This document shows positions 1-55,393 of a DNA stretch of 55,393 nucleotides, piece by piece. The stretch is from NCBI GenBank assembly GCA_021200535.1, contig JAJQGL010000022.1, positions 1 through 55,393 of the forward strand, read 5' to 3'. The first letter of the stretch is position 1; each line of letters opens with the position of its first letter. The notes under the pieces were generated by a model. That model saw nothing but the letters and a program-made list of their open reading frames with translations. It did no database searches and had not been told where the DNA came from. The stretch is from Clostridiaceae bacterium. Its GTDB lineage: Bacteria > Bacillota > Clostridia > Lachnospirales > Lachnospiraceae. The position numbers and the translations under genes are program-made.

Positions 1-99
1 TGATATAATAAAGACTGCCACGCGAAGCGTGTGTAGATAACGATCATGAACAGCTGCGCAAGCAGCGAGAGAGCGCGAAAGCGCGGGTTCATGATATAA
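1..99 (+). repeat. 99-bp structured repeat, copy A
   Basis: This block recurs almost unchanged on the opposite strand at 9073-9171, with about three mismatches. It contains three short hairpins: CACGC-GAA-GCGTG near 20-32, GCTGC-GCAA-GCAGC near 53-66 and GCGC-GAAA-GCGC near 73-84. The last two have GNRA tetraloops. An ATCATGAA/TTCATGAT inverted pair encloses the last two hairpins. The left edge coincides with the window edge, so the element may be longer. A shortened relative lies at 7273-7315. Confidence 0.8.
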
Positions 100-515
100 G
101 AGGAAAAAAATATCTGGCTTCGAATGAAAAATACTATCTTTGTGATCATGCATTTCGGTTTGCAAAACTTGGAACAAGAAATTTAGATTATGGAAGAATA
201 CTGGAAAATATTGTTGCGATAGAACTCATAAGAAGAGGATATGAGATATATGCGGGAGTTTTGTATAAGAAAGAAATAGATTTTGTTGCAATAAAACGTG
301 ACGAGAAAATTTATATTCAGGTTTCAGATAATATTTCCGAAGAAGCGACTTTGAACAGAGAGATAACTCCGTTGTTGGCTATTAAGGATGCCTATCCGAA
401 GTATTTGATAGCGCGAACCAGACATGATATTTACCAATATGAGGGCGTTCAGATTATAGATATTGCAAAATTAGTCACCGCAAGGGTGGCAAGCGTGGGG
501 AATCGAACCCACTGA
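12..515 (+). pseudogene. C-terminal remnant of an AAA ATPase with DUF4143 domain
   Basis: The frame is open from 12 to the stop at 513-515, with an in-frame TAA at 9-11. From about 102 the translation reads as the end of the AAA/DUF4143 family: [11 protein letters not shown], then [16 protein letters not shown], a KKEIDFVA nuclease-like strand, and YIQVSDNI. The N-terminal P-loop ATPase half (normally about 290 residues) is absent. The 99-bp repeat joins directly at the point where the family sequence starts, as if the element had inserted into the gene or marked a recombination junction. A TTG at 261 could start only an 84-aa stub. I see no promoter. It is probably non-functional, although sequence left of the window is unseen. 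Confidence 0.7.
484..511 (-). other. tRNA T-arm/3'-end-like fragment
   Basis: Read on the minus strand this has a T-loop-like core (GTGGGTTCGATTCCC) followed by an acceptor-like CGCTTGCC. No matching 5' half, D-arm or anticodon arm fits upstream and no CCA follows. It overlaps the tail of the ATPase remnant. It could be the scar of an integration at a tRNA gene, or chance. Confidence 0.25.
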
Positions 516-584
516 TAGGACTAGGGGTACAGTTTATTCTGTTACACCCGCAATCTTTCTCATTCTTTTTTCAAATGACACTAT

Positions 585-674
585 TTGTCATATACAAATT
601 TTATCCTGTATTCACATGGTTGAATAAACCATCGGTTAAATTAACCACTAAATAAGCCGCCGGTTAAATTAACC
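585..674 (+). promoter_or_regulatory. possible promoter with three palindromic operators
   Basis: Two perfect copies of GGTTAAATTAACC occur at 634-646 and 662-674, with a diverged copy GGTTGAATAAACC at 618-630. A weak sigma-A-like pair lies just upstream (TTGTCA 585-590 and TATTCA 609-614, spacer 18). The palindromes would sit at and downstream of a start site, as repressor operators often do. They lie ahead of the gene at 818. No regulator gene of obvious match is adjacent. Confidence 0.45.
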
Positions 675-712
675 GCCTTGTAAGTCCGGACAACTTCGAA
701 ACAGGAAAGCAA

Positions 713-789
713 TACATCGGATATTGCAAGCATGCCCGGTCCGTTTATCATTTAATCGTGAATCCTAAGCAAACTTAATATCCGATGTA
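713..789. repeat. 13-bp inverted repeat around a 51-nt loop
   Basis: TACATCGGATATT (713-725) is exactly inverted at 777-789, just ahead of the ribosome binding site of the gene at 818. The loop carries the dispersed motif at 726-752. It may form a leader hairpin or be a small insertion with terminal inverted repeats. Confidence 0.6.
726..752 (+). repeat. 27-bp dispersed motif, copy 1
   Basis: A 27-nt motif beginning GCAAGCATGC and ending TTATCATT recurs at 9209-9235 with three mismatches. Here it fills the loop of the 713-789 inverted repeat; at 9.2 kb it sits beside the 99-bp repeat. This is a second link between the two ends of the 9-kb segment. Confidence 0.6.
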
Positions 790-817
790 ACCATGTATTG
801 AAAAGGAGAATAAAAAT

Positions 818-2197
818 ATGAGTAAAAATATTTCTGCTGTAAAGAACCCGGAAAAACCGGTAAAACTAATATTAAACGGCGCCGACATAACGTCTTTAAA
901 GGATTTGAGAGAAAACGTAAACACCGATGAAATGCTAAATTATTTTATATCAAAAGATTTGCAGCTATGGTTAACCCAGCATTACTATGATAACGAGGCT
1001 GCCGCTATCGAAAAGCTGTCGATTGACACTCCGAATTGCCTCCAAAAAATCTGTAAAATCCTTGGTATCGCTTATTCGTCTGCACAAAAACTTTCACAGG
1101 AAGAAATGGCTAAGCTGGATGCAAAAAAAAAAGTGATACAGTCATTCACAACCGATCCTCACATCCTGTCCGAAATCGACCTTGTTGCCATGAGCCAGGA
1201 AGAACTAGCTTCCCTGCTCAGCCGCGGTGAGAAAACGATTTATCTGTGTAACAATACATTCTCTCTTCCGCTCCGGGTTCCGAATGTCACCTACACCGGC
1301 ATAGGCAATGTAACGGTTGAAAGCCCATTTACCGAAAAACAATATGCAAGGGCCGGTATTAAAATCAATGGGGTAAACCTTCCGACAGATACCGATTCCG
1401 AAACAGATTCGATTGCTTTAGAGATTGCTATGTCAAACGGTTATGATGCTTTTGAGGAAAAACACACTCCTTTTTCCACGCCATTTTACCATAAGATAAA
1501 AGGGATAAAATATTTCAACATGTATCATCTCTCATTTAACAGCACAGCAGCGAGCAAATTTTTCACCTCAAAGCATGAGTGCGAGCAAACCAGAGACCAG
1601 ATCATTCGTAAGGCTTACAATGATGCAGCCAGATACCTTTCAACAGGCAGTTCAAAATCTATTTCCAAAGAAGCTGCACAAACTTACAGTGCCCTCATTG
1701 CCAATGTGTTTTCAGCAGATGTATTAAATCAGCTAAAATCGTTAAGCAATATCACTCACACATCATCAACATATAAAAAGCTGGAAAACCTTGTCTCAAA
1801 ATGCTACAAAAATCTGCTGTCCCAGTTTGAAAATGAGTTAAATGAAAGTCGTGATTACTATGCACTATATGACTTCAACTATTTTATTAACCAGGCTGAC
1901 ATAGAAGAACATGATTACCGTATCAGTGAAGAAGGATTCCTTCATATACTGGAAACAGTTTTTACGGACAGTATTCAGTACACAATCAGTAGCTTATTTG
2001 ATGTTATCAATGAAATCGAAAACGATCTCAATGACCACGCAGCTACCTTTTTTAACACTGCTGCAGCTATATATTCCGACTACTACACAGAAATTATTGA
2101 ACTTCTCGATGTTATAGGCAAGGAACTCGACGCGATCAAAGAGCAGGAGAGCCTTGTAGATTATTTAACAAGAATGTGCGTATCTAAAGTATCATAA
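818..2197 (+). CDS. hypothetical protein, 459 aa, several possible domains
   Basis: I cannot assign a function. The start is ATG at 818 behind AAAAGGAGAA. Residues about 12-95 resemble a small N-terminal module I recall from other multidomain Firmicutes proteins (DMLNYF, then DLQLWLTQHYYDNEA, then a CKILGI end). Residues about 120-200 hold a beta-rich stretch (EKTIYLCNNTFSLPLRV, NVTYTGIG). The rest is mostly helical and acidic, with no signal peptide or membrane segment. It stands alone behind a palindrome cluster and is convergent with the WYL regulator downstream. It may belong to a conflict or stress system, but that is a guess from architecture and context only. Confidence 0.55.
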   Translation: MSKNISAVKNPEKPVKLILNGADITSLKDLRENVNTDEMLNYFISKDLQLWLTQHYYDNEAAAIEKLSIDTPNCLQKICKILGIAYSSAQKLSQEEMAKLDAKKKVIQSFTTDPHILSEIDLVAMSQEELASLLSRGEKTIYLCNNTFSLPLRVPNVTYTGIGNVTVESPFTEKQYARAGIKINGVNLPTDTDSETDSIALEIAMSNGYDAFEEKHTPFSTPFYHKIKGIKYFNMYHLSFNSTAASKFFTSKHECEQTRDQIIRKAYNDAARYLSTGSSKSISKEAAQTYSALIANVFSADVLNQLKSLSNITHTSSTYKKLENLVSKCYKNLLSQFENELNESRDYYALYDFNYFINQADIEEHDYRISEEGFLHILETVFTDSIQYTISSLFDVINEIENDLNDHAATFFNTAAAIYSDYYTEIIELLDVIGKELDAIKEQESLVDYLTRMCVSKVS

Positions 2198-2226
2198 AAC
2201 GCAGGCACAGCGGCGGCTGTGTCGAG

Positions 2227-2302
2227 ATAAGCATCCACACGTTAGAAAGTTGTGCCGGGATAAGGGGGCATATCAAAGCGGCTGCGGATGCTTATTTCTT
2301 TT
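2227..2302. terminator. bidirectional terminator-like inverted repeat
   Basis: ATAAGCATCC (2227-2236) pairs with GGATGCTTAT (2286-2295), followed by TTCTTTTTA. It lies between the convergent 818-2197 gene and the WYL regulator gene. The large loop (about 49 nt) weakens the case. Confidence 0.4.
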
Positions 2303-2313
2303 TAAATAACCGC

Positions 2314-3339
2314 TTAATGTTTCTCTGAATCATACATATCCAGCATTTCTTTTAATTTCGCTTTCATTTCGTTACGCAAAGTATCTGGTTTCAGTATCTC
2401 CACCATAGTCCCCTGGCTTAGCAGCCACATCATGATACCGTTCCCATACACTTCTGCTTCAATGATACAAAAATCCTCCTGCTGCAAAATCACTGCTGCC
2501 GTAGGTAATCTATCCAAAATAGCATCAACACTGTTTCCTTTATATTTAATACGGAGTTTTATGAGTTCCCCGGCAAACATAAACTGGATACGGTTTCTAA
2601 ACTCGCCCTCTTCAAACCGGTTCGCATACGGTGTCCTATACCTGATTCCCAGATTGCGGCGCTTCCTGATTCTGTCCAGCCTGAAAACTGCAGGATAATC
2701 ATACTTACGCTCATAGTCACCTTTTTCGTTTTTCTCAACAATATAAGCATTCAAATAGAAATAATACTCAGAAAAAATTACGGCTGCCGGCTGCACAACC
2801 CTTTTTACAATTTCAGCGCCATGCATCTGCTTTTGGTACGTAATTTCGATCAGCTGCCGGTTTTTAATATCTTCGCCAAGCTCCCAAAGCATATCCTTTA
2901 CAGAAGATTTATGGCTCAGCTCTACATAATGGTATTTCTCATTTGCAATCAGGTCAGATACCAGTTTGATATTTTTGTAAGGAACACAGCCTGCAATCAT
3001 TTTATCCAGAATTGTACTGATCTCCTTCTTTGTAAAAGCCCTGCTCTCAAGCAGTATCTTGCTAACTGCCAGTATTTCCGAATTAGACATCAGAGAACCT
3101 TCCGCGCCAGACAACACGAAACCCTTTTTTACTCTGTCATAGATAACTTCCCGACTGTCTGTACTCCCATTTATTTTCTGTTCCGATAGAAAAGCCCTAA
3201 TATCATCAATATCACGCTGAATGGACCGTTCGTCTACGCCGAAGCGCTGCGCCTCAGCCGCTTTATTGATTATTTTGCCCTCGCAAAGCCGGACATACAT
3301 ATCGAGGATTCGTTTGTTTTTCAAAGCTTTATCTGTCAC
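2314..3339 (-). CDS. WYL-domain transcriptional regulator
   Basis: A 341-aa cytoplasmic DNA-binding regulator. Residues about 8-60 form an HTH (AAEAQRFGVDERSIQRDID). A WYL effector-sensing domain follows at about 160-240, with VVQPAAVIFSEYYFYLNAY and FRLDRI. A WCX-like C-terminal extension (AEVYGNGIMMWLLSQG, about 290-320) completes it. This is the usual order and length for the family. The start is GTG at 3337-3339. It is a single gene between convergent and co-directional neighbours; its target is unknown, with the adjacent permease and dehydrogenase as candidates. WYL regulators often sense nucleic-acid fragments or small ligands, which is family knowledge rather than something visible here. 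Confidence 0.85.
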   Translation of the reverse strand: MTDKALKNKRILDMYVRLCEGKIINKAAEAQRFGVDERSIQRDIDDIRAFLSEQKINGSTDSREVIYDRVKKGFVLSGAEGSLMSNSEILAVSKILLESRAFTKKEISTILDKMIAGCVPYKNIKLVSDLIANEKYHYVELSHKSSVKDMLWELGEDIKNRQLIEITYQKQMHGAEIVKRVVQPAAVIFSEYYFYLNAYIVEKNEKGDYERKYDYPAVFRLDRIRKRRNLGIRYRTPYANRFEEGEFRNRIQFMFAGELIKLRIKYKGNSVDAILDRLPTAAVILQQEDFCIIEAEVYGNGIMMWLLSQGTMVEILKPDTLRNEMKAKLKEMLDMYDSEKH

Positions 3340-3446
3340 TGCACGCCCTGCCTTCCATCCGTATCAAACCCAAATCATCTGAATGTATGGGGGTTATGTG
3401 TTACCTCTATATACTACACCAAACGCAGCAAATAGACAAGATAATC

Positions 3447-4388
3447 CTAAAACAAGGCGGTACAATTATAGGATACAAGCGGTATGGAGACCATGGAAAA
3501 AACCGTGGAGAGAAATACCCCTTTCGCCGCAAGTTTTTCATCTGCACCATATTCTGTAGCAAACAAAATACTGGAATTGGCAACCGGCATCAGAACCAGC
3601 ACAAAGAGTACATTCCGGATAGTCCCATCTGCCACCAGCAGGCAGAGAAGCGGATACAGCACCAGCGGCATGGCAATTTGCTTTAACAATATGTAAGGAT
3701 AAATCCTCCATTCAGTAAATACCTCTCTGACATTCATCGTTGCAAGCGTTGACCCAATCAGAATCATGGCAAGCGGCGAAGTCAGTCCGCCAATCGAATC
3801 CACCGTCTCCGACACAACAGATGGGAACGGAACATTGATAAAATACAGAATCACAGAAACAAACGGCAGCAAAACCTTTGGGCTGAGCAATTCCTTTGGC
3901 CGAATGGAAGCCTTGCTTTCCATGCCATAATGAATCATGAACAAGCCGGCTGTAAAAACGAAAATATTAAAAATAATATTGACAAGGGCAGTATAAAAAA
4001 CAGCTGTCGTGCCATACAGTGCATTTACCACCGGAAATCCCATAAAGCCGATATTAGAAAAAGTCGTCATAAACAGGTAAAGGCCCTGTTGCTGTTTTGG
4101 CACACGCAGCAGCTTTATTATGAAAAAGCCAAAAACCGGAAAAAGCAAAAATAATCCGGCAGTAACCAGCAAAATCAACGGCACAGCGCTGTGATAACCG
4201 CCTTTTCCTGCATCAATCTGCGTCAGAACAGAGCTTAATACCATCGCCGGGGTTGTCACATTCAGCACAAATGCTGTCAGCTGCTTATTAAACCCCACTG
4301 ACATCAGTCCTCCCCGGAACAAACCATAACCCAGAAAAATCATAAAAAACAACTCTGTAATCTGCTTTAGCAATACCTGTATATCCAC
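3447..4388 (-). CDS. AEC (auxin efflux carrier) family transporter
   Basis: A 313-aa polytopic membrane protein with about ten hydrophobic segments. It shows the family look: an N-terminal LFFMIFLGYGLFRGG helix, a central TTFSNIGFMGFPVVNALYG (the conserved N-x-G-x-x-G-x-P region) and a C-terminal LMPVANSSILFATEYG. I choose GTG at 4386-4388, with AAAGGA ten bases upstream, rather than the TTG at 4409, because AEC proteins usually begin close to the first helix. It is transcribed away from the dehydrogenase at 4657. AEC members export organic acids or similar anions. Pairing with a 2-hydroxyacid dehydrogenase hints at a hydroxy- or keto-acid substrate, by inference. Confidence 0.85.
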   Translation of the reverse strand: MDIQVLLKQITELFFMIFLGYGLFRGGLMSVGFNKQLTAFVLNVTTPAMVLSSVLTQIDAGKGGYHSAVPLILLVTAGLFLLFPVFGFFIIKLLRVPKQQQGLYLFMTTFSNIGFMGFPVVNALYGTTAVFYTALVNIIFNIFVFTAGLFMIHYGMESKASIRPKELLSPKVLLPFVSVILYFINVPFPSVVSETVDSIGGLTSPLAMILIGSTLATMNVREVFTEWRIYPYILLKQIAMPLVLYPLLCLLVADGTIRNVLFVLVLMPVANSSILFATEYGADEKLAAKGVFLSTVFSMVSIPLVSYNCTALF

Positions 4389-4536
4389 AATGAACCGATC
4401 CTTTCCCAAAAGATTTTAGATAAAATCATAGCCTTTGAATATTATTATACCGCAATTCGAACTAAATTTCATCTAATATCAAAAACCGATCCTCGTTTTT
4501 ACGCCCTCCTCCAGGCGATTCCCGCTTTACGCATAA

Positions 4537-4564
4537 TTGACAAAAACATTTTTTCCTATATAAT
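4537..4564 (+). promoter_or_regulatory. sigma-A promoter for the dehydrogenase
   Basis: TTGACA (4537-4542), a 16-bp spacer and TATAAT (4559-4564) are perfect consensus boxes. The leader of about 85 nt down to ATG 4657 is unusually GC-rich near 4570-4620 compared with the flanks. Confidence 0.8.
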
Positions 4565-4656
4565 TAATGAACGTTAGCGAGCGGGAGCAGGCGGAGCCTA
4601 TTCATCGCGAGCGGCGAAAGGGTATGATTAAACAAAACAGCGAAAGGAGATTTCAT

Positions 4657-5604
4657 ATGAAAATTGTATTTTTAGATGCTAAAACCATAGGAGAAGACAT
4701 TGATCTGTCCGCTTTTGATGCACTGGGAGAGGTTGTAAAATATGACTATTCGACCGCTGAAGAAGTTCCGGGGCGCGTGACAGATGCGGATGTTATTATT
4801 GTAAATAAAGTTTCAGTAGATGAAACAGCTATTGCAAATGCGGATGCGTTAAAGCTGGTATGCGTTGCTGCAACCGGAACAAACAACCTAGATAAAGAGT
4901 ATCTGGCAAAACGGGGAATTTCCTGGAAGAATGTTGCCGGCTACTCAACAGAAACCGTCGCGCAGCATACATTTGCCCTGTTATTTTATCTTTTTGAAAA
5001 ACTTTCCTATTATGATAATTATGTAAAATCAGAAAAATATACCGAAGACCGCTCCTTTACCCATTTTGAAAATGTCTTTCATGATTTAAACGGAAAAACC
5101 TGGGGAATCATCGGACTTGGCGCCATCGGGAAACGGGTTGCAGATATCGCAAAAGCATTTGGCTGCCAGGTCATCTACTTTTCCACATCAGGCAAACATT
5201 CGGATCCGGATTATACACAGGTCGATTTTGACACACTTCTCACCCGTTCAGATATCATATCTGTCCATGCACCGCTCAATGAAAACACAGAGAACCTGAT
5301 GGATGCAGATGCATTTGCAAAAATGAAACCCGAAGCGATTTTCTTAAATCTCGGCCGGGGTCCTATTGTCGTTGAAGCAGACCTTGCAGCAGCACTGGAA
5401 AACAAAACCATCGCCGGTGCCGGTCTTGATGTACTCTGCAACGAGCCTATGAGTAAAGACAATCCCCTGATTCGAATCAAGGACAGCAGCAGGCTGATCA
5501 TCACTCCCCATATTGCCTGGGCAAGCGTGGAAGCCAGAACCCGCCTGATGCATATTATCGCAGAACAAATCAAAGATTTTTTCTGCGCATCTTACTCCTC
5601 TTAA
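4657..5604 (+). CDS. D-2-hydroxyacid dehydrogenase
   Basis: A 315-aa NAD-dependent oxidoreductase that interconverts a 2-keto acid and a D-2-hydroxy acid (glycerate dehydrogenase-like). The Rossmann motif GLGAIG is near residue 150. The catalytic triad is visible: Arg in NLGRGPIV (about 232), Glu in DVLCNEP (about 262) and His in TPHIAWAS (about 285). The start at 4657 is set by GAAAGGAGA seven bases upstream; an open frame back to 4567 is leader and would lack a ribosome binding site. It is a single gene with its own consensus promoter, and a second consensus promoter follows immediately at 5607. The substrate cannot be told from sequence. Confidence 0.88.
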   Translation: MKIVFLDAKTIGEDIDLSAFDALGEVVKYDYSTAEEVPGRVTDADVIIVNKVSVDETAIANADALKLVCVAATGTNNLDKEYLAKRGISWKNVAGYSTETVAQHTFALLFYLFEKLSYYDNYVKSEKYTEDRSFTHFENVFHDLNGKTWGIIGLGAIGKRVADIAKAFGCQVIYFSTSGKHSDPDYTQVDFDTLLTRSDIISVHAPLNENTENLMDADAFAKMKPEAIFLNLGRGPIVVEADLAAALENKTIAGAGLDVLCNEPMSKDNPLIRIKDSSRLIITPHIAWASVEARTRLMHIIAEQIKDFFCASYSS

Positions 5605-5606
5605 CA

Positions 5607-5635
5607 TTGACACATATCATGGATTTCCATATAAT
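5607..5635 (+). promoter_or_regulatory. sigma-A promoter for the DUF1538/PII-like pair
   Basis: TTGACA (5607-5612), a 17-bp spacer and TATAAT (5630-5635) form a textbook promoter. It begins two bases after the dehydrogenase stop, so the downstream pair is independently transcribed, with a leader of about 110 nt. Confidence 0.85.
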
Positions 5636-5710
5636 AAATATTACTATCGTCAAAAGCGGTTATAGAAAGAAACTTTAATCGCAAAAAACAACGAAAGGAG
5701 ATTTACAGCC

Positions 5711-5728
5711 ATGTTGATAAAACTTTAA
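5711..5728 (+). other. possible 5-codon leader ORF (MLIKL)
   Basis: ATG TTG ATA AAA CTT TAA is preceded by AAAGGAGATTTACAGCC, a ribosome binding site as good as that of a real gene. It ends 23 nt before the TTG start at 5752. It may tune translation of the DUF1538 gene or be the decayed start of a lost gene. Confidence 0.4.
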
Positions 5729-5751
5729 TAAAACATTGCGGAGGTGATTGA

Positions 5752-7269
5752 TTGAATGAAAAACTAAAAGAACAAATTAAAGAATCCTTAACTACCGTTC
5801 TTCCTATAACGGGAATTGTTCTGCTGTTAAGTATTTTTTTACTTCCACTTGATTTAGGTGTTCTCGCTCTCTTTTTAACCGGGGCATGCTTTCTGATTGT
5901 TGGCATGGGGTTCTTTCAGCTCGGCGCAGAAATGTCCATGACACCATTGGGGCAGGGTGTCGGCGGTTATGCAATGAAATCAAAAAACATAAGCATTACA
6001 ATTATTATCTGCTTTATTGTCGGAATGATTATTACCATAGCAGAACCGGATCTGCAGGTATTGGCAGAACAGGTCCCCGCCATTCCGAATAATGTCCTTG
6101 TCTGGACGGTGGCAGTTGGCGTTGGCATTTTTCTAGTGATTGCCGTACTGAGAATTTTGCTGAAAATCAGCCTGTTAAAAATATTAATGATATTATATCC
6201 TCTCTTATTTATTATATCATTTTTTGCTCCGGCCGATTTCACTTCAGTAGCCTTTGACTCCGGCGGCGTTACAACCGGTCCTATGACCGTTCCATTTATC
6301 ATGGCGCTCGGTGTCGGTTTTTCTGCATCAAGAAGCGATAAAGGAAGCGACAATGACAGCTTTGGTCTGATTTCACTTTGCAGTGTTGGACCGATTATTA
6401 TGGTTCTCTTTTTGGGAATCTTCTATCAGCCAGACGCAGCAGTAGTTTCCGAAACAGATATTTCCACACTATCTACAATGCAGGATGTTATGCGCCAGTT
6501 TGTTGTACAAATCCCAACTTATACTAAGGAAGTAGCCATTATCATTATTCCGGTTTTTCTTGTATTTGTTATTTTCCAAGCAGTTACAAGAACATACAAA
6601 AAACTGCAGTGTATCCGTATGCTGGTTGGTTTTTTGTACACGCTGATCGGCACAACATTGTTTCTGACCGGCGTCAATGTTGGGTTTGCTCCAGTGGGAA
6701 GCTTATTGGGCCGTGATCTGGCAGAAAGCGGTTTCCGTTATGTATTAATTCCTGTCGGTATGATAATCGGGTATTACATAGTCCGAGCCGAACCTGCTGT
6801 CCAAATCCTGAACAGGCAGGTAGAAGAAATCACCAACGGGACCATTTCCCAGAAGGCCATGAATTTATGTCTTTCCTTAGGTGTTGCCTGCGCAGTTGGC
6901 TTATCTATGCTGCGAATTTTAACAGGAATGGATATTTACTGGATCATTATTCCTGGCTATTTGACCGCCTTTATCCTCGCAAATTTTGTACCGCAGATTT
7001 TTGTCGGAATTGCATTTGACTCCGGCGGGGTCGCCAGCGGGCCGATGACTTCAACCTTCCTGCTGCCCATGGCAATCGGAGCCTGCACAGGAGCAGGCGG
7101 AACCATTATGACAGACGCTTTTGGCGTCATTGCTTTGGTAGCGTTAGCTCCAATTATCGCTATTCTGATTATGGGTACCTTATATGCACATAAAGTAAAA
7201 CAAGGATTCCATGATACAGAACCGGAAAATGAAGACGATTTGGAAATTATTGATATGGATGAGATATAA
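5752..7269 (+). CDS. DUF1538 family membrane protein
   Basis: A 505-aa polytopic membrane protein made of two homologous halves. Each half carries the family signature: FDSGGVTTGPM near residue 168 and FDSGGVASGPM near 424. Each signature is followed by a glycine-rich helix. About 12-14 hydrophobic segments are seen, with an acidic tail (DTEPENEDDLEIID). The start is TTG at 5752, with GGAGG seven bases upstream and an in-frame TGA directly before, so no longer form is possible. It is cotranscribed with the PII-like gene at 7351 from the consensus promoter at 5607. The inverted duplication and the PII partner suggest a regulated transporter or channel; the family has no established function that I can name. 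Confidence 0.85.
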   Translation: MNEKLKEQIKESLTTVLPITGIVLLLSIFLLPLDLGVLALFLTGACFLIVGMGFFQLGAEMSMTPLGQGVGGYAMKSKNISITIIICFIVGMIITIAEPDLQVLAEQVPAIPNNVLVWTVAVGVGIFLVIAVLRILLKISLLKILMILYPLLFIISFFAPADFTSVAFDSGGVTTGPMTVPFIMALGVGFSASRSDKGSDNDSFGLISLCSVGPIIMVLFLGIFYQPDAAVVSETDISTLSTMQDVMRQFVVQIPTYTKEVAIIIIPVFLVFVIFQAVTRTYKKLQCIRMLVGFLYTLIGTTLFLTGVNVGFAPVGSLLGRDLAESGFRYVLIPVGMIIGYYIVRAEPAVQILNRQVEEITNGTISQKAMNLCLSLGVACAVGLSMLRILTGMDIYWIIIPGYLTAFILANFVPQIFVGIAFDSGGVASGPMTSTFLLPMAIGACTGAGGTIMTDAFGVIALVALAPIIAILIMGTLYAHKVKQGFHDTEPENEDDLEIIDMDEI

Positions 7270-7272
7270 TGA

Positions 7273-7315
7273 GCGTGCGTAGATAACGATCATGAATCGC
7301 AGATTCATGATATAA
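7273..7315 (+). repeat. short relative of the 99-bp repeat
   Basis: GCGTGCGTAGATAACGATCATGAA (given as 7273-7296; one mismatch to copy A at 27-50) is followed by TTCATGATATAA (7304-7315). The internal hairpins of the long form are replaced by a single ATCATGAATC-GCA-GATTCATGAT hairpin. It lies between two cotranscribed genes, so it would be in the mRNA. Confidence 0.7.
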
Positions 7316-7350
7316 TGAGCGCAGAAAGCAGCGCAGAAACGAGGTAAGCT

Positions 7351-8046
7351 ATGGATGAAATAAAAAAACACCTTCCTTTAGAAATGTTGGTAATTATTAC
7401 CGATACGACAAGGGAACGGAAAGTGGAAAAAATCCTTGAGAAATTTAATTTTCCCATTATACATCAGCTTCGAGGCACAGGGACCGTAAAATCAGAGTTT
7501 TTAAAAATAGTCGGACTGAGCGACAATATCAGGGTAATTACCTTTACTTTGATGCTGCGTTCGTCCAAATCAGAGGTTTTCCATGCATTAGAAAAGGAAT
7601 TAAAAATCAGACAAAAAGGAACCGGAATCGCTTTTACACTGCCCATTAACGGCACGCAGGCATTCTATATGAGAAAACTAAGCGAAAGGGGGAAGAAAAT
7701 ATTGGAAGAAAAAATGGAGGACTTAGAGCACTACAGCAAAACAGAAGCGGAACATGCACTGATATTAATTACCATGAACCAGGGGTATAGCGATGACATT
7801 GTAGCAACGGCAAGAGAAGCCGGCGCTTACGGAGGCACTGTTATCCGAAGCAGACGCCGGGGGACAGATAAATCATCCCAGTTTTTCGGCGTCTCCATTC
7901 AGGAAGAACAAGAGATTCTCGCCATCATCGTATCAAAAGACATCAAAAACAAGGTGATGAAAACCATCTGCGATAAATGGGGGGCAAAAACGCCGGCAAA
8001 AGCCATGGTGTTGTCGCTGCCGGTTGACGGGCTGGTTGGTTTGTAA
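7351..8046 (+). CDS. double PII-like (P-II family) protein
   Basis: A 231-aa cytoplasmic protein with two ferredoxin-like PII-type halves, at about residues 8-105 and 125-225. The first has LEMLVIITDTTRERKVEKIL and the second ALILITMNQGYSDDIVATAREAGAYGGTVI, the latter with the PII pattern of a helix ending in AGA-x-GGT. The start is ATG with GAGGTAAGCT just upstream. It follows the DUF1538 gene by 81 nt with a repeat in the gap, as one operon. PII proteins gate membrane transporters by binding them in response to nucleotides or metabolites, so regulation of the DUF1538 protein is the natural inference. The classical uridylylation T-loop tyrosine is not evident. Confidence 0.8.
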   Translation: MDEIKKHLPLEMLVIITDTTRERKVEKILEKFNFPIIHQLRGTGTVKSEFLKIVGLSDNIRVITFTLMLRSSKSEVFHALEKELKIRQKGTGIAFTLPINGTQAFYMRKLSERGKKILEEKMEDLEHYSKTEAEHALILITMNQGYSDDIVATAREAGAYGGTVIRSRRRGTDKSSQFFGVSIQEEQEILAIIVSKDIKNKVMKTICDKWGAKTPAKAMVLSLPVDGLVGL

Positions 8047-8121
8047 TTATTTACAGGCACCTTTATATTACGCCGGCACGACGAGTATTCTGCCCCTTTT
8101 TAGAAACGCCAGAGAAGCTTT

Positions 8122-9012
8122 TCATTCAGGATAAGTCAAAAACTTTATCCTGTTGTACTCTTCCCAGTCAGAATACTCCGCCGGTGTTCTCAAAATATCC
8201 TCCAGCTTTCTATTGTATTTTGGAATATACCCGCTGTCATCGATCTCAAGAACATTGACCTGAATCAGCTTTTCTCCTTTTTGAAGCTTCGCACATGCTC
8301 TATGGTGGCCATTCAATATAAAGCAAAAATCATCATGCATAACAACATCAATCGTCGTATCATCCTCCGATTTTTTTAATTTCTCCACATCATCCGGATT
8401 GATGTTTTGAATTGTTTTTGTCGGAAATAATCGCTGCAGCGACAAAAAGATTCTCTTTTCCTGTCTGTTCTTCTTTGCACTTTCCATTATAAAACGTGCC
8501 AATTCACTTGGCGTAAGCACGGTAGAGTCTATGACTAAATCGTAGTTGGCAAAATCCGTGGTTTTGGCAGAATACATCTCAGAAAATCTGGTGTCTTCTA
8601 ATTGCTTTCTCTTCTTTAAACCGGCAACAGCCTCTTCCATGGATGCATACTGTTCCTCTTTTCCCCTGCCAGCCGTCATCACTCTCTTTGCCGCAACATA
8701 AATATCGGCTACAACATATACTTTAAATGAATTTTCCACAAAATGCCATGCCATTCTTGAATCAAAAACAATATCCTTCCCCACATTATTCCGGGATAAT
8801 TCAACGGTTTTGTCATCTATCATCTTGTCATAAATATTATGAATATCCTCCGACATCAGCTGATTTAATTCCAATGTCGTAATACCTTTTTCTCTTGCTA
8901 TTTCCCTTTGAACGGTTCCGGTTGAATACACCATAAAACCATATTCCTGATTTAACACCTTTGCAATCGTACTTTTTCCACTTCCCAATTCGCCAGTAAT
9001 CGTTATATACAT
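8122..9012 (-). CDS. cytidylate kinase-like P-loop kinase fused to a ParB/Srx-like domain
   Basis: About 296 aa. Residues 1-175 form a cytidylate/shikimate-type kinase: Walker A GELGSGKST at about 7-15, a YSTG strand, DSRMAWHF in the NMP-binding region, and a lid with RVMTAGRG. Residues about 190-290 look like the ParB/sulfiredoxin fold, with PDDVEKLKKS and the signature FILNGHHRACA, where the GHHR core binds nucleotide in ParB-fold kinases. The start is ATG at 9010-9012, with GGGG nine bases upstream; an ATG 12 nt earlier is possible. The true substrate is unknown. The fusion suggests two phosphotransfer or nucleotide-binding steps in one chain. The repeat-rich gap lies upstream. Confidence 0.75.
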   Translation of the reverse strand: MYITITGELGSGKSTIAKVLNQEYGFMVYSTGTVQREIAREKGITTLELNQLMSEDIHNIYDKMIDDKTVELSRNNVGKDIVFDSRMAWHFVENSFKVYVVADIYVAAKRVMTAGRGKEEQYASMEEAVAGLKKRKQLEDTRFSEMYSAKTTDFANYDLVIDSTVLTPSELARFIMESAKKNRQEKRIFLSLQRLFPTKTIQNINPDDVEKLKKSEDDTTIDVVMHDDFCFILNGHHRACAKLQKGEKLIQVNVLEIDDSGYIPKYNRKLEDILRTPAEYSDWEEYNRIKFLTYPE

Positions 9013-9072
9013 ATTAATCCCCATTTCTTTTCTCTGCGGTTATTCTTTTTCCATGCCATGGTAATAATACCA

Positions 9073-9171
9073 TTGTATCATGAACTCGCGCTTTCGCGCT
9101 CTATCGCTGCTTGCGCAGCTGTTCATGATCGTTATCTACACACGCTTCGCGTGGCAGTCTTTATTATATCA
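9073..9171 (-). repeat. 99-bp structured repeat, copy B
   Basis: Near-identical inverted partner of 1-99, with the same three hairpins including the GCAA and GAAA tetraloops. It lies in the 306-nt gap between the kinase-ParB gene and the acyltransferase gene; apart from repeats, that gap holds no gene I can see. Confidence 0.85.
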
Positions 9172-9190
9172 TGAAGCTGAGCTTCATGAT
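9168..9190. repeat. 23-bp near-perfect palindrome abutting copy B
   Basis: ATCATGAAGCT and AGCTTCATGAT flank a single central G. It shares the ATCATGAA/TTCATGAT boundary of the 99-bp family and appears to be a minimal, loop-less family member joined to copy B. Confidence 0.65.
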
Positions 9191-9208
9191 CTTGTTGCAC
9201 CCTCACAT

Positions 9209-9235
9209 GCAAGCATGCTCGGTCTGCTTATCATT
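9209..9235 (+). repeat. 27-bp dispersed motif, copy 2
   Basis: Matches 726-752 at 24 of 27 positions. It is next to the 99-bp repeat copy, as if both belong to one composite intergenic element. Confidence 0.6.
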
Positions 9236-9330
9236 GTACCATGATCATGTCACTTTAGAATTATAGCATACTATCCGCCAGATTGCACGAGATTATTGTA
9301 ACGGAAAGAAATCGTAACGTATTGGAGAAA

Positions 9331-9960
9331 TCAGACAAACAAATCTATGTTACGTTTGATTTCCTCATCTGTCCAATCCCACCATGCCATTTCCTGTATT
9401 TCTTTGATTCGCTCTTCTGAAAATCTGAATTTTATCACCTTTGCCGGATTTCCAACTACAACAGCATATGGGGGAACATCCCCGGTGACGACAGCCCCTG
9501 CTCCCACAACCGCCCCATTCCCAATCGTTAAATTACGTAAAATAACTGCACCTGTACCAATCCAGACATCATTTCCAATCACGCATGTTTTTTCCAGTCG
9601 ATTATATACCGGAGGCATGTTTTCCGGACGAATATGGTCATAATCATTATACAAAAAACTATGTGTCGTCAATTTCGTATAATCATGGTTTGCTGCCCCG
9701 ATAGAAACGTTCCACGAAACAGATACAAATTTCCCAATGGCTGCTTCTATGATCTTTGTATTACTGCCAGTATAACTGTGTCTCCCCATCTCAGAGGCAA
9801 AAATATAATTATTTCTGTCAATTCGAACACAATCGCTTAACGTTGATTTTTCAATCTTAGAAAAGTCGCCCACGCTTACATTTGCACCAATAACAGACTC
9901 TGTAACATTGGATTCCCTATATAATACCGCAGTATGATGTATCTGTGAGTTTTCGTGCAT
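9331..9960 (-). CDS. hexapeptide-repeat acyltransferase (sugar O/N-acetyltransferase)
   Basis: A 209-aa left-handed beta-helix acetyltransferase of the CatB/WbbJ group. Isoleucine-rich hexapeptide turns run through [30 protein letters not shown] and [17 protein letters not shown]. The usual end is [16 protein letters not shown] plus a C-terminal helix. A catalytic-type His lies in ANHDYTK. The start at 9958-9960 has GGAGGGG seven bases upstream; a longer frame to 9984 contains that site. It is last in a four-gene minus-strand operon behind an ATP-grasp ligase, an aminotransferase and a glycosyltransferase. Acetylation of the aminosugar made by the aminotransferase is the likely role, by inference. 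Confidence 0.85.
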
Positions 9961-10002
9961 GATGCCCCTCCATTCCGCCGACACGCAAAACAGCAGTTTT
10001 CC

Positions 10003-11187
10003 TTACTCTACCACAATCTCAATCTTCCCAAGAACCTCTTGCATTTTCTTTTTGGCAGATGAAACCGTATTTCCCTTTACGATGACATGACCGATCCGAT
10101 CTGGTCCAATCCAAAATTTAGAAACAGCCTGTCCAGCCTGATAATCAAATTGCAAATCCACAATATCAGGATCGAACAGATCATTATGATTTATGATTTT
10201 TTTAATCGTTCCGTTTTTATCACTCTGTAAGAGCATTCCCACACTTGGATTCATCTCATCACTTCTAAAATCAACGTCCTCACCTAGCGCCGCCAAAATA
10301 ATCTTTTCGTAGTAATTGTAATGATAATATATAGAGACTAATTCCGGCAGGCAGGTCGCTCCAGCTCTCCCGCCGATTTCAAGCACATATGTTTTCCCAT
10401 CCACTAATATAAAATCTGCATTGATTGCACAATTATCTAATTGCATTGCATCTACAGCAAGCTGCAGCTGTCTTTTGGCATCGGCAAGAACTGCAGCGTC
10501 TAATTCAAACGGTACCCAGTGCCCAACCGGAACCCCCGTGTCTCCCTGAAAAACAAAATCACCATGCGGAAGAATAAATTGTACTTTACTGTGATAAATA
10601 AATGCCTGTGCGCCAAATTCCTCCCCTTCTAAAAATTCCTCTACAATAAAATAATTTTTCTTCGTATTTTTACGCACTGCTGCAAGTGCTTCATCGATCG
10701 CCTTTACCGTGTCAACTCTGACAATCCCTCTGCTGCCGGATGAGTCAACCGCCTTAAAAATCAGAGGAAACCTGAGTTCCTTTATTTGCTGTAAAATATC
10801 TTTACAACAAATATCCACCGGGCGGAACTGCGCGGTGCGGACGCCGCACTCTATATATCTTTTTTTCATTTGCATTTTGTCGGTAGCCATTTTCCCAGCT
10901 TCAAAGGACAGGCCGGAAAGTCCCATTTCATCACAAACTTTACCGATCGTACAAACTGCAACATCCGTTCCTGCTGTCACTATTCCATCAATATTTTCTT
11001 TTTTTGCTATTTTTAATATCGTTTCATAATCTCTTGTATCTTCATAGTAAATTTTATCTGCATACATAAATCCCGGATAATCTCCCGGAATGCTTACAAC
11101 AATTGTTTGCAATCCCATATTGCGTGCTTTTTGAATCAGTGGAACCTGATATATGCCTGCTCCTAAAATCATTAGTTTTTTCCCCAT
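10003..11187 (-). CDS. ATP-grasp ligase
   Basis: A 394-aa enzyme of the carbamoyl-phosphate-synthase/biotin-carboxylase-like ATP-grasp fold. It has an N-terminal Rossmann-like LMILGAGIYQVPLIQKA, the ATP-binding stretch PLIFKAVDSSGSRGIVRV at about 140, FIVEEFLEGEEFGAQAF, and the metal-binding NADFILVDGKTYVLEIGGR at about 270. Such enzymes join a carboxylate to an amine or thiol. Next to a sugar aminotransferase, acylation of an aminosugar with an amino acid is plausible. The start at 11187 is preferred; the longer frame would overlap the upstream gene. The gap to the upstream stop is 17 nt, so it is one operon. Confidence 0.85.
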   Translation of the reverse strand: MGKKLMILGAGIYQVPLIQKARNMGLQTIVVSIPGDYPGFMYADKIYYEDTRDYETILKIAKKENIDGIVTAGTDVAVCTIGKVCDEMGLSGLSFEAGKMATDKMQMKKRYIECGVRTAQFRPVDICCKDILQQIKELRFPLIFKAVDSSGSRGIVRVDTVKAIDEALAAVRKNTKKNYFIVEEFLEGEEFGAQAFIYHSKVQFILPHGDFVFQGDTGVPVGHWVPFELDAAVLADAKRQLQLAVDAMQLDNCAINADFILVDGKTYVLEIGGRAGATCLPELVSIYYHYNYYEKIILAALGEDVDFRSDEMNPSVGMLLQSDKNGTIKKIINHNDLFDPDIVDLQFDYQAGQAVSKFWIGPDRIGHVIVKGNTVSSAKKKMQEVLGKIEIVVE

Positions 11188-11204
11188 AAAAAACTGTACT
11201 CCTC

Positions 11205-12359
11205 TTACTGCTGCTGTTTGCAGCATTCACGATAAAATTTATAAACACAATCACATATACGATCTACATTTTCCTCTCCAAGGCCATAATATAATGGCAA
11301 ACGCAGCAGCCGTCCGCTCTCCTTTGTCGTATAACAATCTTCTCCAGAAAAGCTTCCAAACGCCAATCCCGCTTTCGATGTATGTAACGGAATATAGTGC
11401 GACACCGCATTGATATCATGCCTCTTTAGATATTGAATCAAATCTGTGCGCTCTTTTACATTCTGTGCTTTTATGTAAAATATATGACCATTGTGCTGAC
11501 AGCTCTCCGGAACAAAAGGCAGCTCTATGATCCCCTTTTTCTGTAGATGTTCCAAATTGTAATAATATCGATTCCACGAGGACAATCTGTCCTGTATAAT
11601 CTCATCTGCGATCTCAAGCTGTGCCCATAAATAAGCTGCATTCATATCACTGGGCAGATAAGAAGAACCCCTTGCTATCCATGTATATTTATCAATTTCA
11701 CCCCGAAAAAAAAGACTGCGGTTTGTTCCTTTTTCACGAATCACTTCTGCAAGTTCCGTATTTTCACTTTCCCTGATCAGCAGCGCACCGCCTTCCCCCA
11801 TAGAAAAATTTTTTGTCTCATGAAAGCTATAGCACCCATAATCACCGATTGTCCCACAATGCACCCCTTTGTATGTACTCATCATTGCCTGTGCTGCGTC
11901 CTCAATAACATACAGCGAATATTTTTCCGCAATCTTCATGATTGTATCCATTTCGCAGCAAACACCGGCATAATGTACCGGCACAATCGCCTTTGTTTTA
12001 TCTGAAACTGCATTTTCAATTAATTGTTCATTGATATTCATCGTATCCGGTCTGATATCAACAAAAATAATTTTTGCTCCCCGCATTACAAAAGCATTTG
12101 CTGTAGATACAAAAGTATATGACGGCATAATAACCTCATCACCCGTTTTAATGTTACACAAAAGCGCAGACATTTCCAAAGAATGCGTGCATGAAGATGT
12201 AAGCAAAGCCTTTGAAGTAACCGCTCTTTTCTCAATCCATTCAGAACATTTCTTTGTAAACTCACCATCACCCGAAGTTTTGTTATTTAAAATAGCTCTT
12301 TGAATATATGCTAAGCCGCTTTCCACTCTTGGCGATACATTAAATTTAATCATAATCAT
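11205..12359 (-). CDS. WecE/RffA-like dTDP-4-oxo-6-deoxyhexose aminotransferase
   Basis: A 384-aa PLP-dependent DegT/DnrJ/EryC1/StrS aminotransferase. The PLP lysine is in CYSFHETKNFSMGEGGAL (about 180), with the Asp of VIEDAAQAM (about 152). The WecE-type stretches EKGTNRSLFFRGEIDKYTW and GSSYLPSDMNAAYLWAQLE are very characteristic and set it apart from the other aminotransferase in this window. The expected product is a dTDP-4-amino-4,6-dideoxyhexose from a 4-keto sugar, with glutamate as donor. The ATG overlaps the upstream glycosyltransferase stop (ATGA), implying translational coupling. No rmlA/rmlB is in the window to make the substrate. Confidence 0.85.
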   Translation of the reverse strand: MIMIKFNVSPRVESGLAYIQRAILNNKTSGDGEFTKKCSEWIEKRAVTSKALLTSSCTHSLEMSALLCNIKTGDEVIMPSYTFVSTANAFVMRGAKIIFVDIRPDTMNINEQLIENAVSDKTKAIVPVHYAGVCCEMDTIMKIAEKYSLYVIEDAAQAMMSTYKGVHCGTIGDYGCYSFHETKNFSMGEGGALLIRESENTELAEVIREKGTNRSLFFRGEIDKYTWIARGSSYLPSDMNAAYLWAQLEIADEIIQDRLSSWNRYYYNLEHLQKKGIIELPFVPESCQHNGHIFYIKAQNVKERTDLIQYLKRHDINAVSHYIPLHTSKAGLAFGSFSGEDCYTTKESGRLLRLPLYYGLGEENVDRICDCVYKFYRECCKQQQ

Positions 12360-13879
12360 GCTTCCTTCTCTATCTGAGCAGAAATTTCATCCATCAGGTG
12401 CCCAACATACTGAATCATGGCATGTTCTGTATTTCCTTCATCTTGAAATTCTTCTATCTTTTGCTTATAAAAAGAAGAATCTTTTGCATAACGAACTGTC
12501 GTTTCTATCATCTCTTCATAGTTGGATACAATATAGTTTTCTCCAACCTGACGTGCCACATCGCAATCCGGCAGTGTTATTACCGGTATCCCCGCCTGCA
12601 GTGCTGTTATCCCGGAAAACCCTCCGCCAACACGCTTTGGATTTAAATACAAATCCATCAGATCATATGTGCCTATCAAATCTTTCCGATACCCCATATA
12701 ATAAATCTGCTTTTCTATCGCATTTCCTGCAAGCATTTTCTTCAATTTATCCACTTCACCAATAACACAAAAAGCAGCCTTTGGAAGCTTATCTGCGATT
12801 GTATTCATAACATGCAAAAATTGCTCATCTATTTCAAGATCAAGTCGGTTTCCCACAACCGCAATTAAAAATTTATCCTCCGGCAGCCCCTCTTCCTGTC
12901 TATTGTATGAATGGCTGCTTTCTTCTTTTAAATGCGGCATTGTTTCACTCAAAAAAATCTGTGTCTGATTCTCGTTTAAATGTTTTTTATATTCTATTTC
13001 TTTATCACTATCATGCATCCCCAGACGAATTAATATCTGTCCGCCGGAAATCGGATACCCGGAAGTCAATCCCATCGCTGCAAGCGTAGTCATATTTCCA
13101 AATAAATCTACCATAGGATTTAACACACCTATCGAAAAAACAAAGAACGGCTTCCATCTGTGAACAAACGCTGTCATCTTATTGTATGAATTTCTGTTTT
13201 TGTCCTTCATAAAAACGCGATATATATCAAAGGACACATCCTTATAGGAAAATATTAGCCGTTCCTCGTCATTCTGTATTCCAGAGCAAAATCCCGTTCT
13301 GGAACCATACCATAACGATTCCGGCAATGGATAATCACTCGGGCACTCTAAAATCAGCACCTCATACCCCAGATGCTTTTGCAGCGTATATGCAATTTCA
13401 AACACACACCTTGAAGGCGCATGATATTTAGGTAATTTAATTTGTTCTGTTGCGATTACAACCCGATTTTTCTTTCTCTGATTCACCGGCACAGCAGAAT
13501 AATTTCTGTTCAATTCCTCCTGAAACCGTTCCGCATTTTTTTCATGAAGCATTTTCAATAGATCATAGGAACAATTCAGCTTAGAACGTATCTGCATCTC
13601 CAGCATACTGCCAGCATAACAATCAAAATGCTCCATACAAATAAAATAAACAAAATCCTCCAGCAATTCATTTATTTCAATATTTAATAGAAGCCAGGAC
13701 ACAAGGCAGACCACTGCATCCTTGCCATATGCCCTTTTTATCTCCAACAGCAGGTTCTTCTTTTCAGTTTTCGAAAACAAAGAATATTTCTGTTTATATT
13801 CAAGAAAAAATTTTTTCTCTTTTTGATTTTCCCGGCAACCGCAGGCAACCTTCTCGATCCATCGCAATGTACGATTCAT
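12356..13879 (-). CDS. glycosyltransferase, module A (paralog of 25241-26857)
   Basis: 507 aa. The N-terminal 130 residues are helical and unique. A GT-B type domain follows, with VVIATEQIKLPKYHAPSR, FSIGVLNPMVDLFG, and the C-terminal nucleotide-sugar lobe LIAVVGNRLDLEID, DLYLNPKRVGGGFSG and GIPVITLPDCDVARQVG. The last three blocks are shared nearly word for word with the gene at 25241, which also sits directly before a DegT aminotransferase. The start is ATG at 13879 behind GAGAGG. It is first in a four-gene sugar operon and very AT-rich. It probably transfers the modified sugar of this operon to flagellin or a surface glycan, by inference. Confidence 0.75.
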   Translation of the reverse strand: MNRTLRWIEKVACGCRENQKEKKFFLEYKQKYSLFSKTEKKNLLLEIKRAYGKDAVVCLVSWLLLNIEINELLEDFVYFICMEHFDCYAGSMLEMQIRSKLNCSYDLLKMLHEKNAERFQEELNRNYSAVPVNQRKKNRVVIATEQIKLPKYHAPSRCVFEIAYTLQKHLGYEVLILECPSDYPLPESLWYGSRTGFCSGIQNDEERLIFSYKDVSFDIYRVFMKDKNRNSYNKMTAFVHRWKPFFVFSIGVLNPMVDLFGNMTTLAAMGLTSGYPISGGQILIRLGMHDSDKEIEYKKHLNENQTQIFLSETMPHLKEESSHSYNRQEEGLPEDKFLIAVVGNRLDLEIDEQFLHVMNTIADKLPKAAFCVIGEVDKLKKMLAGNAIEKQIYYMGYRKDLIGTYDLMDLYLNPKRVGGGFSGITALQAGIPVITLPDCDVARQVGENYIVSNYEEMIETTVRYAKDSSFYKQKIEEFQDEGNTEHAMIQYVGHLMDEISAQIEKEA

Positions 13880-13930
13880 ATTTAACCTCTCTATGTAAAT
13901 GGTTCACCTTGAAATCATTTCGCCATTTGC

Positions 13931-13959
13931 AAAATATAGTCAAAAAAAATTTTATGCAA
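13931..13959 (-). promoter_or_regulatory. possible sigma-A promoter for sugar module A
   Basis: On the minus strand TTGCAT (13954-13959), a 17-bp spacer and TATTTT (13931-13936), about 50 nt ahead of the glycosyltransferase start. The surrounding 344-nt gap (13880-14223) is AT-rich and otherwise holds only the hairpin at 14142-14179. Confidence 0.4.
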
Positions 13960-14141
13960 AACTTAAGAAAATACAGTTTGCATCTCTTTTACAATTTTTA
14001 TTAAGTTTTTTTCTTCATTTGGAATATAATATGCCATATATTTTTTTATTAAGCAAAAAAACAAGAGATTAATATATGAGTTTATAAGAATTTGATAGAA
14101 ATTTGCAAATAAAGATATTATTACCGCATTGTAAACTAAAT

Positions 14142-14179
14142 ATTCCGAATTTCCAGTCAAATGGCCAGAAATTCGGAAT
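14142..14179 (-). terminator. hairpin downstream of the ABC exporter operon
   Basis: ATTCCGAATTTC (14142-14153) is perfectly inverted at 14168-14179 around a 14-nt loop, 44 nt past the permease stop. On the minus strand it is followed by ATTTAGTTT, so it is only a moderate terminator. Confidence 0.5.
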
Positions 14180-14223
14180 GAATTTAGCAAAACATATAGC
14201 TGCCGCGCTGTTGAAAAGCTTCC

Positions 14224-15408
14224 TTACAGCGGCAGGTCTTTTTTCTGAAAACGGATAGCTCCCGCTACATAGCAGACAATCGCCACGACAGCCAAAGCAA
14301 TCAGCTTTGGAAGAAAGGAATCATCTACATTTCCGGAACCTACCGTACCCAGCGCATTGATGTCAAACAAGCCGACCAGTGAAACACGGTTGAACATGCC
14401 CAATTCTTCCACACCCATTCCCACATTTACCATATCCTCAGAGCCAAACATGCCCAGCAGCGAACATAGGAAAAACCAGACATTCAGTCCGCCGCCCAGC
14501 GCAAGAGCATATTTACTTAAGTTAAACAGGCAGCTTGCCAGATAGCAGACGCCTGCCATCGCCTCAGTCAGGAGATACAGTCCGCCGTAAAGAGCCGCAT
14601 ATTTGCAAACATCCACTTCTCCTACAATGGCATTGGCTGCAACCAGCTTTGTAAGAAAAGCACATCCGACCATAATAAATGGGGTCACGACCATATAGAC
14701 AGCCTGTGTGATCACGACAGCACTCCGCTTTGTTGGTGTAGACAGGATATAGGCCATAGAACCTTTATCTACCTGATCGACAACCAGAGCATTGCCCGCA
14801 AAAATAATGAACAGCAGGATAGGCAGCAGGCTCATGATCGTAAAATACATCCGGTTGAGCATTGACGCCGTATCCATTTCACTCATATTCTCCACAAGAT
14901 CTGAAGAAACACCCATCATTTCCAGCATATTGACCATCATCGTATCAATGTCCAGATCATCCCCGGAAAAGCAGCCTTTTACAGAGCCAAGCGCATAGAC
15001 ATATTCAAAATTGGAAATATACGAATCCAGGCCAACCTCTGACTGAGACAGCTCCTTTGCTGCTTTGGCAAACCCCTCGCTGCTTAAATCCGTATCATCC
15101 GACTGAGACGAGATGGTTTCAAACACCGTATCATACTGTGTCAGATCATCTGCCCCGGAAAAATCCTCATAGCTAAGCTCAGTGCCTGCCATTTCATTAT
15201 AGGAAGCAAGCACATACAGATAACTGTAAAAGGAAGCCTGCGCATCGGTATAATCTCCCGTATCCGAGGCAGAACCCAGCATATTTCCAGCATAAGTAGT
15301 TACTACTGTCATCAGGCAGAGAACAATCGTACAAGCAATAGCCAGAACCTTATTGGCGCTGATACTCTGCTTCATCAGCGGCCAGGAAAAAAATTTTGTT
15401 GTTTTCAT
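14224..15408 (-). CDS. ABC-2 type exporter permease
   Basis: 394 aa. One N-terminal membrane segment (VLAIACTIVLCLMTVVTTYA, about 22-41) is followed by a long extracellular acidic region of about 120 residues. A five-helix block then begins with MSLLPILLFIIFAGNALVVDQVDKG, typical of ABC-2 permeases. The start at ATG 15408, one base after the upstream stop, has GAGGAGG about 12 bases upstream; the longer frame to 15429 would contain that site. It is last of a three-gene exporter operon with two ATPases upstream and a divergent TetR gene. The substrate is unknown; drug or peptide antibiotic efflux is common for this arrangement. Confidence 0.85.
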   Translation of the reverse strand: MKTTKFFSWPLMKQSISANKVLAIACTIVLCLMTVVTTYAGNMLGSASDTGDYTDAQASFYSYLYVLASYNEMAGTELSYEDFSGADDLTQYDTVFETISSQSDDTDLSSEGFAKAAKELSQSEVGLDSYISNFEYVYALGSVKGCFSGDDLDIDTMMVNMLEMMGVSSDLVENMSEMDTASMLNRMYFTIMSLLPILLFIIFAGNALVVDQVDKGSMAYILSTPTKRSAVVITQAVYMVVTPFIMVGCAFLTKLVAANAIVGEVDVCKYAALYGGLYLLTEAMAGVCYLASCLFNLSKYALALGGGLNVWFFLCSLLGMFGSEDMVNVGMGVEELGMFNRVSLVGLFDINALGTVGSGNVDDSFLPKLIALAVVAIVCYVAGAIRFQKKDLPL

Positions 15409-15409
15409 T

Positions 15410-16321
15410 TTATTGTTGAACCTCCTCATACTCGTTGCTGTTCTGAATGGTTTTCATAAAATATTCATGCAAATTCGGATGGTTTTCCGACAAGGAACAA
15501 ACCGGCAGCCCATCCATCGCCCGAAAAGCCGCATCAGTATCCTCCGCCAACGCCTCGAATTGCACCCCTGCGCCATCTAAACTACATCCCGGCAAACGTT
15601 CACAAAACATCTTAGCCGACGCCGCGTCTGCAAATTCCACATGGAATGTCCGCACAGAACCGTGACGAAATTCTGAAAGATTTAAAATATTTTTAATGCT
15701 GCCTCCATCTATAATCGCCACCTGGTCACAAATTTCTTCTATTTCTTCAAAAATATGGCTGGACATAAATATTGTCCTGCCCTTGCTCTTTTCCTCACGG
15801 ATCAGCTCCAGAAAGGTTTCCCGCATCAAAGGGTCAAGCCCGGTAGTCGGTTCATCCAAAATAAGGATATTCCTGTCTCCCATCAGCGCTGCAACAATGG
15901 CCGCCTTTTGCTTCATGCCCTTGCTCATACGTTTCAGATTGGCGGATGGGTCAAGCCCAAGTATGTCGATTAAATGATTCATATAAGAAAAATCCTTCAC
16001 ACCGAGAAACTGCGCCTGTACCTTAAAGAAATCCGTTCCGGTTTTCAGATCCGGAAATGCAATCTCACCCGGAATGTAGCTAACATTTTTCATTACATCC
16101 GGAGCATCCTGCCACGGATTCATGCCATTCACTACGACCGAACCGCCGTCCGGTTTCAGAAAACCCATCATATGGCGGATAGTCGTTGTTTTGCCGGAAC
16201 CATTCGTCCCCAGATAGCCGAACACTTCACCTTCCCGAATATCCAGAGAAATATCAAATATCCCCCTGCCATGACCGTAATCTTTTGTCAGATGCTCTAT
16301 TGAAATGACAGAACCGCTCAT
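15410..16321 (-). CDS. ABC transporter ATP-binding protein (second ATPase)
   Basis: 303 aa. Walker A is GTNGSGKT (about 37), signature MSKGMKQK (about 133), Walker B ILILDEPTTGLDP (about 153) and the H-loop SSH (about 188). The usual signature LSGGQ is replaced by MSKGM, as in other exporters of this type. A C-terminal regulatory extension of about 90 residues follows. Its ATG overlaps the upstream ATPase stop by one base (TAATG). The two ATPases are similar in sequence and may form a heterodimer. Confidence 0.9.
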   Translation of the reverse strand: MSGSVISIEHLTKDYGHGRGIFDISLDIREGEVFGYLGTNGSGKTTTIRHMMGFLKPDGGSVVVNGMNPWQDAPDVMKNVSYIPGEIAFPDLKTGTDFFKVQAQFLGVKDFSYMNHLIDILGLDPSANLKRMSKGMKQKAAIVAALMGDRNILILDEPTTGLDPLMRETFLELIREEKSKGRTIFMSSHIFEEIEEICDQVAIIDGGSIKNILNLSEFRHGSVRTFHVEFADAASAKMFCERLPGCSLDGAGVQFEALAEDTDAAFRAMDGLPVCSLSENHPNLHEYFMKTIQNSNEYEEVQQ

Positions 16322-17232
16322 TATTTCACCCCCTCAAAATGATGTCCGGTATCGTAGAATCCCATAAAGTAATCTTCCAGTGTAAAAGGGATTTCTACAA
16401 AATCGGCAATCGGAAAGCCCTTCAGGGCCGCCGTCAGTTCTCCCACCCGGTCCGCCGGAATCTGTACCCGCGCCCGCAGCTTTTTTTTGTTTTTTGATGT
16501 AAATGTAAACGGTTTCTTTACAAACTCTGCGTAAGAATCTGCCTCCAAAAAGGAAATACGGTAAATGCGGTCATGCTTTTGTTTCAGTTCTTCCGACTGA
16601 AATTCAGACACAATTTTACCATCCCGTATAATCGCAATGCGGTCACAAACAGCATCCACCTCATGAAAAATATGGGAAGACAAAAAAATAGTCTTTCCGC
16701 GCTTTTTTTCTTCCCTGACATATTCAATAAACGTCTCCTGCATGACAGGATCCAGCCCCGAAGTCGGCTCATCCAGAATAAGAATATCTGGATCATGCAT
16801 AAAAGCAGTGACTACTGCAAGCTTCCGTTTCACACCAAGGCTCATCTGTTTAATACTGATACCCGGATCCAGCTCAAACCGTTCCAACAGCATCTGCAAA
16901 TATTCCTTTGTTTTGACGCCGCGCATCTGCTCCATCATCCGCAAAAAAGCAGTTCCAGAAAGACCGGGCGGAAGCGTAACCTCTCCAGGCAGATACCCAA
17001 CGGTGTTTTGAAGCCAGGCGCTGTTTCCCCAGCTATCTTTCTCCAAAATAGATGTGCTGCCCTTCTGCGGCTTTGAAAAGCCCATCAGATGACGGATGGT
17101 TGTGGTTTTTCCTGCACCATTCGGTCCAAGAAACCCATAGCATTCCCCCTTGTCTACCCTGATATTAACATCAAACACGCCACGGTTATGGCCGTAGTCC
17201 TTTGTCAGATGCTCTATCGCTATTATTGGCAT
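16321..17232 (-). CDS. ABC transporter ATP-binding protein (first ATPase)
   Basis: 303 aa. Walker A is GPNGAGKT (about 37), signature MSLGVKRK (about 133), Walker B ILILDEPTSGLDP (about 153) and SSH (about 187). It has the same length as the ATPase gene that follows it, pointing to an old gene duplication. The start is ATG at 17230-17232 with GGAGG upstream. The leader before it is rich in hairpins (17250-17382), and the operon is divergent from the TetR regulator that probably represses it. Confidence 0.9.
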   Translation of the reverse strand: MPIIAIEHLTKDYGHNRGVFDVNIRVDKGECYGFLGPNGAGKTTTIRHLMGFSKPQKGSTSILEKDSWGNSAWLQNTVGYLPGEVTLPPGLSGTAFLRMMEQMRGVKTKEYLQMLLERFELDPGISIKQMSLGVKRKLAVVTAFMHDPDILILDEPTSGLDPVMQETFIEYVREEKKRGKTIFLSSHIFHEVDAVCDRIAIIRDGKIVSEFQSEELKQKHDRIYRISFLEADSYAEFVKKPFTFTSKNKKKLRARVQIPADRVGELTAALKGFPIADFVEIPFTLEDYFMGFYDTGHHFEGVK

Positions 17233-17249
17233 TCCATTTTACCTCCATT

Positions 17250-17382
17250 CCGGAGCGTTTTACGCGACGGGGCGATGAGAAATTTGCGAAGGCAATTTCT
17301 CATCTGCCATCAGGGCTAATTTGTGACGCTCCGGCACAAATAGCCGTGTGAAAAATCAGCACATCAGTGTGATTTTTCACAC
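17250..17382. promoter_or_regulatory. hairpin-rich leader of the ABC operon
   Basis: Three inverted repeats occur within 133 nt: CCGGAGCGT (17250-17258) with 17326-17334; nested inside it GATGAGAAATT (17274-17284) with 17294-17304; and GTGTGAAAAATCA (17346-17358) with 17370-17382. All would be in the 5' leader if transcription of the ABC operon starts near the TetR promoter. Attenuation is possible, or these may be dispersed extragenic repeats. Confidence 0.5.
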
Positions 17383-17389
17383 TGCCTCC

Positions 17390-17418
17390 TTGACATTGTC
17401 AAACAACTGTTGTATGGT
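17390..17418 (+). promoter_or_regulatory. tetR promoter with embedded palindromes
   Basis: TTGACA (17390-17395), 17-bp spacer, TATGGT (17413-17418). The -35 lies inside the palindrome TTGACATTGTCAA (17390-17402), and the palindrome ACAACTGTTGT (17403-17413) fills the spacer up to the -10. This is the expected layout for autoregulation by the TetR protein encoded next door. Confidence 0.65.
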
Positions 17419-17493
17419 AATTATAGTGCGCGAAATACAAAAGATCAACCAACAATTATTCAACAAGTGTTGGCTAATGAATGGAGGGTTCCT

Positions 17494-18057
17494 GTGAAAA
17501 AAAATCCAGAAATTACAGATGCTACACGAAATAAATTAATTCAGGCTTTCTGTCTGCTATTTAAAGAAAAGCCTGTCAGCAAAATTACAGTGAAAGAAAT
17601 TACCGATCTGACTGGCTATAACCGTTCTACGTTCTACCAGTATTTTAAAGATGTTTTTGCACTATTAGAATATGTGGAAGATGAAATGATTGCGACAGGT
17701 CTGCAAAAAATCAGCTCCATTCAGCTGGATGCTCCCGATTTCAACCAACAATTTGTACTGAGCCTGTCAGAAACCCTGTGTGAACATGATTACTACTCTG
17801 TCATTCTCCTGCAAACCGGCGCAGGTTCTGATTTCTTCAAAAAGATCAAGGCACGTGCCATGCCATTCATGATGGAACACTTCCAGATTGCAAACGGCAA
17901 TGCCAAGGCTGTCCTGGCAATCGAGTTTTACCTGACCGGTATGCTGACCATGCTGACACACTGGCTGGAAAAGCCAGATGAACTGACGCTGGAAGAATTA
18001 AGTTCCCTGATTCACGGCATCTGGTGTGAAGGGCTGCTTGCGCAGCTAAAAAGCTGA
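17494..18057 (+). CDS. TetR/AcrR family transcriptional regulator
   Basis: 187 aa. The N-terminal HTH (about residues 8-55) reads ITVKEITDLTGYNRSTFYQYFKD, the classic TetR helix-turn-helix ending in TFYxYF. The C-terminal ligand domain is divergent. I choose GTG at 17494 behind GGAGGGTTCC rather than the upstream TTG at 17410, which overlaps the promoter. It is divergent from the ABC exporter and likely represses it and itself. A decayed copy of its 5' part sits at 22063-22210. It ends 22 nt before the convergent broken pyruvyl-transferase gene. Confidence 0.88.
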   Translation: MKKNPEITDATRNKLIQAFCLLFKEKPVSKITVKEITDLTGYNRSTFYQYFKDVFALLEYVEDEMIATGLQKISSIQLDAPDFNQQFVLSLSETLCEHDYYSVILLQTGAGSDFFKKIKARAMPFMMEHFQIANGNAKAVLAIEFYLTGMLTMLTHWLEKPDELTLEELSSLIHGIWCEGLLAQLKS

Positions 18058-18079
18058 CACTTCAAAAAGCCTGAAAGCC

Positions 18080-19368
18080 TTAACGCAGGGAAGCAAAGAA
18101 TCGCTCACGTTCCTCTTGCAATGCAGCTTCTGCTGCCGTCTTTGCGTTATTGAAATATTCCTTCTGCGATAATAAAAGGTGATCAAACCGTTTTTTATCC
18201 ATAATAAACAAATCAGAAAACTCTTCTGTCAGAAATAAATCAAACCGGGCATCATCACCCAGAATTTTTTTCATGATACCAGTACTTTTCGTTAAATAAT
18301 AATCACGGCTGCCATCAATAACCCTTAAATACTGCAAACATGGTATATTATTTGCCAGGGCAAGCACAAGCGCATGATATCTGTCACACAAAACAAGCTC
18401 AGCGCCCGAAAACATAGAATATGCCTGCTCAATAGCCAGAAACCCAGTATTTTCCTGCACAAGCTCTTCATAGAGAATCAAATCCGGAATCTTTTCCTTA
18501 AGGAAACGCCCCTGATTTTCACCGCCAAATCCAATGCCAAACGGAATGAAAACAGTTCTATACTGATATCTTTCCCAGATAATTGTGACAAAGGATTTTA
18601 TCCGTCTGTAGTTTTTTCAAGCTCCTCCATTGAATGATATGTTTCAAAAATAATATATTTTTCGGAGAGCAGCTGATGTTTCTGTTTTAACCGGGCATTC
18701 AGAAAATAGATATCATCTGCAATATCACGAATCTTATTGTCATTTACTCCTAATGCATTTAACTGCTTTCTGGAATCAACCGCATCCCTGACACAAATCA
18801 GATCAAAATCTACAGCACGCAAAATCTCACGGAAAAATCCTTTGTTATTCTCGTTGCCCCATGGTCCAAAGGTATTCCCCATAGTGACAATCCTCTTCCC
18901 GCAGCTGCGGGCAGCTAACAGCGGGATGAGCATTTTAAACAATCTGGCCTTCCTGTGCTTTGCAAGCCAATAATAATTAAAACAGCCGCCACCCGATAAA
19001 ATTAGAATATCTATCCCATGAACTATTTCAGAAATTTCTTTCATATTCTGTGTGGCATCCATAAGTCCCTGAACAGACAAATCGGCATCAGAATATATGA
19101 TTTCAAAGTTTTTAGAGTTCCCGCTAATCCTGGGCTGCGCCGACACGATCTCTTTTTCTAATTCTAATTCCACTTCTACCGTCCGCAGTGGAATATCCGG
19201 CAGATAATGGCTAACCACTGCATCAATAAAACTTATGTTGTAACAAAAAACAACATATTCTTCCACACTGTCTCCATAGGCATTATCAATATCCATAATA
19301 TTATTAATCAGCATGGCATAGTCACCAAAATTATTATCACAAAACGGCCCGGTAAATCCTATTTTCAT
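18080..19368 (-). pseudogene. polysaccharide pyruvyl transferase-like gene, frameshifted at an A6 tract
   Basis: Two frames together encode a PS_pyruv_trans family protein of about 429 aa. The first part starts MKIGFTGPFCDNNFGDYAML and contains ILILSGGGCFNYYWL and TMGNTFGPWG; the second contains GAELVLCDRYHALVLALANN. The frame breaks at 18612-18617, where the minus strand has GAAAAAACTACAGACGG. Adding one A (seven in the run) restores a continuous reading: LEKNYRRIKSFVTII, then IPFGIGFGGENQG and IPDLILYEELVQ. As written, translation stops at 18598. This could be a switched-off phase of a phase-variable gene, a fresh mutation or an assembly error. The family adds ketal pyruvate or related groups to surface sugars. 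Confidence 0.75.
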
Positions 19369-19399
19369 TATTTCCCATACCCTTTCCGGCATCTGCAAA

Positions 19400-19480
19400 C
19401 CTTCGATATTTATTCATTAGCAAAAAGCGCATCAATAAAACCTTCCATATTTATCGATAGTCAAGAAGCGCCTCGATCAT
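19400..19480 (-). repeat. tandem echo of the ATP-grasp/HAD gene 3' end
   Basis: The last 40 bp of the gene at 19451-20734 plus its trailer (19441-19480) are repeated imperfectly at 19400-19440. On the minus strand the echo encodes FIDALFANE and a stop, beside the real MIEALLDYR and stop. Confidence 0.6.
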
Positions 19481-20734
19481 ATCAACATCAAAGACAGGTA
19501 TCCCGATTCTTTCCCGAATCTTCTTTCTCTCTGCAAACGAGTCATCAATAAAGATAGAATCTGTATCATTTATATACCTGTACTTCTCGTCCGTCGGTTC
19601 GATCTGAATGATTTTTTGAAAAATCCCCTTTTCAATGTGCCATTTTTCCAAATCCTTCTCCAAATTAGTGCTGTGTTTGGAGATAAGAATAATCCGCTTT
19701 CCTTTTTCAAGCGCCTGATAAAGGAAACAGATACACATAGCATTTACTTTTTCATTTACAATCAGCGTATCATCAAAATCCAAATAAACCGTATGATAGC
19801 TTATATCAATACTATACGCACTATAAAACGCCCGGTCAACAACAATTCCGTATGTATTATCAATAACAGAGACATCAAAGCCTTCTGTTACAAAAAGGGT
19901 AAGGAGCGGATAATTTATCCCGGTATTTCTTGACAAACCATTTGTGCCCGGTATCCGGGGAGAAATTTCCATAAGCATATATTCTCCCTCTGCATTCTTT
20001 TTAATCTGAAAAAACCACGCGCCGACAAACTGAAACCTTTGATTTATTCTATTTGCAATCTGCAATATTTTTTTCTCTTCCCCTAAAAGCTTCGAATGGA
20101 CAGCAATCCCTGTACGTATACGTTCCCGCGAACGGGCCTTTGCCGCCAGTAAATTCCCGTTTTTATCTGTAAAACAGTCAACCGTATACTCTTCTCCCGG
20201 TAAATATTCGCTGATTACCAGCGAGGAATCTGTTTTTACCGCCAATTCCAATTCACTCATAGAAGAAACCACCCTGGCACCCTGGCCTCCCTGGCTTTCT
20301 GCCGGTTTCACAAATACTGGAAATTCCTTTACATCCTCCGGCTTTTCCCATACTTCCGGAATAAAAGCTTCCGAAACCAAATATTGATATGTTCTTTTTT
20401 TAGAACGTAATATCTCAACCGTTGCAAGCGGCGCAGATATGATTTGCGCATCAATATCCTTTTGATTTTGCATAAGATACAACTGTATTGCATCATAAGC
20501 AGGATAAATATAATCAATACTATATTTTGCTATAGCTGCATTTATTTTTTCTATAAAATCCTTTTCCCCCATATAAGGGATATCCGTAATCAGATTTTCA
20601 TAAGCAAACTGCGAATGATCCGCAACACTTGTGGCTCCGAATATATTTACAAACTTGCTGTATTTTAAGGCGCGGTTAAGCTCCAATCCAATTTCAGAGC
20701 CTGCCGGAAATATCATAATATTGTATTTTTGCAT
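19451..20734 (-). CDS. ATP-grasp ligase fused to a HAD-like phosphatase domain
   Basis: 427 aa. Residues about 1-290 are a CarB-like ATP-grasp domain: MIFPAGSEIGLELNRAL, then FPVFVKPAESQGGQGARVV, LVISEYLPGEEYTVDCF, and MLMEISPRIPGTNG for metal binding. Residues about 310-427 are HAD-like: YLDFDDTLI (motif I, DxD-T), then IILISKHS, and IFIDDSFAERKKIRERIG (motif IV). So one chain may both ligate a carboxylate to an amine and hydrolyse or sense a phosphate. It lies upstream of the broken pyruvyl-transferase gene in the same direction. The target is probably a surface or flagellin sugar, inferred from neighbours. Confidence 0.8.
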   Translation of the reverse strand: MQKYNIMIFPAGSEIGLELNRALKYSKFVNIFGATSVADHSQFAYENLITDIPYMGEKDFIEKINAAIAKYSIDYIYPAYDAIQLYLMQNQKDIDAQIISAPLATVEILRSKKRTYQYLVSEAFIPEVWEKPEDVKEFPVFVKPAESQGGQGARVVSSMSELELAVKTDSSLVISEYLPGEEYTVDCFTDKNGNLLAAKARSRERIRTGIAVHSKLLGEEKKILQIANRINQRFQFVGAWFFQIKKNAEGEYMLMEISPRIPGTNGLSRNTGINYPLLTLFVTEGFDVSVIDNTYGIVVDRAFYSAYSIDISYHTVYLDFDDTLIVNEKVNAMCICFLYQALEKGKRIILISKHSTNLEKDLEKWHIEKGIFQKIIQIEPTDEKYRYINDTDSIFIDDSFAERKKIRERIGIPVFDVDMIEALLDYR

Positions 20735-21013
20735 CTCTATACCTGTGTTGTCCCTTTCCTCAGCTTACTATAACCTTACGTTAAACATGTCTTATTTTCC
20801 GTTGGCATCATACCGGAATGCCGCTTAAAAAAAGACAGTTTTTATTCCCCACACAATGTTTATTTAACTTATTCTTTTTCTCTGGATATAAAATGCCACA
20901 TCTGTATTTAGAAAACAAGATTTTTTAATACAAATATACCAAACCATTAAACAAAACCTAGTACAGCAAAAATTAAGTTTCAGATATTTTGCTACACAAT
21001 ATTGGGCATATCA

Positions 21014-21062
21014 AAAAAACACTTCACAGTTACAATATTTTTGTAACTGTGAAGTGTTTTTT
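21014..21062. terminator. strong bidirectional terminator
   Basis: A perfect 22-bp stem (21014-21035 with 21041-21062, 5-nt loop) with A6 and T6 ends gives a rho-independent signal on both strands. On the minus strand it lies 95 nt beyond the Rpn gene stop, with the wbqC relic between. The rest of the 20735-21156 gap is AT-rich and has no gene. Confidence 0.85.
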
Positions 21063-21073
21063 ACTTGCACTTT

Positions 21074-21149
21074 TGAATGAAACATTAATACATCAATAGA
21101 TGACAGACTAAAAACAAACTACAAATCAACCACGCCGATCGGATTGATA
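21074..21149 (-). pseudogene. relic of a wbqC 3' end
   Basis: 21074-21120 matches the wbqC sequence near 22294-22341 (TTTTGAATGAAACATTAATA versus TTTTGAATTAAACATTAATA and onward). Then 21121-21149 matches 22431-22459, with about 90 bp missing between. This is a decayed, internally deleted duplicate of part of the intact wbqC gene 1.2 kb away. Confidence 0.75.
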
Positions 21150-21156
21150 AAAGATA

Positions 21157-21993
21157 TCACATGGGCTGCAATTCTTTTTCCAATTTAAGTACCTGTTCCA
21201 GATTAAGTCCGGAATACATTGCAATTTTTTCCAATGACAAATCTCCATCTTCTATCATTCTCAATGCGGAATCTATTTTTTCCTGTTCTACACCCTGTTC
21301 AATCCCCTGTTCAATTCCCTGCTCAATTCCCTGCTCAATTCCCTGCTCATATTTTTCCTGATAATTCATTTGCAATGTCATATAATCCAACCTCCATTTC
21401 TCATTCTTTCTGACAGACTGTACCGCTTCTTCTAATTCTCTGGTAAAGTCATCTTGCGGTTCTTTGCCATCAATAAAATCAAGTAGTTTTTTCATCTCTG
21501 GTGTAACATCATCTTTTATACCCTTAGTATTTAAAATGATTTTCGTTGTATCATCTCCAAGACTTAACTCTGCATTTTGGATACAGCGATTTTCAAAGGT
21601 ATAGATGTGCCTTCCTTCACCAAACAAATCAAAGGTACATACAAAAATAACAAAACTTCGTTTCAAATCTTTGTAAGAAGCCCCTTTTTCTAAGGTATTC
21701 AAATCTATCATTCCTTGATAATATCTTGTTCTTTTAGGAAGATTTCCATTCTCGGTTGTCTGCATTTCAATATTATAAACAGTATTTTTTCCATCCTCTA
21801 CATAAATATCCAGGCGTACACTTTTCGCATCCGCAGAAATATCAATTGTTTCCTGTGATTTCGGATATTCAATGCGGGATATTTTTATGCCAAGTATTCT
21901 CTCCAAAAAAGGTTTGCAAAACCTTGGATTTCTCATGATAACACTAAACATGAAATCATCCTTAATTTGCAATTTCTCAAAGGCCTTTTCCAT
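21157..21993 (-). CDS. Rpn family recombination-promoting nuclease / PD-(D/E)XK transposase-like protein
   Basis: 278 aa. The family pattern is clear: LQIKDDFMFSVIMRNPRFCKPFLERIL at the N-terminus; a nuclease core SVRLDIYVEDGKNTVYNIEMQT (D...E-x-Q, about 62-82); LPKRTRYYQGMIDL; and KDLKRSFVIFVCTFDLF. A C-terminal run of EQGI tetrapeptides follows. The start at 21993 has AAGGAG upstream. Such genes are widespread, mobile-looking endonucleases linked to recombination. This one is bracketed by a wbqC relic on one side and a tetR relic on the other, which fits insertion or recombination at this spot. Confidence 0.88.
   Translation of the reverse strand: MEKAFEKLQIKDDFMFSVIMRNPRFCKPFLERILGIKISRIEYPKSQETIDISADAKSVRLDIYVEDGKNTVYNIEMQTTENGNLPKRTRYYQGMIDLNTLEKGASYKDLKRSFVIFVCTFDLFGEGRHIYTFENRCIQNAELSLGDDTTKIILNTKGIKDDVTPEMKKLLDFIDGKEPQDDFTRELEEAVQSVRKNEKWRLDYMTLQMNYQEKYEQGIEQGIEQGIEQGIEQGVEQEKIDSALRMIEDGDLSLEKIAMYSGLNLEQVLKLEKELQPM
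21291..21350 (-). repeat. 12-bp coding tandem repeat (EQGI x5)
   Basis: Five 12-bp units, three of them nearly identical, encode the repeated EQG(I/V) segment of the Rpn protein. Unit identity suggests recent slippage; copy-number change would keep the frame. Confidence 0.8.
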
Positions 21994-22062
21994 AATGACA
22001 CTCCTTCTTGTTTTATCTTTATTATAATGTGCATCAATGTAGATGACAAGCATTGATTTGCC

Positions 22063-22210
22063 ATAAATTAATTCAGGCTTTCTGTCTGCTGTTTAAAGAA
22101 AAGCCTGGCAGCAGGATTACAGTGAAAGAAATTACCAATCTGGCAGGCTATAACCGTTCCACATGAATTTTAAAGACGTTTTTGCACTATTCAAATATAT
22201 GGAAGATGAA
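22063..22210 (+). pseudogene. relic of the tetR gene
   Basis: About 148 bp align to 17531-17686 of the intact tetR gene at roughly 90 per cent identity, with one 7-bp deletion in the HTH-encoding part that breaks the frame. No start or C-terminal part is present. It shows that a copy of the ABC/TetR segment once lay next to wbqC, or that a duplication has since collapsed. Confidence 0.85.
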
Positions 22211-22251
22211 AAAAATTTCGATTTTGCACCAGAAATTCGGATACCGGGGTA

Positions 22252-22953
22252 CTAATACAGCGTATAATCATTTAATAATCCGGCAACTTCCGATTTTGAA
22301 TTAAACATTAATACATCAATAACTGACAGATTAGAAACAAACTCATTCGCAAACTGTGTATATTTTATTTCATGATTCATTTCCAGGAAATTCAGCGTAA
22401 TATTTTTCTGTTGAAAGTTTTCCGCATGATACAAATCAACCCCGCCAATCGGATTGATATATGTATCAGCCCCCAGCCTTTCACAAATCTGTATAATATG
22501 CTGTTCCCCCTTTTGTTCCCTAACCGGTATGACCTCGGAAGACCTAACAAAGGGAGTCTGAATATTCATATAATCACATAATACATGAAAACTATTTTCA
22601 ATATACGACGTCAAATCATCTGTTTCACAGTATATGATTTCTTCCATCTTGGAATACACGGATTCAAAGCAGGGCGCTTTTTTATAAGCAAGATACAACG
22701 TTTTCAGAAACGCCTCCCTGTCTTTTTTGCTGAAATTTAAATGAATCTGCATAATCAATTTATTTTGCGATGGATGATCCAGTGGAACCGAAAACAAATA
22801 GGGTTTCCCATTCACCAAAACAGAATTCCGGTTAATATATCCCCTCTTTATAAAATTAACATCATCTAAAATGACAAATTTATCTGCATAATTCATTAGC
22901 TGCCAATAACCTAAATAAGGAAAAAGATATGGCTGCATGATAGCAAGCTTCAT
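22252..22953 (-). CDS. WbqC-like family protein
   Basis: 233 aa. The family signature opens the protein: MKLAIMQPYLFPYLGYWQLM, then FVILDDVNFIKRGYINRN, with INPIGGVDLYH near residue 165. WbqC proteins sit in O-antigen and flagellin-sugar clusters; some act as aminosugar acyl- or glycyl-transfer enzymes, but no activity can be claimed here. The start at 22951-22953 has CAGGAGG upstream; the longer frame has none. It is followed by the tetR relic, and a relic of its own 3' end lies at 21074-21149. Confidence 0.85.
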   Translation of the reverse strand: MKLAIMQPYLFPYLGYWQLMNYADKFVILDDVNFIKRGYINRNSVLVNGKPYLFSVPLDHPSQNKLIMQIHLNFSKKDREAFLKTLYLAYKKAPCFESVYSKMEEIIYCETDDLTSYIENSFHVLCDYMNIQTPFVRSSEVIPVREQKGEQHIIQICERLGADTYINPIGGVDLYHAENFQQKNITLNFLEMNHEIKYTQFANEFVSNLSVIDVLMFNSKSEVAGLLNDYTLY

Positions 22954-23052
22954 AAAAACCTCCTGTTTCTTCTTATCCGATATACTAATCCTCATTCCGC
23001 CGCCTTTCAGTTGACGGCACAAATAGCTATGAAAGAGCTACATTCTCTCAAC

Positions 23053-24054
23053 CTATTGCCCTATCATCTGCATAAAATTCTGATAACTTTTTTTGATGTC
23101 AGGCCGGATCTCTTTTCTGGTAATATCAAATCGTTCCGGCCCTTCGTATGTCTTTGCAATCGCATAGCCCTGGCTTTCCAGTTTCAGGGACAGCTCTGTA
23201 TAATACTTTTCGGGACAGCCGCAAAAATCTTCATATGAAACTTCTAATTTCCTTTCAACGGACACCGACTGCAAGGCGGATGAAATGGCCAGATTATTGT
23301 AATACACCTGGCCGGCTGCCTGCATGGCAGGATCTTTTAACCGCTGCAGATCCTTCATCTCCGGAATATGAAAAGAATACCAGGTATCTTCATTTCCATA
23401 TTGCTGCTGCCGCGCCTCCAAAATAGAAGAAATATTTGCACAGGGTTCTCTTTTTATATGCACAAAAACAACCCTGTCTAAAATCTCATTTAAAAAGCCT
23501 ATATTATAATTTGCAATCATTCCCTTTAACATAACCGGTTTGTCAAACACAGCTGCAATCCCCATTAATTCTTTGACAAACGTTTCCGTGTCTGCCCTCT
23601 TTTTCAGCTCCCCATCCGGTAAATAATCAATTCCGGAGGAATCATATGGGAAAAACCTCCTCCAAAAATACCAGAATTCATTTGGCGATAACGCGCCGAT
23701 GGTTTTTCCATTCTGCGAATGATAACGAATTTCCGGCGCAGCATCCATAATTTCATTGCGGAAATTATAGACCGGATCAAACAATAGGCGCTGAATTTTA
23801 GCGCCTAAAACAGGAGCTTCATAAAATCTTGACATCACATTCGTGGGATAGGCAAACTGCTGTGTATTCGCCAGCCATTGCGTCAGCAGAGTAGTCCCGG
23901 AACGCAGCGCCCCCATCACCAGCACAACCGGATAAGGCTGACCTTCTGTATTCTCCAGCAACTGTTGTTCCGCCGGCCTCAAATCACTGTTAATTTCCTG
24001 CAGCAATGACTCTAATTTCACATTTCTCTGAAATTCCTGTTTTCTTTTCTCCAT
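23053..24054 (-). CDS. sulfotransferase family protein
   Basis: 333 aa, cytoplasmic. The 5'-phosphosulfate loop is visible as VVLVMGALRSGTTLLTQWLA near residue 43, and a 3'-phosphate region as FVHIKREPCANISSILEARQ near 225. It would transfer sulfate from PAPS to a hydroxyl or amine of a sugar or similar acceptor. The start is ATG with GGAGAGACGG upstream. It lies between wbqC and a DegT aminotransferase on the same strand, pointing to sulfation of the same glycan. No PAPS synthesis genes are in the window. Confidence 0.8.
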   Translation of the reverse strand: MEKRKQEFQRNVKLESLLQEINSDLRPAEQQLLENTEGQPYPVVLVMGALRSGTTLLTQWLANTQQFAYPTNVMSRFYEAPVLGAKIQRLLFDPVYNFRNEIMDAAPEIRYHSQNGKTIGALSPNEFWYFWRRFFPYDSSGIDYLPDGELKKRADTETFVKELMGIAAVFDKPVMLKGMIANYNIGFLNEILDRVVFVHIKREPCANISSILEARQQQYGNEDTWYSFHIPEMKDLQRLKDPAMQAAGQVYYNNLAISSALQSVSVERKLEVSYEDFCGCPEKYYTELSLKLESQGYAIAKTYEGPERFDITRKEIRPDIKKSYQNFMQMIGQ

Positions 24055-24137
24055 CCGTCTCTCCTTTTTCTATGCTGACACGCCATGTTGTTTTGTACCA
24101 GGGTATGCCTTTTCTATCATGCCTCAAAACCTTAACC

Positions 24138-25244
24138 TTAACGCAGAATACATTCTACAATCTTTTCCACATTTTCAAGTTCCAAATCTGCATACAGCGG
24201 AAGCACAAGAATCCGGTCAGAAACATACCTCGCATTGGTAAGGTCAACATCCCGGTAGCGGTTACGGAAACACGCCTGATCGGATGTCAGCGGGTAAAAA
24301 TACTTTCTGGCAAAAATATTTTGCTCCCGAAGCTCTGTGTAAACCTGATTCCTCGTTTTTGGAAAACGCGTCTCATCAATCAATATCGGAAAATAAGCAT
24401 AATTGGATTTCACGCCTTCCTGTTCGTCAAGCAGCCGGATTCCCTCCTGTCCGCGAAGCAGCTCTCTGTATTTTTCCACTACTTTTCTGCGCTTTGCGAT
24501 CTCCTGTTCAATATGGCGTAAATTGCAGATTCCCATCGCAGCTGAAAATTCATTCATCTTGGCATTTGCCCCAACCTCTGCAACCACTTCCTCAGAACGG
24601 ATGCCGAAATTTTTCAGATTATAAAGCGTCCGGTACAAATCCGGATTGTGAAAGGTAACCGCGCCGCCCTCAATCGAATGAAAAACCTTTGTCGCATGAA
24701 AAGAAAAGGTTGAAGCATCGCCAAAACAGCCCACTCCCTTCCCATCACAGGTCACGCCAAACGCATGCGCCGCATCATAAATTACTTTTAAATTATATTT
24801 ATCTGCAATCTGCCTGATCTGATCTACCGCACAGATCTGCCCATATACATGCACCGGAAGAATCGCCGCTGTCTTTTCTGTGACTAACGCCTCCATCTTA
24901 TTTTCATCAATCGTATAATCCGACATTTTAATATCACAGAATACCGGCTTGAATCCATTGCGCACAATCGCATGTGTCGTCGATATAAACGTAAACGGAG
25001 TTGTGATAACCTCGCTGCCTTCCGGAAGCTTCATGGCAGTCAGAGCCATCTCAAGCGACATATGTCCGTTGACCATCAGGGAGATGCCATCCACTCCCAG
25101 ATACTCCTTTAGCGATTTTTCAAACTCCTTATGCAGCTGCCCCATATTGGTCAGCCAGTGAGACTCCCAAAGCGGTTTAATCATCTCCGCATACTCTTCA
25201 AAAGAAGGCATAGACGATCTTGTCACTAATATTTTTTCACTCAA
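24138..25244 (-). CDS. DegT/DnrJ/EryC1/StrS aminotransferase (module B)
   Basis: 368 aa PLP-dependent sugar aminotransferase. PLP lysine in FSFHATKVFHSIEGGAV (about 180), Asp in VIYDAAHAFGV (about 155), and the substrate region KNFGIRSEEVVAEVGANAKMNEF. The start is TTG at 25242-25244 with GGAGGGGG upstream; it overlaps the upstream stop as TTGA, so translation is coupled to the glycosyltransferase. It may use the PseB product or another 4-keto sugar; its sequence does not look like a canonical PseC and it lacks the WecE hallmarks of the gene at 11205. Confidence 0.85.
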   Translation of the reverse strand: MSEKILVTRSSMPSFEEYAEMIKPLWESHWLTNMGQLHKEFEKSLKEYLGVDGISLMVNGHMSLEMALTAMKLPEGSEVITTPFTFISTTHAIVRNGFKPVFCDIKMSDYTIDENKMEALVTEKTAAILPVHVYGQICAVDQIRQIADKYNLKVIYDAAHAFGVTCDGKGVGCFGDASTFSFHATKVFHSIEGGAVTFHNPDLYRTLYNLKNFGIRSEEVVAEVGANAKMNEFSAAMGICNLRHIEQEIAKRRKVVEKYRELLRGQEGIRLLDEQEGVKSNYAYFPILIDETRFPKTRNQVYTELREQNIFARKYFYPLTSDQACFRNRYRDVDLTNARYVSDRILVLPLYADLELENVEKIVECILR

Positions 25245-26857
25245 GAGACAACCCCCTCCTGCATCCATTGCTCCGCCTGTATAATCAGGCTGCGAAATTC
25301 TTCTGTATTATCAATTCCCTGCCGTTTTGCATATGCCTTTGCACACTCTTCCTGCTGGGTCCGGTAAAACGAACCATCCCGACAATATCTGCTTACCAGC
25401 TCCGGAATCTGCCCATAGCTTTCACAGAGAAATGCGCTGCCGACACATTCTGCAACATCACAATCCGGCAGCGAAATCACCGGCACGTCTGCTGCAATCG
25501 CACGGGCAGCCCCGCCGCCTCCCCCCTGCCGCTTCGGATTCAGGAAAAGATCGGTGCCCTTTAACACATCCACTAAATCCTGGCAAAAACCATATTGATT
25601 GACACGCCCTTTTAAGATGCCCTCTTCAAAATCCAGCGAACACGCTCCGATCAAAAGATACCGGACCCGCTCTTCCTGTTTTGCAATCTCTTCCATTAAC
25701 CTGCGGAAATTGCTGTCAATCTCATTGTCAAGCCGGTTTCCGACTACTGCAATAATAAAATCCTCTTTCGCAAAGCCAAAATCCTCTGGCTGATATACCT
25801 TCCCTCCAGACTGCAGCTTTATGGCAAATCGAATATCATACCATTTCTGCCCGTGCCCTTCCAAATAGCTTCTCATTTCCGGAACCTCCGGCACAGTATC
25901 GTTTATCAGATACCCCACCAAAAGTTGTGCATCTGACACCGCATAGCCTGAAGTACAGGGCATGGAAAGCACGGTTGTCATCTCCCTTAAAAGATCAGTC
26001 GTTACCGACGGTGCGCCAATGTGCAGCGCACATTCTGGATTCCACTCCCGAAGCATCTGAAAATATGCCGGAAGCTCGGAAAATGTAGATTCGTTAATGA
26101 TCTGCTGGTATCCATCCACCCGGTACTGCTCTTTATACAAACGCGTAAAATGATGCTGGTATCCCTGATAATAATTCGGATACATTGGATTTAACCAGCA
26201 GGCTGACAAATCGACCGGAATATTTTCCACATGTACCAGAAGCATTACCTCATAACCCAGCTCATAACGTAAAATTTTGTATGCCTCCAGAACAACTCTG
26301 GTTGGCGCATGCAGATCGCCAAGCAAGGTATCCGTACAAAGTAGTATCCGCTTATGGTTTCTCTGTTCATACGGAACATAGGAAAGCTGGCAGCCTGTCT
26401 CCCTTTGAAATCGCATCCTAAGGTGGCTCCAGAGCATTCTCTTGTCAAAATAAGGGATATCCATCTCCAAATTGCAAAAGCGTTCCCTGTTAATCTGATT
26501 TCGTATCCCCGCCGTATAATCCCAGCTCAGGTCATCCTTATACAGCAGCTTTTCCGCCTTGTTTAAAAATGCCTGCTCCTTAAACAAGGTAAAAAGCCAG
26601 GACAAAATCAAAAGATATAAATCCGTATCGTTTGCAAATTCTCTGTCGAGCCAGCCAAACAGGTCAAGCCCTTTTTCCTGTATCATGAAATACCACTTCG
26701 CCACCTGCAGTCCATACTCACGGATTGCTTTGGACTGTGGATTTTTTTTCTGCTCCTGAATTAGCAGTGTCAAAGCGCTGATCAGCTGTTCCATTTCCTG
26801 CAAAATTCTTTTCCACCTTTCCCAAAATTTTGCCGCATCCCTCTGGAAATGTGGCAA
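25241..26857 (-). CDS. glycosyltransferase, module B (paralog of 12356-13879)
   Basis: About 538 aa. After a helical N-terminal region, the GT-B lobe shows ILLCTDTLLGDLHAPTR, ALHIGAPSVTTDLLREMTTVL, then IIAVVGNRLDNEID, DLFLNPKRQGGGGGAARAI and VPVISLPDCDVAECVG. These C-terminal blocks match the gene at 12356. The start is uncertain: TTG at 26857 has a poor ribosome binding site, ATG at 26794 has one too close, and a GGGGGG tract lies at 26888-26893 with no standard start at the right distance. It is directly followed by a coupled aminotransferase, just as its paralog is. Confidence 0.72.
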   Translation of the reverse strand: MPHFQRDAAKFWERWKRILQEMEQLISALTLLIQEQKKNPQSKAIREYGLQVAKWYFMIQEKGLDLFGWLDREFANDTDLYLLILSWLFTLFKEQAFLNKAEKLLYKDDLSWDYTAGIRNQINRERFCNLEMDIPYFDKRMLWSHLRMRFQRETGCQLSYVPYEQRNHKRILLCTDTLLGDLHAPTRVVLEAYKILRYELGYEVMLLVHVENIPVDLSACWLNPMYPNYYQGYQHHFTRLYKEQYRVDGYQQIINESTFSELPAYFQMLREWNPECALHIGAPSVTTDLLREMTTVLSMPCTSGYAVSDAQLLVGYLINDTVPEVPEMRSYLEGHGQKWYDIRFAIKLQSGGKVYQPEDFGFAKEDFIIAVVGNRLDNEIDSNFRRLMEEIAKQEERVRYLLIGACSLDFEEGILKGRVNQYGFCQDLVDVLKGTDLFLNPKRQGGGGGAARAIAADVPVISLPDCDVAECVGSAFLCESYGQIPELVSRYCRDGSFYRTQQEECAKAYAKRQGIDNTEEFRSLIIQAEQWMQEGVVS

Positions 26858-26909
26858 ATACCCATTCTTTAAATATATCGTCTGATTCCCCCCTTTTCTA
26901 AAGATACAT

Positions 26910-26955
26910 TAACGAAATCTCTGCCAATAGCCGATATAATAAAAAGGGTATCGGC
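26910..26955 (+). promoter_or_regulatory. possible sigma-28 promoter / inverted repeat before the CgeB-like pair
   Basis: TAAC (26910-26913), 16-bp spacer and GCCGATAT (26930-26937) approach the sigma-28 pattern seen elsewhere in this window. However GCCGATA (26930-26936) is also inverted at 26949-26955, so an operator or hairpin is an equal possibility. Confidence 0.35.
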
Positions 26956-27024
26956 AATGCACTGCTCTAAACGAGCTTTAAAGAACCGAAGCCTGAACGA
27001 TACTTTCGGAAAGGATGACATTTC

Positions 27025-28206
27025 ATGAACATAGTATTTCCAGCGCAGGAAACAGAAGCACACTTGCCGCTGAAAAAGGCATTTGAAACAATGGGGCACA
27101 GCTGCATTCCATATGGTTCTGTTCCGCACAATCCCCGCATTGACCCGCGGTTCCGATCCGGTTTTTTAAAATTTCTGCAGGAAGCAGATCCGCACGCTGT
27201 CTTTACATCCGGCTATTATCCGGTAATATCTGCGTGCTGCAATGCACAGCAAATCCCTTATCTTTCTTATATTATGGAAAGCCCGCAGCCTATGACGCTT
27301 TCCAGGACGGTTTTAAATCCATGCAATTATCTTTTTGTATTTGATTCTTTGATGGCGCAGGAACTTCAGTCGCTGGGCGCGGAACATGTCTATTATCTTC
27401 CGCTTGCAGTGGATGCAGAACAATTTGACGAAAAAGATACTCCGTCCGGTTTCCAGACAGATGTCTCCTTTGTCGGCTCACTGTATACTGCCCCGGACCG
27501 CTTTACCGAATCTGTCCCGCTTTTAAAAGAAAGCACACGGGGGTATCTGGACGGCATATTACAGGCACAGCAGCTGATCTACGGCTACTCCTTTCTGGAA
27601 AATATTCTGATACCCAATGTATTAAACGACCTAATCGAAAAAATTCCTGTCCGCCTGCAGCCGGACAGCTTTGAAACCTACGAATATATTTACACGCAGT
27701 GCTTTCTGAACCGGCTGCTGACAAGAAATGAACGCCTCCAGCTGCTGAAAAATATTTCCGCTTATTTTCAAAAAGAAGAAAAACCAGCAGGACACCGGCA
27801 ATTTATAATCCATACGCCGGAAAGCTCCTCTTTTCTTCCAGACATAAAAAATGCCGGTCCGGCAACTGAGCTTTCCTCCCAAAAAGAGATTTACCGAAGC
27901 AGCAAAATCAACTTAAATATCACACCGCGCACCATCCGCTGCGGCATACCGCAGGATACGCTGAATATAATGGCAGCGGGCGGTTTTGTCCTGTCAAACT
28001 ACCAAAATGACCTGACGCTGCACTTTACGGCGAATGAAGATTATGTATATTTTGAAAACACAGACGATTTGACAGAAAAGCTGACCTGGTACCTTACCCA
28101 CGAAGAAGAGCGTCAAAAAATTGCCGCGCATGCACAGCACAAGGTACTGCAGGAGCACACCTGGCAAAAACGTGCCGAAGAAATTCTAGCCTGCTGTAAC
28201 CTTTAA
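27025..28206 (+). CDS. CgeB-like glycosyltransferase (DUF3880 plus glycosyl transferase)
   Basis: 393 aa. The N-terminal half has HAVFTSGYYPVISACCNAQQ and YIMESPQPMTLSRTV, typical of the DUF3880 region. The middle holds DVSFVGSLYTAPDRF. The C-terminal half has INLNITPRTIRCGIPQDTLN and IMAAGGFVLSNYQNDL, the usual donor-sugar lobe of CgeB-like enzymes. ATG at 27025 follows GGAAAGGATGACATTTC. It forms a plus-strand pair with the gene at 28289 and opposes the surrounding minus-strand sugar genes. It is a likely flagellin or surface-glycan transferase; the acceptor is unknown. Confidence 0.8.
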   Translation: MNIVFPAQETEAHLPLKKAFETMGHSCIPYGSVPHNPRIDPRFRSGFLKFLQEADPHAVFTSGYYPVISACCNAQQIPYLSYIMESPQPMTLSRTVLNPCNYLFVFDSLMAQELQSLGAEHVYYLPLAVDAEQFDEKDTPSGFQTDVSFVGSLYTAPDRFTESVPLLKESTRGYLDGILQAQQLIYGYSFLENILIPNVLNDLIEKIPVRLQPDSFETYEYIYTQCFLNRLLTRNERLQLLKNISAYFQKEEKPAGHRQFIIHTPESSSFLPDIKNAGPATELSSQKEIYRSSKINLNITPRTIRCGIPQDTLNIMAAGGFVLSNYQNDLTLHFTANEDYVYFENTDDLTEKLTWYLTHEEERQKIAAHAQHKVLQEHTWQKRAEEILACCNL

Positions 28207-28220
28207 AGACAATAATAAAC

Positions 28221-28270
28221 ATAAGTAATTGCAATAAATAATTGAAACAAATAACTGCAATAAATAGCTA
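28221..28270 (+). repeat. 13-bp tandem repeats between the two CgeB-like genes
   Basis: Roughly four degenerate 13-bp units of the form ATAAYTGMAAYAA fill most of the 82-nt gap, ending just before the ribosome binding site ACGGAGAAAG. This is one of several intergenic minisatellites in the window. Confidence 0.6.
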
Positions 28271-28288
28271 AACGGAGAAAGACACAAC

Positions 28289-29395
28289 ATGAAAATACTT
28301 TTTTTTCTATCCAATAAATTTATGCAAAATGACATGATCCAGGCTCTCACCTCACTAAAACATGAGATTGATACCTTTGCATACACCTTCCGCAATTACG
28401 AAAAAGATGATTTTCTTGCCGAAAAGCTGGAAAAAAAGCTAAAACGCAGCTCCTATGACGCTGTGTTTTCCATGAACTACTATCCTGTCATTTCCGATGT
28501 GTGCGCAGTCTGCAATACATTATATATCTCCTGGGTATATGACAGTCCCGCGCCTTCCTTTTTACGCTTTGACCAGCCGACCAACCGGATTTTCCTGTTT
28601 GACCATTCCGAATGCCGGTCCTACCGTGCGCAGGGCTATACAAACATCATGCATCTGCCTCTCGCGGTCAACGCCGGCCGAATTGACAGCCTTCTCTCTC
28701 CGATGACCGAACGGCCGGATTATATCCATGATATCAGCTTTGTCGGCGGCCTATATAATAATTATGCACTAAACACGCTGCATCTGACCGAATCCGATTA
28801 TGTTCTTGGGCTTTTACAGGGCTTTGCCGCTGCCCAGACACAACTGCAGAACGTAAACATTCTGGATACGCTGCTCCAAAGCGGCGCAGTTACCTTTGAC
28901 AGCAGCTCCTATGAAGATATGCGGCGCCATATGCTTGCAGAAACCACACACCGCGAACGTCATTTGGTTTTAAACTATCTGGCAAAGCAATTCTGCGTCG
29001 ATTTATACACATCCGAGCCAATCCGCTATGAAACCAATATCCGCGTCCACGGCTCCGTCCACTACGAAAAAGTCATGCCGCGGATTTTCCGGAACAGCCG
29101 GATTAACCTGAATCTGACACTGCGCTCTATTGTCTCCGGCATCCCGCTTCGCGTTTTTGATATTATGGCCAGCGGAGGTTTCGTGGTCACGACACCTCAG
29201 GAAGAGCTTTTTGACTACTTTGAACCGGATGTGGATTTTGTCTACTATACCTCCCACCAGGAGCTGGCGGAAAAGTGCCGCTACTATCTGAATCATGAAA
29301 ATGAGCGCTTTGCCATCTGCCAAAGCGCCTATCAAAAAATAAAAGAATCCCATACCTTAACACACCGCCTGCAGGAGTTGTTTTCCATGCTGTAA
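28289..29395 (+). CDS. CgeB-like glycosyltransferase, second copy
   Basis: 368 aa, paralogous to 27025-28206. Aligned landmarks are DAVFSMNYYPVISDVCAVCN, ISWVYDSPAPSFLRF, DISFVGGLYNNYALN, INLNLTLRSIVSGIPLRVFD and IMASGGFVVTTPQEEL. ATG follows ACGGAGAAAGACACAAC. It is the last gene of the plus-strand pair and is closed by the strong hairpin at 29401-29454. Two similar enzymes in a row suggest successive additions of related sugars. Confidence 0.8.
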   Translation: MKILFFLSNKFMQNDMIQALTSLKHEIDTFAYTFRNYEKDDFLAEKLEKKLKRSSYDAVFSMNYYPVISDVCAVCNTLYISWVYDSPAPSFLRFDQPTNRIFLFDHSECRSYRAQGYTNIMHLPLAVNAGRIDSLLSPMTERPDYIHDISFVGGLYNNYALNTLHLTESDYVLGLLQGFAAAQTQLQNVNILDTLLQSGAVTFDSSSYEDMRRHMLAETTHRERHLVLNYLAKQFCVDLYTSEPIRYETNIRVHGSVHYEKVMPRIFRNSRINLNLTLRSIVSGIPLRVFDIMASGGFVVTTPQEELFDYFEPDVDFVYYTSHQELAEKCRYYLNHENERFAICQSAYQKIKESHTLTHRLQELFSML

Positions 29396-29400
29396 TGCCA

Positions 29401-29454
29401 AGATGTGCCGGTGGGATAATAACAGTATGCTGTTATCATCCCACCGGCACATCT
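29401..29454. terminator. bidirectional terminator between convergent genes
   Basis: A 25-bp stem (29401-29425 with 29430-29454, one mismatch, TATG loop) followed by TATATTTTTA on the plus strand. It separates the CgeB-like pair from the convergent GT gene. Confidence 0.85.
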
Positions 29455-29459
29455 TATAT

Positions 29460-29519
29460 TTTTATCTGTGGCAGACCATGCATTCTTATCTGCGGCATAT
29501 CATGTATTTTTATCTGCAG
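29460..29519 (-). repeat. 24-bp tandem echo of the GT gene 3' end
   Basis: Units at 29460-29483, 29484-29507 and 29508-29519 (partial). The last lies in the gene and includes its stop: on the minus strand each unit carries GCAGATAA or CAGATAA, so the last codons and stop of the gene at 29510 are repeated downstream. Confidence 0.75.
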
Positions 29520-30676
29520 TGCTTTAGAATCTGCTCTGCAAACCTTTTCTCTGCCCCCATATCTTTTGCAATCCGTTTCCCTTTTTCTGCAATCTGTTCT
29601 AAAACTTCCGGATGCTCCAGAGCGGCAGACACCCGCTGCGCAACCTCTTCAATCTCCCGGTTATCATAAAAAACAACCGATTCCTGATCGTTAAAAATCT
29701 CTTCCAGCACCGGGTTCTGATCCGTAATGACTGCAGCGCCATTTGCCATGGCACACAGTGTCCGCATGCCGATCCCCTGCGGAGACGAAATCTGATTTTG
29801 CAATACCACCTTTGTATCCCCCATCACATCCAAAAGCTCTTCAAACGGCAGTCCCTCGCTGCCGCCCAAAATGGTCAGCTGATCCTGCCTGTCATCCGTA
29901 AACTGTTCCCAGCCCTCTCCGCAGACAGTCACAGAAATTCCTGCTGCTAAAAGCTGTCTTACTATTGCATCAAGATAATACGCCTGCAGATAATCATAGA
30001 TCACACGAAAGCAATGCATCAGCTCACCCATTTCATCCTCATAGACAGGCACGCCGATCACCTGCATATAGCGTTCTGTCAAAGCCTCTAGCGGGCTGTC
30101 CGGATTGATGGTAGCCATCCCGACCAGCTGCGTGGCAATCTCTGCAAAAGAACCCGGAAGCTCTTTGATCTTTGCTGCCAAGTCCCGCGGCTCCTGCCAC
30201 GTCGCCGGAACAAGCAGTTCAATTCCTCTTTCCTGATATGGTTTATCCGGCTGCTTTCCCTGAAATGCCGGCGGCACGACGTATTCCGTCTCTTCAAACT
30301 GCTTATAGCAGCGCTCTATATAAGGCACTGCATTCTGATTAGCACACCAAAAAGCAACATTCCAGGTTTTTAACTCAGACAGACATGGATGATAATACAA
30401 TGGGTGCTTCAGCAAATAAGAAAATATCTGCGCACCCAAAAGCTCTACCCACTTTGGCCCCACAATAGAGGAAATACCTAACCCATCGGTTTCAAGCGAA
30501 AAAAGAAACTTCGGTTCCTTCTGGTCATTTAATGTGGAAACAGCATCCAGCGAAGAAAGATTCACAACCATCAGATCGACCCCCATCTCCTCCAAAAGCC
30601 CGGCAAGCCGTTCCACAAAAAATTCCTTCCACTGATACTTTGATTTGCTTGTAATTAACAACGCTTTCCCTTCCAT
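29510..30676 (-). CDS. glycosyltransferase family 1-like protein
   Basis: 388 aa. The N-terminal half carries FLFSLETDGLGISSIVG and FWCANQNAVPYIERCYKQF. The C-terminal donor lobe has VTVCGEGWEQF, VVLQNQISSPQGIGMRTLC and AMANGAAVITDQNPVLEEIF, a CgeB/GT4-like ending. I favour ATG at 30676 with AAAGGA 11 nt upstream; ATG at 30688 is also possible. It follows the GT2-Maf fusion on the minus strand across a gap filled with echo repeats. It is probably one of the transferases building the flagellin glycan. Confidence 0.72.
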   Translation of the reverse strand: MEGKALLITSKSKYQWKEFFVERLAGLLEEMGVDLMVVNLSSLDAVSTLNDQKEPKFLFSLETDGLGISSIVGPKWVELLGAQIFSYLLKHPLYYHPCLSELKTWNVAFWCANQNAVPYIERCYKQFEETEYVVPPAFQGKQPDKPYQERGIELLVPATWQEPRDLAAKIKELPGSFAEIATQLVGMATINPDSPLEALTERYMQVIGVPVYEDEMGELMHCFRVIYDYLQAYYLDAIVRQLLAAGISVTVCGEGWEQFTDDRQDQLTILGGSEGLPFEELLDVMGDTKVVLQNQISSPQGIGMRTLCAMANGAAVITDQNPVLEEIFNDQESVVFYDNREIEEVAQRVSAALEHPEVLEQIAEKGKRIAKDMGAEKRFAEQILKHCR

Positions 30677-30758
30677 AATTTCTTTCATCCTTTCCCTGTG
30701 CCCGGTTCCGCCCAGATGCTCCTATCCGGCAAAGCCTGCACAAATACATATACTTATC

Positions 30759-30870
30759 CTATCCCTGCCGTGCTCCTGCAAGGTCAGAAACACATCATTC
30801 TATCCCTGCATATCCTGCAAGGTCATAAATATATCATTCTATCCCTGCAGTGCCTCCTGCAAGGTCATAA
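30759..30870 (-). repeat. about 40-bp tandem echoes of the GT2-Maf gene 3' end
   Basis: Units at 30759-30799 and 30800-30838 copy the segment starting at 30839, which is the end of the GT2-Maf gene. On the minus strand each ends in CAGGGATAG, the last codons and stop. One echo still reads FMTLQDMQG-stop beside the real LMTLQEALQG-stop. Confidence 0.8.
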
Positions 30871-33748
30871 GCTCCATGCCACGCTTGCGCGCGCCTCCCT
30901 CTGTGGCATCAATCACCCGGGTATTCCGTTCCTCCGGCGTGCGCCCGGCCAGGCGCTTCTCCATCCATTCCCGGTAGATTTTCAGATTTCTGCCTGCTTT
31001 TAGCATACTGCCGTCCACACCCTCTACCAGGACGCCATCCCGTGCCAGCGTAGCCTTCCTGCCAGCTGTCCCGGATGCGTGATCATACTCTCCTGTATAT
31101 GCCATATCAAGCCCCACAAACACAATTTCGGACACCTTCAGCCGCAGACAGAGATCCAATGCCGTTGTCGCAACAGAGCCGCCTGTCTCGACCGTAGCCC
31201 AGCCCTTTTCCCCGGCCAGACGCTCTGCCATGGCAAAGCCTTTCTGACACAGAATGTATTTTGGCGCATCATAATCCCTGACAATCTGACCATATACCGT
31301 AGACAGAAAAATCAACGGCACACCGCAGTGCTCTATCCCCTGAATCTGCCGGTATGTCGGTTTCCCTCCATCGACAATAATCACAAAATCCGGCCGGATT
31401 CCTTCCTGCAAAAAACGCCCCAGTACCGTCCCCATAACCAGTAAAACCGTATCATCCCCTCTTTTGTGAAGCATCTGAATATTCCGGTCAAGCGAAGGAC
31501 CCGCCGCCGCCACAATGGCCTTTTTTCCACAAAAATACCGGCGCAGATCCTCAATCGACCCAGCTTTTACTGCACTGTTTTTCCGGAAATTGCTTTTTAG
31601 ATTCCGCTCCTGCTGTCTGACGGAGCTTTCCTCCATAAACCAGGTTTCCAGCTGCTGCCGTAAATGCTCTTTCTTCATGGCATACAGCGCCGGATAGAAA
31701 ACATAAAATCCACTCGTTTCCGTAAGCGACAGCTTCTGATGCTCCAGACGGTGTCCTGTCGGATCATAGCAAAGTGAAAAGCGGCCGCTTTCAAACAGCT
31801 TCCACACAGGAGAAAACAGCATGGCCAAAAACAGACACTCCCTGTTTGTCTCAAAGACCTGTACCGAAATATTGTGATCCAGCTCCAATAACTCCATATA
31901 AGGATAACCAAAGCCAAAGCCATAAAAACAATAATTTTCTTTCTCCTGCGCAAGCCATTCCTGCGCAAGGGCAAACGCCTCCGCACCAATCTGCCCGTTG
32001 GTGTGGAGATAATATTTTTGCTGCCCCCGCCAGACCGCTGCCGTATACATGCCGCTGGATGTTATCTCCACCGCATATCCCTTTAACATCGTTTCATTTA
32101 CCCTGACCGTAAGCTGTTCTAAATCCTCGTTTCGCAAAATCCCCTGATGAACCGCACGGTGCAAAAGCTCTTCGGAAAACAGGGACAGCATCAGCTGACG
32201 GTTTGCCGTATATCCCGTCTGTAGATTTTTCAGAACCATCTCCGCTCTTAGAATAATACCGCCCAATGCGGCAAGACGTTCCTGAATCGCTGTAAATGCC
32301 GGCTGCAGCTGCAGCTCATACAAATCCGCCAGAAGTACGTAATCCTTTTTCTGCTGCGCCTCCGTCAACGCCAGCAGGGAAGCCAGCATTTCTTCCATAT
32401 CCGCAACGATTCCATCCTGATTGATCTGTGGAAACCATTCCGCCAATTCATTCCAAATGCGATTCATTTTTTCAATCAGCTCACCTGACAGATGCAGCGC
32501 CATATAGTAATTCTGCCGTCTGAAATAATAAATCGTTTTCCCCGTCTGTGTCAGGATTTCGCTAACCGAAGCCATAACATGCGCCGGATTTTTCAATGAC
32601 GCTTGCTTTCCAGTCTGCATAGTCCGACTAGTCGGACTATCCTGGCCATGCATATTTTCCTGACTATTCTGATTTTCCTGGCTATGCTGATTATTCTGGC
32701 TATGCTGATTTTCCTGCCACGCCGTATATCCTGTCATCTCCCGGTAATTTCTGGCAAGGTGATCCCAGCGTTTCTCCGTCATCTCTTCATCCAGCGATAT
32801 TAAAAACATCTGTTCCATTTGGTTTAACCGCTGAACCATTTCCTTCGAACGATAATCCGGAACCCGTTTTAACACCTGTTCTCTCATCTCCTGGAGTACA
32901 TCATACGGAAGCCGGTCAAACCGAGTAAAAATCAAATGGAGGGAATTTAAATAATACACCTTTAAAAAACGCCGCTTCATCTCCTCCCTGTAACAGGCCG
33001 CATAACCCCGTTTTTCCAGTTCATCATATACCTTTTTTTCAACCTGCAGACGCTCCAGATGTTTTGTGTCATTTCTTCTGGTAATCGTCGAATCCCAGTT
33101 GGCAAAATAATGGTAATACACCCGGTCCGTCAAATAAAAGGACTGCACCGCATAGCTGGTCAGCGCACCAAAATAATTATCCTCATACGCCGTTTGTTCC
33201 AAAAAGGAAATCTGGTTTTCCTCCAGAAAATCCTTTCGGAAAAGCTTTGTCCACATCGGACCGATACCGCATCGCAAAAAGGCCTTCCGATCCTGTTCCG
33301 TCTCAATCTGAACCAGCTTATTTGCTTCTCCCTTATAAGAGATCTTATAAAAGATATTGCCATCCCCGTGATCCCTTCCTCCCAGACAGGAAGTCACCTG
33401 TGTGTGATACCGTTCCGCCAGATCATACAGGGTCTGAAACATCTCCGGTTCCACCCAGTCGTCCGCATCAACATAGCCAATATACGGAGCGCCGGCATAC
33501 AAAAATCCAATATTCCGCGCGCGCCCCTGTCTGCCGTTTTCCTCACACAAAATGACCATAACCGAATCCGGATACCTTTGTTCCCAATGCCGCAGGCGCT
33601 CCGGCGTCCCGTCGGTAGAAGCGTCATCCACAAAAATCAGCTCTAAGGCGTCCAGCCCAATGGTCTGCCGGAGCAGTGACATGACACAGCGGTCAATATA
33701 TTCCTCTACATTGTAGCAGGGAATAATTACACTAATCTTTTTTTCCAT
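30839..33748 (-). CDS. GT2 glycosyltransferase fused to a Maf/DUF115 domain
   Basis: 969 aa. Residues about 1-330 are a family-2 glycosyltransferase (VSVIIPCYN-type start reads ISVIIPCYNVEEYIDRCV; LIFVDDASTDGT; IGYVDADDWVEPEMF with the DxD). Residues about 345-400 are a Q/N/S/H-rich linker with hexapeptide repeats. A helical section follows. The C-terminal 250 residues are DUF115/MptE-like as in Maf proteins: KKAIVAAAGPSLDRNIQML, PDFVIIVDGGKPTYRQIQG, ETGGSVATTALDLCL, FVGLDMAYTGEYDHASG and DATEGGARKRGMELMTL. Start at 33748 behind AAAGGGGAATCC. The free Maf at 34841 lacks the GT2 part. It probably extends or starts flagellin glycans. Confidence 0.88.
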   Translation of the reverse strand: MEKKISVIIPCYNVEEYIDRCVMSLLRQTIGLDALELIFVDDASTDGTPERLRHWEQRYPDSVMVILCEENGRQGRARNIGFLYAGAPYIGYVDADDWVEPEMFQTLYDLAERYHTQVTSCLGGRDHGDGNIFYKISYKGEANKLVQIETEQDRKAFLRCGIGPMWTKLFRKDFLEENQISFLEQTAYEDNYFGALTSYAVQSFYLTDRVYYHYFANWDSTITRRNDTKHLERLQVEKKVYDELEKRGYAACYREEMKRRFLKVYYLNSLHLIFTRFDRLPYDVLQEMREQVLKRVPDYRSKEMVQRLNQMEQMFLISLDEEMTEKRWDHLARNYREMTGYTAWQENQHSQNNQHSQENQNSQENMHGQDSPTSRTMQTGKQASLKNPAHVMASVSEILTQTGKTIYYFRRQNYYMALHLSGELIEKMNRIWNELAEWFPQINQDGIVADMEEMLASLLALTEAQQKKDYVLLADLYELQLQPAFTAIQERLAALGGIILRAEMVLKNLQTGYTANRQLMLSLFSEELLHRAVHQGILRNEDLEQLTVRVNETMLKGYAVEITSSGMYTAAVWRGQQKYYLHTNGQIGAEAFALAQEWLAQEKENYCFYGFGFGYPYMELLELDHNISVQVFETNRECLFLAMLFSPVWKLFESGRFSLCYDPTGHRLEHQKLSLTETSGFYVFYPALYAMKKEHLRQQLETWFMEESSVRQQERNLKSNFRKNSAVKAGSIEDLRRYFCGKKAIVAAAGPSLDRNIQMLHKRGDDTVLLVMGTVLGRFLQEGIRPDFVIIVDGGKPTYRQIQGIEHCGVPLIFLSTVYGQIVRDYDAPKYILCQKGFAMAERLAGEKGWATVETGGSVATTALDLCLRLKVSEIVFVGLDMAYTGEYDHASGTAGRKATLARDGVLVEGVDGSMLKAGRNLKIYREWMEKRLAGRTPEERNTRVIDATEGGARKRGMELMTLQEALQG
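32619..32717. repeat. coding minisatellite and perfect 22-bp palindrome in the GT2-Maf linker
   Basis: Four 18-bp units (32646-32663, 32664-32681, 32682-32699, 32700-32717) encode the QENQHS-like hexapeptides. Immediately beside them 32619-32640 is a perfect 22-bp palindrome centred on ACTAGT, read as SPTSRT in the protein. Unit length is a multiple of three, so copy changes keep the frame. Confidence 0.85.
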
Positions 33749-33779
33749 AGGATTCCCCTTTTCCCGCACTGCCTTTCCC

Positions 33780-34769
33780 TTATATATGCTTTAATGCCTC
33801 CTGCAGCTGCCCTGCATCAAGCCACTGTGTATTTGTTCCGGAATTATACTCAAAACCATCTCCTACCGGCTTGCCGCCCGGCAGGATGTCCCCCACGTCA
33901 TGCCAGGAATATTCCGGATAGATGATAAAATGATTCTCATATTCATAGGTGCTTCTGGAATCGTCCTTTGTAACCATCACCTCATGCAGCTTTTCCCCCT
34001 CGCGAATGCCAATCTCTTCTATCTCGCAGTCCGGCAGCATGGCCTTTGCCAAATCTCCGATATGAAACGATGGAATCTTTGAAATGTACGTTTCACCGCC
34101 CTTGGATTCCTCCAGCGCCTTAAAAACCAGTCTGACACCCTGCTCCAGTGTAATCCAGAAACGCGTCATCCGCATATCCGTAACGCCGAGCTTTTTTTCT
34201 CCCCGGTCAATCAAATTTTTCCAGATCGGGATTACCGAGCCACGGCTTCCTGCTACATTGCCATACCGCACAACCGAAAAAACAGTACCTGTCTCTCCGG
34301 TATAGGCGTTTGCCGCAATAAATAATTTGTCCGATACCAGCTTTGTGCCTCCATACAGATTGATCGGATTGACCGCCTTGTCCGTCGAAAGAGCAACGAC
34401 TTTTTTTACCCCCCGGTCAAGAGCGGCATCAATCACATTCTGCGCCCCGTGAATATTGGTCTTGATCGCTTCCATTGGATTGTACTCGCAGGTCGGCACC
34501 TGCTTCATGGCTGCCGCATGAATCACATAGTCCACTCCGGTAAACGCACGCATCAGGCGGTCCCTGTCCCGCACATCACCAATGAAAAAGCGCACCCTGC
34601 TCATATCAATCTTGTCTCTGTATTCTGTCTGCATCACGCTTTGCTTAAACTCATCTCTGGAATAAATAATCACTTTTTTCGGCTGATATGCCGCAAAAAT
34701 CATCTCCAGAAATTTTTTCCCAAAGGAACCCGTCCCTCCGGTAATTAAAATTGTTTTTCCATTTAACAT
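33780..34769 (-). CDS. pseB: UDP-N-acetylglucosamine 4,6-dehydratase (inverting)
   Basis: 329 aa, first enzyme of the pseudaminic acid route, converting UDP-GlcNAc to a 4-keto-6-deoxy sugar. NAD-binding ILITGGTGSFGKKFLE at the start, then YSRDEFKQSVM (PseB hallmark), HAAAMKQVPTCEYNPMEAIK, the catalytic-type STDKAVNPINLYGGTKL and VRYGNVAGSRGSVIP. ATG at 34769 has GGGGCAGATGCT before it. It lies between the two Maf-type genes. No pseC, pseF, pseG, pseH or pseI is visible here, so the 4-keto sugar may feed the DegT aminotransferase at 24138 or genes outside the window. Confidence 0.9.
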   Translation of the reverse strand: MLNGKTILITGGTGSFGKKFLEMIFAAYQPKKVIIYSRDEFKQSVMQTEYRDKIDMSRVRFFIGDVRDRDRLMRAFTGVDYVIHAAAMKQVPTCEYNPMEAIKTNIHGAQNVIDAALDRGVKKVVALSTDKAVNPINLYGGTKLVSDKLFIAANAYTGETGTVFSVVRYGNVAGSRGSVIPIWKNLIDRGEKKLGVTDMRMTRFWITLEQGVRLVFKALEESKGGETYISKIPSFHIGDLAKAMLPDCEIEEIGIREGEKLHEVMVTKDDSRSTYEYENHFIIYPEYSWHDVGDILPGGKPVGDGFEYNSGTNTQWLDAGQLQEALKHI

Positions 34770-34840
34770 AGCATCTGCCCCATTCCCTTTCCAAATTATC
34801 AAACTAATCCCTGCCGCAGAGTGTCACAAACCGCCATAAC

Positions 34841-36661
34841 TTACACATATGGTAAGGTTTCTTCCAGCATACTGCGCATTTCCTCTGCGCCGGTAATATA
34901 CGCATCATAGACCACCTTTGCATTTTCAACCGAATGGATTTCATCCTGCTGCGGATCTCCGGTCATTTTGTTGATATCCCTTAGCTGATCCATCGCAAGC
35001 CCGGAAGAATACATATCTAAAAGATCCTGCGCATACTTCTGAAGCATAATCACATGATTTACCTTCCGGATGCCCTTAATATACTCTGCGTGTTCTCTCT
35101 CCGGCAAATGAAGCGGGTCTGCAAGGTATTTTCGGCAATATTTTAAACCTTCCTCTGATTTGCGGATAATGTTTCCCATCTCTTTTTCCAGATGAAAAAT
35201 ATCCCACCGCACTGCTTCGTATTCCTTTGCCCCAAACGTATACGGCAGCTTTTCCAATATCCCGGTAAACGAAAATGTCTCCCGGCAATACTGCCCAACT
35301 GCTTCTGCTAACGTCATAAGCCTGGTCCCGTGAATCCGCGCGCCGCCTTCTGTCGCATCAATTACATCCATCTCCGGATGCCCATTTAAATAGGTCTCGT
35401 ACCACTTCAAAAAGCGAATCCAGTCGCCGCGGGAACGAACCAGTCCGCCGTCAATCCCCTCTACCATCTCAATCCCGCTTTCCTCATTCAGAATATGGGA
35501 CTGCTCTCCGCCGGCATGGGTAATCTCGCCGCTATACGCCAAATCCTGCCCCACTAAAATAATCCGGCTAAATCCAATCTTTTCTGCAATCACCAGAGCA
35601 GCCGTCGCCACAGACCCCCCGCCGTTGCAATTTAGCATTTCAACTCCATGCTCTTTATATAATGCCTTTAGAAAGATATCCCCATTGAACCAGATTTTTC
35701 TCCCCGTATGAAATCCGGTAATCTCGCAGTTCGAGCCTGCGTCACAAAAAAGCGGCACGTTACTGCACCCCTTCGCATCCGTAAAATAATGTGCCGGCTT
35801 AGCAGGGTCCACCGTTACCATGCAGTCATAAAAAATGCCTTTTTCCTCCAGATAGCGCACCGCCGTATCGACTGCCATAATAAACGCTTTCCCCTGTGCG
35901 TTTCGCAGCTCCTCTATATTTTTATCCAGAGATGGTCCTGCCGCAACCACAATGGCAGGAAACTCCTCCGGAAATGTTCCGGCTAACTCGTTTAAATGAT
36001 TGCTCTCTTTAATATAGCGCATATTATAAAACGCATTTTTTAACACCTTCTGCGCAAAATATGCGTTTGTATTCCTACGAACCTTTGCCCAATCTACGAC
36101 ATAACGGATGACACTCCAAAACTTTTCATGCTGTGCCGGATATAGCTTATCATACCCCGGATGGCAGCATATAATCTGTGTCGGTATCGTTGACCAGCTG
36201 ATATATTTCTCAATCTCACACTGATATCCCTGCCCGTCCAAAGAATCCACTACAAAATGAACTCTGCTGTCCAAAAGAATGTCTGCTATATCATACTCCG
36301 CAGCCACTCTGGAAAAAACCAGAAAATCCGGTTCCAGAAGAAGCAGCCTGCTGTTTTGGTCCAGTTTTGCCAGAAGCTCCCGGACAAACAGGCCGTTCCC
36401 AAATCCAAACATCATGACATTGATCTCCAGATTCTGAAAAGGATATTGGCTCACCCAGCGTCTGGCTTCCCTGGCCGGCTGATACGCACTGTTTAAGCGA
36501 ACCGTTTTTCCGTCCTTTTCAACAACCGGTATCCGGGTTCCGTCTTTTGCCGCGGCAAACGTAACCTGCTGCTCCCCATTTTGCTGCTTCTGCTGCAGCG
36601 CCCGGGCAGCTTCCGGATAACGCGTCTCCAAAGCCTCCTGATTCTGTGCTAGAATTTCCAT
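34841..36661 (-). CDS. motility-associated factor (Maf/DUF115) glycosyltransferase family protein
   Basis: 606 aa. An N-terminal Maf region with MMFGFGNGLFVRELLAKLDQ and LLLLEPDFLVFSRVAAEYD is followed by the MptE-like core PAIVVAAGPSLDKNIEEL, DCMVTVDPAKPAHYFTDA, CNGGGSVATAALVIAEKIG, ILVGQDLAYSGEITHAGG and DATEGGARIHGTRLMTL. A long helical C-terminus ends the protein. Maf proteins attach nonulosonic acids or similar sugars to flagellin Ser/Thr. It is encoded two genes after flagellin and directly before pseB. ATG at 36661 lies next to a 12-bp satellite that spaces it from the upstream 104-aa gene. Confidence 0.9.
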   Translation of the reverse strand: MEILAQNQEALETRYPEAARALQQKQQNGEQQVTFAAAKDGTRIPVVEKDGKTVRLNSAYQPAREARRWVSQYPFQNLEINVMMFGFGNGLFVRELLAKLDQNSRLLLLEPDFLVFSRVAAEYDIADILLDSRVHFVVDSLDGQGYQCEIEKYISWSTIPTQIICCHPGYDKLYPAQHEKFWSVIRYVVDWAKVRRNTNAYFAQKVLKNAFYNMRYIKESNHLNELAGTFPEEFPAIVVAAGPSLDKNIEELRNAQGKAFIMAVDTAVRYLEEKGIFYDCMVTVDPAKPAHYFTDAKGCSNVPLFCDAGSNCEITGFHTGRKIWFNGDIFLKALYKEHGVEMLNCNGGGSVATAALVIAEKIGFSRIILVGQDLAYSGEITHAGGEQSHILNEESGIEMVEGIDGGLVRSRGDWIRFLKWYETYLNGHPEMDVIDATEGGARIHGTRLMTLAEAVGQYCRETFSFTGILEKLPYTFGAKEYEAVRWDIFHLEKEMGNIIRKSEEGLKYCRKYLADPLHLPEREHAEYIKGIRKVNHVIMLQKYAQDLLDMYSSGLAMDQLRDINKMTGDPQQDEIHSVENAKVVYDAYITGAEEMRSMLEETLPYV

Positions 36662-36679
36662 ACTCTACACCATTTCCCA

Positions 36680-36752
36680 TCTTATTTCATCTTTTATTTC
36701 ATCTTTTACTTCATCTTTTATTTCATTTCTTTATTTCATTTCTTACTCCATC
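36680..36752 (-). repeat. 12-bp satellite echoing the 104-aa gene 3' end
   Basis: Five to six units of about 12 bp. On the minus strand each contains ATGAAATAA or ATGAAGTAA, echoing the gene end ATGGAGTAA at 36743. It fills the gap before maf. Confidence 0.75.
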
Positions 36753-37057
36753 TCGCCCAGCAAGCCCTCGATATACTCCACAAAGTCATACTGCATAATG
36801 TCCGCAACCAATACCATATCTCTCTCTTCCAGCGCATTCATCGCTTCCACCAGAGCGCCTTTAATCTTTTCCTCATCTAATGAAAAGCCCTCATGAGACG
36901 TCTTATACTGAAAAAGCACATCAATCATAGTTGCCAGCTTTGCCAAAATACCGTCAAACTGCTGCAGTGCCTCTTCTGTTTTCTGCTGGTAAAACAACTC
37001 CACATTTTCCTGCAATTCGTTGATTGTCGCAACTACTAACTGTTTCTCCTGACCCAT
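36743..37057 (-). CDS. small helical protein between flagellin and maf, unknown function
   Basis: 104 aa, acidic, almost all helix, with heptad-like runs (VATINELQENVELFYQQKTEEALQ type at 10-30; IDVLFQYKTSHEGFS; EDEEK-rich middle). No domain recognised. Start chosen at 37057 with AAAGGAGAGG upstream; a longer open frame runs back through the flagellin terminator and is unlikely. Its place between flagellin and a flagellin glycosyltransferase suggests a small partner or chaperone for glycosylation, which is only an inference. Confidence 0.6.
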   Translation of the reverse strand: MGQEKQLVVATINELQENVELFYQQKTEEALQQFDGILAKLATMIDVLFQYKTSHEGFSLDEEKIKGALVEAMNALEERDMVLVADIMQYDFVEYIEGLLGEME

Positions 37058-37154
37058 AACTCCATTCCTCTCCTTTTTTATAGATTCCCCGGCAGACTTA
37101 TCGGCGCAGCGCCTGCCTGCCTCTTCGCAGTATTCCCTTTTATGGCAAAAAATA

Positions 37155-37175
37155 GGGTTGACCAATGGTCAACCC
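37155..37175 (-). terminator. flagellin terminator
   Basis: GGGTTGACC and GGTCAACCC enclose a 3-nt loop, followed on the minus strand by TATTTTTTG, 26 nt past the flagellin stop. A typical rho-independent terminator for an abundant single-gene transcript. Confidence 0.9.
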
Positions 37176-37200
37176 CATCCGCGAGAACATGTTTCTTAAA

Positions 37201-38031
37201 TTACCGAAGCAATGTAAGCACGCCCTGTGTAGCCTGATTAGCCTGAGCCAGCATAGACTGACCTGCCTGCTGTAAGATAGATGCAGCAGAGTAGTTAACC
37301 ATCTCATCAGCCATGTCAACGTCACGAATCTTGCTCTCAGAAGCCTGTAAGTTCTCAGACATGTTGTCAGCGTTTGCAATCGTATGATCCAGTCTGTTCT
37401 GAATAGCACCGAGTTTTGATCTCTGCAGTGAAACCACTGTGATTGCACTATTTACGATAGAAATCAAACCAGTGATATCAGAACCTGCACCTGTAGATAC
37501 AACATTTGCAACAACAGTTACATCAACACCTAAGCTAGAAGCATCCATCGCATCGATATTGACCTGCATGGTCTGCAGTGAGTTTGCACCAACCTGAAGC
37601 AGTTTTTCAGTAAATGTACCATCCAACAGGTTCATTGTGTTGAACTGTGTCTGTGAAGCGATACGGTCGATCTCAGAAGTAAGAGCAGAAAGCTCAGCTG
37701 CGATAGCTACGCGGTCAGCTGTTACGTTCGTATCGTTGGATGCCTGAACAGTTAATTCTCTCATTCTCTGAAGAACTGAGTGAATCTCGCTTAATGCACC
37801 CTCAGCTGTCTGGATCAGGTTCTGTCCATCTTCTGCGTTAGAAGAAGCCTGATCTAAACCTCTGATCTGTCCACGCATCTTCTCACTGATGGAAAGTCCA
37901 GCAGCATCATCTGCTGCGCGGTTTACTCTGTAACCAGAAGATAACTTCTCTGTGCTGTCTGAAAGTTTGCCGTTTGTGATGCCCAACTGTCTGTTTGTGT
38001 TGAGCGCTGACATATTGTGTTGTACTATCAT
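37201..38031 (-). CDS. hag: flagellin
   Basis: 276 aa, the filament subunit exported through the flagellar secretion channel. The N-terminal D0/D1 region reads MIVQHNMSALNTNRQLG, KLSSGYRVNRAADDAAGLSI and TAEGALSEIHSVLQRMREL; the C-terminal D1/D0 reads DVDMADEMVNYSAASILQQAG and ends GVLTLLR. The variable centre is short (about 45 residues around 165-210), so this is a near-minimal flagellin whose few Ser/Thr there would be glycan sites. The start at 38031 follows AAGGAGGAATTACT. It has its own sigma-28 promoter, long leader and terminator, and likely FliW/CsrA control. Confidence 0.95.
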   Translation of the reverse strand: MIVQHNMSALNTNRQLGITNGKLSDSTEKLSSGYRVNRAADDAAGLSISEKMRGQIRGLDQASSNAEDGQNLIQTAEGALSEIHSVLQRMRELTVQASNDTNVTADRVAIAAELSALTSEIDRIASQTQFNTMNLLDGTFTEKLLQVGANSLQTMQVNIDAMDASSLGVDVTVVANVVSTGAGSDITGLISIVNSAITVVSLQRSKLGAIQNRLDHTIANADNMSENLQASESKIRDVDMADEMVNYSAASILQQAGQSMLAQANQATQGVLTLLR

Positions 38032-38268
38032 AGTAATTCCTCCTTGAAATTTCAGCGACATCCATGCCACTGGTGATAAATAATAGTTTCCCCTCCTCTG
38101 TTAACGTCCGTACACGATAAAGATTCGGAATATATCTTTACTCCCGATAGCCGGGAGACAGATAACCTGTGCAGCCCTTTTCACATACTGCAGAGTACCC
38201 TGTACCCTGTGCTGCCCTGTTACTGTTATGTAGGGAATCCTTTTTGGATTTCCTTTCTTACTGCGTTA
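38032..38268 (-). promoter_or_regulatory. flagellin 5' leader with candidate CsrA sites
   Basis: The leader of about 240 nt has two GGA sites near the start: the Shine-Dalgarno AAGGAGG (38039-38045) and CATGGATGT (38058-38066), close to the CsrA core A-x-GGA-x-GT, about 20 nt apart. Upstream a CTCCCG-ATAGC-CGGGAG hairpin lies at 38141-38157. Dual sites matching this layout are used in Bacillus hag, where CsrA blocks the ribosome and FliW relieves it; both genes are present here. Confidence 0.6.
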
Positions 38269-38276
38269 CAGTATAT

Positions 38277-38303
38277 ATATCGGTTCGTCTTTTTGAGCAC
38301 TTA
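38277..38303 (-). promoter_or_regulatory. sigma-28 promoter of flagellin
   Basis: On the minus strand TAAG (38300-38303), exactly 15 nt, ACCGATAT (38277-38284), matching the TAAA-N15-GCCGATAA type of the flagellar sigma factor. Confidence 0.85.
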
Positions 38304-38335
38304 ACCTTTTTTTGAAATATTTTTATTTAATATTT

Positions 38336-38824
38336 TTATTTTTTCTGGTCTAAAAAATAAGACTGCCATTCATGGTGCTGATTCGCCATATTCTGTCGGT
38401 AACAGGCAACCGTTTTGTTGTTCAGGTTAAACTTGCGGATCTCATTCCTTTTCTTTTTGGAAAAGGATTCAAAGGCTAATTTGTTCTTCTGCTCCAGCGC
38501 CTGAATCTGTACGCTGCAGTCCGTGATGGTGCGGATAAAATTCTGCATTTCCAGAATTTGCGGCCTGTACCGCCCCGCATCCTGCTGTAACGCATCACGC
38601 ACCTTCCGGAAAACAGAATCAAAGCCGTTGTCCAAACGCTGCATTTTACGGATCAGAATCCCCTTCTGATTCAACAGGCTGTCAAACGCTTCTGTATCCA
38701 GCTCATCCTGTCCCAGCAGGTTCTGCTGCTGTTTGGTCAGCTTTAAAACCTCCTGCAGTGTTTCCCATTTTTTCCGCAGAGAATCCTGTAATGCAGAAAG
38801 ATAAATTGCGATATCCTGCTCCAT
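38336..38824 (-). CDS. probable flagellar chaperone (FliT-like), 162 aa
   Basis: A small all-helical protein directly after fliS. Helices such as IYLSALQDSLRKKWETLQEV and ALEQKNKLAFESFSKKKRNE give a long helical hairpin like FliT/FlgN-type export chaperones, but I see no specific motif. Start at 38824 with AAAGGGG upstream. Being last in the flaG-fliD-fliS operon, it is most likely the cap-protein chaperone FliT or a functional equivalent. The flagellin promoter starts just downstream of its stop. Confidence 0.6.
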   Translation of the reverse strand: MEQDIAIYLSALQDSLRKKWETLQEVLKLTKQQQNLLGQDELDTEAFDSLLNQKGILIRKMQRLDNGFDSVFRKVRDALQQDAGRYRPQILEMQNFIRTITDCSVQIQALEQKNKLAFESFSKKKRNEIRKFNLNNKTVACYRQNMANQHHEWQSYFLDQKK

Positions 38825-38857
38825 GATAACCCCTTTCTGTCTCAAACCCGAAAAGTA

Positions 38858-39238
38858 CTAGCTAACATTGTTGATGCGCATAACCTCTTTCCAGGTATCC
38901 CGCATTGTCTTAATGTGCTTCAGCGCTTCTTTTAAAATCTCCTCATCCTTCTTCATGTTCGCTTCCACAAGCCGCCGGTAAATATAATCATATACCGTAT
39001 CAAACTCCTGTGACACTGGATATTTCATATCCAATGTCACACGAAGCTCTACTATAATTTTCTGAACCTTTTGTATATAAGTATTTGTCTTTTCAATTTT
39101 TCCATCCTGCATAGCCTCCAATGCAATATTGGAAAACTTGACCGCTCCGTCGTACAGCATCAGTGTCAGCTTAGCCGGAGATGCCGTCTTAATTGCATTT
39201 TGCAGGTACATATCCGCTACGTTACTTAATTGCGCCAT
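38858..39238 (-). CDS. fliS: flagellar export chaperone FliS
   Basis: 126 aa, a four-helix chaperone that binds the flagellin C-terminus in the cytoplasm before export. MYLQNAIKTASPAKLTLMLYDGAV and the following helix with KTNTYIQKVQKIIVELRVTLD are family-typical, as is DTVYDYIYRRLVEANMKKD. ATG follows GGGAGGATATTGAAC. Part of the sigma-28 operon flaG-fliD-fliS. Confidence 0.93.
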   Translation of the reverse strand: MAQLSNVADMYLQNAIKTASPAKLTLMLYDGAVKFSNIALEAMQDGKIEKTNTYIQKVQKIIVELRVTLDMKYPVSQEFDTVYDYIYRRLVEANMKKDEEILKEALKHIKTMRDTWKEVMRINNVS

Positions 39239-39274
39239 TGTTCAATATCCTCCCTGATCTTTTGAGTCAACGCA

Positions 39275-41389
39275 TTATGAGCCAAGCAGGCTGGACAGGG
39301 CACTCTGCTGCGACTGCAGCGATGCCAGTGCTGTCTCCATCGCCGTAAACTGGGAATAATAACGATCTTCCAGATCATTCAGCTTTGTCGTCCAGTCTGA
39401 AATCTGATCTTCGTAATCCTCCAGCAGGTCATCCATCTCTTTATCATTGTAGAAGGTCAATGCACTGCTCAGTGTGGATGTCTGCATCTTCTTCTGCAGC
39501 GTCTCGTACAGATCTCCGGTAATCCCCGTAAGCACTTCCATCACCAGCTCTGGATCGGAATTTAACAGAGATTCCAGCACGTTATCATCATCTGCATAAA
39601 CATCATCATCTTCATCACCCCAAATATGGAGAAGGCCTCCCTCCGCATAATCTGTCGAAGTAGAAATTCCCAGTGAAGAAAGCGAATAGGTTTTACCGTC
39701 AGAAGCCGTATAGGAACTTGACATCGTGTTTCGGAACGAAGAAATCAGGGAATTCAGCGTATCATCACGCCGAAGCAGGGAACTCTTAATCTTGTTTTCC
39801 CACTTCTCAATTTCATCGTCTGACATAGCTTCCTTTTCATCATCCGTTAAAACTTCATAATCACTTGCAGATGATGCGTCATAGTAATCATTCATCTCCT
39901 CCAGAATCGAATTGTATTCTGTCAGGAAGTCTTTGATTGTATCGTAAATAGCAGATGTATCCTTTGTAACAGAAATAGTAATCTCCGAACCTTCTGTCTC
40001 CCCAATGATGTTAAGCGTCAGACCATTAACCGTCAGGGAAGATGTACTGCTGGTCAGTGTGGCTCCATTGAATGTAATCGAAGCGTCACTCGCTGCAATG
40101 ACAACCATGCCGCTGTCGTCATCCCCCTCTGCAACCGCCTTACCATCAACCGTATTTAGACCAAGGCCGCTCAGCCCGCCATCTACTGCTGTCAGATTCG
40201 ACATAACGGAATTGTAACTTTGAGCCAATTCACTCATTGCCTCAACACGATCATCTGCGCTTTTCTGTAAAAAAGCATCTGCATCGCTATCTGAAACGCC
40301 ATTCGTGACCGCATTTGAAATCTCATCACTGTTTTCTTTGATCTTTGCAGTAACCTGCGTTGTGACCAGTGAGGATACTTTGCTGGCAAGCTGCGTATCC
40401 GTCATTGCCTCAACCTTTTCCGTTGCCTCTTCCTCTGTCACACTGTCCGATACCATAGAGGCAATCAGCGCTGCCTTGCCGGCATCCGAAACGGTCGTGC
40501 AGTCCTCATCTGAAAAATATTCTGACTGAAGCTCGGAAGTATATTTTTGCTTGTAATATGCATTGACACCTGTCTTTGCAGCTGTAGCTGCATAGGACTC
40601 CAAGTCCTCTGCAACATCATCATAGGTCACCTCACCGGACTGCAGCTGGTCAAGAATCTTATCGACAGCCGCCTGATTAGTCGTTGAAAGGTAACTGTAT
40701 CCAATCGAAGCTTTCAGGTCACTAACTGCCTGCTGCTGCTCATCTGTCAGTGAATTCAGCGTAATCGAAAAAGACTGGTCTTCGCCGCTGGTGGACGAAC
40801 TGATGAAGAATCTCTGCTGTGATTCATCAAAAGAGGCAGTCAGACCCGCATTGGACAGGGTAGAAACAAAATTTGATATGGTGGTATCTTCTGTGATCAA
40901 AAGTGTTCTCGTGCCGCTTGCTGAGCTGACCGTTATCTGAGATCCTGCCGTAAAAGCCTGATTCCCATCTGCGTCCACAAGGTCGGTCAGTTTGGTGCTG
41001 GATGTCGCAGAAACGATGTTCCCATCCGAATCCTTAGCGCCTGATAAAATTCCGCTGGTTACATACTGCGCAGATGCAAGGGAATTTACCTTCACACGGT
41101 AGGTTCCCTCGGCTGCGCTGGAAGTAGCCGTAGCAGTTACCTTACTGCTGTCCGAGCTGGTCGCCGCTTTTGTCTTATAAGTTCCCTGCGTCTTGATTTT
41201 GTTCAGGGAATCCGTATAGAAATTATACAGCTTTGTATTTAAGCTGGCCCAAATTTCCTGCTTCCATTCAAGCTTTGTCTTTTTGTTTTCAATCTTTGTT
41301 TTCTTCATGGTCTGCGCGGACATTAATGCCGCTACGATCGAACCCGTGTCCAGTCCGGACGTTAACCCTGTCATCCTAATTGTTGACAT
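39275..41389 (-). CDS. fliD: flagellar cap protein FliD (hook-associated protein 2)
   Basis: 704 aa, forms the filament cap that folds exported flagellin. N-terminal TGLTSGLDTGSIVAALMSAQ is the family start; the C-terminal region has EDYEDQISDWTTKLNDLEDRYYSQFTAMETAL, typical of the FliD coiled coil, ending SSLLGS. The long serine/threonine-rich centre includes an acidic helical insertion (about 215-400), so the protein is longer than many FliDs (450-600). Start at 41389 is set by GGAGGAATGCAT. It is between flaG and fliS. Confidence 0.93.
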   Translation of the reverse strand: MSTIRMTGLTSGLDTGSIVAALMSAQTMKKTKIENKKTKLEWKQEIWASLNTKLYNFYTDSLNKIKTQGTYKTKAATSSDSSKVTATATSSAAEGTYRVKVNSLASAQYVTSGILSGAKDSDGNIVSATSSTKLTDLVDADGNQAFTAGSQITVSSASGTRTLLITEDTTISNFVSTLSNAGLTASFDESQQRFFISSSTSGEDQSFSITLNSLTDEQQQAVSDLKASIGYSYLSTTNQAAVDKILDQLQSGEVTYDDVAEDLESYAATAAKTGVNAYYKQKYTSELQSEYFSDEDCTTVSDAGKAALIASMVSDSVTEEEATEKVEAMTDTQLASKVSSLVTTQVTAKIKENSDEISNAVTNGVSDSDADAFLQKSADDRVEAMSELAQSYNSVMSNLTAVDGGLSGLGLNTVDGKAVAEGDDDSGMVVIAASDASITFNGATLTSSTSSLTVNGLTLNIIGETEGSEITISVTKDTSAIYDTIKDFLTEYNSILEEMNDYYDASSASDYEVLTDDEKEAMSDDEIEKWENKIKSSLLRRDDTLNSLISSFRNTMSSSYTASDGKTYSLSSLGISTSTDYAEGGLLHIWGDEDDDVYADDDNVLESLLNSDPELVMEVLTGITGDLYETLQKKMQTSTLSSALTFYNDKEMDDLLEDYEDQISDWTTKLNDLEDRYYSQFTAMETALASLQSQQSALSSLLGS

Positions 41390-41412
41390 ATGCATTCCTC
41401 CTATCCTGACAT

Positions 41413-41826
41413 CTATAGTTTCTGATCTATGACAATGCCTGCAATCTCCCAGAGCTTTTTCAGAACCTCCAAAGACCTTTCAGGCGGAACCTCACGAATC
41501 AGTTCATCCGTCTCTTCATCATAAATTTTAACGGTAATTCGTTTGGTATCTTCATCATAAGCATATGCACAGCGCGTCCTCGACATCTGTGCATTCACGC
41601 TTGCAATCGCAGCATCTATCGAGCTTTTCGACGGCTGCTTTTCGATGCCATACTGTGAATCCTGTTCCCCATTTTCCGTTTCCGCACCGGTATCCCCGGT
41701 CCGCAGCTCTGCCTCGATCTTTGCAGCCGCACTGCTCACTGCGGCAGAAACCTTTGCTGACGCCTCCTGCGTGCTGACTTTTTCATAATCGCTGCTCACT
41801 GCATTCATATACGAATCCATTGCCAT
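41413..41826 (-). CDS. flaG: FlaG family protein
   Basis: 137 aa. The FlaG domain is at the C-terminus: KRITVKIYDEETDELIREVP followed by PERSLEVLKKLWEIAGIVIDQ. The N-terminal 70 residues are Ala/Ser-rich and disordered-looking. FlaG affects filament length and lies before fliD in many bacteria. ATG has GGAGGTGGCGAT before it. First gene after the sigma-28 promoter at 41928-41954. Confidence 0.88.
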   Translation of the reverse strand: MAMDSYMNAVSSDYEKVSTQEASAKVSAAVSSAAAKIEAELRTGDTGAETENGEQDSQYGIEKQPSKSSIDAAIASVNAQMSRTRCAYAYDEDTKRITVKIYDEETDELIREVPPERSLEVLKKLWEIAGIVIDQKL

Positions 41827-41927
41827 ATCGCCACCTCCATGTGTGATTATAAATCTGATCCTTTTTCTATCCTTATCCTCATACCGCGCCTGTAGATTTC
41901 CTCAGCCCTGAGGATTCTCTATATCAT

Positions 41928-41954
41928 ATATCGGCAAAGCAAAAAAAATCTTTA
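41928..41954 (-). promoter_or_regulatory. sigma-28 promoter of flaG-fliD-fliS
   Basis: TAAA (41951-41954), 15 nt, GCCGATAT (41928-41935) on the minus strand. The -35 overlaps the csrA stop codon (CAGTAA), so the promoter is built into the end of csrA. About 100 nt of leader precede flaG. Confidence 0.85.
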
Positions 41955-42179
41955 CTGCTTTCCGCCAAATATATCGCGAATCTTTGCTACGTCAACCTCC
42001 TGCCCGGCACTCTTATTTTCTTCCTGAATCTGCGCGTAAATCTCTTTGCGGTAGATCGGAACCGATTTTGGTGCGCTGATGCCAATTTTGACTTGATCTC
42101 CCTTTATTTCCAGTAATGTGATTTCTATATCATTTCCAATCATGATAGACTGGTTGGTTTTTCTTGCTAATGCTAACAT
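41952..42179 (-). CDS. csrA: carbon storage regulator CsrA
   Basis: 75 aa RNA-binding dimer that blocks translation at GGA sites. [20 protein letters not shown], then [20 protein letters not shown] and YAQIQEEN are highly characteristic. Start at 42179, with GGAGGAAACG upstream. It follows fliW, whose product binds and inactivates CsrA until flagellin competes for FliW; the main expected target is the flagellin leader at 38032. Confidence 0.95.
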
Positions 42180-42235
42180 CGTTTCCTCCATTCATTTGCT
42201 ATCTGGAAAATGAACCAGATTATTTACACAAGGGT

Positions 42236-42269
42236 TATCGATACACTGTACTGGTATAGCGTATCGATA
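42236..42269. repeat. inverted repeat between fliW and csrA
   Basis: TATCGATAC (42236-42244) is inverted at 42261-42269 around 16 nt in the 110-nt gap between fliW and csrA. It could be a csrA leader hairpin or an operator; no T-run follows on the minus strand. Confidence 0.5.
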
Positions 42270-42289
42270 CAAAACCTAATTTTGTTGTA

Positions 42290-42724
42290 CTATTCAGACA
42301 ATAAAGGATGCCTGATTTCATATTCCTCGTTTTCCGCAATAATCTGCATGGCCTGTCGGTTTGCCGTGTTAATGATCAGCGGGGCTTTCATGTTTACAGA
42401 TGCCTTTTTTACATCCTCCGGCACAGTTGCGATCAAAAAGATAACCAGGTCGTCTGCTTCAAATGCACCAAGCGGTTCTAAAAGATCATCATCCACCACC
42501 GGGTTATATTCCTCCATAATGCGGAACGGATTGACAATCGGCAGTGCGAGCCCTTTTTCTGTCACACACTGCAGCCACGAAAATAACGGTTCGCTTTCCT
42601 CTACATCATAGAGAATCGTATAATCCTTGTATTCATCAAATCCCGGAATTCCCTGTTCAAAATGTATGATTTTTTCCTGTTCAATTTCAATTTCCCCAAA
42701 ATATCTTGTGTCTATCTTTACCAT
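42290..42724 (-). CDS. fliW: flagellar assembly factor FliW
   Basis: 144 aa. FliW binds either flagellin or CsrA, coupling flagellin translation to its export. Landmarks are VKIDTRYFGEIEIEQEKIIH, FEQGIPGFDEYKDYTI, LFSWLQCVTEKGLALPIVNP and DLVIFLIATVPED. ATG follows GAAAGGAAAGGAAC. It lies between flgL and csrA, the usual order in Gram-positive flagellates. Confidence 0.93.
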   Translation of the reverse strand: MVKIDTRYFGEIEIEQEKIIHFEQGIPGFDEYKDYTILYDVEESEPLFSWLQCVTEKGLALPIVNPFRIMEEYNPVVDDDLLEPLGAFEADDLVIFLIATVPEDVKKASVNMKAPLIINTANRQAMQIIAENEEYEIRHPLLSE

Positions 42725-42811
42725 TTTGTTCCTTTCCTTTCATTATTGAAAATGCTGATGCATGTATTCCCGAAAGAGGCCCATACATCAGCGTTTTTTC
42801 GCTTTGAAAAA

Positions 42812-42880
42812 TTGATAATTATATATAATTTTATAATTATATATAATTTTTATATACAGTTTTTATATATAATTCAGCAG
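42812..42880 (-). repeat. AT-rich tandem echo of the flgL 3' end
   Basis: On the minus strand the end of flgL (CTGAATTATATATAA) is followed by three further blocks with the ATTATATATAA or TATATAA core within 55 nt. Units of about 18 bp at 42815-42832 and 42833-42851 are almost identical. Confidence 0.65.
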
Positions 42881-44371
42881 TGATAAACCTAAAATTTTCG
42901 ATGTCGCTAAAAGGGACGCCTGATACAGATTATCCGCCTGTGTCAGATTAATATAAGCATCCGTCAAATCAACACCCTCTGTATCAGACAGCTTTTCTTC
43001 TGTGTTCAGCTGCTGATCCAGCAGCTTGTCATAGGTCAGCTCCAAACGTTTATAACGGGCGCCCAAATCTGCTGTCGCAACGTTAATCGTTTCCTGTACC
43101 TCATCCACCATAGTCAGACCCATGCCAAACGCTTCCGTCATGGCAGAGGTTCGGAGCTTTTGCTCCTCCTCAAGCATATCCTTTAGTTTATTATACGCTT
43201 CCAGCTCATCTTCATCCGTTGTATTGGAAATCAATGTCTCTACATCTTCGATCTGCGCCTCAAGCTGATCCATGGCAAGGATTGTCTCTTCAATATAATC
43301 GATTACTCTGTATATATCTGTGCTGATAACATCCTTCGCCTGAAGATTTACCTGAGAGAGCTGATTGAAATTCACCTCATAGCTGATATCCTGGCCGCTC
43401 GGATCTTCATACTCGGTCACAGCCTTTGAAACCGTGTTGTATTTTGTGCATTCAAAATACATTTCCGGACGGATATCATTTTTATCAAATTCCTTTTTGG
43501 TGTACTGGACGGAGATAGTTGAACCGTTTTCGATCATTTTGGCATACGTGTCACTCGAAAAAATAACTTCTCCGGTATCATAGATATAGACGGCGTCTAC
43601 ACCCAGCGTATCCGGATCGTATGCGTCTGCATCGTCCGAACTCAGCGTGGAAACATTCAGCGTTTCTGAACTCCCGTCAGCCAGCGTTATCTGAATGCTG
43701 ACTGCCTCGCCAGAACTGCTTCCGTCCTGAATGGCTGTGTCGGAACAATTCGAGTAAGCCAGCTGCAGATGATACGCTGTAATCTGTTCCGCCGGATTTT
43801 CCGCATAGTCATCCACCGTCAGCCCATCCGCATATCTTGCACCCGCTTTTACATATGAAATCTTATTGATGCTGTCGGTAGAAAAATTTTCCAGAATTTC
43901 GTATTCCAGTCCATCCTCATCCTCCGGGAAAACAAGCGAGGTGTCTGTCCGGTATCCCGTAAACACATATCTTCCCGCATAATCTGTATTGGCTTCTTCC
44001 TGAAATATTGCTTCTGCATATTCTTTCAAGACAGACAAAACAGATGTGCGCTCTTCCATTCCCAAATAGTCATTTGCACCCTGGTTTAAATAGCCTTTCA
44101 TGTAGGTCAGGATATTTCCAATGTTATCTAATGCCGTCTCTGTTGTATCCATCCAGTCCATTGCATCCTGCACATTTTTTTCCACGTACTGGTTGATTTT
44201 GCTGTATGTTGTCCGCAGCTGCAGTGAGCGGATGGCCACGGTAGGGTCATCCGACGGACGCAGAATTTTCTTCTGGGTCGTATACTGATTCTGCGCGGTC
44301 AGGAGATTATTTTTCGCACTTGCAATATGCGACTGGGAACTATTTGCAATCATTGAATTTGTAACTCGCAT
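42863..44371 (-). CDS. flgL: flagellar hook-associated protein FlgL (HAP3)
   Basis: 502 aa hook-filament junction protein. N-terminal MRVTNSMIANSSQSHIASAK and ILRPSDDPTVAIRSLQLRTT are typical; the C-terminal DAYINLTQADNLYQASLLAT and LGLSLLNYI match the flagellin-like D0 end. A long insert between (about 140-330) makes it larger than the usual 300 residues. ATG has TGGAGGTAAGCG before it. Follows flgK by 21 nt. Confidence 0.92.
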   Translation of the reverse strand: MRVTNSMIANSSQSHIASAKNNLLTAQNQYTTQKKILRPSDDPTVAIRSLQLRTTYSKINQYVEKNVQDAMDWMDTTETALDNIGNILTYMKGYLNQGANDYLGMEERTSVLSVLKEYAEAIFQEEANTDYAGRYVFTGYRTDTSLVFPEDEDGLEYEILENFSTDSINKISYVKAGARYADGLTVDDYAENPAEQITAYHLQLAYSNCSDTAIQDGSSSGEAVSIQITLADGSSETLNVSTLSSDDADAYDPDTLGVDAVYIYDTGEVIFSSDTYAKMIENGSTISVQYTKKEFDKNDIRPEMYFECTKYNTVSKAVTEYEDPSGQDISYEVNFNQLSQVNLQAKDVISTDIYRVIDYIEETILAMDQLEAQIEDVETLISNTTDEDELEAYNKLKDMLEEEQKLRTSAMTEAFGMGLTMVDEVQETINVATADLGARYKRLELTYDKLLDQQLNTEEKLSDTEGVDLTDAYINLTQADNLYQASLLATSKILGLSLLNYI

Positions 44372-44392
44372 CGCTTACCTCCATTCTTGTGC

Positions 44393-46225
44393 CTATACTG
44401 CAGTATCATTGATTAATTTATCCAAAACTTCATTCATGATCGAAAGTACCTTGTACTGGTATGTCAGGAGATTCTGACAGATTACCAGATTCTGCGCTTC
44501 TTCATCCTCATCCACACCGGAAACAGATAACCTTCTGTTTTCAACGGAGTCCCTTAAATTCTCCGCATTTTCACTGGATGTCTCAATTTTTTTGCCATCC
44601 ACTCCGGCTGTCGAAATCATTACCTGCAGGAACGAAGTCGGCGTTCCCTGACGGAACATGGTCGTATCACTGGACAAATCCGACATTTTTAAAAGATTTT
44701 CATTGTTGGCAACCTCATCCGGGGCAGATGCACACGCAAGAAGCGACCCATCCTTTAAAATAGTCTGGTCAACGGATGCGTTTAACGCCGTCATGCTGTA
44801 ATAGGATGTGTAGATATAACCGTCAGCCGCTGCGTCTGACAAAGCAGACGAAATCGTGTACGGCTGCTCAATATCAGTAAAGCGCATCTCTGTGCCGGAG
44901 ACATCATCTGTCGCAATAAATACCTGTTCTCCCAGATCACCGTTCAGGTCGTATCCCTCTGTCTGAATCTGATTGAAATAATAAGAAAACGTACGGACAA
45001 ATTCGTTTAACTGTGACATATAATACGGAATGCCGCGGTAGTCTACCTCATCGCCAATGGTCGCCGTCTTATCTGTCATATCAATGTCCAGCTCTCTGTC
45101 TAAATAAAACGTATATGTGTAGGTTCCGTCCTCATCCACCGTCAGCTCGAAATAATCATATGTATACTCTGCATTGCCGACTGTAATCACACCATCCGTC
45201 TCCGGAATATCTAATTTAAAGAGGGATGTGCTGACTTCACTGTCTCCCTGTATCGTTATGGTCGTACTGCCCTTAGCCCCATCTGTCACCGTGCCGCTAA
45301 AATACTCACCGTTATTGCCGTCGCGGATTTCAATCAGACCCTGCAGCTTGCCGCCAAGCTCGGAATCATACATGTCAAAATCTGCCCCGTTGCTCCAGCG
45401 CAGTGTGTAAAGATTGGAATAATCGTTCTGCGCATTGGTAGTTCCCGTCGTCTCATAGATCAGTGTATTCGTCTCATATGTGTCAACCAGCACCGTGCCT
45501 CCTATGCTGACGATATACTGGTTCAGCCCATTGCCATCGGCAGGCTCCTTTTCTGTCACCTCGACATTGACCAGCTCTGACAGGCTGTCAATAATTGCAG
45601 CGCGCTGGTCCCTCAGATCATTTGCCGTTGTGCCGAATACTTCCAGATTGTTAATCTGCTTGGTCAGGGAAGCAATCTCCTTTGCATATGCATTAATCAG
45701 ATCAACAGTATCTGCAATTTCCGTATTTGCATCCTCCTGAAGCTGTAAAAGATTGTTGGCTGCTTCATTGATCGACTGCATCAGCGTCTCGGCATAAGAA
45801 ACCACCTGCATGCGCTTTGTCGTATCTGTCGCATCCGTTGTCAAATCAGAAATCGTTGTAAAAAACTCATCAATCGCATTGGTAATTCCGCCGCTGTCAG
45901 AATCATCCACCCAGAGATAATCCTGGATAGAATCCATATAATATTGCATGGTGCTGTACATGCCGTAATCCGAATTGCTGGCACGGTATTTCTCATCCAG
46001 ATAGATATCTCTTGTGCTTTCTATGCCTGTTACCACAACGCCTGCCCCCTGCACGCCATAAGAGGTTCCCAGGGAAAGGCCTTCGCCGGCAGTCTGTGTA
46101 ACCGTCTGTTTACTGTAGCCTGTCGTCTGCACATTTGCAATATTATGTGCCGTTGTATTTAATGCCGCATTATATGCATTCATGCCGGATGCCGCAATCG
46201 TAAGTCCCCAAAATGTTGAAGCCAT
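44393..46225 (-). CDS. flgK: flagellar hook-associated protein FlgK, second copy
   Basis: 610 aa. N-terminal FWGLTIAASGMNAYNAALNT, then HNIANVQTTGYSKQTV (the rod/hook ANxxTxGY signature), and the FlgK-typical NDLRDQRAAIIDSLSELVNV at about 205. The C-terminal VDEDEEAQNLVICQNLLTYQ and MNEVLDKLIN complete it. It is adjacent to, and clearly different from, the FlgK at 46244 (614-residue class both). ATG follows AGGAGGGAATGAT. Two hook-filament junction proteins in tandem are unusual, and could assemble in one junction or alternate. Confidence 0.9.
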   Translation of the reverse strand: MASTFWGLTIAASGMNAYNAALNTTAHNIANVQTTGYSKQTVTQTAGEGLSLGTSYGVQGAGVVVTGIESTRDIYLDEKYRASNSDYGMYSTMQYYMDSIQDYLWVDDSDSGGITNAIDEFFTTISDLTTDATDTTKRMQVVSYAETLMQSINEAANNLLQLQEDANTEIADTVDLINAYAKEIASLTKQINNLEVFGTTANDLRDQRAAIIDSLSELVNVEVTEKEPADGNGLNQYIVSIGGTVLVDTYETNTLIYETTGTTNAQNDYSNLYTLRWSNGADFDMYDSELGGKLQGLIEIRDGNNGEYFSGTVTDGAKGSTTITIQGDSEVSTSLFKLDIPETDGVITVGNAEYTYDYFELTVDEDGTYTYTFYLDRELDIDMTDKTATIGDEVDYRGIPYYMSQLNEFVRTFSYYFNQIQTEGYDLNGDLGEQVFIATDDVSGTEMRFTDIEQPYTISSALSDAAADGYIYTSYYSMTALNASVDQTILKDGSLLACASAPDEVANNENLLKMSDLSSDTTMFRQGTPTSFLQVMISTAGVDGKKIETSSENAENLRDSVENRRLSVSGVDEDEEAQNLVICQNLLTYQYKVLSIMNEVLDKLINDTAV

Positions 46226-46243
46226 ATCATTCCCTCCTGTCTG

Positions 46244-48097
46244 TTATCCAAGCCGTTCAATCAGATGCTCCAGCATGGCATCTACGGTTGTAATATATCT
46301 CGAAGCCGCATTGTAAGCATGCTGGTACATGAGCAGATTGATCATATCTTCTTCTGTAGATACACCTGAAATCTGCTGCCGTTTGTCCTCTACGCCTTCC
46401 ACCAGCGTTGTCTGTGTATCGACCATACTGTCCCAGGTCATGCCCTGCACGGCAAGCGCACCAATCATTGCCGTGTAAAAATCGTTGACATTGTATGTGG
46501 ACAGGGTATTCGGGTCTAACACAAGGTCCTCTGTATTCCAGGAATCCAGAATATTCTGAAAAACATCATAGTCATATTCATCTGTCCTTCCCGCTGCCGA
46601 ATTTGCCTTGACCGGAAGGTAAGAATAATTCCCCTGAACCGTCTGGTTAATTTCCAGATTCTGCAGTGTATACAATGTGCTGGTATCAGATGGATCCTCT
46701 TCATTGTATACGTATAATTTATAGGTGCCGTCTCCCAAATCCTGTGTAACAGCAATCGGATTGCCATCCTCATCAAGCACCTGATTGCCATCTTCGTCTG
46801 TCTGGTAAACCGGATAATCCAGAATATATGTTGTATAGCGTTCCTGTGAACTCCGGGAAATTACCTCTGTCCCAATGGTGGCATCATCATCTGTTCCAAC
46901 CGGACAATTTGTGGCATCAAGAACCTTAACCATGCCGGTAATCTCGTTGCCATCTGCATCCTGAATGCCCAGACCGGATAAATTGGTTGAAACATTCGGT
47001 GCAAACGCATCATTGATTGCTGTAACAATTTTATTGATCAACAGGTCAAACTGTGCCTCTATGTTCTGCAGCAGGCAGCTGCCTGTGGTATTGTTATATT
47101 CATCCAGCTCATCCTTTGTCGGATCAGTCGGAATGTCTGTATAATATCCGTAATTGTTTCCTCTCGCCACCAAAATACCAAGCAGCGATCCCATGTCAGT
47201 ATCGTCCTCATACGAATATGCTTTGTCAAGGTTGTAAACCTCGCCGTATCCGCTGTCCGCCCATTTGACGGTATACAGCGGCGAAGTCGCCGTCACAACA
47301 AGATTTCCATTCTCATCATATTCTTCATACTGAATCTTTTCACAGGTCATATGATAGCTGGTAGAATCCTCTACCAGAGGAGCATTATTGATTCGGATGG
47401 TTACCTGGCTGTTGCTTTCGTAATACTCAAAATCCGTGTACGTTGCCAGCTCATCCATCAAAAGGTTTCTGGCATCCCGCAGATCATTTGCGTTTTCAAC
47501 ACCGGACGCCTCAATCTTTGCAATCTGCACATTCAGGTCTGCTATCTGATCTGCTATCGAGTTGATCGCTTCTACCTGTGAGACGATCTGTGTGTTCAGG
47601 TTTACCTGATAATCCTTTAATGCCGTATAGACATTTTGCGCCTGCTCCAAAAAGGCTTCCACCTGTGCGATAAACAATTCCCTGTTTGTAATGCTCTCCG
47701 GATTGGTAGAAAGCTCCTGTACTGTATCCCACAGCTCACTCAGCGCATCATTAAATTCAACGCCTTCCATCTCGCCGAAAATGTCTTCCACTTCTTCTTC
47801 CGTTGCCTGCAAAACTTCGTAAAAGCTGAGGCGGCTGGTCTCAACGCGGTACTCTTTATCCAAAAACTGATCCCGTATCTGGCGGATCAGCGCAACCGAT
47901 GTACCGGAGCCGACCTGCAATGTGCTGGTCGATGTGACTTTATAGGTCTGGTAATAAGTGTCTGTGCTGATATTCTGCTGTCTGGTATATCCCTCAGTCG
48001 CTGTATTTGCCAGATTGTGCGCCGATGTGTTAATCCCGGACTGCGCTGCCTGTAAACCAGACACACCGGCATTAAAACTTGTCAATAAACTGCTCAT
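46244..48097 (-). CDS. flgK: flagellar hook-associated protein FlgK, first copy
   Basis: 617 aa. N-terminal LLTSFNAGVSGLQAAQSGIN, HNLANTATEGYTRQQ, and NDLRDARNLLMDELATYTDF at about 205. C-terminal VSTEEDMINLLMYQHAYNAA and ITTVDAMLEHLIERLG are the standard FlgK end. The domain order equals that of the second copy, with low identity outside the termini, so this is an old duplication. The gap of about 210 nt to flgN holds a hairpin and a low-complexity tract. Confidence 0.92.
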   Translation of the reverse strand: MSSLLTSFNAGVSGLQAAQSGINTSAHNLANTATEGYTRQQNISTDTYYQTYKVTSTSTLQVGSGTSVALIRQIRDQFLDKEYRVETSRLSFYEVLQATEEEVEDIFGEMEGVEFNDALSELWDTVQELSTNPESITNRELFIAQVEAFLEQAQNVYTALKDYQVNLNTQIVSQVEAINSIADQIADLNVQIAKIEASGVENANDLRDARNLLMDELATYTDFEYYESNSQVTIRINNAPLVEDSTSYHMTCEKIQYEEYDENGNLVVTATSPLYTVKWADSGYGEVYNLDKAYSYEDDTDMGSLLGILVARGNNYGYYTDIPTDPTKDELDEYNNTTGSCLLQNIEAQFDLLINKIVTAINDAFAPNVSTNLSGLGIQDADGNEITGMVKVLDATNCPVGTDDDATIGTEVISRSSQERYTTYILDYPVYQTDEDGNQVLDEDGNPIAVTQDLGDGTYKLYVYNEEDPSDTSTLYTLQNLEINQTVQGNYSYLPVKANSAAGRTDEYDYDVFQNILDSWNTEDLVLDPNTLSTYNVNDFYTAMIGALAVQGMTWDSMVDTQTTLVEGVEDKRQQISGVSTEEDMINLLMYQHAYNAASRYITTVDAMLEHLIERLG

Positions 48098-48104
48098 ATT
48101 GCAC

Positions 48105-48240
48105 CTCTTTTCTATTCTGCTGTCTGCTTTGCTTTACTGTCTGTTTCGCTTCACTGTCTGCTCTGTTTTTTCTGCTCAGCTTTGCTGTTTCTGTCCTTTT
48201 CTGCTCTGCTTTTTTTCTGCTATTCTCTGCAGCACTGCTT
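48105..48240 (-). repeat. low-complexity AGCAGA/ACAGTAAAGC tract upstream of flgK
   Basis: On the minus strand the flgK leader is nearly free of T and is built from AGCAGA, GAAACAG and ACAGTAAAGC pieces. It may be a much-decayed satellite of the flgN end GCAAAACAGTAA. A 65-aa frame through it is likely not a gene. Confidence 0.5.
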
Positions 48241-48281
48241 TTTATACATAAAAAGACACGGTATATCACGAAAAGGATATC

Positions 48282-48306
48282 CGGAAACCGGTGATGCCGG
48301 TTTCCG
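48282..48306 (-). terminator. hairpin after flgN
   Basis: CGGAAACCGG (48282-48291) pairs with 48297-48306, loop of five, right after the flgN stop. It is followed by GGATATCCTTTT on the minus strand, so it is at most a weak or processing-type terminator between flgN and flgK. Confidence 0.5.
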
Positions 48307-48310
48307 ATAA

Positions 48311-48826
48311 TTACTGTTTTGCATCAAATGCGCCGGCGCTGTAACCTGTGTCGTAGCTGGTTGAGGCATTTTTATTGTAATTATTTACCCCTGGTGACAT
48401 CCGTGTACTCTGAATAAAATTCATGTTGAACTCTATCATTTCAAGGGAATTTTCTATTAAATTTTTATTTTTAACATTTATTTCTACAAGCTGTTTCATA
48501 ACTGTTTTCAGCGAATCGTGAAGCGCCGCCAGCTTCTTTCTCTCTTCGGGCTGTTTTTCCATCAGCGCCGCCAGAGTTCCAAGATCCAGCGTGTCGGCGT
48601 CTTTATTCAGGACAACAGCGATATTTGCGATCACTTCCTCCCTCTTTTTTCCTAAAAGGTTCGCCTGATCAATCAGCTGCTGTTCCTGCATGGTCACTTC
48701 TTCCAATTCGCTTAAGTTGTCCCGGACCAGAATCCCTGTTTTCTTTTCCGATACCGGAATCAGCTTTTCATAAATCTCACGCTCTTTTTCAAGCGTGTCG
48801 ATAAGCTCTTCCATTAAACTGGCCAA
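48311..48826 (-). CDS. flgN: flagellar chaperone FlgN-like protein
   Basis: 171 aa helical protein. MEELIDTLEKEREIYEKLIP and ISV-type EKKTGILVRDNLSELEEVTM with EQQLIDQANLLGKKREEVIA are typical of FlgN, the export chaperone of FlgK and FlgL, which follow downstream. A disordered tail ends DAKQ. It follows flgM by 16 nt. Confidence 0.85.
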   Translation of the reverse strand: MASLMEELIDTLEKEREIYEKLIPVSEKKTGILVRDNLSELEEVTMQEQQLIDQANLLGKKREEVIANIAVVLNKDADTLDLGTLAALMEKQPEERKKLAALHDSLKTVMKQLVEINVKNKNLIENSLEMIEFNMNFIQSTRMSPGVNNYNKNASTSYDTGYSAGAFDAKQ

Positions 48827-48842
48827 TGCATAACCTCATTTC

Positions 48843-49121
48843 TTATAATTGAATATCAAAACATCTGCTCACAATTTTTTCTGCAATCTCCTGTGAGGAA
48901 ACATTATATGTGCCGGAAGCTAATGCTTCTTTATAATACGCAACCTTGTCTTCCCTGACATCTGCCGCTTCGCTGACTGCTTTTTTCGCCACCTGATAAT
49001 CCCTGGCAGATTGAGAGATCTCATAAGCATCCTGTTTCTTTACATCATCTGCCTTGCCAACCTTTTTTGCACTGCTCGGCTGATATACCTGGCTAACATG
49101 ATTCAATGCATCTACTCTCAT
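48843..49121 (-). CDS. flgM: anti-sigma-28 factor FlgM
   Basis: 92 aa. The short N-terminal MRVDALNHVSQVYQ and the C-terminal sigma-binding half DAYEISQSARDYQVAKKAV, VREDKVAYYKEALASGTYNV and ISSQ-type SSQEIAEKIV fit FlgM. It holds sigma-28 inactive until exported through the finished hook. Start at 49121 with GGTGGTGATT upstream. It is first in the operon and itself behind a sigma-28 promoter, giving feedback. Confidence 0.9.
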   Translation of the reverse strand: MRVDALNHVSQVYQPSSAKKVGKADDVKKQDAYEISQSARDYQVAKKAVSEAADVREDKVAYYKEALASGTYNVSSQEIAEKIVSRCFDIQL

Positions 49122-49164
49122 TTTAATCACCACCTATAAATATTCTTTAACATTTTCATTATAT

Positions 49165-49191
49165 GTATCGGTGAAATTTGGGAATACTTTA
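49165..49191 (-). promoter_or_regulatory. sigma-28 promoter of the flgM operon
   Basis: TAAA (49188-49191), 15 nt, ACCGATAC (49165-49172) on the minus strand, about 40 nt before the flgM start. Confidence 0.85.
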
Positions 49192-49220
49192 GCCCTGCCC
49201 GGAATTTTTTGCAGAAGAAA

Positions 49221-49241
49221 AACCGGAACATCGTTCCGGTT
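49221..49241 (-). terminator. lysA terminator
   Basis: AACCGGAAC and GTTCCGGTT with a 3-nt loop, followed by TTTCTTCTG on the minus strand. It lies about 100 nt past the lysA stop, with the satellite tract between, and just before the flgM promoter. Confidence 0.75.
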
Positions 49242-49244
49242 TCC

Positions 49245-49345
49245 CTGCTTTCATACTGTTTCTTACTGTTTTACGTTTCCTATTTTTTACTTTTTTTCAC
49301 TGTTTTTTACTGTTTTACTTTTTCTATTTTTCTTACTGTTTTTTA
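49245..49345 (-). repeat. degenerate ACAGTAA satellite after lysA
   Basis: On the minus strand the lysA stop is followed by about 100 nt of A-rich units containing AACAGTAA, AACAGTGA or AAAGTAAAA, each with a possible stop codon. The unit length is irregular (10-15). Confidence 0.55.
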
Positions 49346-50611
49346 ATATTTCATATCTTTCAGAATGTCCGAAAAATCAAAAGTCGCGAAGTAATCTTTT
49401 GGTGTCTCGGCGCGCCTGATCAGCTGTACGCTGCCATCTTCTTTTAACAGAAGCTCCGCAGATTTTAACCTGCCGTTGTAGTTATAACCCATTGCGAAGC
49501 CATGTGCGCCGGTGTCGTGAATAAAAAGATAGTCTCCCTTCTCAATCTGAGGCAGCATTCTGTCTACTGCAAATTTATCGTTATTCTCACAGAGCGAACC
49601 GGTAACATCGTATTTGTGGTCACACGGTTCGTTTTCCTTCCCCAGCACCGTAATATGATGGTACGCACCGTACATGGCCGGGCGCATCAGATTGACTGCA
49701 CACGCGTCCACACCGATATACTCTTTATGAATATGCTTTTCATGGATTGCCTTTGTCACAAGACCGCCGTACGGCGCCAGCATGAAACGTCCCAGCTCTG
49801 TAAATATAGACACATCCCCCAGTCCCGCAGGAACCATGACCGCTTCAAACTGCTTCCTCACACCGTCGCCGATTACCGCAATGTCATTTGGTTCTCTGTC
49901 CGGTGTATACGGCACTCCCACGCCGCCAGACAGATTAATAAATGCAATGTCTGCACCGGTTGCCTCTTTTACCTCGACTGCCAGCGCAAATAAAATCCCG
50001 GCAAGGGTTGGATAATATTCGTTCGTCACAGTGTTGCTCGCAAGAAATGCGTGAATCCCAAAACGCTTTACGCCCAATTCCTTTAATCTGTTAAAAGCTT
50101 CGATCAGCTGTTCTTTCGTCATGCCGTACTTTGCATCGCCCGGATTGTCCATGATTTCCGTTCCCATCTGGAACACGCCGCCCGGGTTAAAACGGCAGCA
50201 AACCGTCTCCGGAATCTCTGTCTCAGCCCTTAAGCAATCAATATGGGTAATATCATCCAGATTAATATAAGCCCCCATCTCGTTTGCCATCCGAAATTCT
50301 CCTTCCGGCGTGTCATTGGAGGAAAACATGATATCGCTCCCTGAAAATCCGCATGCATCCGACAGCATCAGCTCTGTCGCAGAGGAGCAGTCTACGCCGC
50401 AGCCCTCCTCCTGCAGTATCTTCAAAATATACGGATTCGGCGTTGCCTTAACTGCAAAATATTCCTTATAGCCCTTGTTCCATGAAAAAGCCTGTTTCAG
50501 CTTCCGGGCATTCTCGCGAATCGCCTTTTCATCATAAATATGAAACGGCGTTGGGTATGTCTCTGCTATCTTTTCAATCTGTTCTTTCGTCACAAACGGT
50601 ATCTTTTTCAT
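49343..50611 (-). CDS. lysA: diaminopimelate decarboxylase
   Basis: 422 aa PLP enzyme of fold III that decarboxylates meso-diaminopimelate to lysine. PLP lysine in EYFAVKATPNP (about 52); glycine-rich FINLSGGVGVPY (about 220); second-subunit catalytic Cys in VTGSLCENNDKFA (about 343); and HDTGAHGFAMGYNYNGRLKS at the end. A related carboxynorspermidine decarboxylase is less likely given these motifs. ATG follows AAAGGAATTGACGTAA. A single gene divergent from the topoisomerase pair. Confidence 0.88.
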   Translation of the reverse strand: MKKIPFVTKEQIEKIAETYPTPFHIYDEKAIRENARKLKQAFSWNKGYKEYFAVKATPNPYILKILQEEGCGVDCSSATELMLSDACGFSGSDIMFSSNDTPEGEFRMANEMGAYINLDDITHIDCLRAETEIPETVCCRFNPGGVFQMGTEIMDNPGDAKYGMTKEQLIEAFNRLKELGVKRFGIHAFLASNTVTNEYYPTLAGILFALAVEVKEATGADIAFINLSGGVGVPYTPDREPNDIAVIGDGVRKQFEAVMVPAGLGDVSIFTELGRFMLAPYGGLVTKAIHEKHIHKEYIGVDACAVNLMRPAMYGAYHHITVLGKENEPCDHKYDVTGSLCENNDKFAVDRMLPQIEKGDYLFIHDTGAHGFAMGYNYNGRLKSAELLLKEDGSVQLIRRAETPKDYFATFDFSDILKDMKY

Positions 50612-50711
50612 TTACGTCAATTCCTTTCTGCTTTATCTTATCGCATCACACCTGCTTTGCTTTGCACTCCCTGATTCTATCATCATTTAGCCCCCATTTC
50701 AATATTAGAAT

Positions 50712-50741
50712 TTGCATTCTTTTTTTTCTTTGTGTTATAAT
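50712..50741 (+). promoter_or_regulatory. sigma-A promoter of the topoisomerase operon
   Basis: TTGCAT (50712-50717), 18 bp including a T8 run, and TATAAT (50736-50741), about 110 nt before the start at 50852. Confidence 0.7.
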
Positions 50742-50851
50742 CGTTACTATTCATAATTCATCTGAATTTACTGACAGAATCACCGCGCTTGTACGCGTTG
50801 CTTGCACAAATATTGCTTTATGCGCAAAAAATGCGCAGAAATGAGGAAAAC

Positions 50852-52834
50852 ATGAGTGAATATACAGGAAAAGAAATTGTCGTTTTAGAAGGCCTGGAGG
50901 CTGTCCGAAAGCGTCCCGGCATGTATATCGGTTCAACCGGCTCAAGAGGGCTTCACCATCTGATCTGGGAAATTCTGGACAACAGTATTGATGAGCATCT
51001 TGCCGGCTTTTGCGATGAGATCAGCATTACCGTCCAGAAAGACGGCGGCATCTGTATTGAGGATAACGGCCGAGGTGTTCCGGTGGACATCCATCCGACC
51101 AAAAAAATCCCAACTGTGCGCGTAGTATACACAATCCTTCATGCGGGTGGGAAATTTACCGGCAGCGCCTATAAGGTTTCCGGCGGCCTGCACGGTGTCG
51201 GATCTTCTGTTGTCAATGCACTCTCGCGCAAAATGATCGTAGAGGTGCGCAAAGGAGGGCATATATACCGGGATGAATATGAAAATGGAGGGCATCCGGT
51301 AACGCCACTTGAAAACGGCCTTTTGCCATCGGTTGGAAAATGCGCCAAAAGTGCGACCGGAACCAAAGTAATCTTCTATCCAGATCCCGAAATTTTTGAG
51401 ACGGTAAACTTTAAGGCCGATATCATCAAAAAGAAGCTGAAAGAAATCGCTTTTTTAAATAAAAATTTAAAGCTCAATTACAAAAATGAATGGGATCAGC
51501 AGGAACTTGTCTATATGGAAGAATTCGGCATCCAGAGCTTTGTTCGCTATATTAACCGCGATGCGGCCGTCCTGCATGATGAGCCTATTTATATTGAAGG
51601 AAAAAGCGGCGACATTGAAGTCGAAATTGCGTTCCAGTATACAACCAATTTTACAGAACAGATCAATCCATACTGCAACCGGATCAATGTCGTGGACGGC
51701 GGCACACTGGTCACCGGCTTTAAGACGGCGCTGACGCGTGTTATGAACCAGTACGCCAGAGAGCTTGGCGTGTTAAAAGACAAGGATGAAAATTTTGACG
51801 GAAAAGATATCCGCAACGGCCTTGTCGCTATTATATCCATTAAGCACCCAGACCCACAGTTTGAAGGACAGACAAAAACGAAGCTGGGAAACACCGATGC
51901 AAAGAGCGCGGTCGATGATGTCTTTAGCGCGGAGGTGCAGCGCTATCTCGACAAAAATATTGATACCTTAAAGAAAATACTGGACAACTCTATGAAATCC
52001 TACCATGCGCGAAAAGCGGGCGACCGGGCCAGAAATGCAGTCCTAAAGCAGTTAAATGACGTCGATACAAAAAGCAAGCTTGCCGCCTGTACCTCGAAAA
52101 AGCCAGAGGAATGCGAGGTTTATATTGTAGAGGGAGACTCTGCAGGCGGCACGGTAAAAACAGCGCGGAACAGAAAAACGCAGGCCGTTTTGCCACTGCG
52201 CGGCAAGATATTAAATGTAGAAAAGGCATCCCTTGAAAAAATTCTCCAGAACAATGAGATCAAGTCTATGATTGCATCCTTTGGCTGCGGAATCGGCGAT
52301 GATTTTGACATTTCGAAACTGCGCTATGACAAAATCATTATTCTGACCGATGCGGATGTAGACGGCGCTCATATCAGCACGCTGCTTCTGACCTTTTTCT
52401 ACCGGTTTATGCCGGAGCTGATCTACGAAGGAAAAATTTACCGCGGCCTCCCGCCGCTTTACAAGGTAGACTATGAAAAACGAAACGGTGCAAAGCCCGA
52501 TGAAACGGAAAAGCAAAAGGCGGCGCCGAAAAAAAAGAAACGGGGTAAGAAAATATATTCGGAATATGTTTTTAATGATTTTGAACTGGAAAAATTCCGC
52601 AAAAATAAAAACAATAAAATCATTAGCATCCAACGTTACAAAGGTCTTGGAGAAATGGACGCAGAGCAGCTCTGGGAGACGACACTGGATCCGGAGAGCC
52701 GTATTCTCGCACAGGTTTCCATCAGCGATACGGTTGAGGCTGACGATATTACAACAACACTGATGAGCAGCAACGTTCCTCCAAGACGGCAGTTTATAAT
52801 GGAAGAAGCAAAATATGCCACTTTGGATATTTAA
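50852..52834 (+). CDS. parE: type IIA DNA topoisomerase subunit B (GyrB/ParE family, probably topoisomerase IV)
   Basis: 660 aa. The GHKL ATPase motifs are EILDNSIDEHLAG (about 36), DNGRGVPVDIHP (about 70) and GGLHGVGSSVVNALS (about 113). The TOPRIM domain shows EGDSAGGT (about 430), LPLRGKILNVEKA and LTDADVDGAHIST. A lysine-rich insert (KAAPKKKKRGKK, about 555) precedes the GyrB-type end RYKGLGEMDAEQLWETTLDP. It pairs with the A subunit next door to pass one duplex through another. Start at 50852 with GAGGAAAAC. Gyrase versus topoisomerase IV is judged mainly from the A subunit. Its 3' end is echoed twice downstream. Confidence 0.85.
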   Translation: MSEYTGKEIVVLEGLEAVRKRPGMYIGSTGSRGLHHLIWEILDNSIDEHLAGFCDEISITVQKDGGICIEDNGRGVPVDIHPTKKIPTVRVVYTILHAGGKFTGSAYKVSGGLHGVGSSVVNALSRKMIVEVRKGGHIYRDEYENGGHPVTPLENGLLPSVGKCAKSATGTKVIFYPDPEIFETVNFKADIIKKKLKEIAFLNKNLKLNYKNEWDQQELVYMEEFGIQSFVRYINRDAAVLHDEPIYIEGKSGDIEVEIAFQYTTNFTEQINPYCNRINVVDGGTLVTGFKTALTRVMNQYARELGVLKDKDENFDGKDIRNGLVAIISIKHPDPQFEGQTKTKLGNTDAKSAVDDVFSAEVQRYLDKNIDTLKKILDNSMKSYHARKAGDRARNAVLKQLNDVDTKSKLAACTSKKPEECEVYIVEGDSAGGTVKTARNRKTQAVLPLRGKILNVEKASLEKILQNNEIKSMIASFGCGIGDDFDISKLRYDKIIILTDADVDGAHISTLLLTFFYRFMPELIYEGKIYRGLPPLYKVDYEKRNGAKPDETEKQKAAPKKKKRGKKIYSEYVFNDFELEKFRKNKNNKIISIQRYKGLGEMDAEQLWETTLDPESRILAQVSISDTVEADDITTTLMSSNVPPRRQFIMEEAKYATLDI

Positions 52835-52920
52835 AACAGGAAGAGAAGAAGCAAAATATGCTGCTTTTGATATTTTAAAACAGAAAAAAAAGAAGCAGAA
52901 TATGCTGCTTTTGATATTTA
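52802..52920 (+). repeat. triplicated parE-like gene 3' end
   Basis: Unit 1 (52802-52839) holds the last codons and stop; unit 2 (52845-52883) and unit 3 (52892-52920) repeat it with few changes. The text GAAGCAAAATATGC, then CTTTTGATATTTTA or CTTTGGATATTTAA is shared. Offsets of about 43-44 bp are not multiples of three. Confidence 0.9.
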
Positions 52921-52944
52921 GAATAAGAAGAAATGAGGAGTACT

Positions 52945-55206
52945 ATGACCACAAAGGACCAGTCTGTAATACAAATAGATTTTTCGGACGAAATGAAAAC
53001 TTCATACCGTGATTATGCTGTCAGCGTAATCATTTCCCGTGCCCTCCCTGACGTGAGAGACGGTTTGAAGCCGGTACAGAGGCGCATTCTCTATGCCATG
53101 ACGGAGCTTGGGCTTTCGCCTGACAAGCCGCACAGAAAAAGCGCACGTATTGTCGGCGACACAATGGGTAAATACCACCCGCACGGCGACAGCTCGATTT
53201 ACGATGCACTTGTGCATATGACCGAAGATTTTTCACTTTCCCTTCCATTGGTGGACGGGCATGGCAACTTCGGCTCGATCGACGGAGACAGCGCTGCGGC
53301 AATGCGTTACACCGAAGCAAGGCTTTCGAAAGGCGCTATGGCCCTTTTGGAAAACCTGGACAAGGGGCTGGTGCCGTTTGGCCCCAATTTTGACGAGAGC
53401 GAAAAAGAACCTCTCGTGCTGCCGGCTACCCTTCCCAACCTTTTGATCAACGGAACCACCGGCATTGCCGTTGGAATGGCAACAAACATTCCGCCGCATA
53501 ATACCTCCGAGGTGATTGACGGAGTGATCGCCTATATTAAAAATCCTGAAATTTCTACCAAGGGGCTGATGAAATATATCAAAGGCCCGGATTTTCCAAC
53601 CGGGGCAATGATTACCAATGCCGATGATATCCTGTCGATCTATGAGACAGGCGAGGGAAAGCTGACCCTGCGCGCAAAAGCAGTGATTGAGGACAGCGAT
53701 TATGGCAGGAAAAATATTGTAATCACGGAAATCCCGTATACGGTCGCCGGAAATAAGACCAAGCTTTTAGAAAACCTGGTGGCTCTTTCCAAAGAAAAGG
53801 TATTTGATGAGATTTATGACGTCCGGGACGAATCCTCAAAAGAGGGCATCCGCCTGATTGTCGAAGTCAAAAAAGACCGGAATATTGACAATTTACTCAA
53901 CGGCCTTTACAAAAAGACAGCCATGGAAGATACCTACAGCGTTAATATGCTTGCTGTCAAGGATAATCAGCCAATCACCTTTAACTTAAAAAGCCTGATT
54001 CAGGAGTTTCTGGCGTTTCAGGAAGAGCTTTACACCAAAGAGTACGAACACCTTCTCGCCAAAGCAAATGACCGCTTAGAGATTGTGGAGGGGCTGATTA
54101 AAGCAACCGATGTCATTGACCTGATCATCGAAATCCTGCGCGGCAGCAATTCTGTCCGGCAGGCGAAAAACTGCCTGATTCACGGTGACATTACAGATAT
54201 TTCCTTTAAATCCAAAAAATCCGAAAAAGAAGCTGCGACGCTTTGTTTTACAGAACGCCAGGCAGACGCAATCCTTGCCATGCCGCTTAGCAAGCTGATC
54301 GGGCTGGAATTGCTTAAGCTGCATCAGGAAAACAATGCGCTGATCAGCAGCATCACAGAATATACAACCATCTTAAACGACGTTGACGAGCTGCACAAAA
54401 TTATTATTGCACGCCTGCGGGCATACAAAAAGGAATTTGGCAGGGAGCGCCGCACATCTCTGGAGAATATTACAAAAGAAAAATACATCAAAGAGATTAA
54501 GGAAGAGGAACTGTATCTTTTGATCGACCGCTTTGGCTATGTGAAATCTTTAGATCAGGCAAGCTTTTCCCGCTTGTCGGAAGAAACGCTTTCGGATTAT
54601 ACGCATATTATTCCGATTAAAAATACAGACCAGCTCTGCATCTTTACCGAAGAGGGCAGCATGTATAAAGTAAAAGCAATGAATATTCCAAAGGGACGAA
54701 TCCGTGATAAGGGCGTACTGATTCAAACACTTTGCCGGGCAGGCAAGGAAAATATCCTGCTGTATATCTCTGCAGAAAGCCTGGCAGAATCCCTCCTTTT
54801 CTTTGCGACGCAGAAGGGCTTTGTCAAGCAGGTATCCGGCATAGAATTTGAGACAACACGCTTTTCTGTCTCGTCAACAAAATTGGATGAGGACGACCGG
54901 ATCGCCGGCATTACTGCACTCAGCGTAGAAGATATTCTTGCCGGAAACCGAAAGGTTATCCTGATTACGAAAAAGGGGCTTTCGCTGGGTTATCCGTTTG
55001 CGGAAGTCAGCGAATTAAAAAAGACAAGCCGCGGCGTAAAGGGCATTACTCTGGATGATGGCGATCAGGTACAATACGCTGCCGTTGTCACGCCGGATAT
55101 GGAAGAAATTACTTTCGAGCAGAGAAAATATAATCCAAAGAAAATCAAAAGCCAGAAACGTGCTGCAAAAGCAAGGAAAGCACAGATAAAAATAAACGAA
55201 ACGTAA
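52945..55206 (+). CDS. parC: type IIA DNA topoisomerase subunit A (GyrA/ParC family, probably topoisomerase IV)
   Basis: 753 aa. [20 protein letters not shown] (about 24) and [20 protein letters not shown] mark the breakage-reunion domain; the catalytic tyrosine is in [14 protein letters not shown] (about 118). A coiled-coil region with the LLKLHQEN area follows, then a C-terminal beta-pinwheel. The gyrase-defining GyrA box (QRRGGKG type) is replaced by KTSRGVKG, which suggests a decatenating topoisomerase IV rather than gyrase. The start at 52945 has GAGGAGTACT; the longer frame holds that site. Closed by the terminator at 55229. Confidence 0.85.
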
Positions 55207-55228
55207 TAGAATACAGAAGCTATACGTG

Positions 55229-55262
55229 AACACAGCCGTCTGCTCTGGCAGGCGGCTGTGTT
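55229..55262 (+). terminator. terminator of the topoisomerase operon
   Basis: A 15-bp stem (AACACAGCCG... with one G-T pair, TCTG loop) followed by TGTTGTTTTATATTTTATTTTT. A typical rho-independent terminator. Confidence 0.9.
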
Positions 55263-55289
55263 TGTTGTTTTATATTTTATTTTTGTGTC

Positions 55290-55393
55290 TCGTTTCTGTG
55301 TTTGATCTTGTGTTTTATCTTGTGTTTGATCTTTGCGTTTGATCTTGCGTTTGATCTTGTGTTTTATTTTGTGTTTGATCTTGTGTTTTATTT
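55290..55393. repeat. 12-bp satellite at the right edge
   Basis: About eight units of TTGATCTTGTGT or TTTATCTTGTGT run to the end of the window, past the terminator. The array may continue beyond. Confidence 0.85.

Follow-up and report, generated by a model that had tools for sequence, protein, structure and literature searches.

The window, a stretch of 55,393 nucleotides from a Clostridiaceae bacterium, raises the question of why several of its genes are followed by degenerate tandem copies of their own stop-codon region, and whether a dedicated system or ordinary mutation put them there. TRF recovered the units expected over the stop codons of the topoisomerase B gene (43 bp, copy 1 containing the stop and the 10 codons before it), the GT2-Maf fusion and the glycosyltransferase gene at 29510 (Table 1). 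The unit of about 18 bp proposed for flgL was also found, overlapping a second, stop-covering repeat of 13 bp. The array of 12-bp units, each containing TAA, does cover a stop codon, but the ORF that it terminates encodes 140 residues rather than the 104 originally given. For the ATP-grasp/HAD gene, a repeat with 41-bp spacing exists over the stop but is weak, consisting of two copies below the TRF threshold with 33/45 identity (27/35 in the best 35-mer); an equal or better score is reached at 20 of 768 stops, that of the ATP-grasp gene included. The weaker satellites proposed behind four genes are all present; that of lysA covers the stop, with which its start exactly coincides, whereas those of flgN, the first CgeB-like gene and topoisomerase A are located entirely beyond the stops of their genes. 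The perfect repeat that crosses the flgN-like gene's stop is absent from the list of the original prediction.

Table 1. Tandem repeats at and behind gene ends in the window
Gene or region	Gene position	Array position	Strand	Unit and copies	Relation to stop	Detection
Topoisomerase B (gyrB/parE-type)	50789-52834	52802-52931	+	43-44 bp x3	covered	TRF, sequence
GT2-Maf (Glycos_transf_2 + MptE-like)	30839-33769	30759-30867	-	39-41 bp x2.7	covered	TRF
Glycosyltransferase	29510-30688	29445-29517	-	24 bp x3	covered	TRF
ORF (140 aa)	36743-37165	36682-36754	-	12/24 bp	covered	TRF
flgL	42863-44371	42815-42874	-	AT-rich, overlapping: 18 bp x2 (42815-42850), 13 bp x2.9 (42837-42874)	at stop; covered by the 13-bp repeat	TRF
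flgN-like	38336-38845	38316-38341	-	13 bp x2, perfect	covered	TRF
lysA-like	49343-50611	49249-49345	-	A-rich low-complexity, 10 bp, 70% matches	covered	TRF
ATP-grasp	19451-20734	19398-19483	-	two degenerate copies, 41-bp spacing	covered	below TRF threshold
First CgeB-like gene		28221-28266		13 bp x3.5	outside, about 15 bp past stop	TRF
flgN-flgK spacer		48120-48195		17 bp x4.3	outside, 115 bp past flgN stop	TRF
Topoisomerase A		55297-55388		12 bp x7.6	outside, 90 bp past stop	TRF

To place these loci in their genomic context, arrays were called with TRF (period of at least 9 and score of at least 50) in 965,681 bases, one third of the 2,894,690-base genome (118 contigs; G000). Overlapping rows were merged per locus, and the noncoding arrays still contain two overlapping flgL rows. 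Genes were called by script and dropped if shorter than 80 codons or if the coding score was below 20. One genome represents each species throughout; the closest relative found is a sister species, G020, with a topB 90% identical. In all, 135 arrays were obtained: 54 within coding sequences, 46 intergenic, 25 covering a stop only, 7 covering a start only and 3 covering both, such that 81 touch noncoding DNA and 28 cover a stop. The median unit length is 24 bp, and the stop arrays are minisatellite-like, with units of 10-61 bp mostly present in two to four copies. The arrays as a whole do not arise by chance, because five dinucleotide-shuffled sets yielded 1-5 arrays compared with 77 in the 642 real gaps with 60-bp flanks.

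Stop codons are enriched for arrays in the sampled third of the genome, as the original prediction had anticipated, and the lack of enrichment that would have spoken against it was not seen. Stop-only arrays number 25 compared with 8.9 ± 2.6 under random placement (0 of 200 simulations as high), whereas start-only arrays do not exceed expectation (7 versus 9.1); arrays covering both number 3 versus 1.1. The stop excess persists when period is raised to at least 20 or score to at least 80, when array ends are trimmed, or when the window is removed; without the contig of the window, 18 stop arrays were found versus 8.2 (0 of 200 simulations) and 7 start arrays versus 8.3. A self-match count independent of TRF gave hits at 26 of 768 stops, 5 of 777 starts and 0 of 794 mid-CDS positions, with 0 in shuffled sequence, and at 5 of 216 middles of gaps of at least 150 bp (2.3%, compared with 3.4% for stops). 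By this count, stops are strongly unlike starts and little unlike gap middles, so that whether stops exceed spacer DNA varies with the measure chosen. With TRF, stop-covering arrays reach 2.9 times expectation and the 0-60 bp past the stop merely 1.1-1.2 times. Among arrays whose copies match at 90% or more, 10 cover a stop compared with 2.5 expected, and among older arrays 15 compared with 6.3; this larger excess in the well-matched subset argues against a detection bias in which the coding copy decays more slowly. A link to transcript ends is likewise not supported, as array rates per stop are alike in tandem (24/635) and convergent (4/118) gaps.

A single dispersed element of the MIRU, BIME or TAACTGA kind, inserted behind many genes, could produce many loci of similar size, and one intergenic array (L214 from 11025, 61-bp unit) does match 20 other places in the sample. 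MIRUs, however, are mutually related copies, and no one related sequence recurs across many loci here: at E<=1e-3, the 81 noncoding arrays contain 3 related pairs, one of which consists of overlapping rows from a single locus. Moreover, just 3 of the 81, all intergenic, have matches at other places in the sample (E<=1e-5), and no related unit was found to recur in many of the stop arrays. The loci are independent, as first proposed, and an origin from one element has almost no probability. What is observed instead are head-to-tail copies of locus-specific units, as in minisatellites or VNTRs, and, also as in these, intragenic periods are multiples of three (51 of 54 CDS arrays, versus 8 of 28 stop arrays). 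That the arrays are an artefact is scarcely credible; the assembly is indeed fragmented into 118 contigs and the genes are script-called, but the copies carry substitutions, units differ from locus to locus, other fragmented genomes analysed with this caller and these TRF settings yield low loads, and the contrast with shuffled controls (1-5 versus 77) stands. A selected function, be it as backup stops, as an mRNA 3' structure with a protective or regulatory role, or as a spacer uncoupling translation of the next gene, would suit the position of arrays at stops, the several extra TAA triplets supplied by the 12-bp array at 36682-36754, and the low folding scores of 2 of 19 arrays (z of -6.4 and -2.9, below -2.5). 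Yet unit length ignores frame, with 8, 12 and 8 of the 28 stop arrays having remainders of 0, 1 and 2 modulo three, so most copies carry the stop out of frame and it does not keep one reading frame across copies, contrary to the proposed backup role. Nor are the arrays on the whole more stable than expected: in the set used for folding and copy comparison (period of at least 20, copies at least 75% identical), the median z of 19 arrays is -0.65 (3 below -2) and that of 40 control stops -0.68 (with 20% of them under -2), which speaks against the suggested 3' structure. In the compared relatives, moreover, arrays are missing or replaced by unrelated ones, and we regard a selected function as very unlikely. 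A further suggestion, that arrays are a source of new C-termini, is not borne out either, given that CDS arrays within 90 bp of the stop number 5 versus 4.9 expected and that the protein alignment comes within 8 residues of both C-termini in 25 of 26 array-bearing G000/G020 pairs.

Comparison with relatives bears on a different possibility, a mutational hotspot, with the junction of stop and 3' UTR especially prone to slippage or template switching in this lineage. The topoisomerase B array was found by TRF in none of 44 readable topB-topA spacers of relatives; 2 of the 44 hold other arrays, one being G020 with a 46-bp unit. (The set of 45 readable spacers comprises these and the window, excludes L083, where the contig breaks off, and includes the identical pairs L032/L100 and L036/L103, probably the same genomes.) The flgL and 36682-36754 arrays have no counterpart behind their G020 orthologs. 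Across 73 G000/G020 ortholog pairs (3 of 76 were removed for want of a closed stop; the comparison used all but 22 of the 65 loci L258-L322, and the joined pieces C140 and C90 were omitted as already represented), 8 bear arrays in both genomes, with no clearly related unit pair among these 8 (for the best, 14 of 200 shuffles were equal). About 4 shared stops would be expected (Fisher p=0.018), which favours a hotspot, as do the drop from 2.9 to 1.1-1.2 times expectation directly downstream of stops and the strongest excess among the least diverged arrays; the co-occurrence count, however, draws on G000 stretches picked for arrays, counts one spacer twice and leaves gap length uncontrolled. Against a hotspot, G020 has an even higher load without significant preference (stop 10 versus 7.7, with 46 of 200 simulations as high; start 10 versus 8.1), and in its first sample the excess sits 11-30 bp past the stop (6 versus 1.7) more than across it (9 versus 5.9). 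Register to the stop is also not fixed, and tandem and convergent gaps show no clear difference. We therefore consider a hotspot doubtful, and a more specific form of it, in which lineage-specific mutation makes tandem duplications preferentially at CDS ends and the same genes are re-copied independently with new units each time, distinctly unlikely. The slippage proposed to be primed at gene ends is plausible as an origin, but the priming is not indicated, the G020 count at stops (10 versus 7.7) being unexceptional.

The arrays are probably independent short tandem duplications, continually gained and eroded in the noncoding DNA of a single high-load lineage, probably Lachnospiraceae, with purifying selection setting where they survive. 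No dedicated system is indicated, because the units are mostly unrelated, the stop falls anywhere in the unit, frame is ignored and folding is ordinary. Duplications would form by slippage or template switching. Within genes, survival is almost limited to units of a multiple of three, and start codons show no enrichment. Across stop codons a duplication would be tolerated, since copy 1 continues to specify the complete C-terminus together with its stop, and the extra copies behind the gene would be expected to drift. Arrays over gene ends beyond random expectation thus most likely reflect the protein being left unchanged by duplication there. Their position was originally described as constant, spanning the stop; the stop is indeed included, but its place within the unit is compatible with a uniform distribution (KS p=0.39). 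The used stop lies within the first copy in 26 of 28 arrays because translation terminates at the first in-frame stop, and the impression of arrays starting at their own gene's stop is therefore partly geometric. Between copies 1 and 2 of stop arrays, codon position 3 differs at 25 of 109 sites and positions 1 and 2 at 26 of 201 (p=0.026), the pattern that continued coding constraint on copy 1 would produce. A constrained copy 1 beside a free copy 2 is, however, countered by the noncoding part of the arrays, where copies differ at 35 of 290 sites, below the third-position rate. Likewise, tolerance alone predicts that stops equal the neighbouring spacer, whereas in this genome stops reach 2.9 times expectation and the DNA just downstream 1.1-1.2 times, and this reading leaves unaccounted for why arrays at stops are two to three times as frequent as random placement predicts.

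The original prediction knew of no named system of this kind, but similar arrays have been described. Among 88 Yersinia pestis VNTR loci, the report counts 48 as intergenic, 24 as lying within ORFs and having units whose length is a multiple of three, and 16 as lying over an ORF end, 10 of these overlapping stop codons and 6 starts (PMC3689786). The likeness extends to locus-specific units, intragenic units divisible by three and some arrays over stops. The Y. pestis loci differ in copy number from one genome to another and their units are mostly 7-21 bp, compared with one genome per species and a median of 24 bp here; the present study adds a measurement of how far arrays at stops exceed random placement. 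Mycobacterial MIRU-VNTRs, reported at 41 locations and including an array upstream of fpg (PMC2734929), are similarly intergenic tandem repeats of tens of bases, but they are scattered across many sites, whereas most units here show no relation to those at other loci. The TAACTGA direct repeats of marine Beggiatoaceae are likewise abundant, lineage-specific and intergenic, and overlap the stop of the upstream gene for 13 of the 25 proteins with repeats in or overlapping their ORFs (PMC4679880); they consist, however, of a single heptamer that in the tabulated cases mostly points to the downstream start codon, unlike the longer units found here, which differ at each locus. The open-licence literature found under the name of the lineage or its order concerns other subjects by title, and the lack of an earlier report there proves little. 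The arrays are best read as the product of ordinary tandem duplication and of selection acting on it, in a lineage rich in repeats, as with the VNTRs of Y. pestis. If so, short duplications in a compact bacterial genome survive in frame within genes, freely in spacers and across stops, and less across starts.

The part of the observations that would carry more weight is the difference in array load between species that the analysis assigns to one genus. Per 100 kb of noncoding DNA, G000 has 69 noncoding arrays (81 arrays) and G020 106-109 (36-48), compared with 5 (1 array), 17 (4), 14 (3) and 28 (15) in the congeners G004, G006, G008 and G014, respectively, the low values being small counts. 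E. coli K-12 has 8 (2), and pooled relatives have 31, 34 and 39.5 (13, 27 and 4). The two sisters at 69-109 thus stand against 5-40 in the other sampled relatives, a contrast that rests on few arrays in the low-load congeners and is about two-fold relative to the pooled relatives. At the spacers compared, no array is common to the two sister species. On account of this load contrast and the lack of common arrays, the lineage offers a natural system for studying the replication or repair basis of the duplication rate. Searches for MutS1 and SbcC, which did not include G020 and in which none of 25 genomes reached the SbcC family cut-off, argue against loss of mutS1 or sbcC as the cause of the high load, as G000 retains a MutS1 match of 1035.6 bits, over the family cut-off, and an SbcC match that is full-length and scores 290 bits.

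We mapped tandem arrays over 965,681 bases of G000, the genome that contains the window: about one third of it, in 46 pieces including the window itself. Genes came from a custom hexamer gene caller (794 genes, minimum length 80 codons), and arrays reported by the tandem-repeat finder (TRF) were counted at a period of at least 9 and a score of at least 50. Of the resulting 135 arrays, 54 fall within coding regions and 46 within spacers; 25 run across a stop codon, 7 across a start and 3 across both. Under a null that places one unit at random in the collapsed genome, restricted to positions that touch noncoding DNA, 8.9 stop, 9.1 start, 1.1 stop-and-start and 61.0 spacer arrays are expected, and none of 200 simulations reached 25 stops. 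Because the window had prompted the question, the test was rerun without its contig, giving 18 stop arrays versus 8.2 expected (0/200 simulations as high). Stop counts were 16 versus 6.6 expected at periods of at least 20 (without the window, 12 versus 6.5, 6/200), 17 versus 6.7 at scores of at least 80 (13 versus 6.3, 4/200), 10 versus 2.5 at matches of at least 90%, and 16 versus 7.8 with ends trimmed and the window removed (3/200). Compared directly, stops outnumber starts by 25 to 7 (p=0.002), or by 18 to 7 without the window (p=0.043). An absence of enrichment at stops, which would have refuted the original prediction, is thus not what the sampled third shows.

The size of the stop excess over spacer DNA varies with the measure used. 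In a TRF-independent count of self-matches (at least 27 of 35), found at 26/768 stops, 5/777 starts, 0/794 mid-CDS positions and 5/216 gap middles, stops far exceed starts but lie close to gap middles. By distance, observed-to-expected ratios are 2.9 for arrays covering the stop, 1.1–1.2 at 0–60 bp behind it and 0.5 at 121–400 bp. Neighbour orientation makes little difference, with arrays at 24/635 stops followed by a co-oriented gene and at 4/118 convergent ones.

Genes in the window had been described as trailed by degenerate copies of their own stop-codon region. TRF recovers the arrays described, apart from that of the ATP-grasp gene, whose two-copy 41-bp repeat exists but scores below threshold; the satellites assigned to flgN, the first CgeB-like gene and the topoisomerase A gene lie ~15–115 bp beyond the stop codon without including it. 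Seven of the window's array rows cover a stop codon. With 5.7% of the sampled bases yet 7 of the 25 stop-only arrays, the window is itself a cluster, which is probably what drew attention to it. Geometry accounts for part of the pattern, because an array's first in-frame stop ends translation: the stop lies in copy 1 in 26 of 28 stop arrays and in copy 2 in the other two.

Periods are divisible by three in 51/54 coding arrays versus 8/28 stop arrays. The stop may fall anywhere in the unit (KS p=0.39), and units are mostly unrelated from locus to locus. Stop arrays fold much as control stops do, and arrays in coding sequence show no concentration close to C-termini. Copies 1 and 2 differ at 25/109 third codon positions and at 26/201 first and second positions, an approximately twofold surplus, as if constraint acted on the first copy alone; a constrained-first-copy model does not, however, predict the low divergence of the noncoding part of the units, where just 35/290 sites differ.

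Array load, in noncoding arrays per 100 kb of noncoding DNA (array counts in brackets), is 69 (81) in G000 and 106 (36) in its sister species G020, or 109 (48) with added loci. Other relatives gave 28 (15) in G014, 17 (4) in G006, 14 (3) in G008 and 5 (1) in G004; the 5-kb topoisomerase B (topB) loci of 23 congeners gave 39.5 (4), two sets of named relatives 31 (13) and 34 (27), and E. coli K-12 8 (2). In four other sets the stop preference has the same direction but is weak: 3, 5, 2 and 1 stop arrays versus 1.9, 3.3, 1.2 and 0.2 expected, with 0, 1, 1 and 0 at starts versus 2.0, 3.5, 1.3 and 0.2. G004, G006 and the topB loci have no stop arrays, with 0.1–0.2 expected in each. The topB comparison took in 46 loci, one from the window, 23 from congeners and 22 from named relatives; 45 were readable through to topA, with a median spacer of 30 bp. 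Apart from the window's array, TRF gives two in these 45 spacers: a 46-bp array of 6.2 copies in G020, the nearest relative, beginning 48 bp past the topB stop, and a 119-bp repeat of 1.9 copies in locus L102, >500 bp past it.

Of 73 orthologous gene pairs in G000 and G020, 8 carry arrays after the stop in both genomes, 9 in G000 only, 9 in G020 only and 47 in neither. This co-occurrence (Fisher p=0.018) amounts to a hint, because the pairs came partly from stretches picked for carrying arrays and one spacer was counted twice. Units at the 8 shared stops show no clear relation between the two genomes; the closest pair (17-bp units, flgN spacer) was equalled by 14/200 shuffles. Median unit length is 62.5 in G020 versus 24 in G000. 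Stop preference in G020 was not significant (stop 10 versus 7.7 expected, start 10 versus 8.1); by distance, arrays reach 1.5 times expectation across the stop (9 arrays) and 3.5 times at 11–30 bp behind it (6 arrays). Some array-bearing G020 spacers (e.g. L219, L222, C139) span 160–430 bases versus 20–62 in G000.

In our interpretation, the lineage of G000 and G020 gains short tandem duplications in noncoding DNA more quickly, or loses them more slowly, than the other sampled relatives do. Selection would then set their distribution: in-frame units within genes, few arrays at starts, and unhindered persistence both in spacers and over stop codons, the first copy there preserving the protein. 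A two- to threefold stop excess over random placement is left over in G000; it may reflect tolerance missed by the null, or a mild mutational preference. Stop-overlapping repeats have precedent: of 88 VNTRs in Yersinia pestis, 48 lie between genes, 24 within genes with unit lengths that are multiples of three, 10 across stops and 6 across starts, and the authors remark that variation across a stop might be of less consequence (PMC3689786). The G000 arrays therefore belong to an already known kind. Searches of open-licence literature, few of them naming the lineage or order, gave no account of this lineage's tandem repeats among the papers listed.

The window comprises all of contig C93 (55,393 bp) in a genome of 2.89 Mb, 118 contigs and 91% completeness; the named genomes that best match its topoisomerase B are for the most part metagenome-derived Lachnospiraceae, which probably places G000 in that family. 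By Pfam it is a flagellar and glycosylation region encoding flgN, two tandem FlgK_D1 proteins, flgL, fliD, flagellin, two MptE-like (Maf) proteins, glycosyltransferases and the topoisomerase pair. EQGIEQG-type tails, apparently encoded by one gene, recall Rpn/PD-(D/E)XK nuclease-like proteins. One of the two SbcC-like proteins of G000 is a full-length match and the other divergent (1294-aa frame); genome G005 likewise has a similar second. Since the L214 repeat has 20 matches elsewhere in the sampled third, a dispersed element separate from the stop arrays may exist in G000.

Positions of additional features in the window and elsewhere in G000
Location	Positions	Feature
Window	21282-21349	12/24-bp repeat inside gene 21157-22053, apparently coding EQGIEQG-type repeats
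Window	32626-32716	18/36-bp repeat within GT2-Maf gene, separating glycosyltransferase and MptE-like domains
Window	44393-48097	Tandem FlgK_D1 (hook-associated protein 1) pair, 617 and 610 aa, adjoining flgL and flgN
G000:C30	10650-13244	SbcC-like protein
G000:C62	15096-18233	SbcC-like protein
L214 (G000:C55)	11025-11160	Intergenic 61-bp repeat, 20 matches elsewhere in the sampled third
L211 (G000:C105)	about 570-7590	~7-kb segment, inverted relative to the next segment in G020 (G020:C36)
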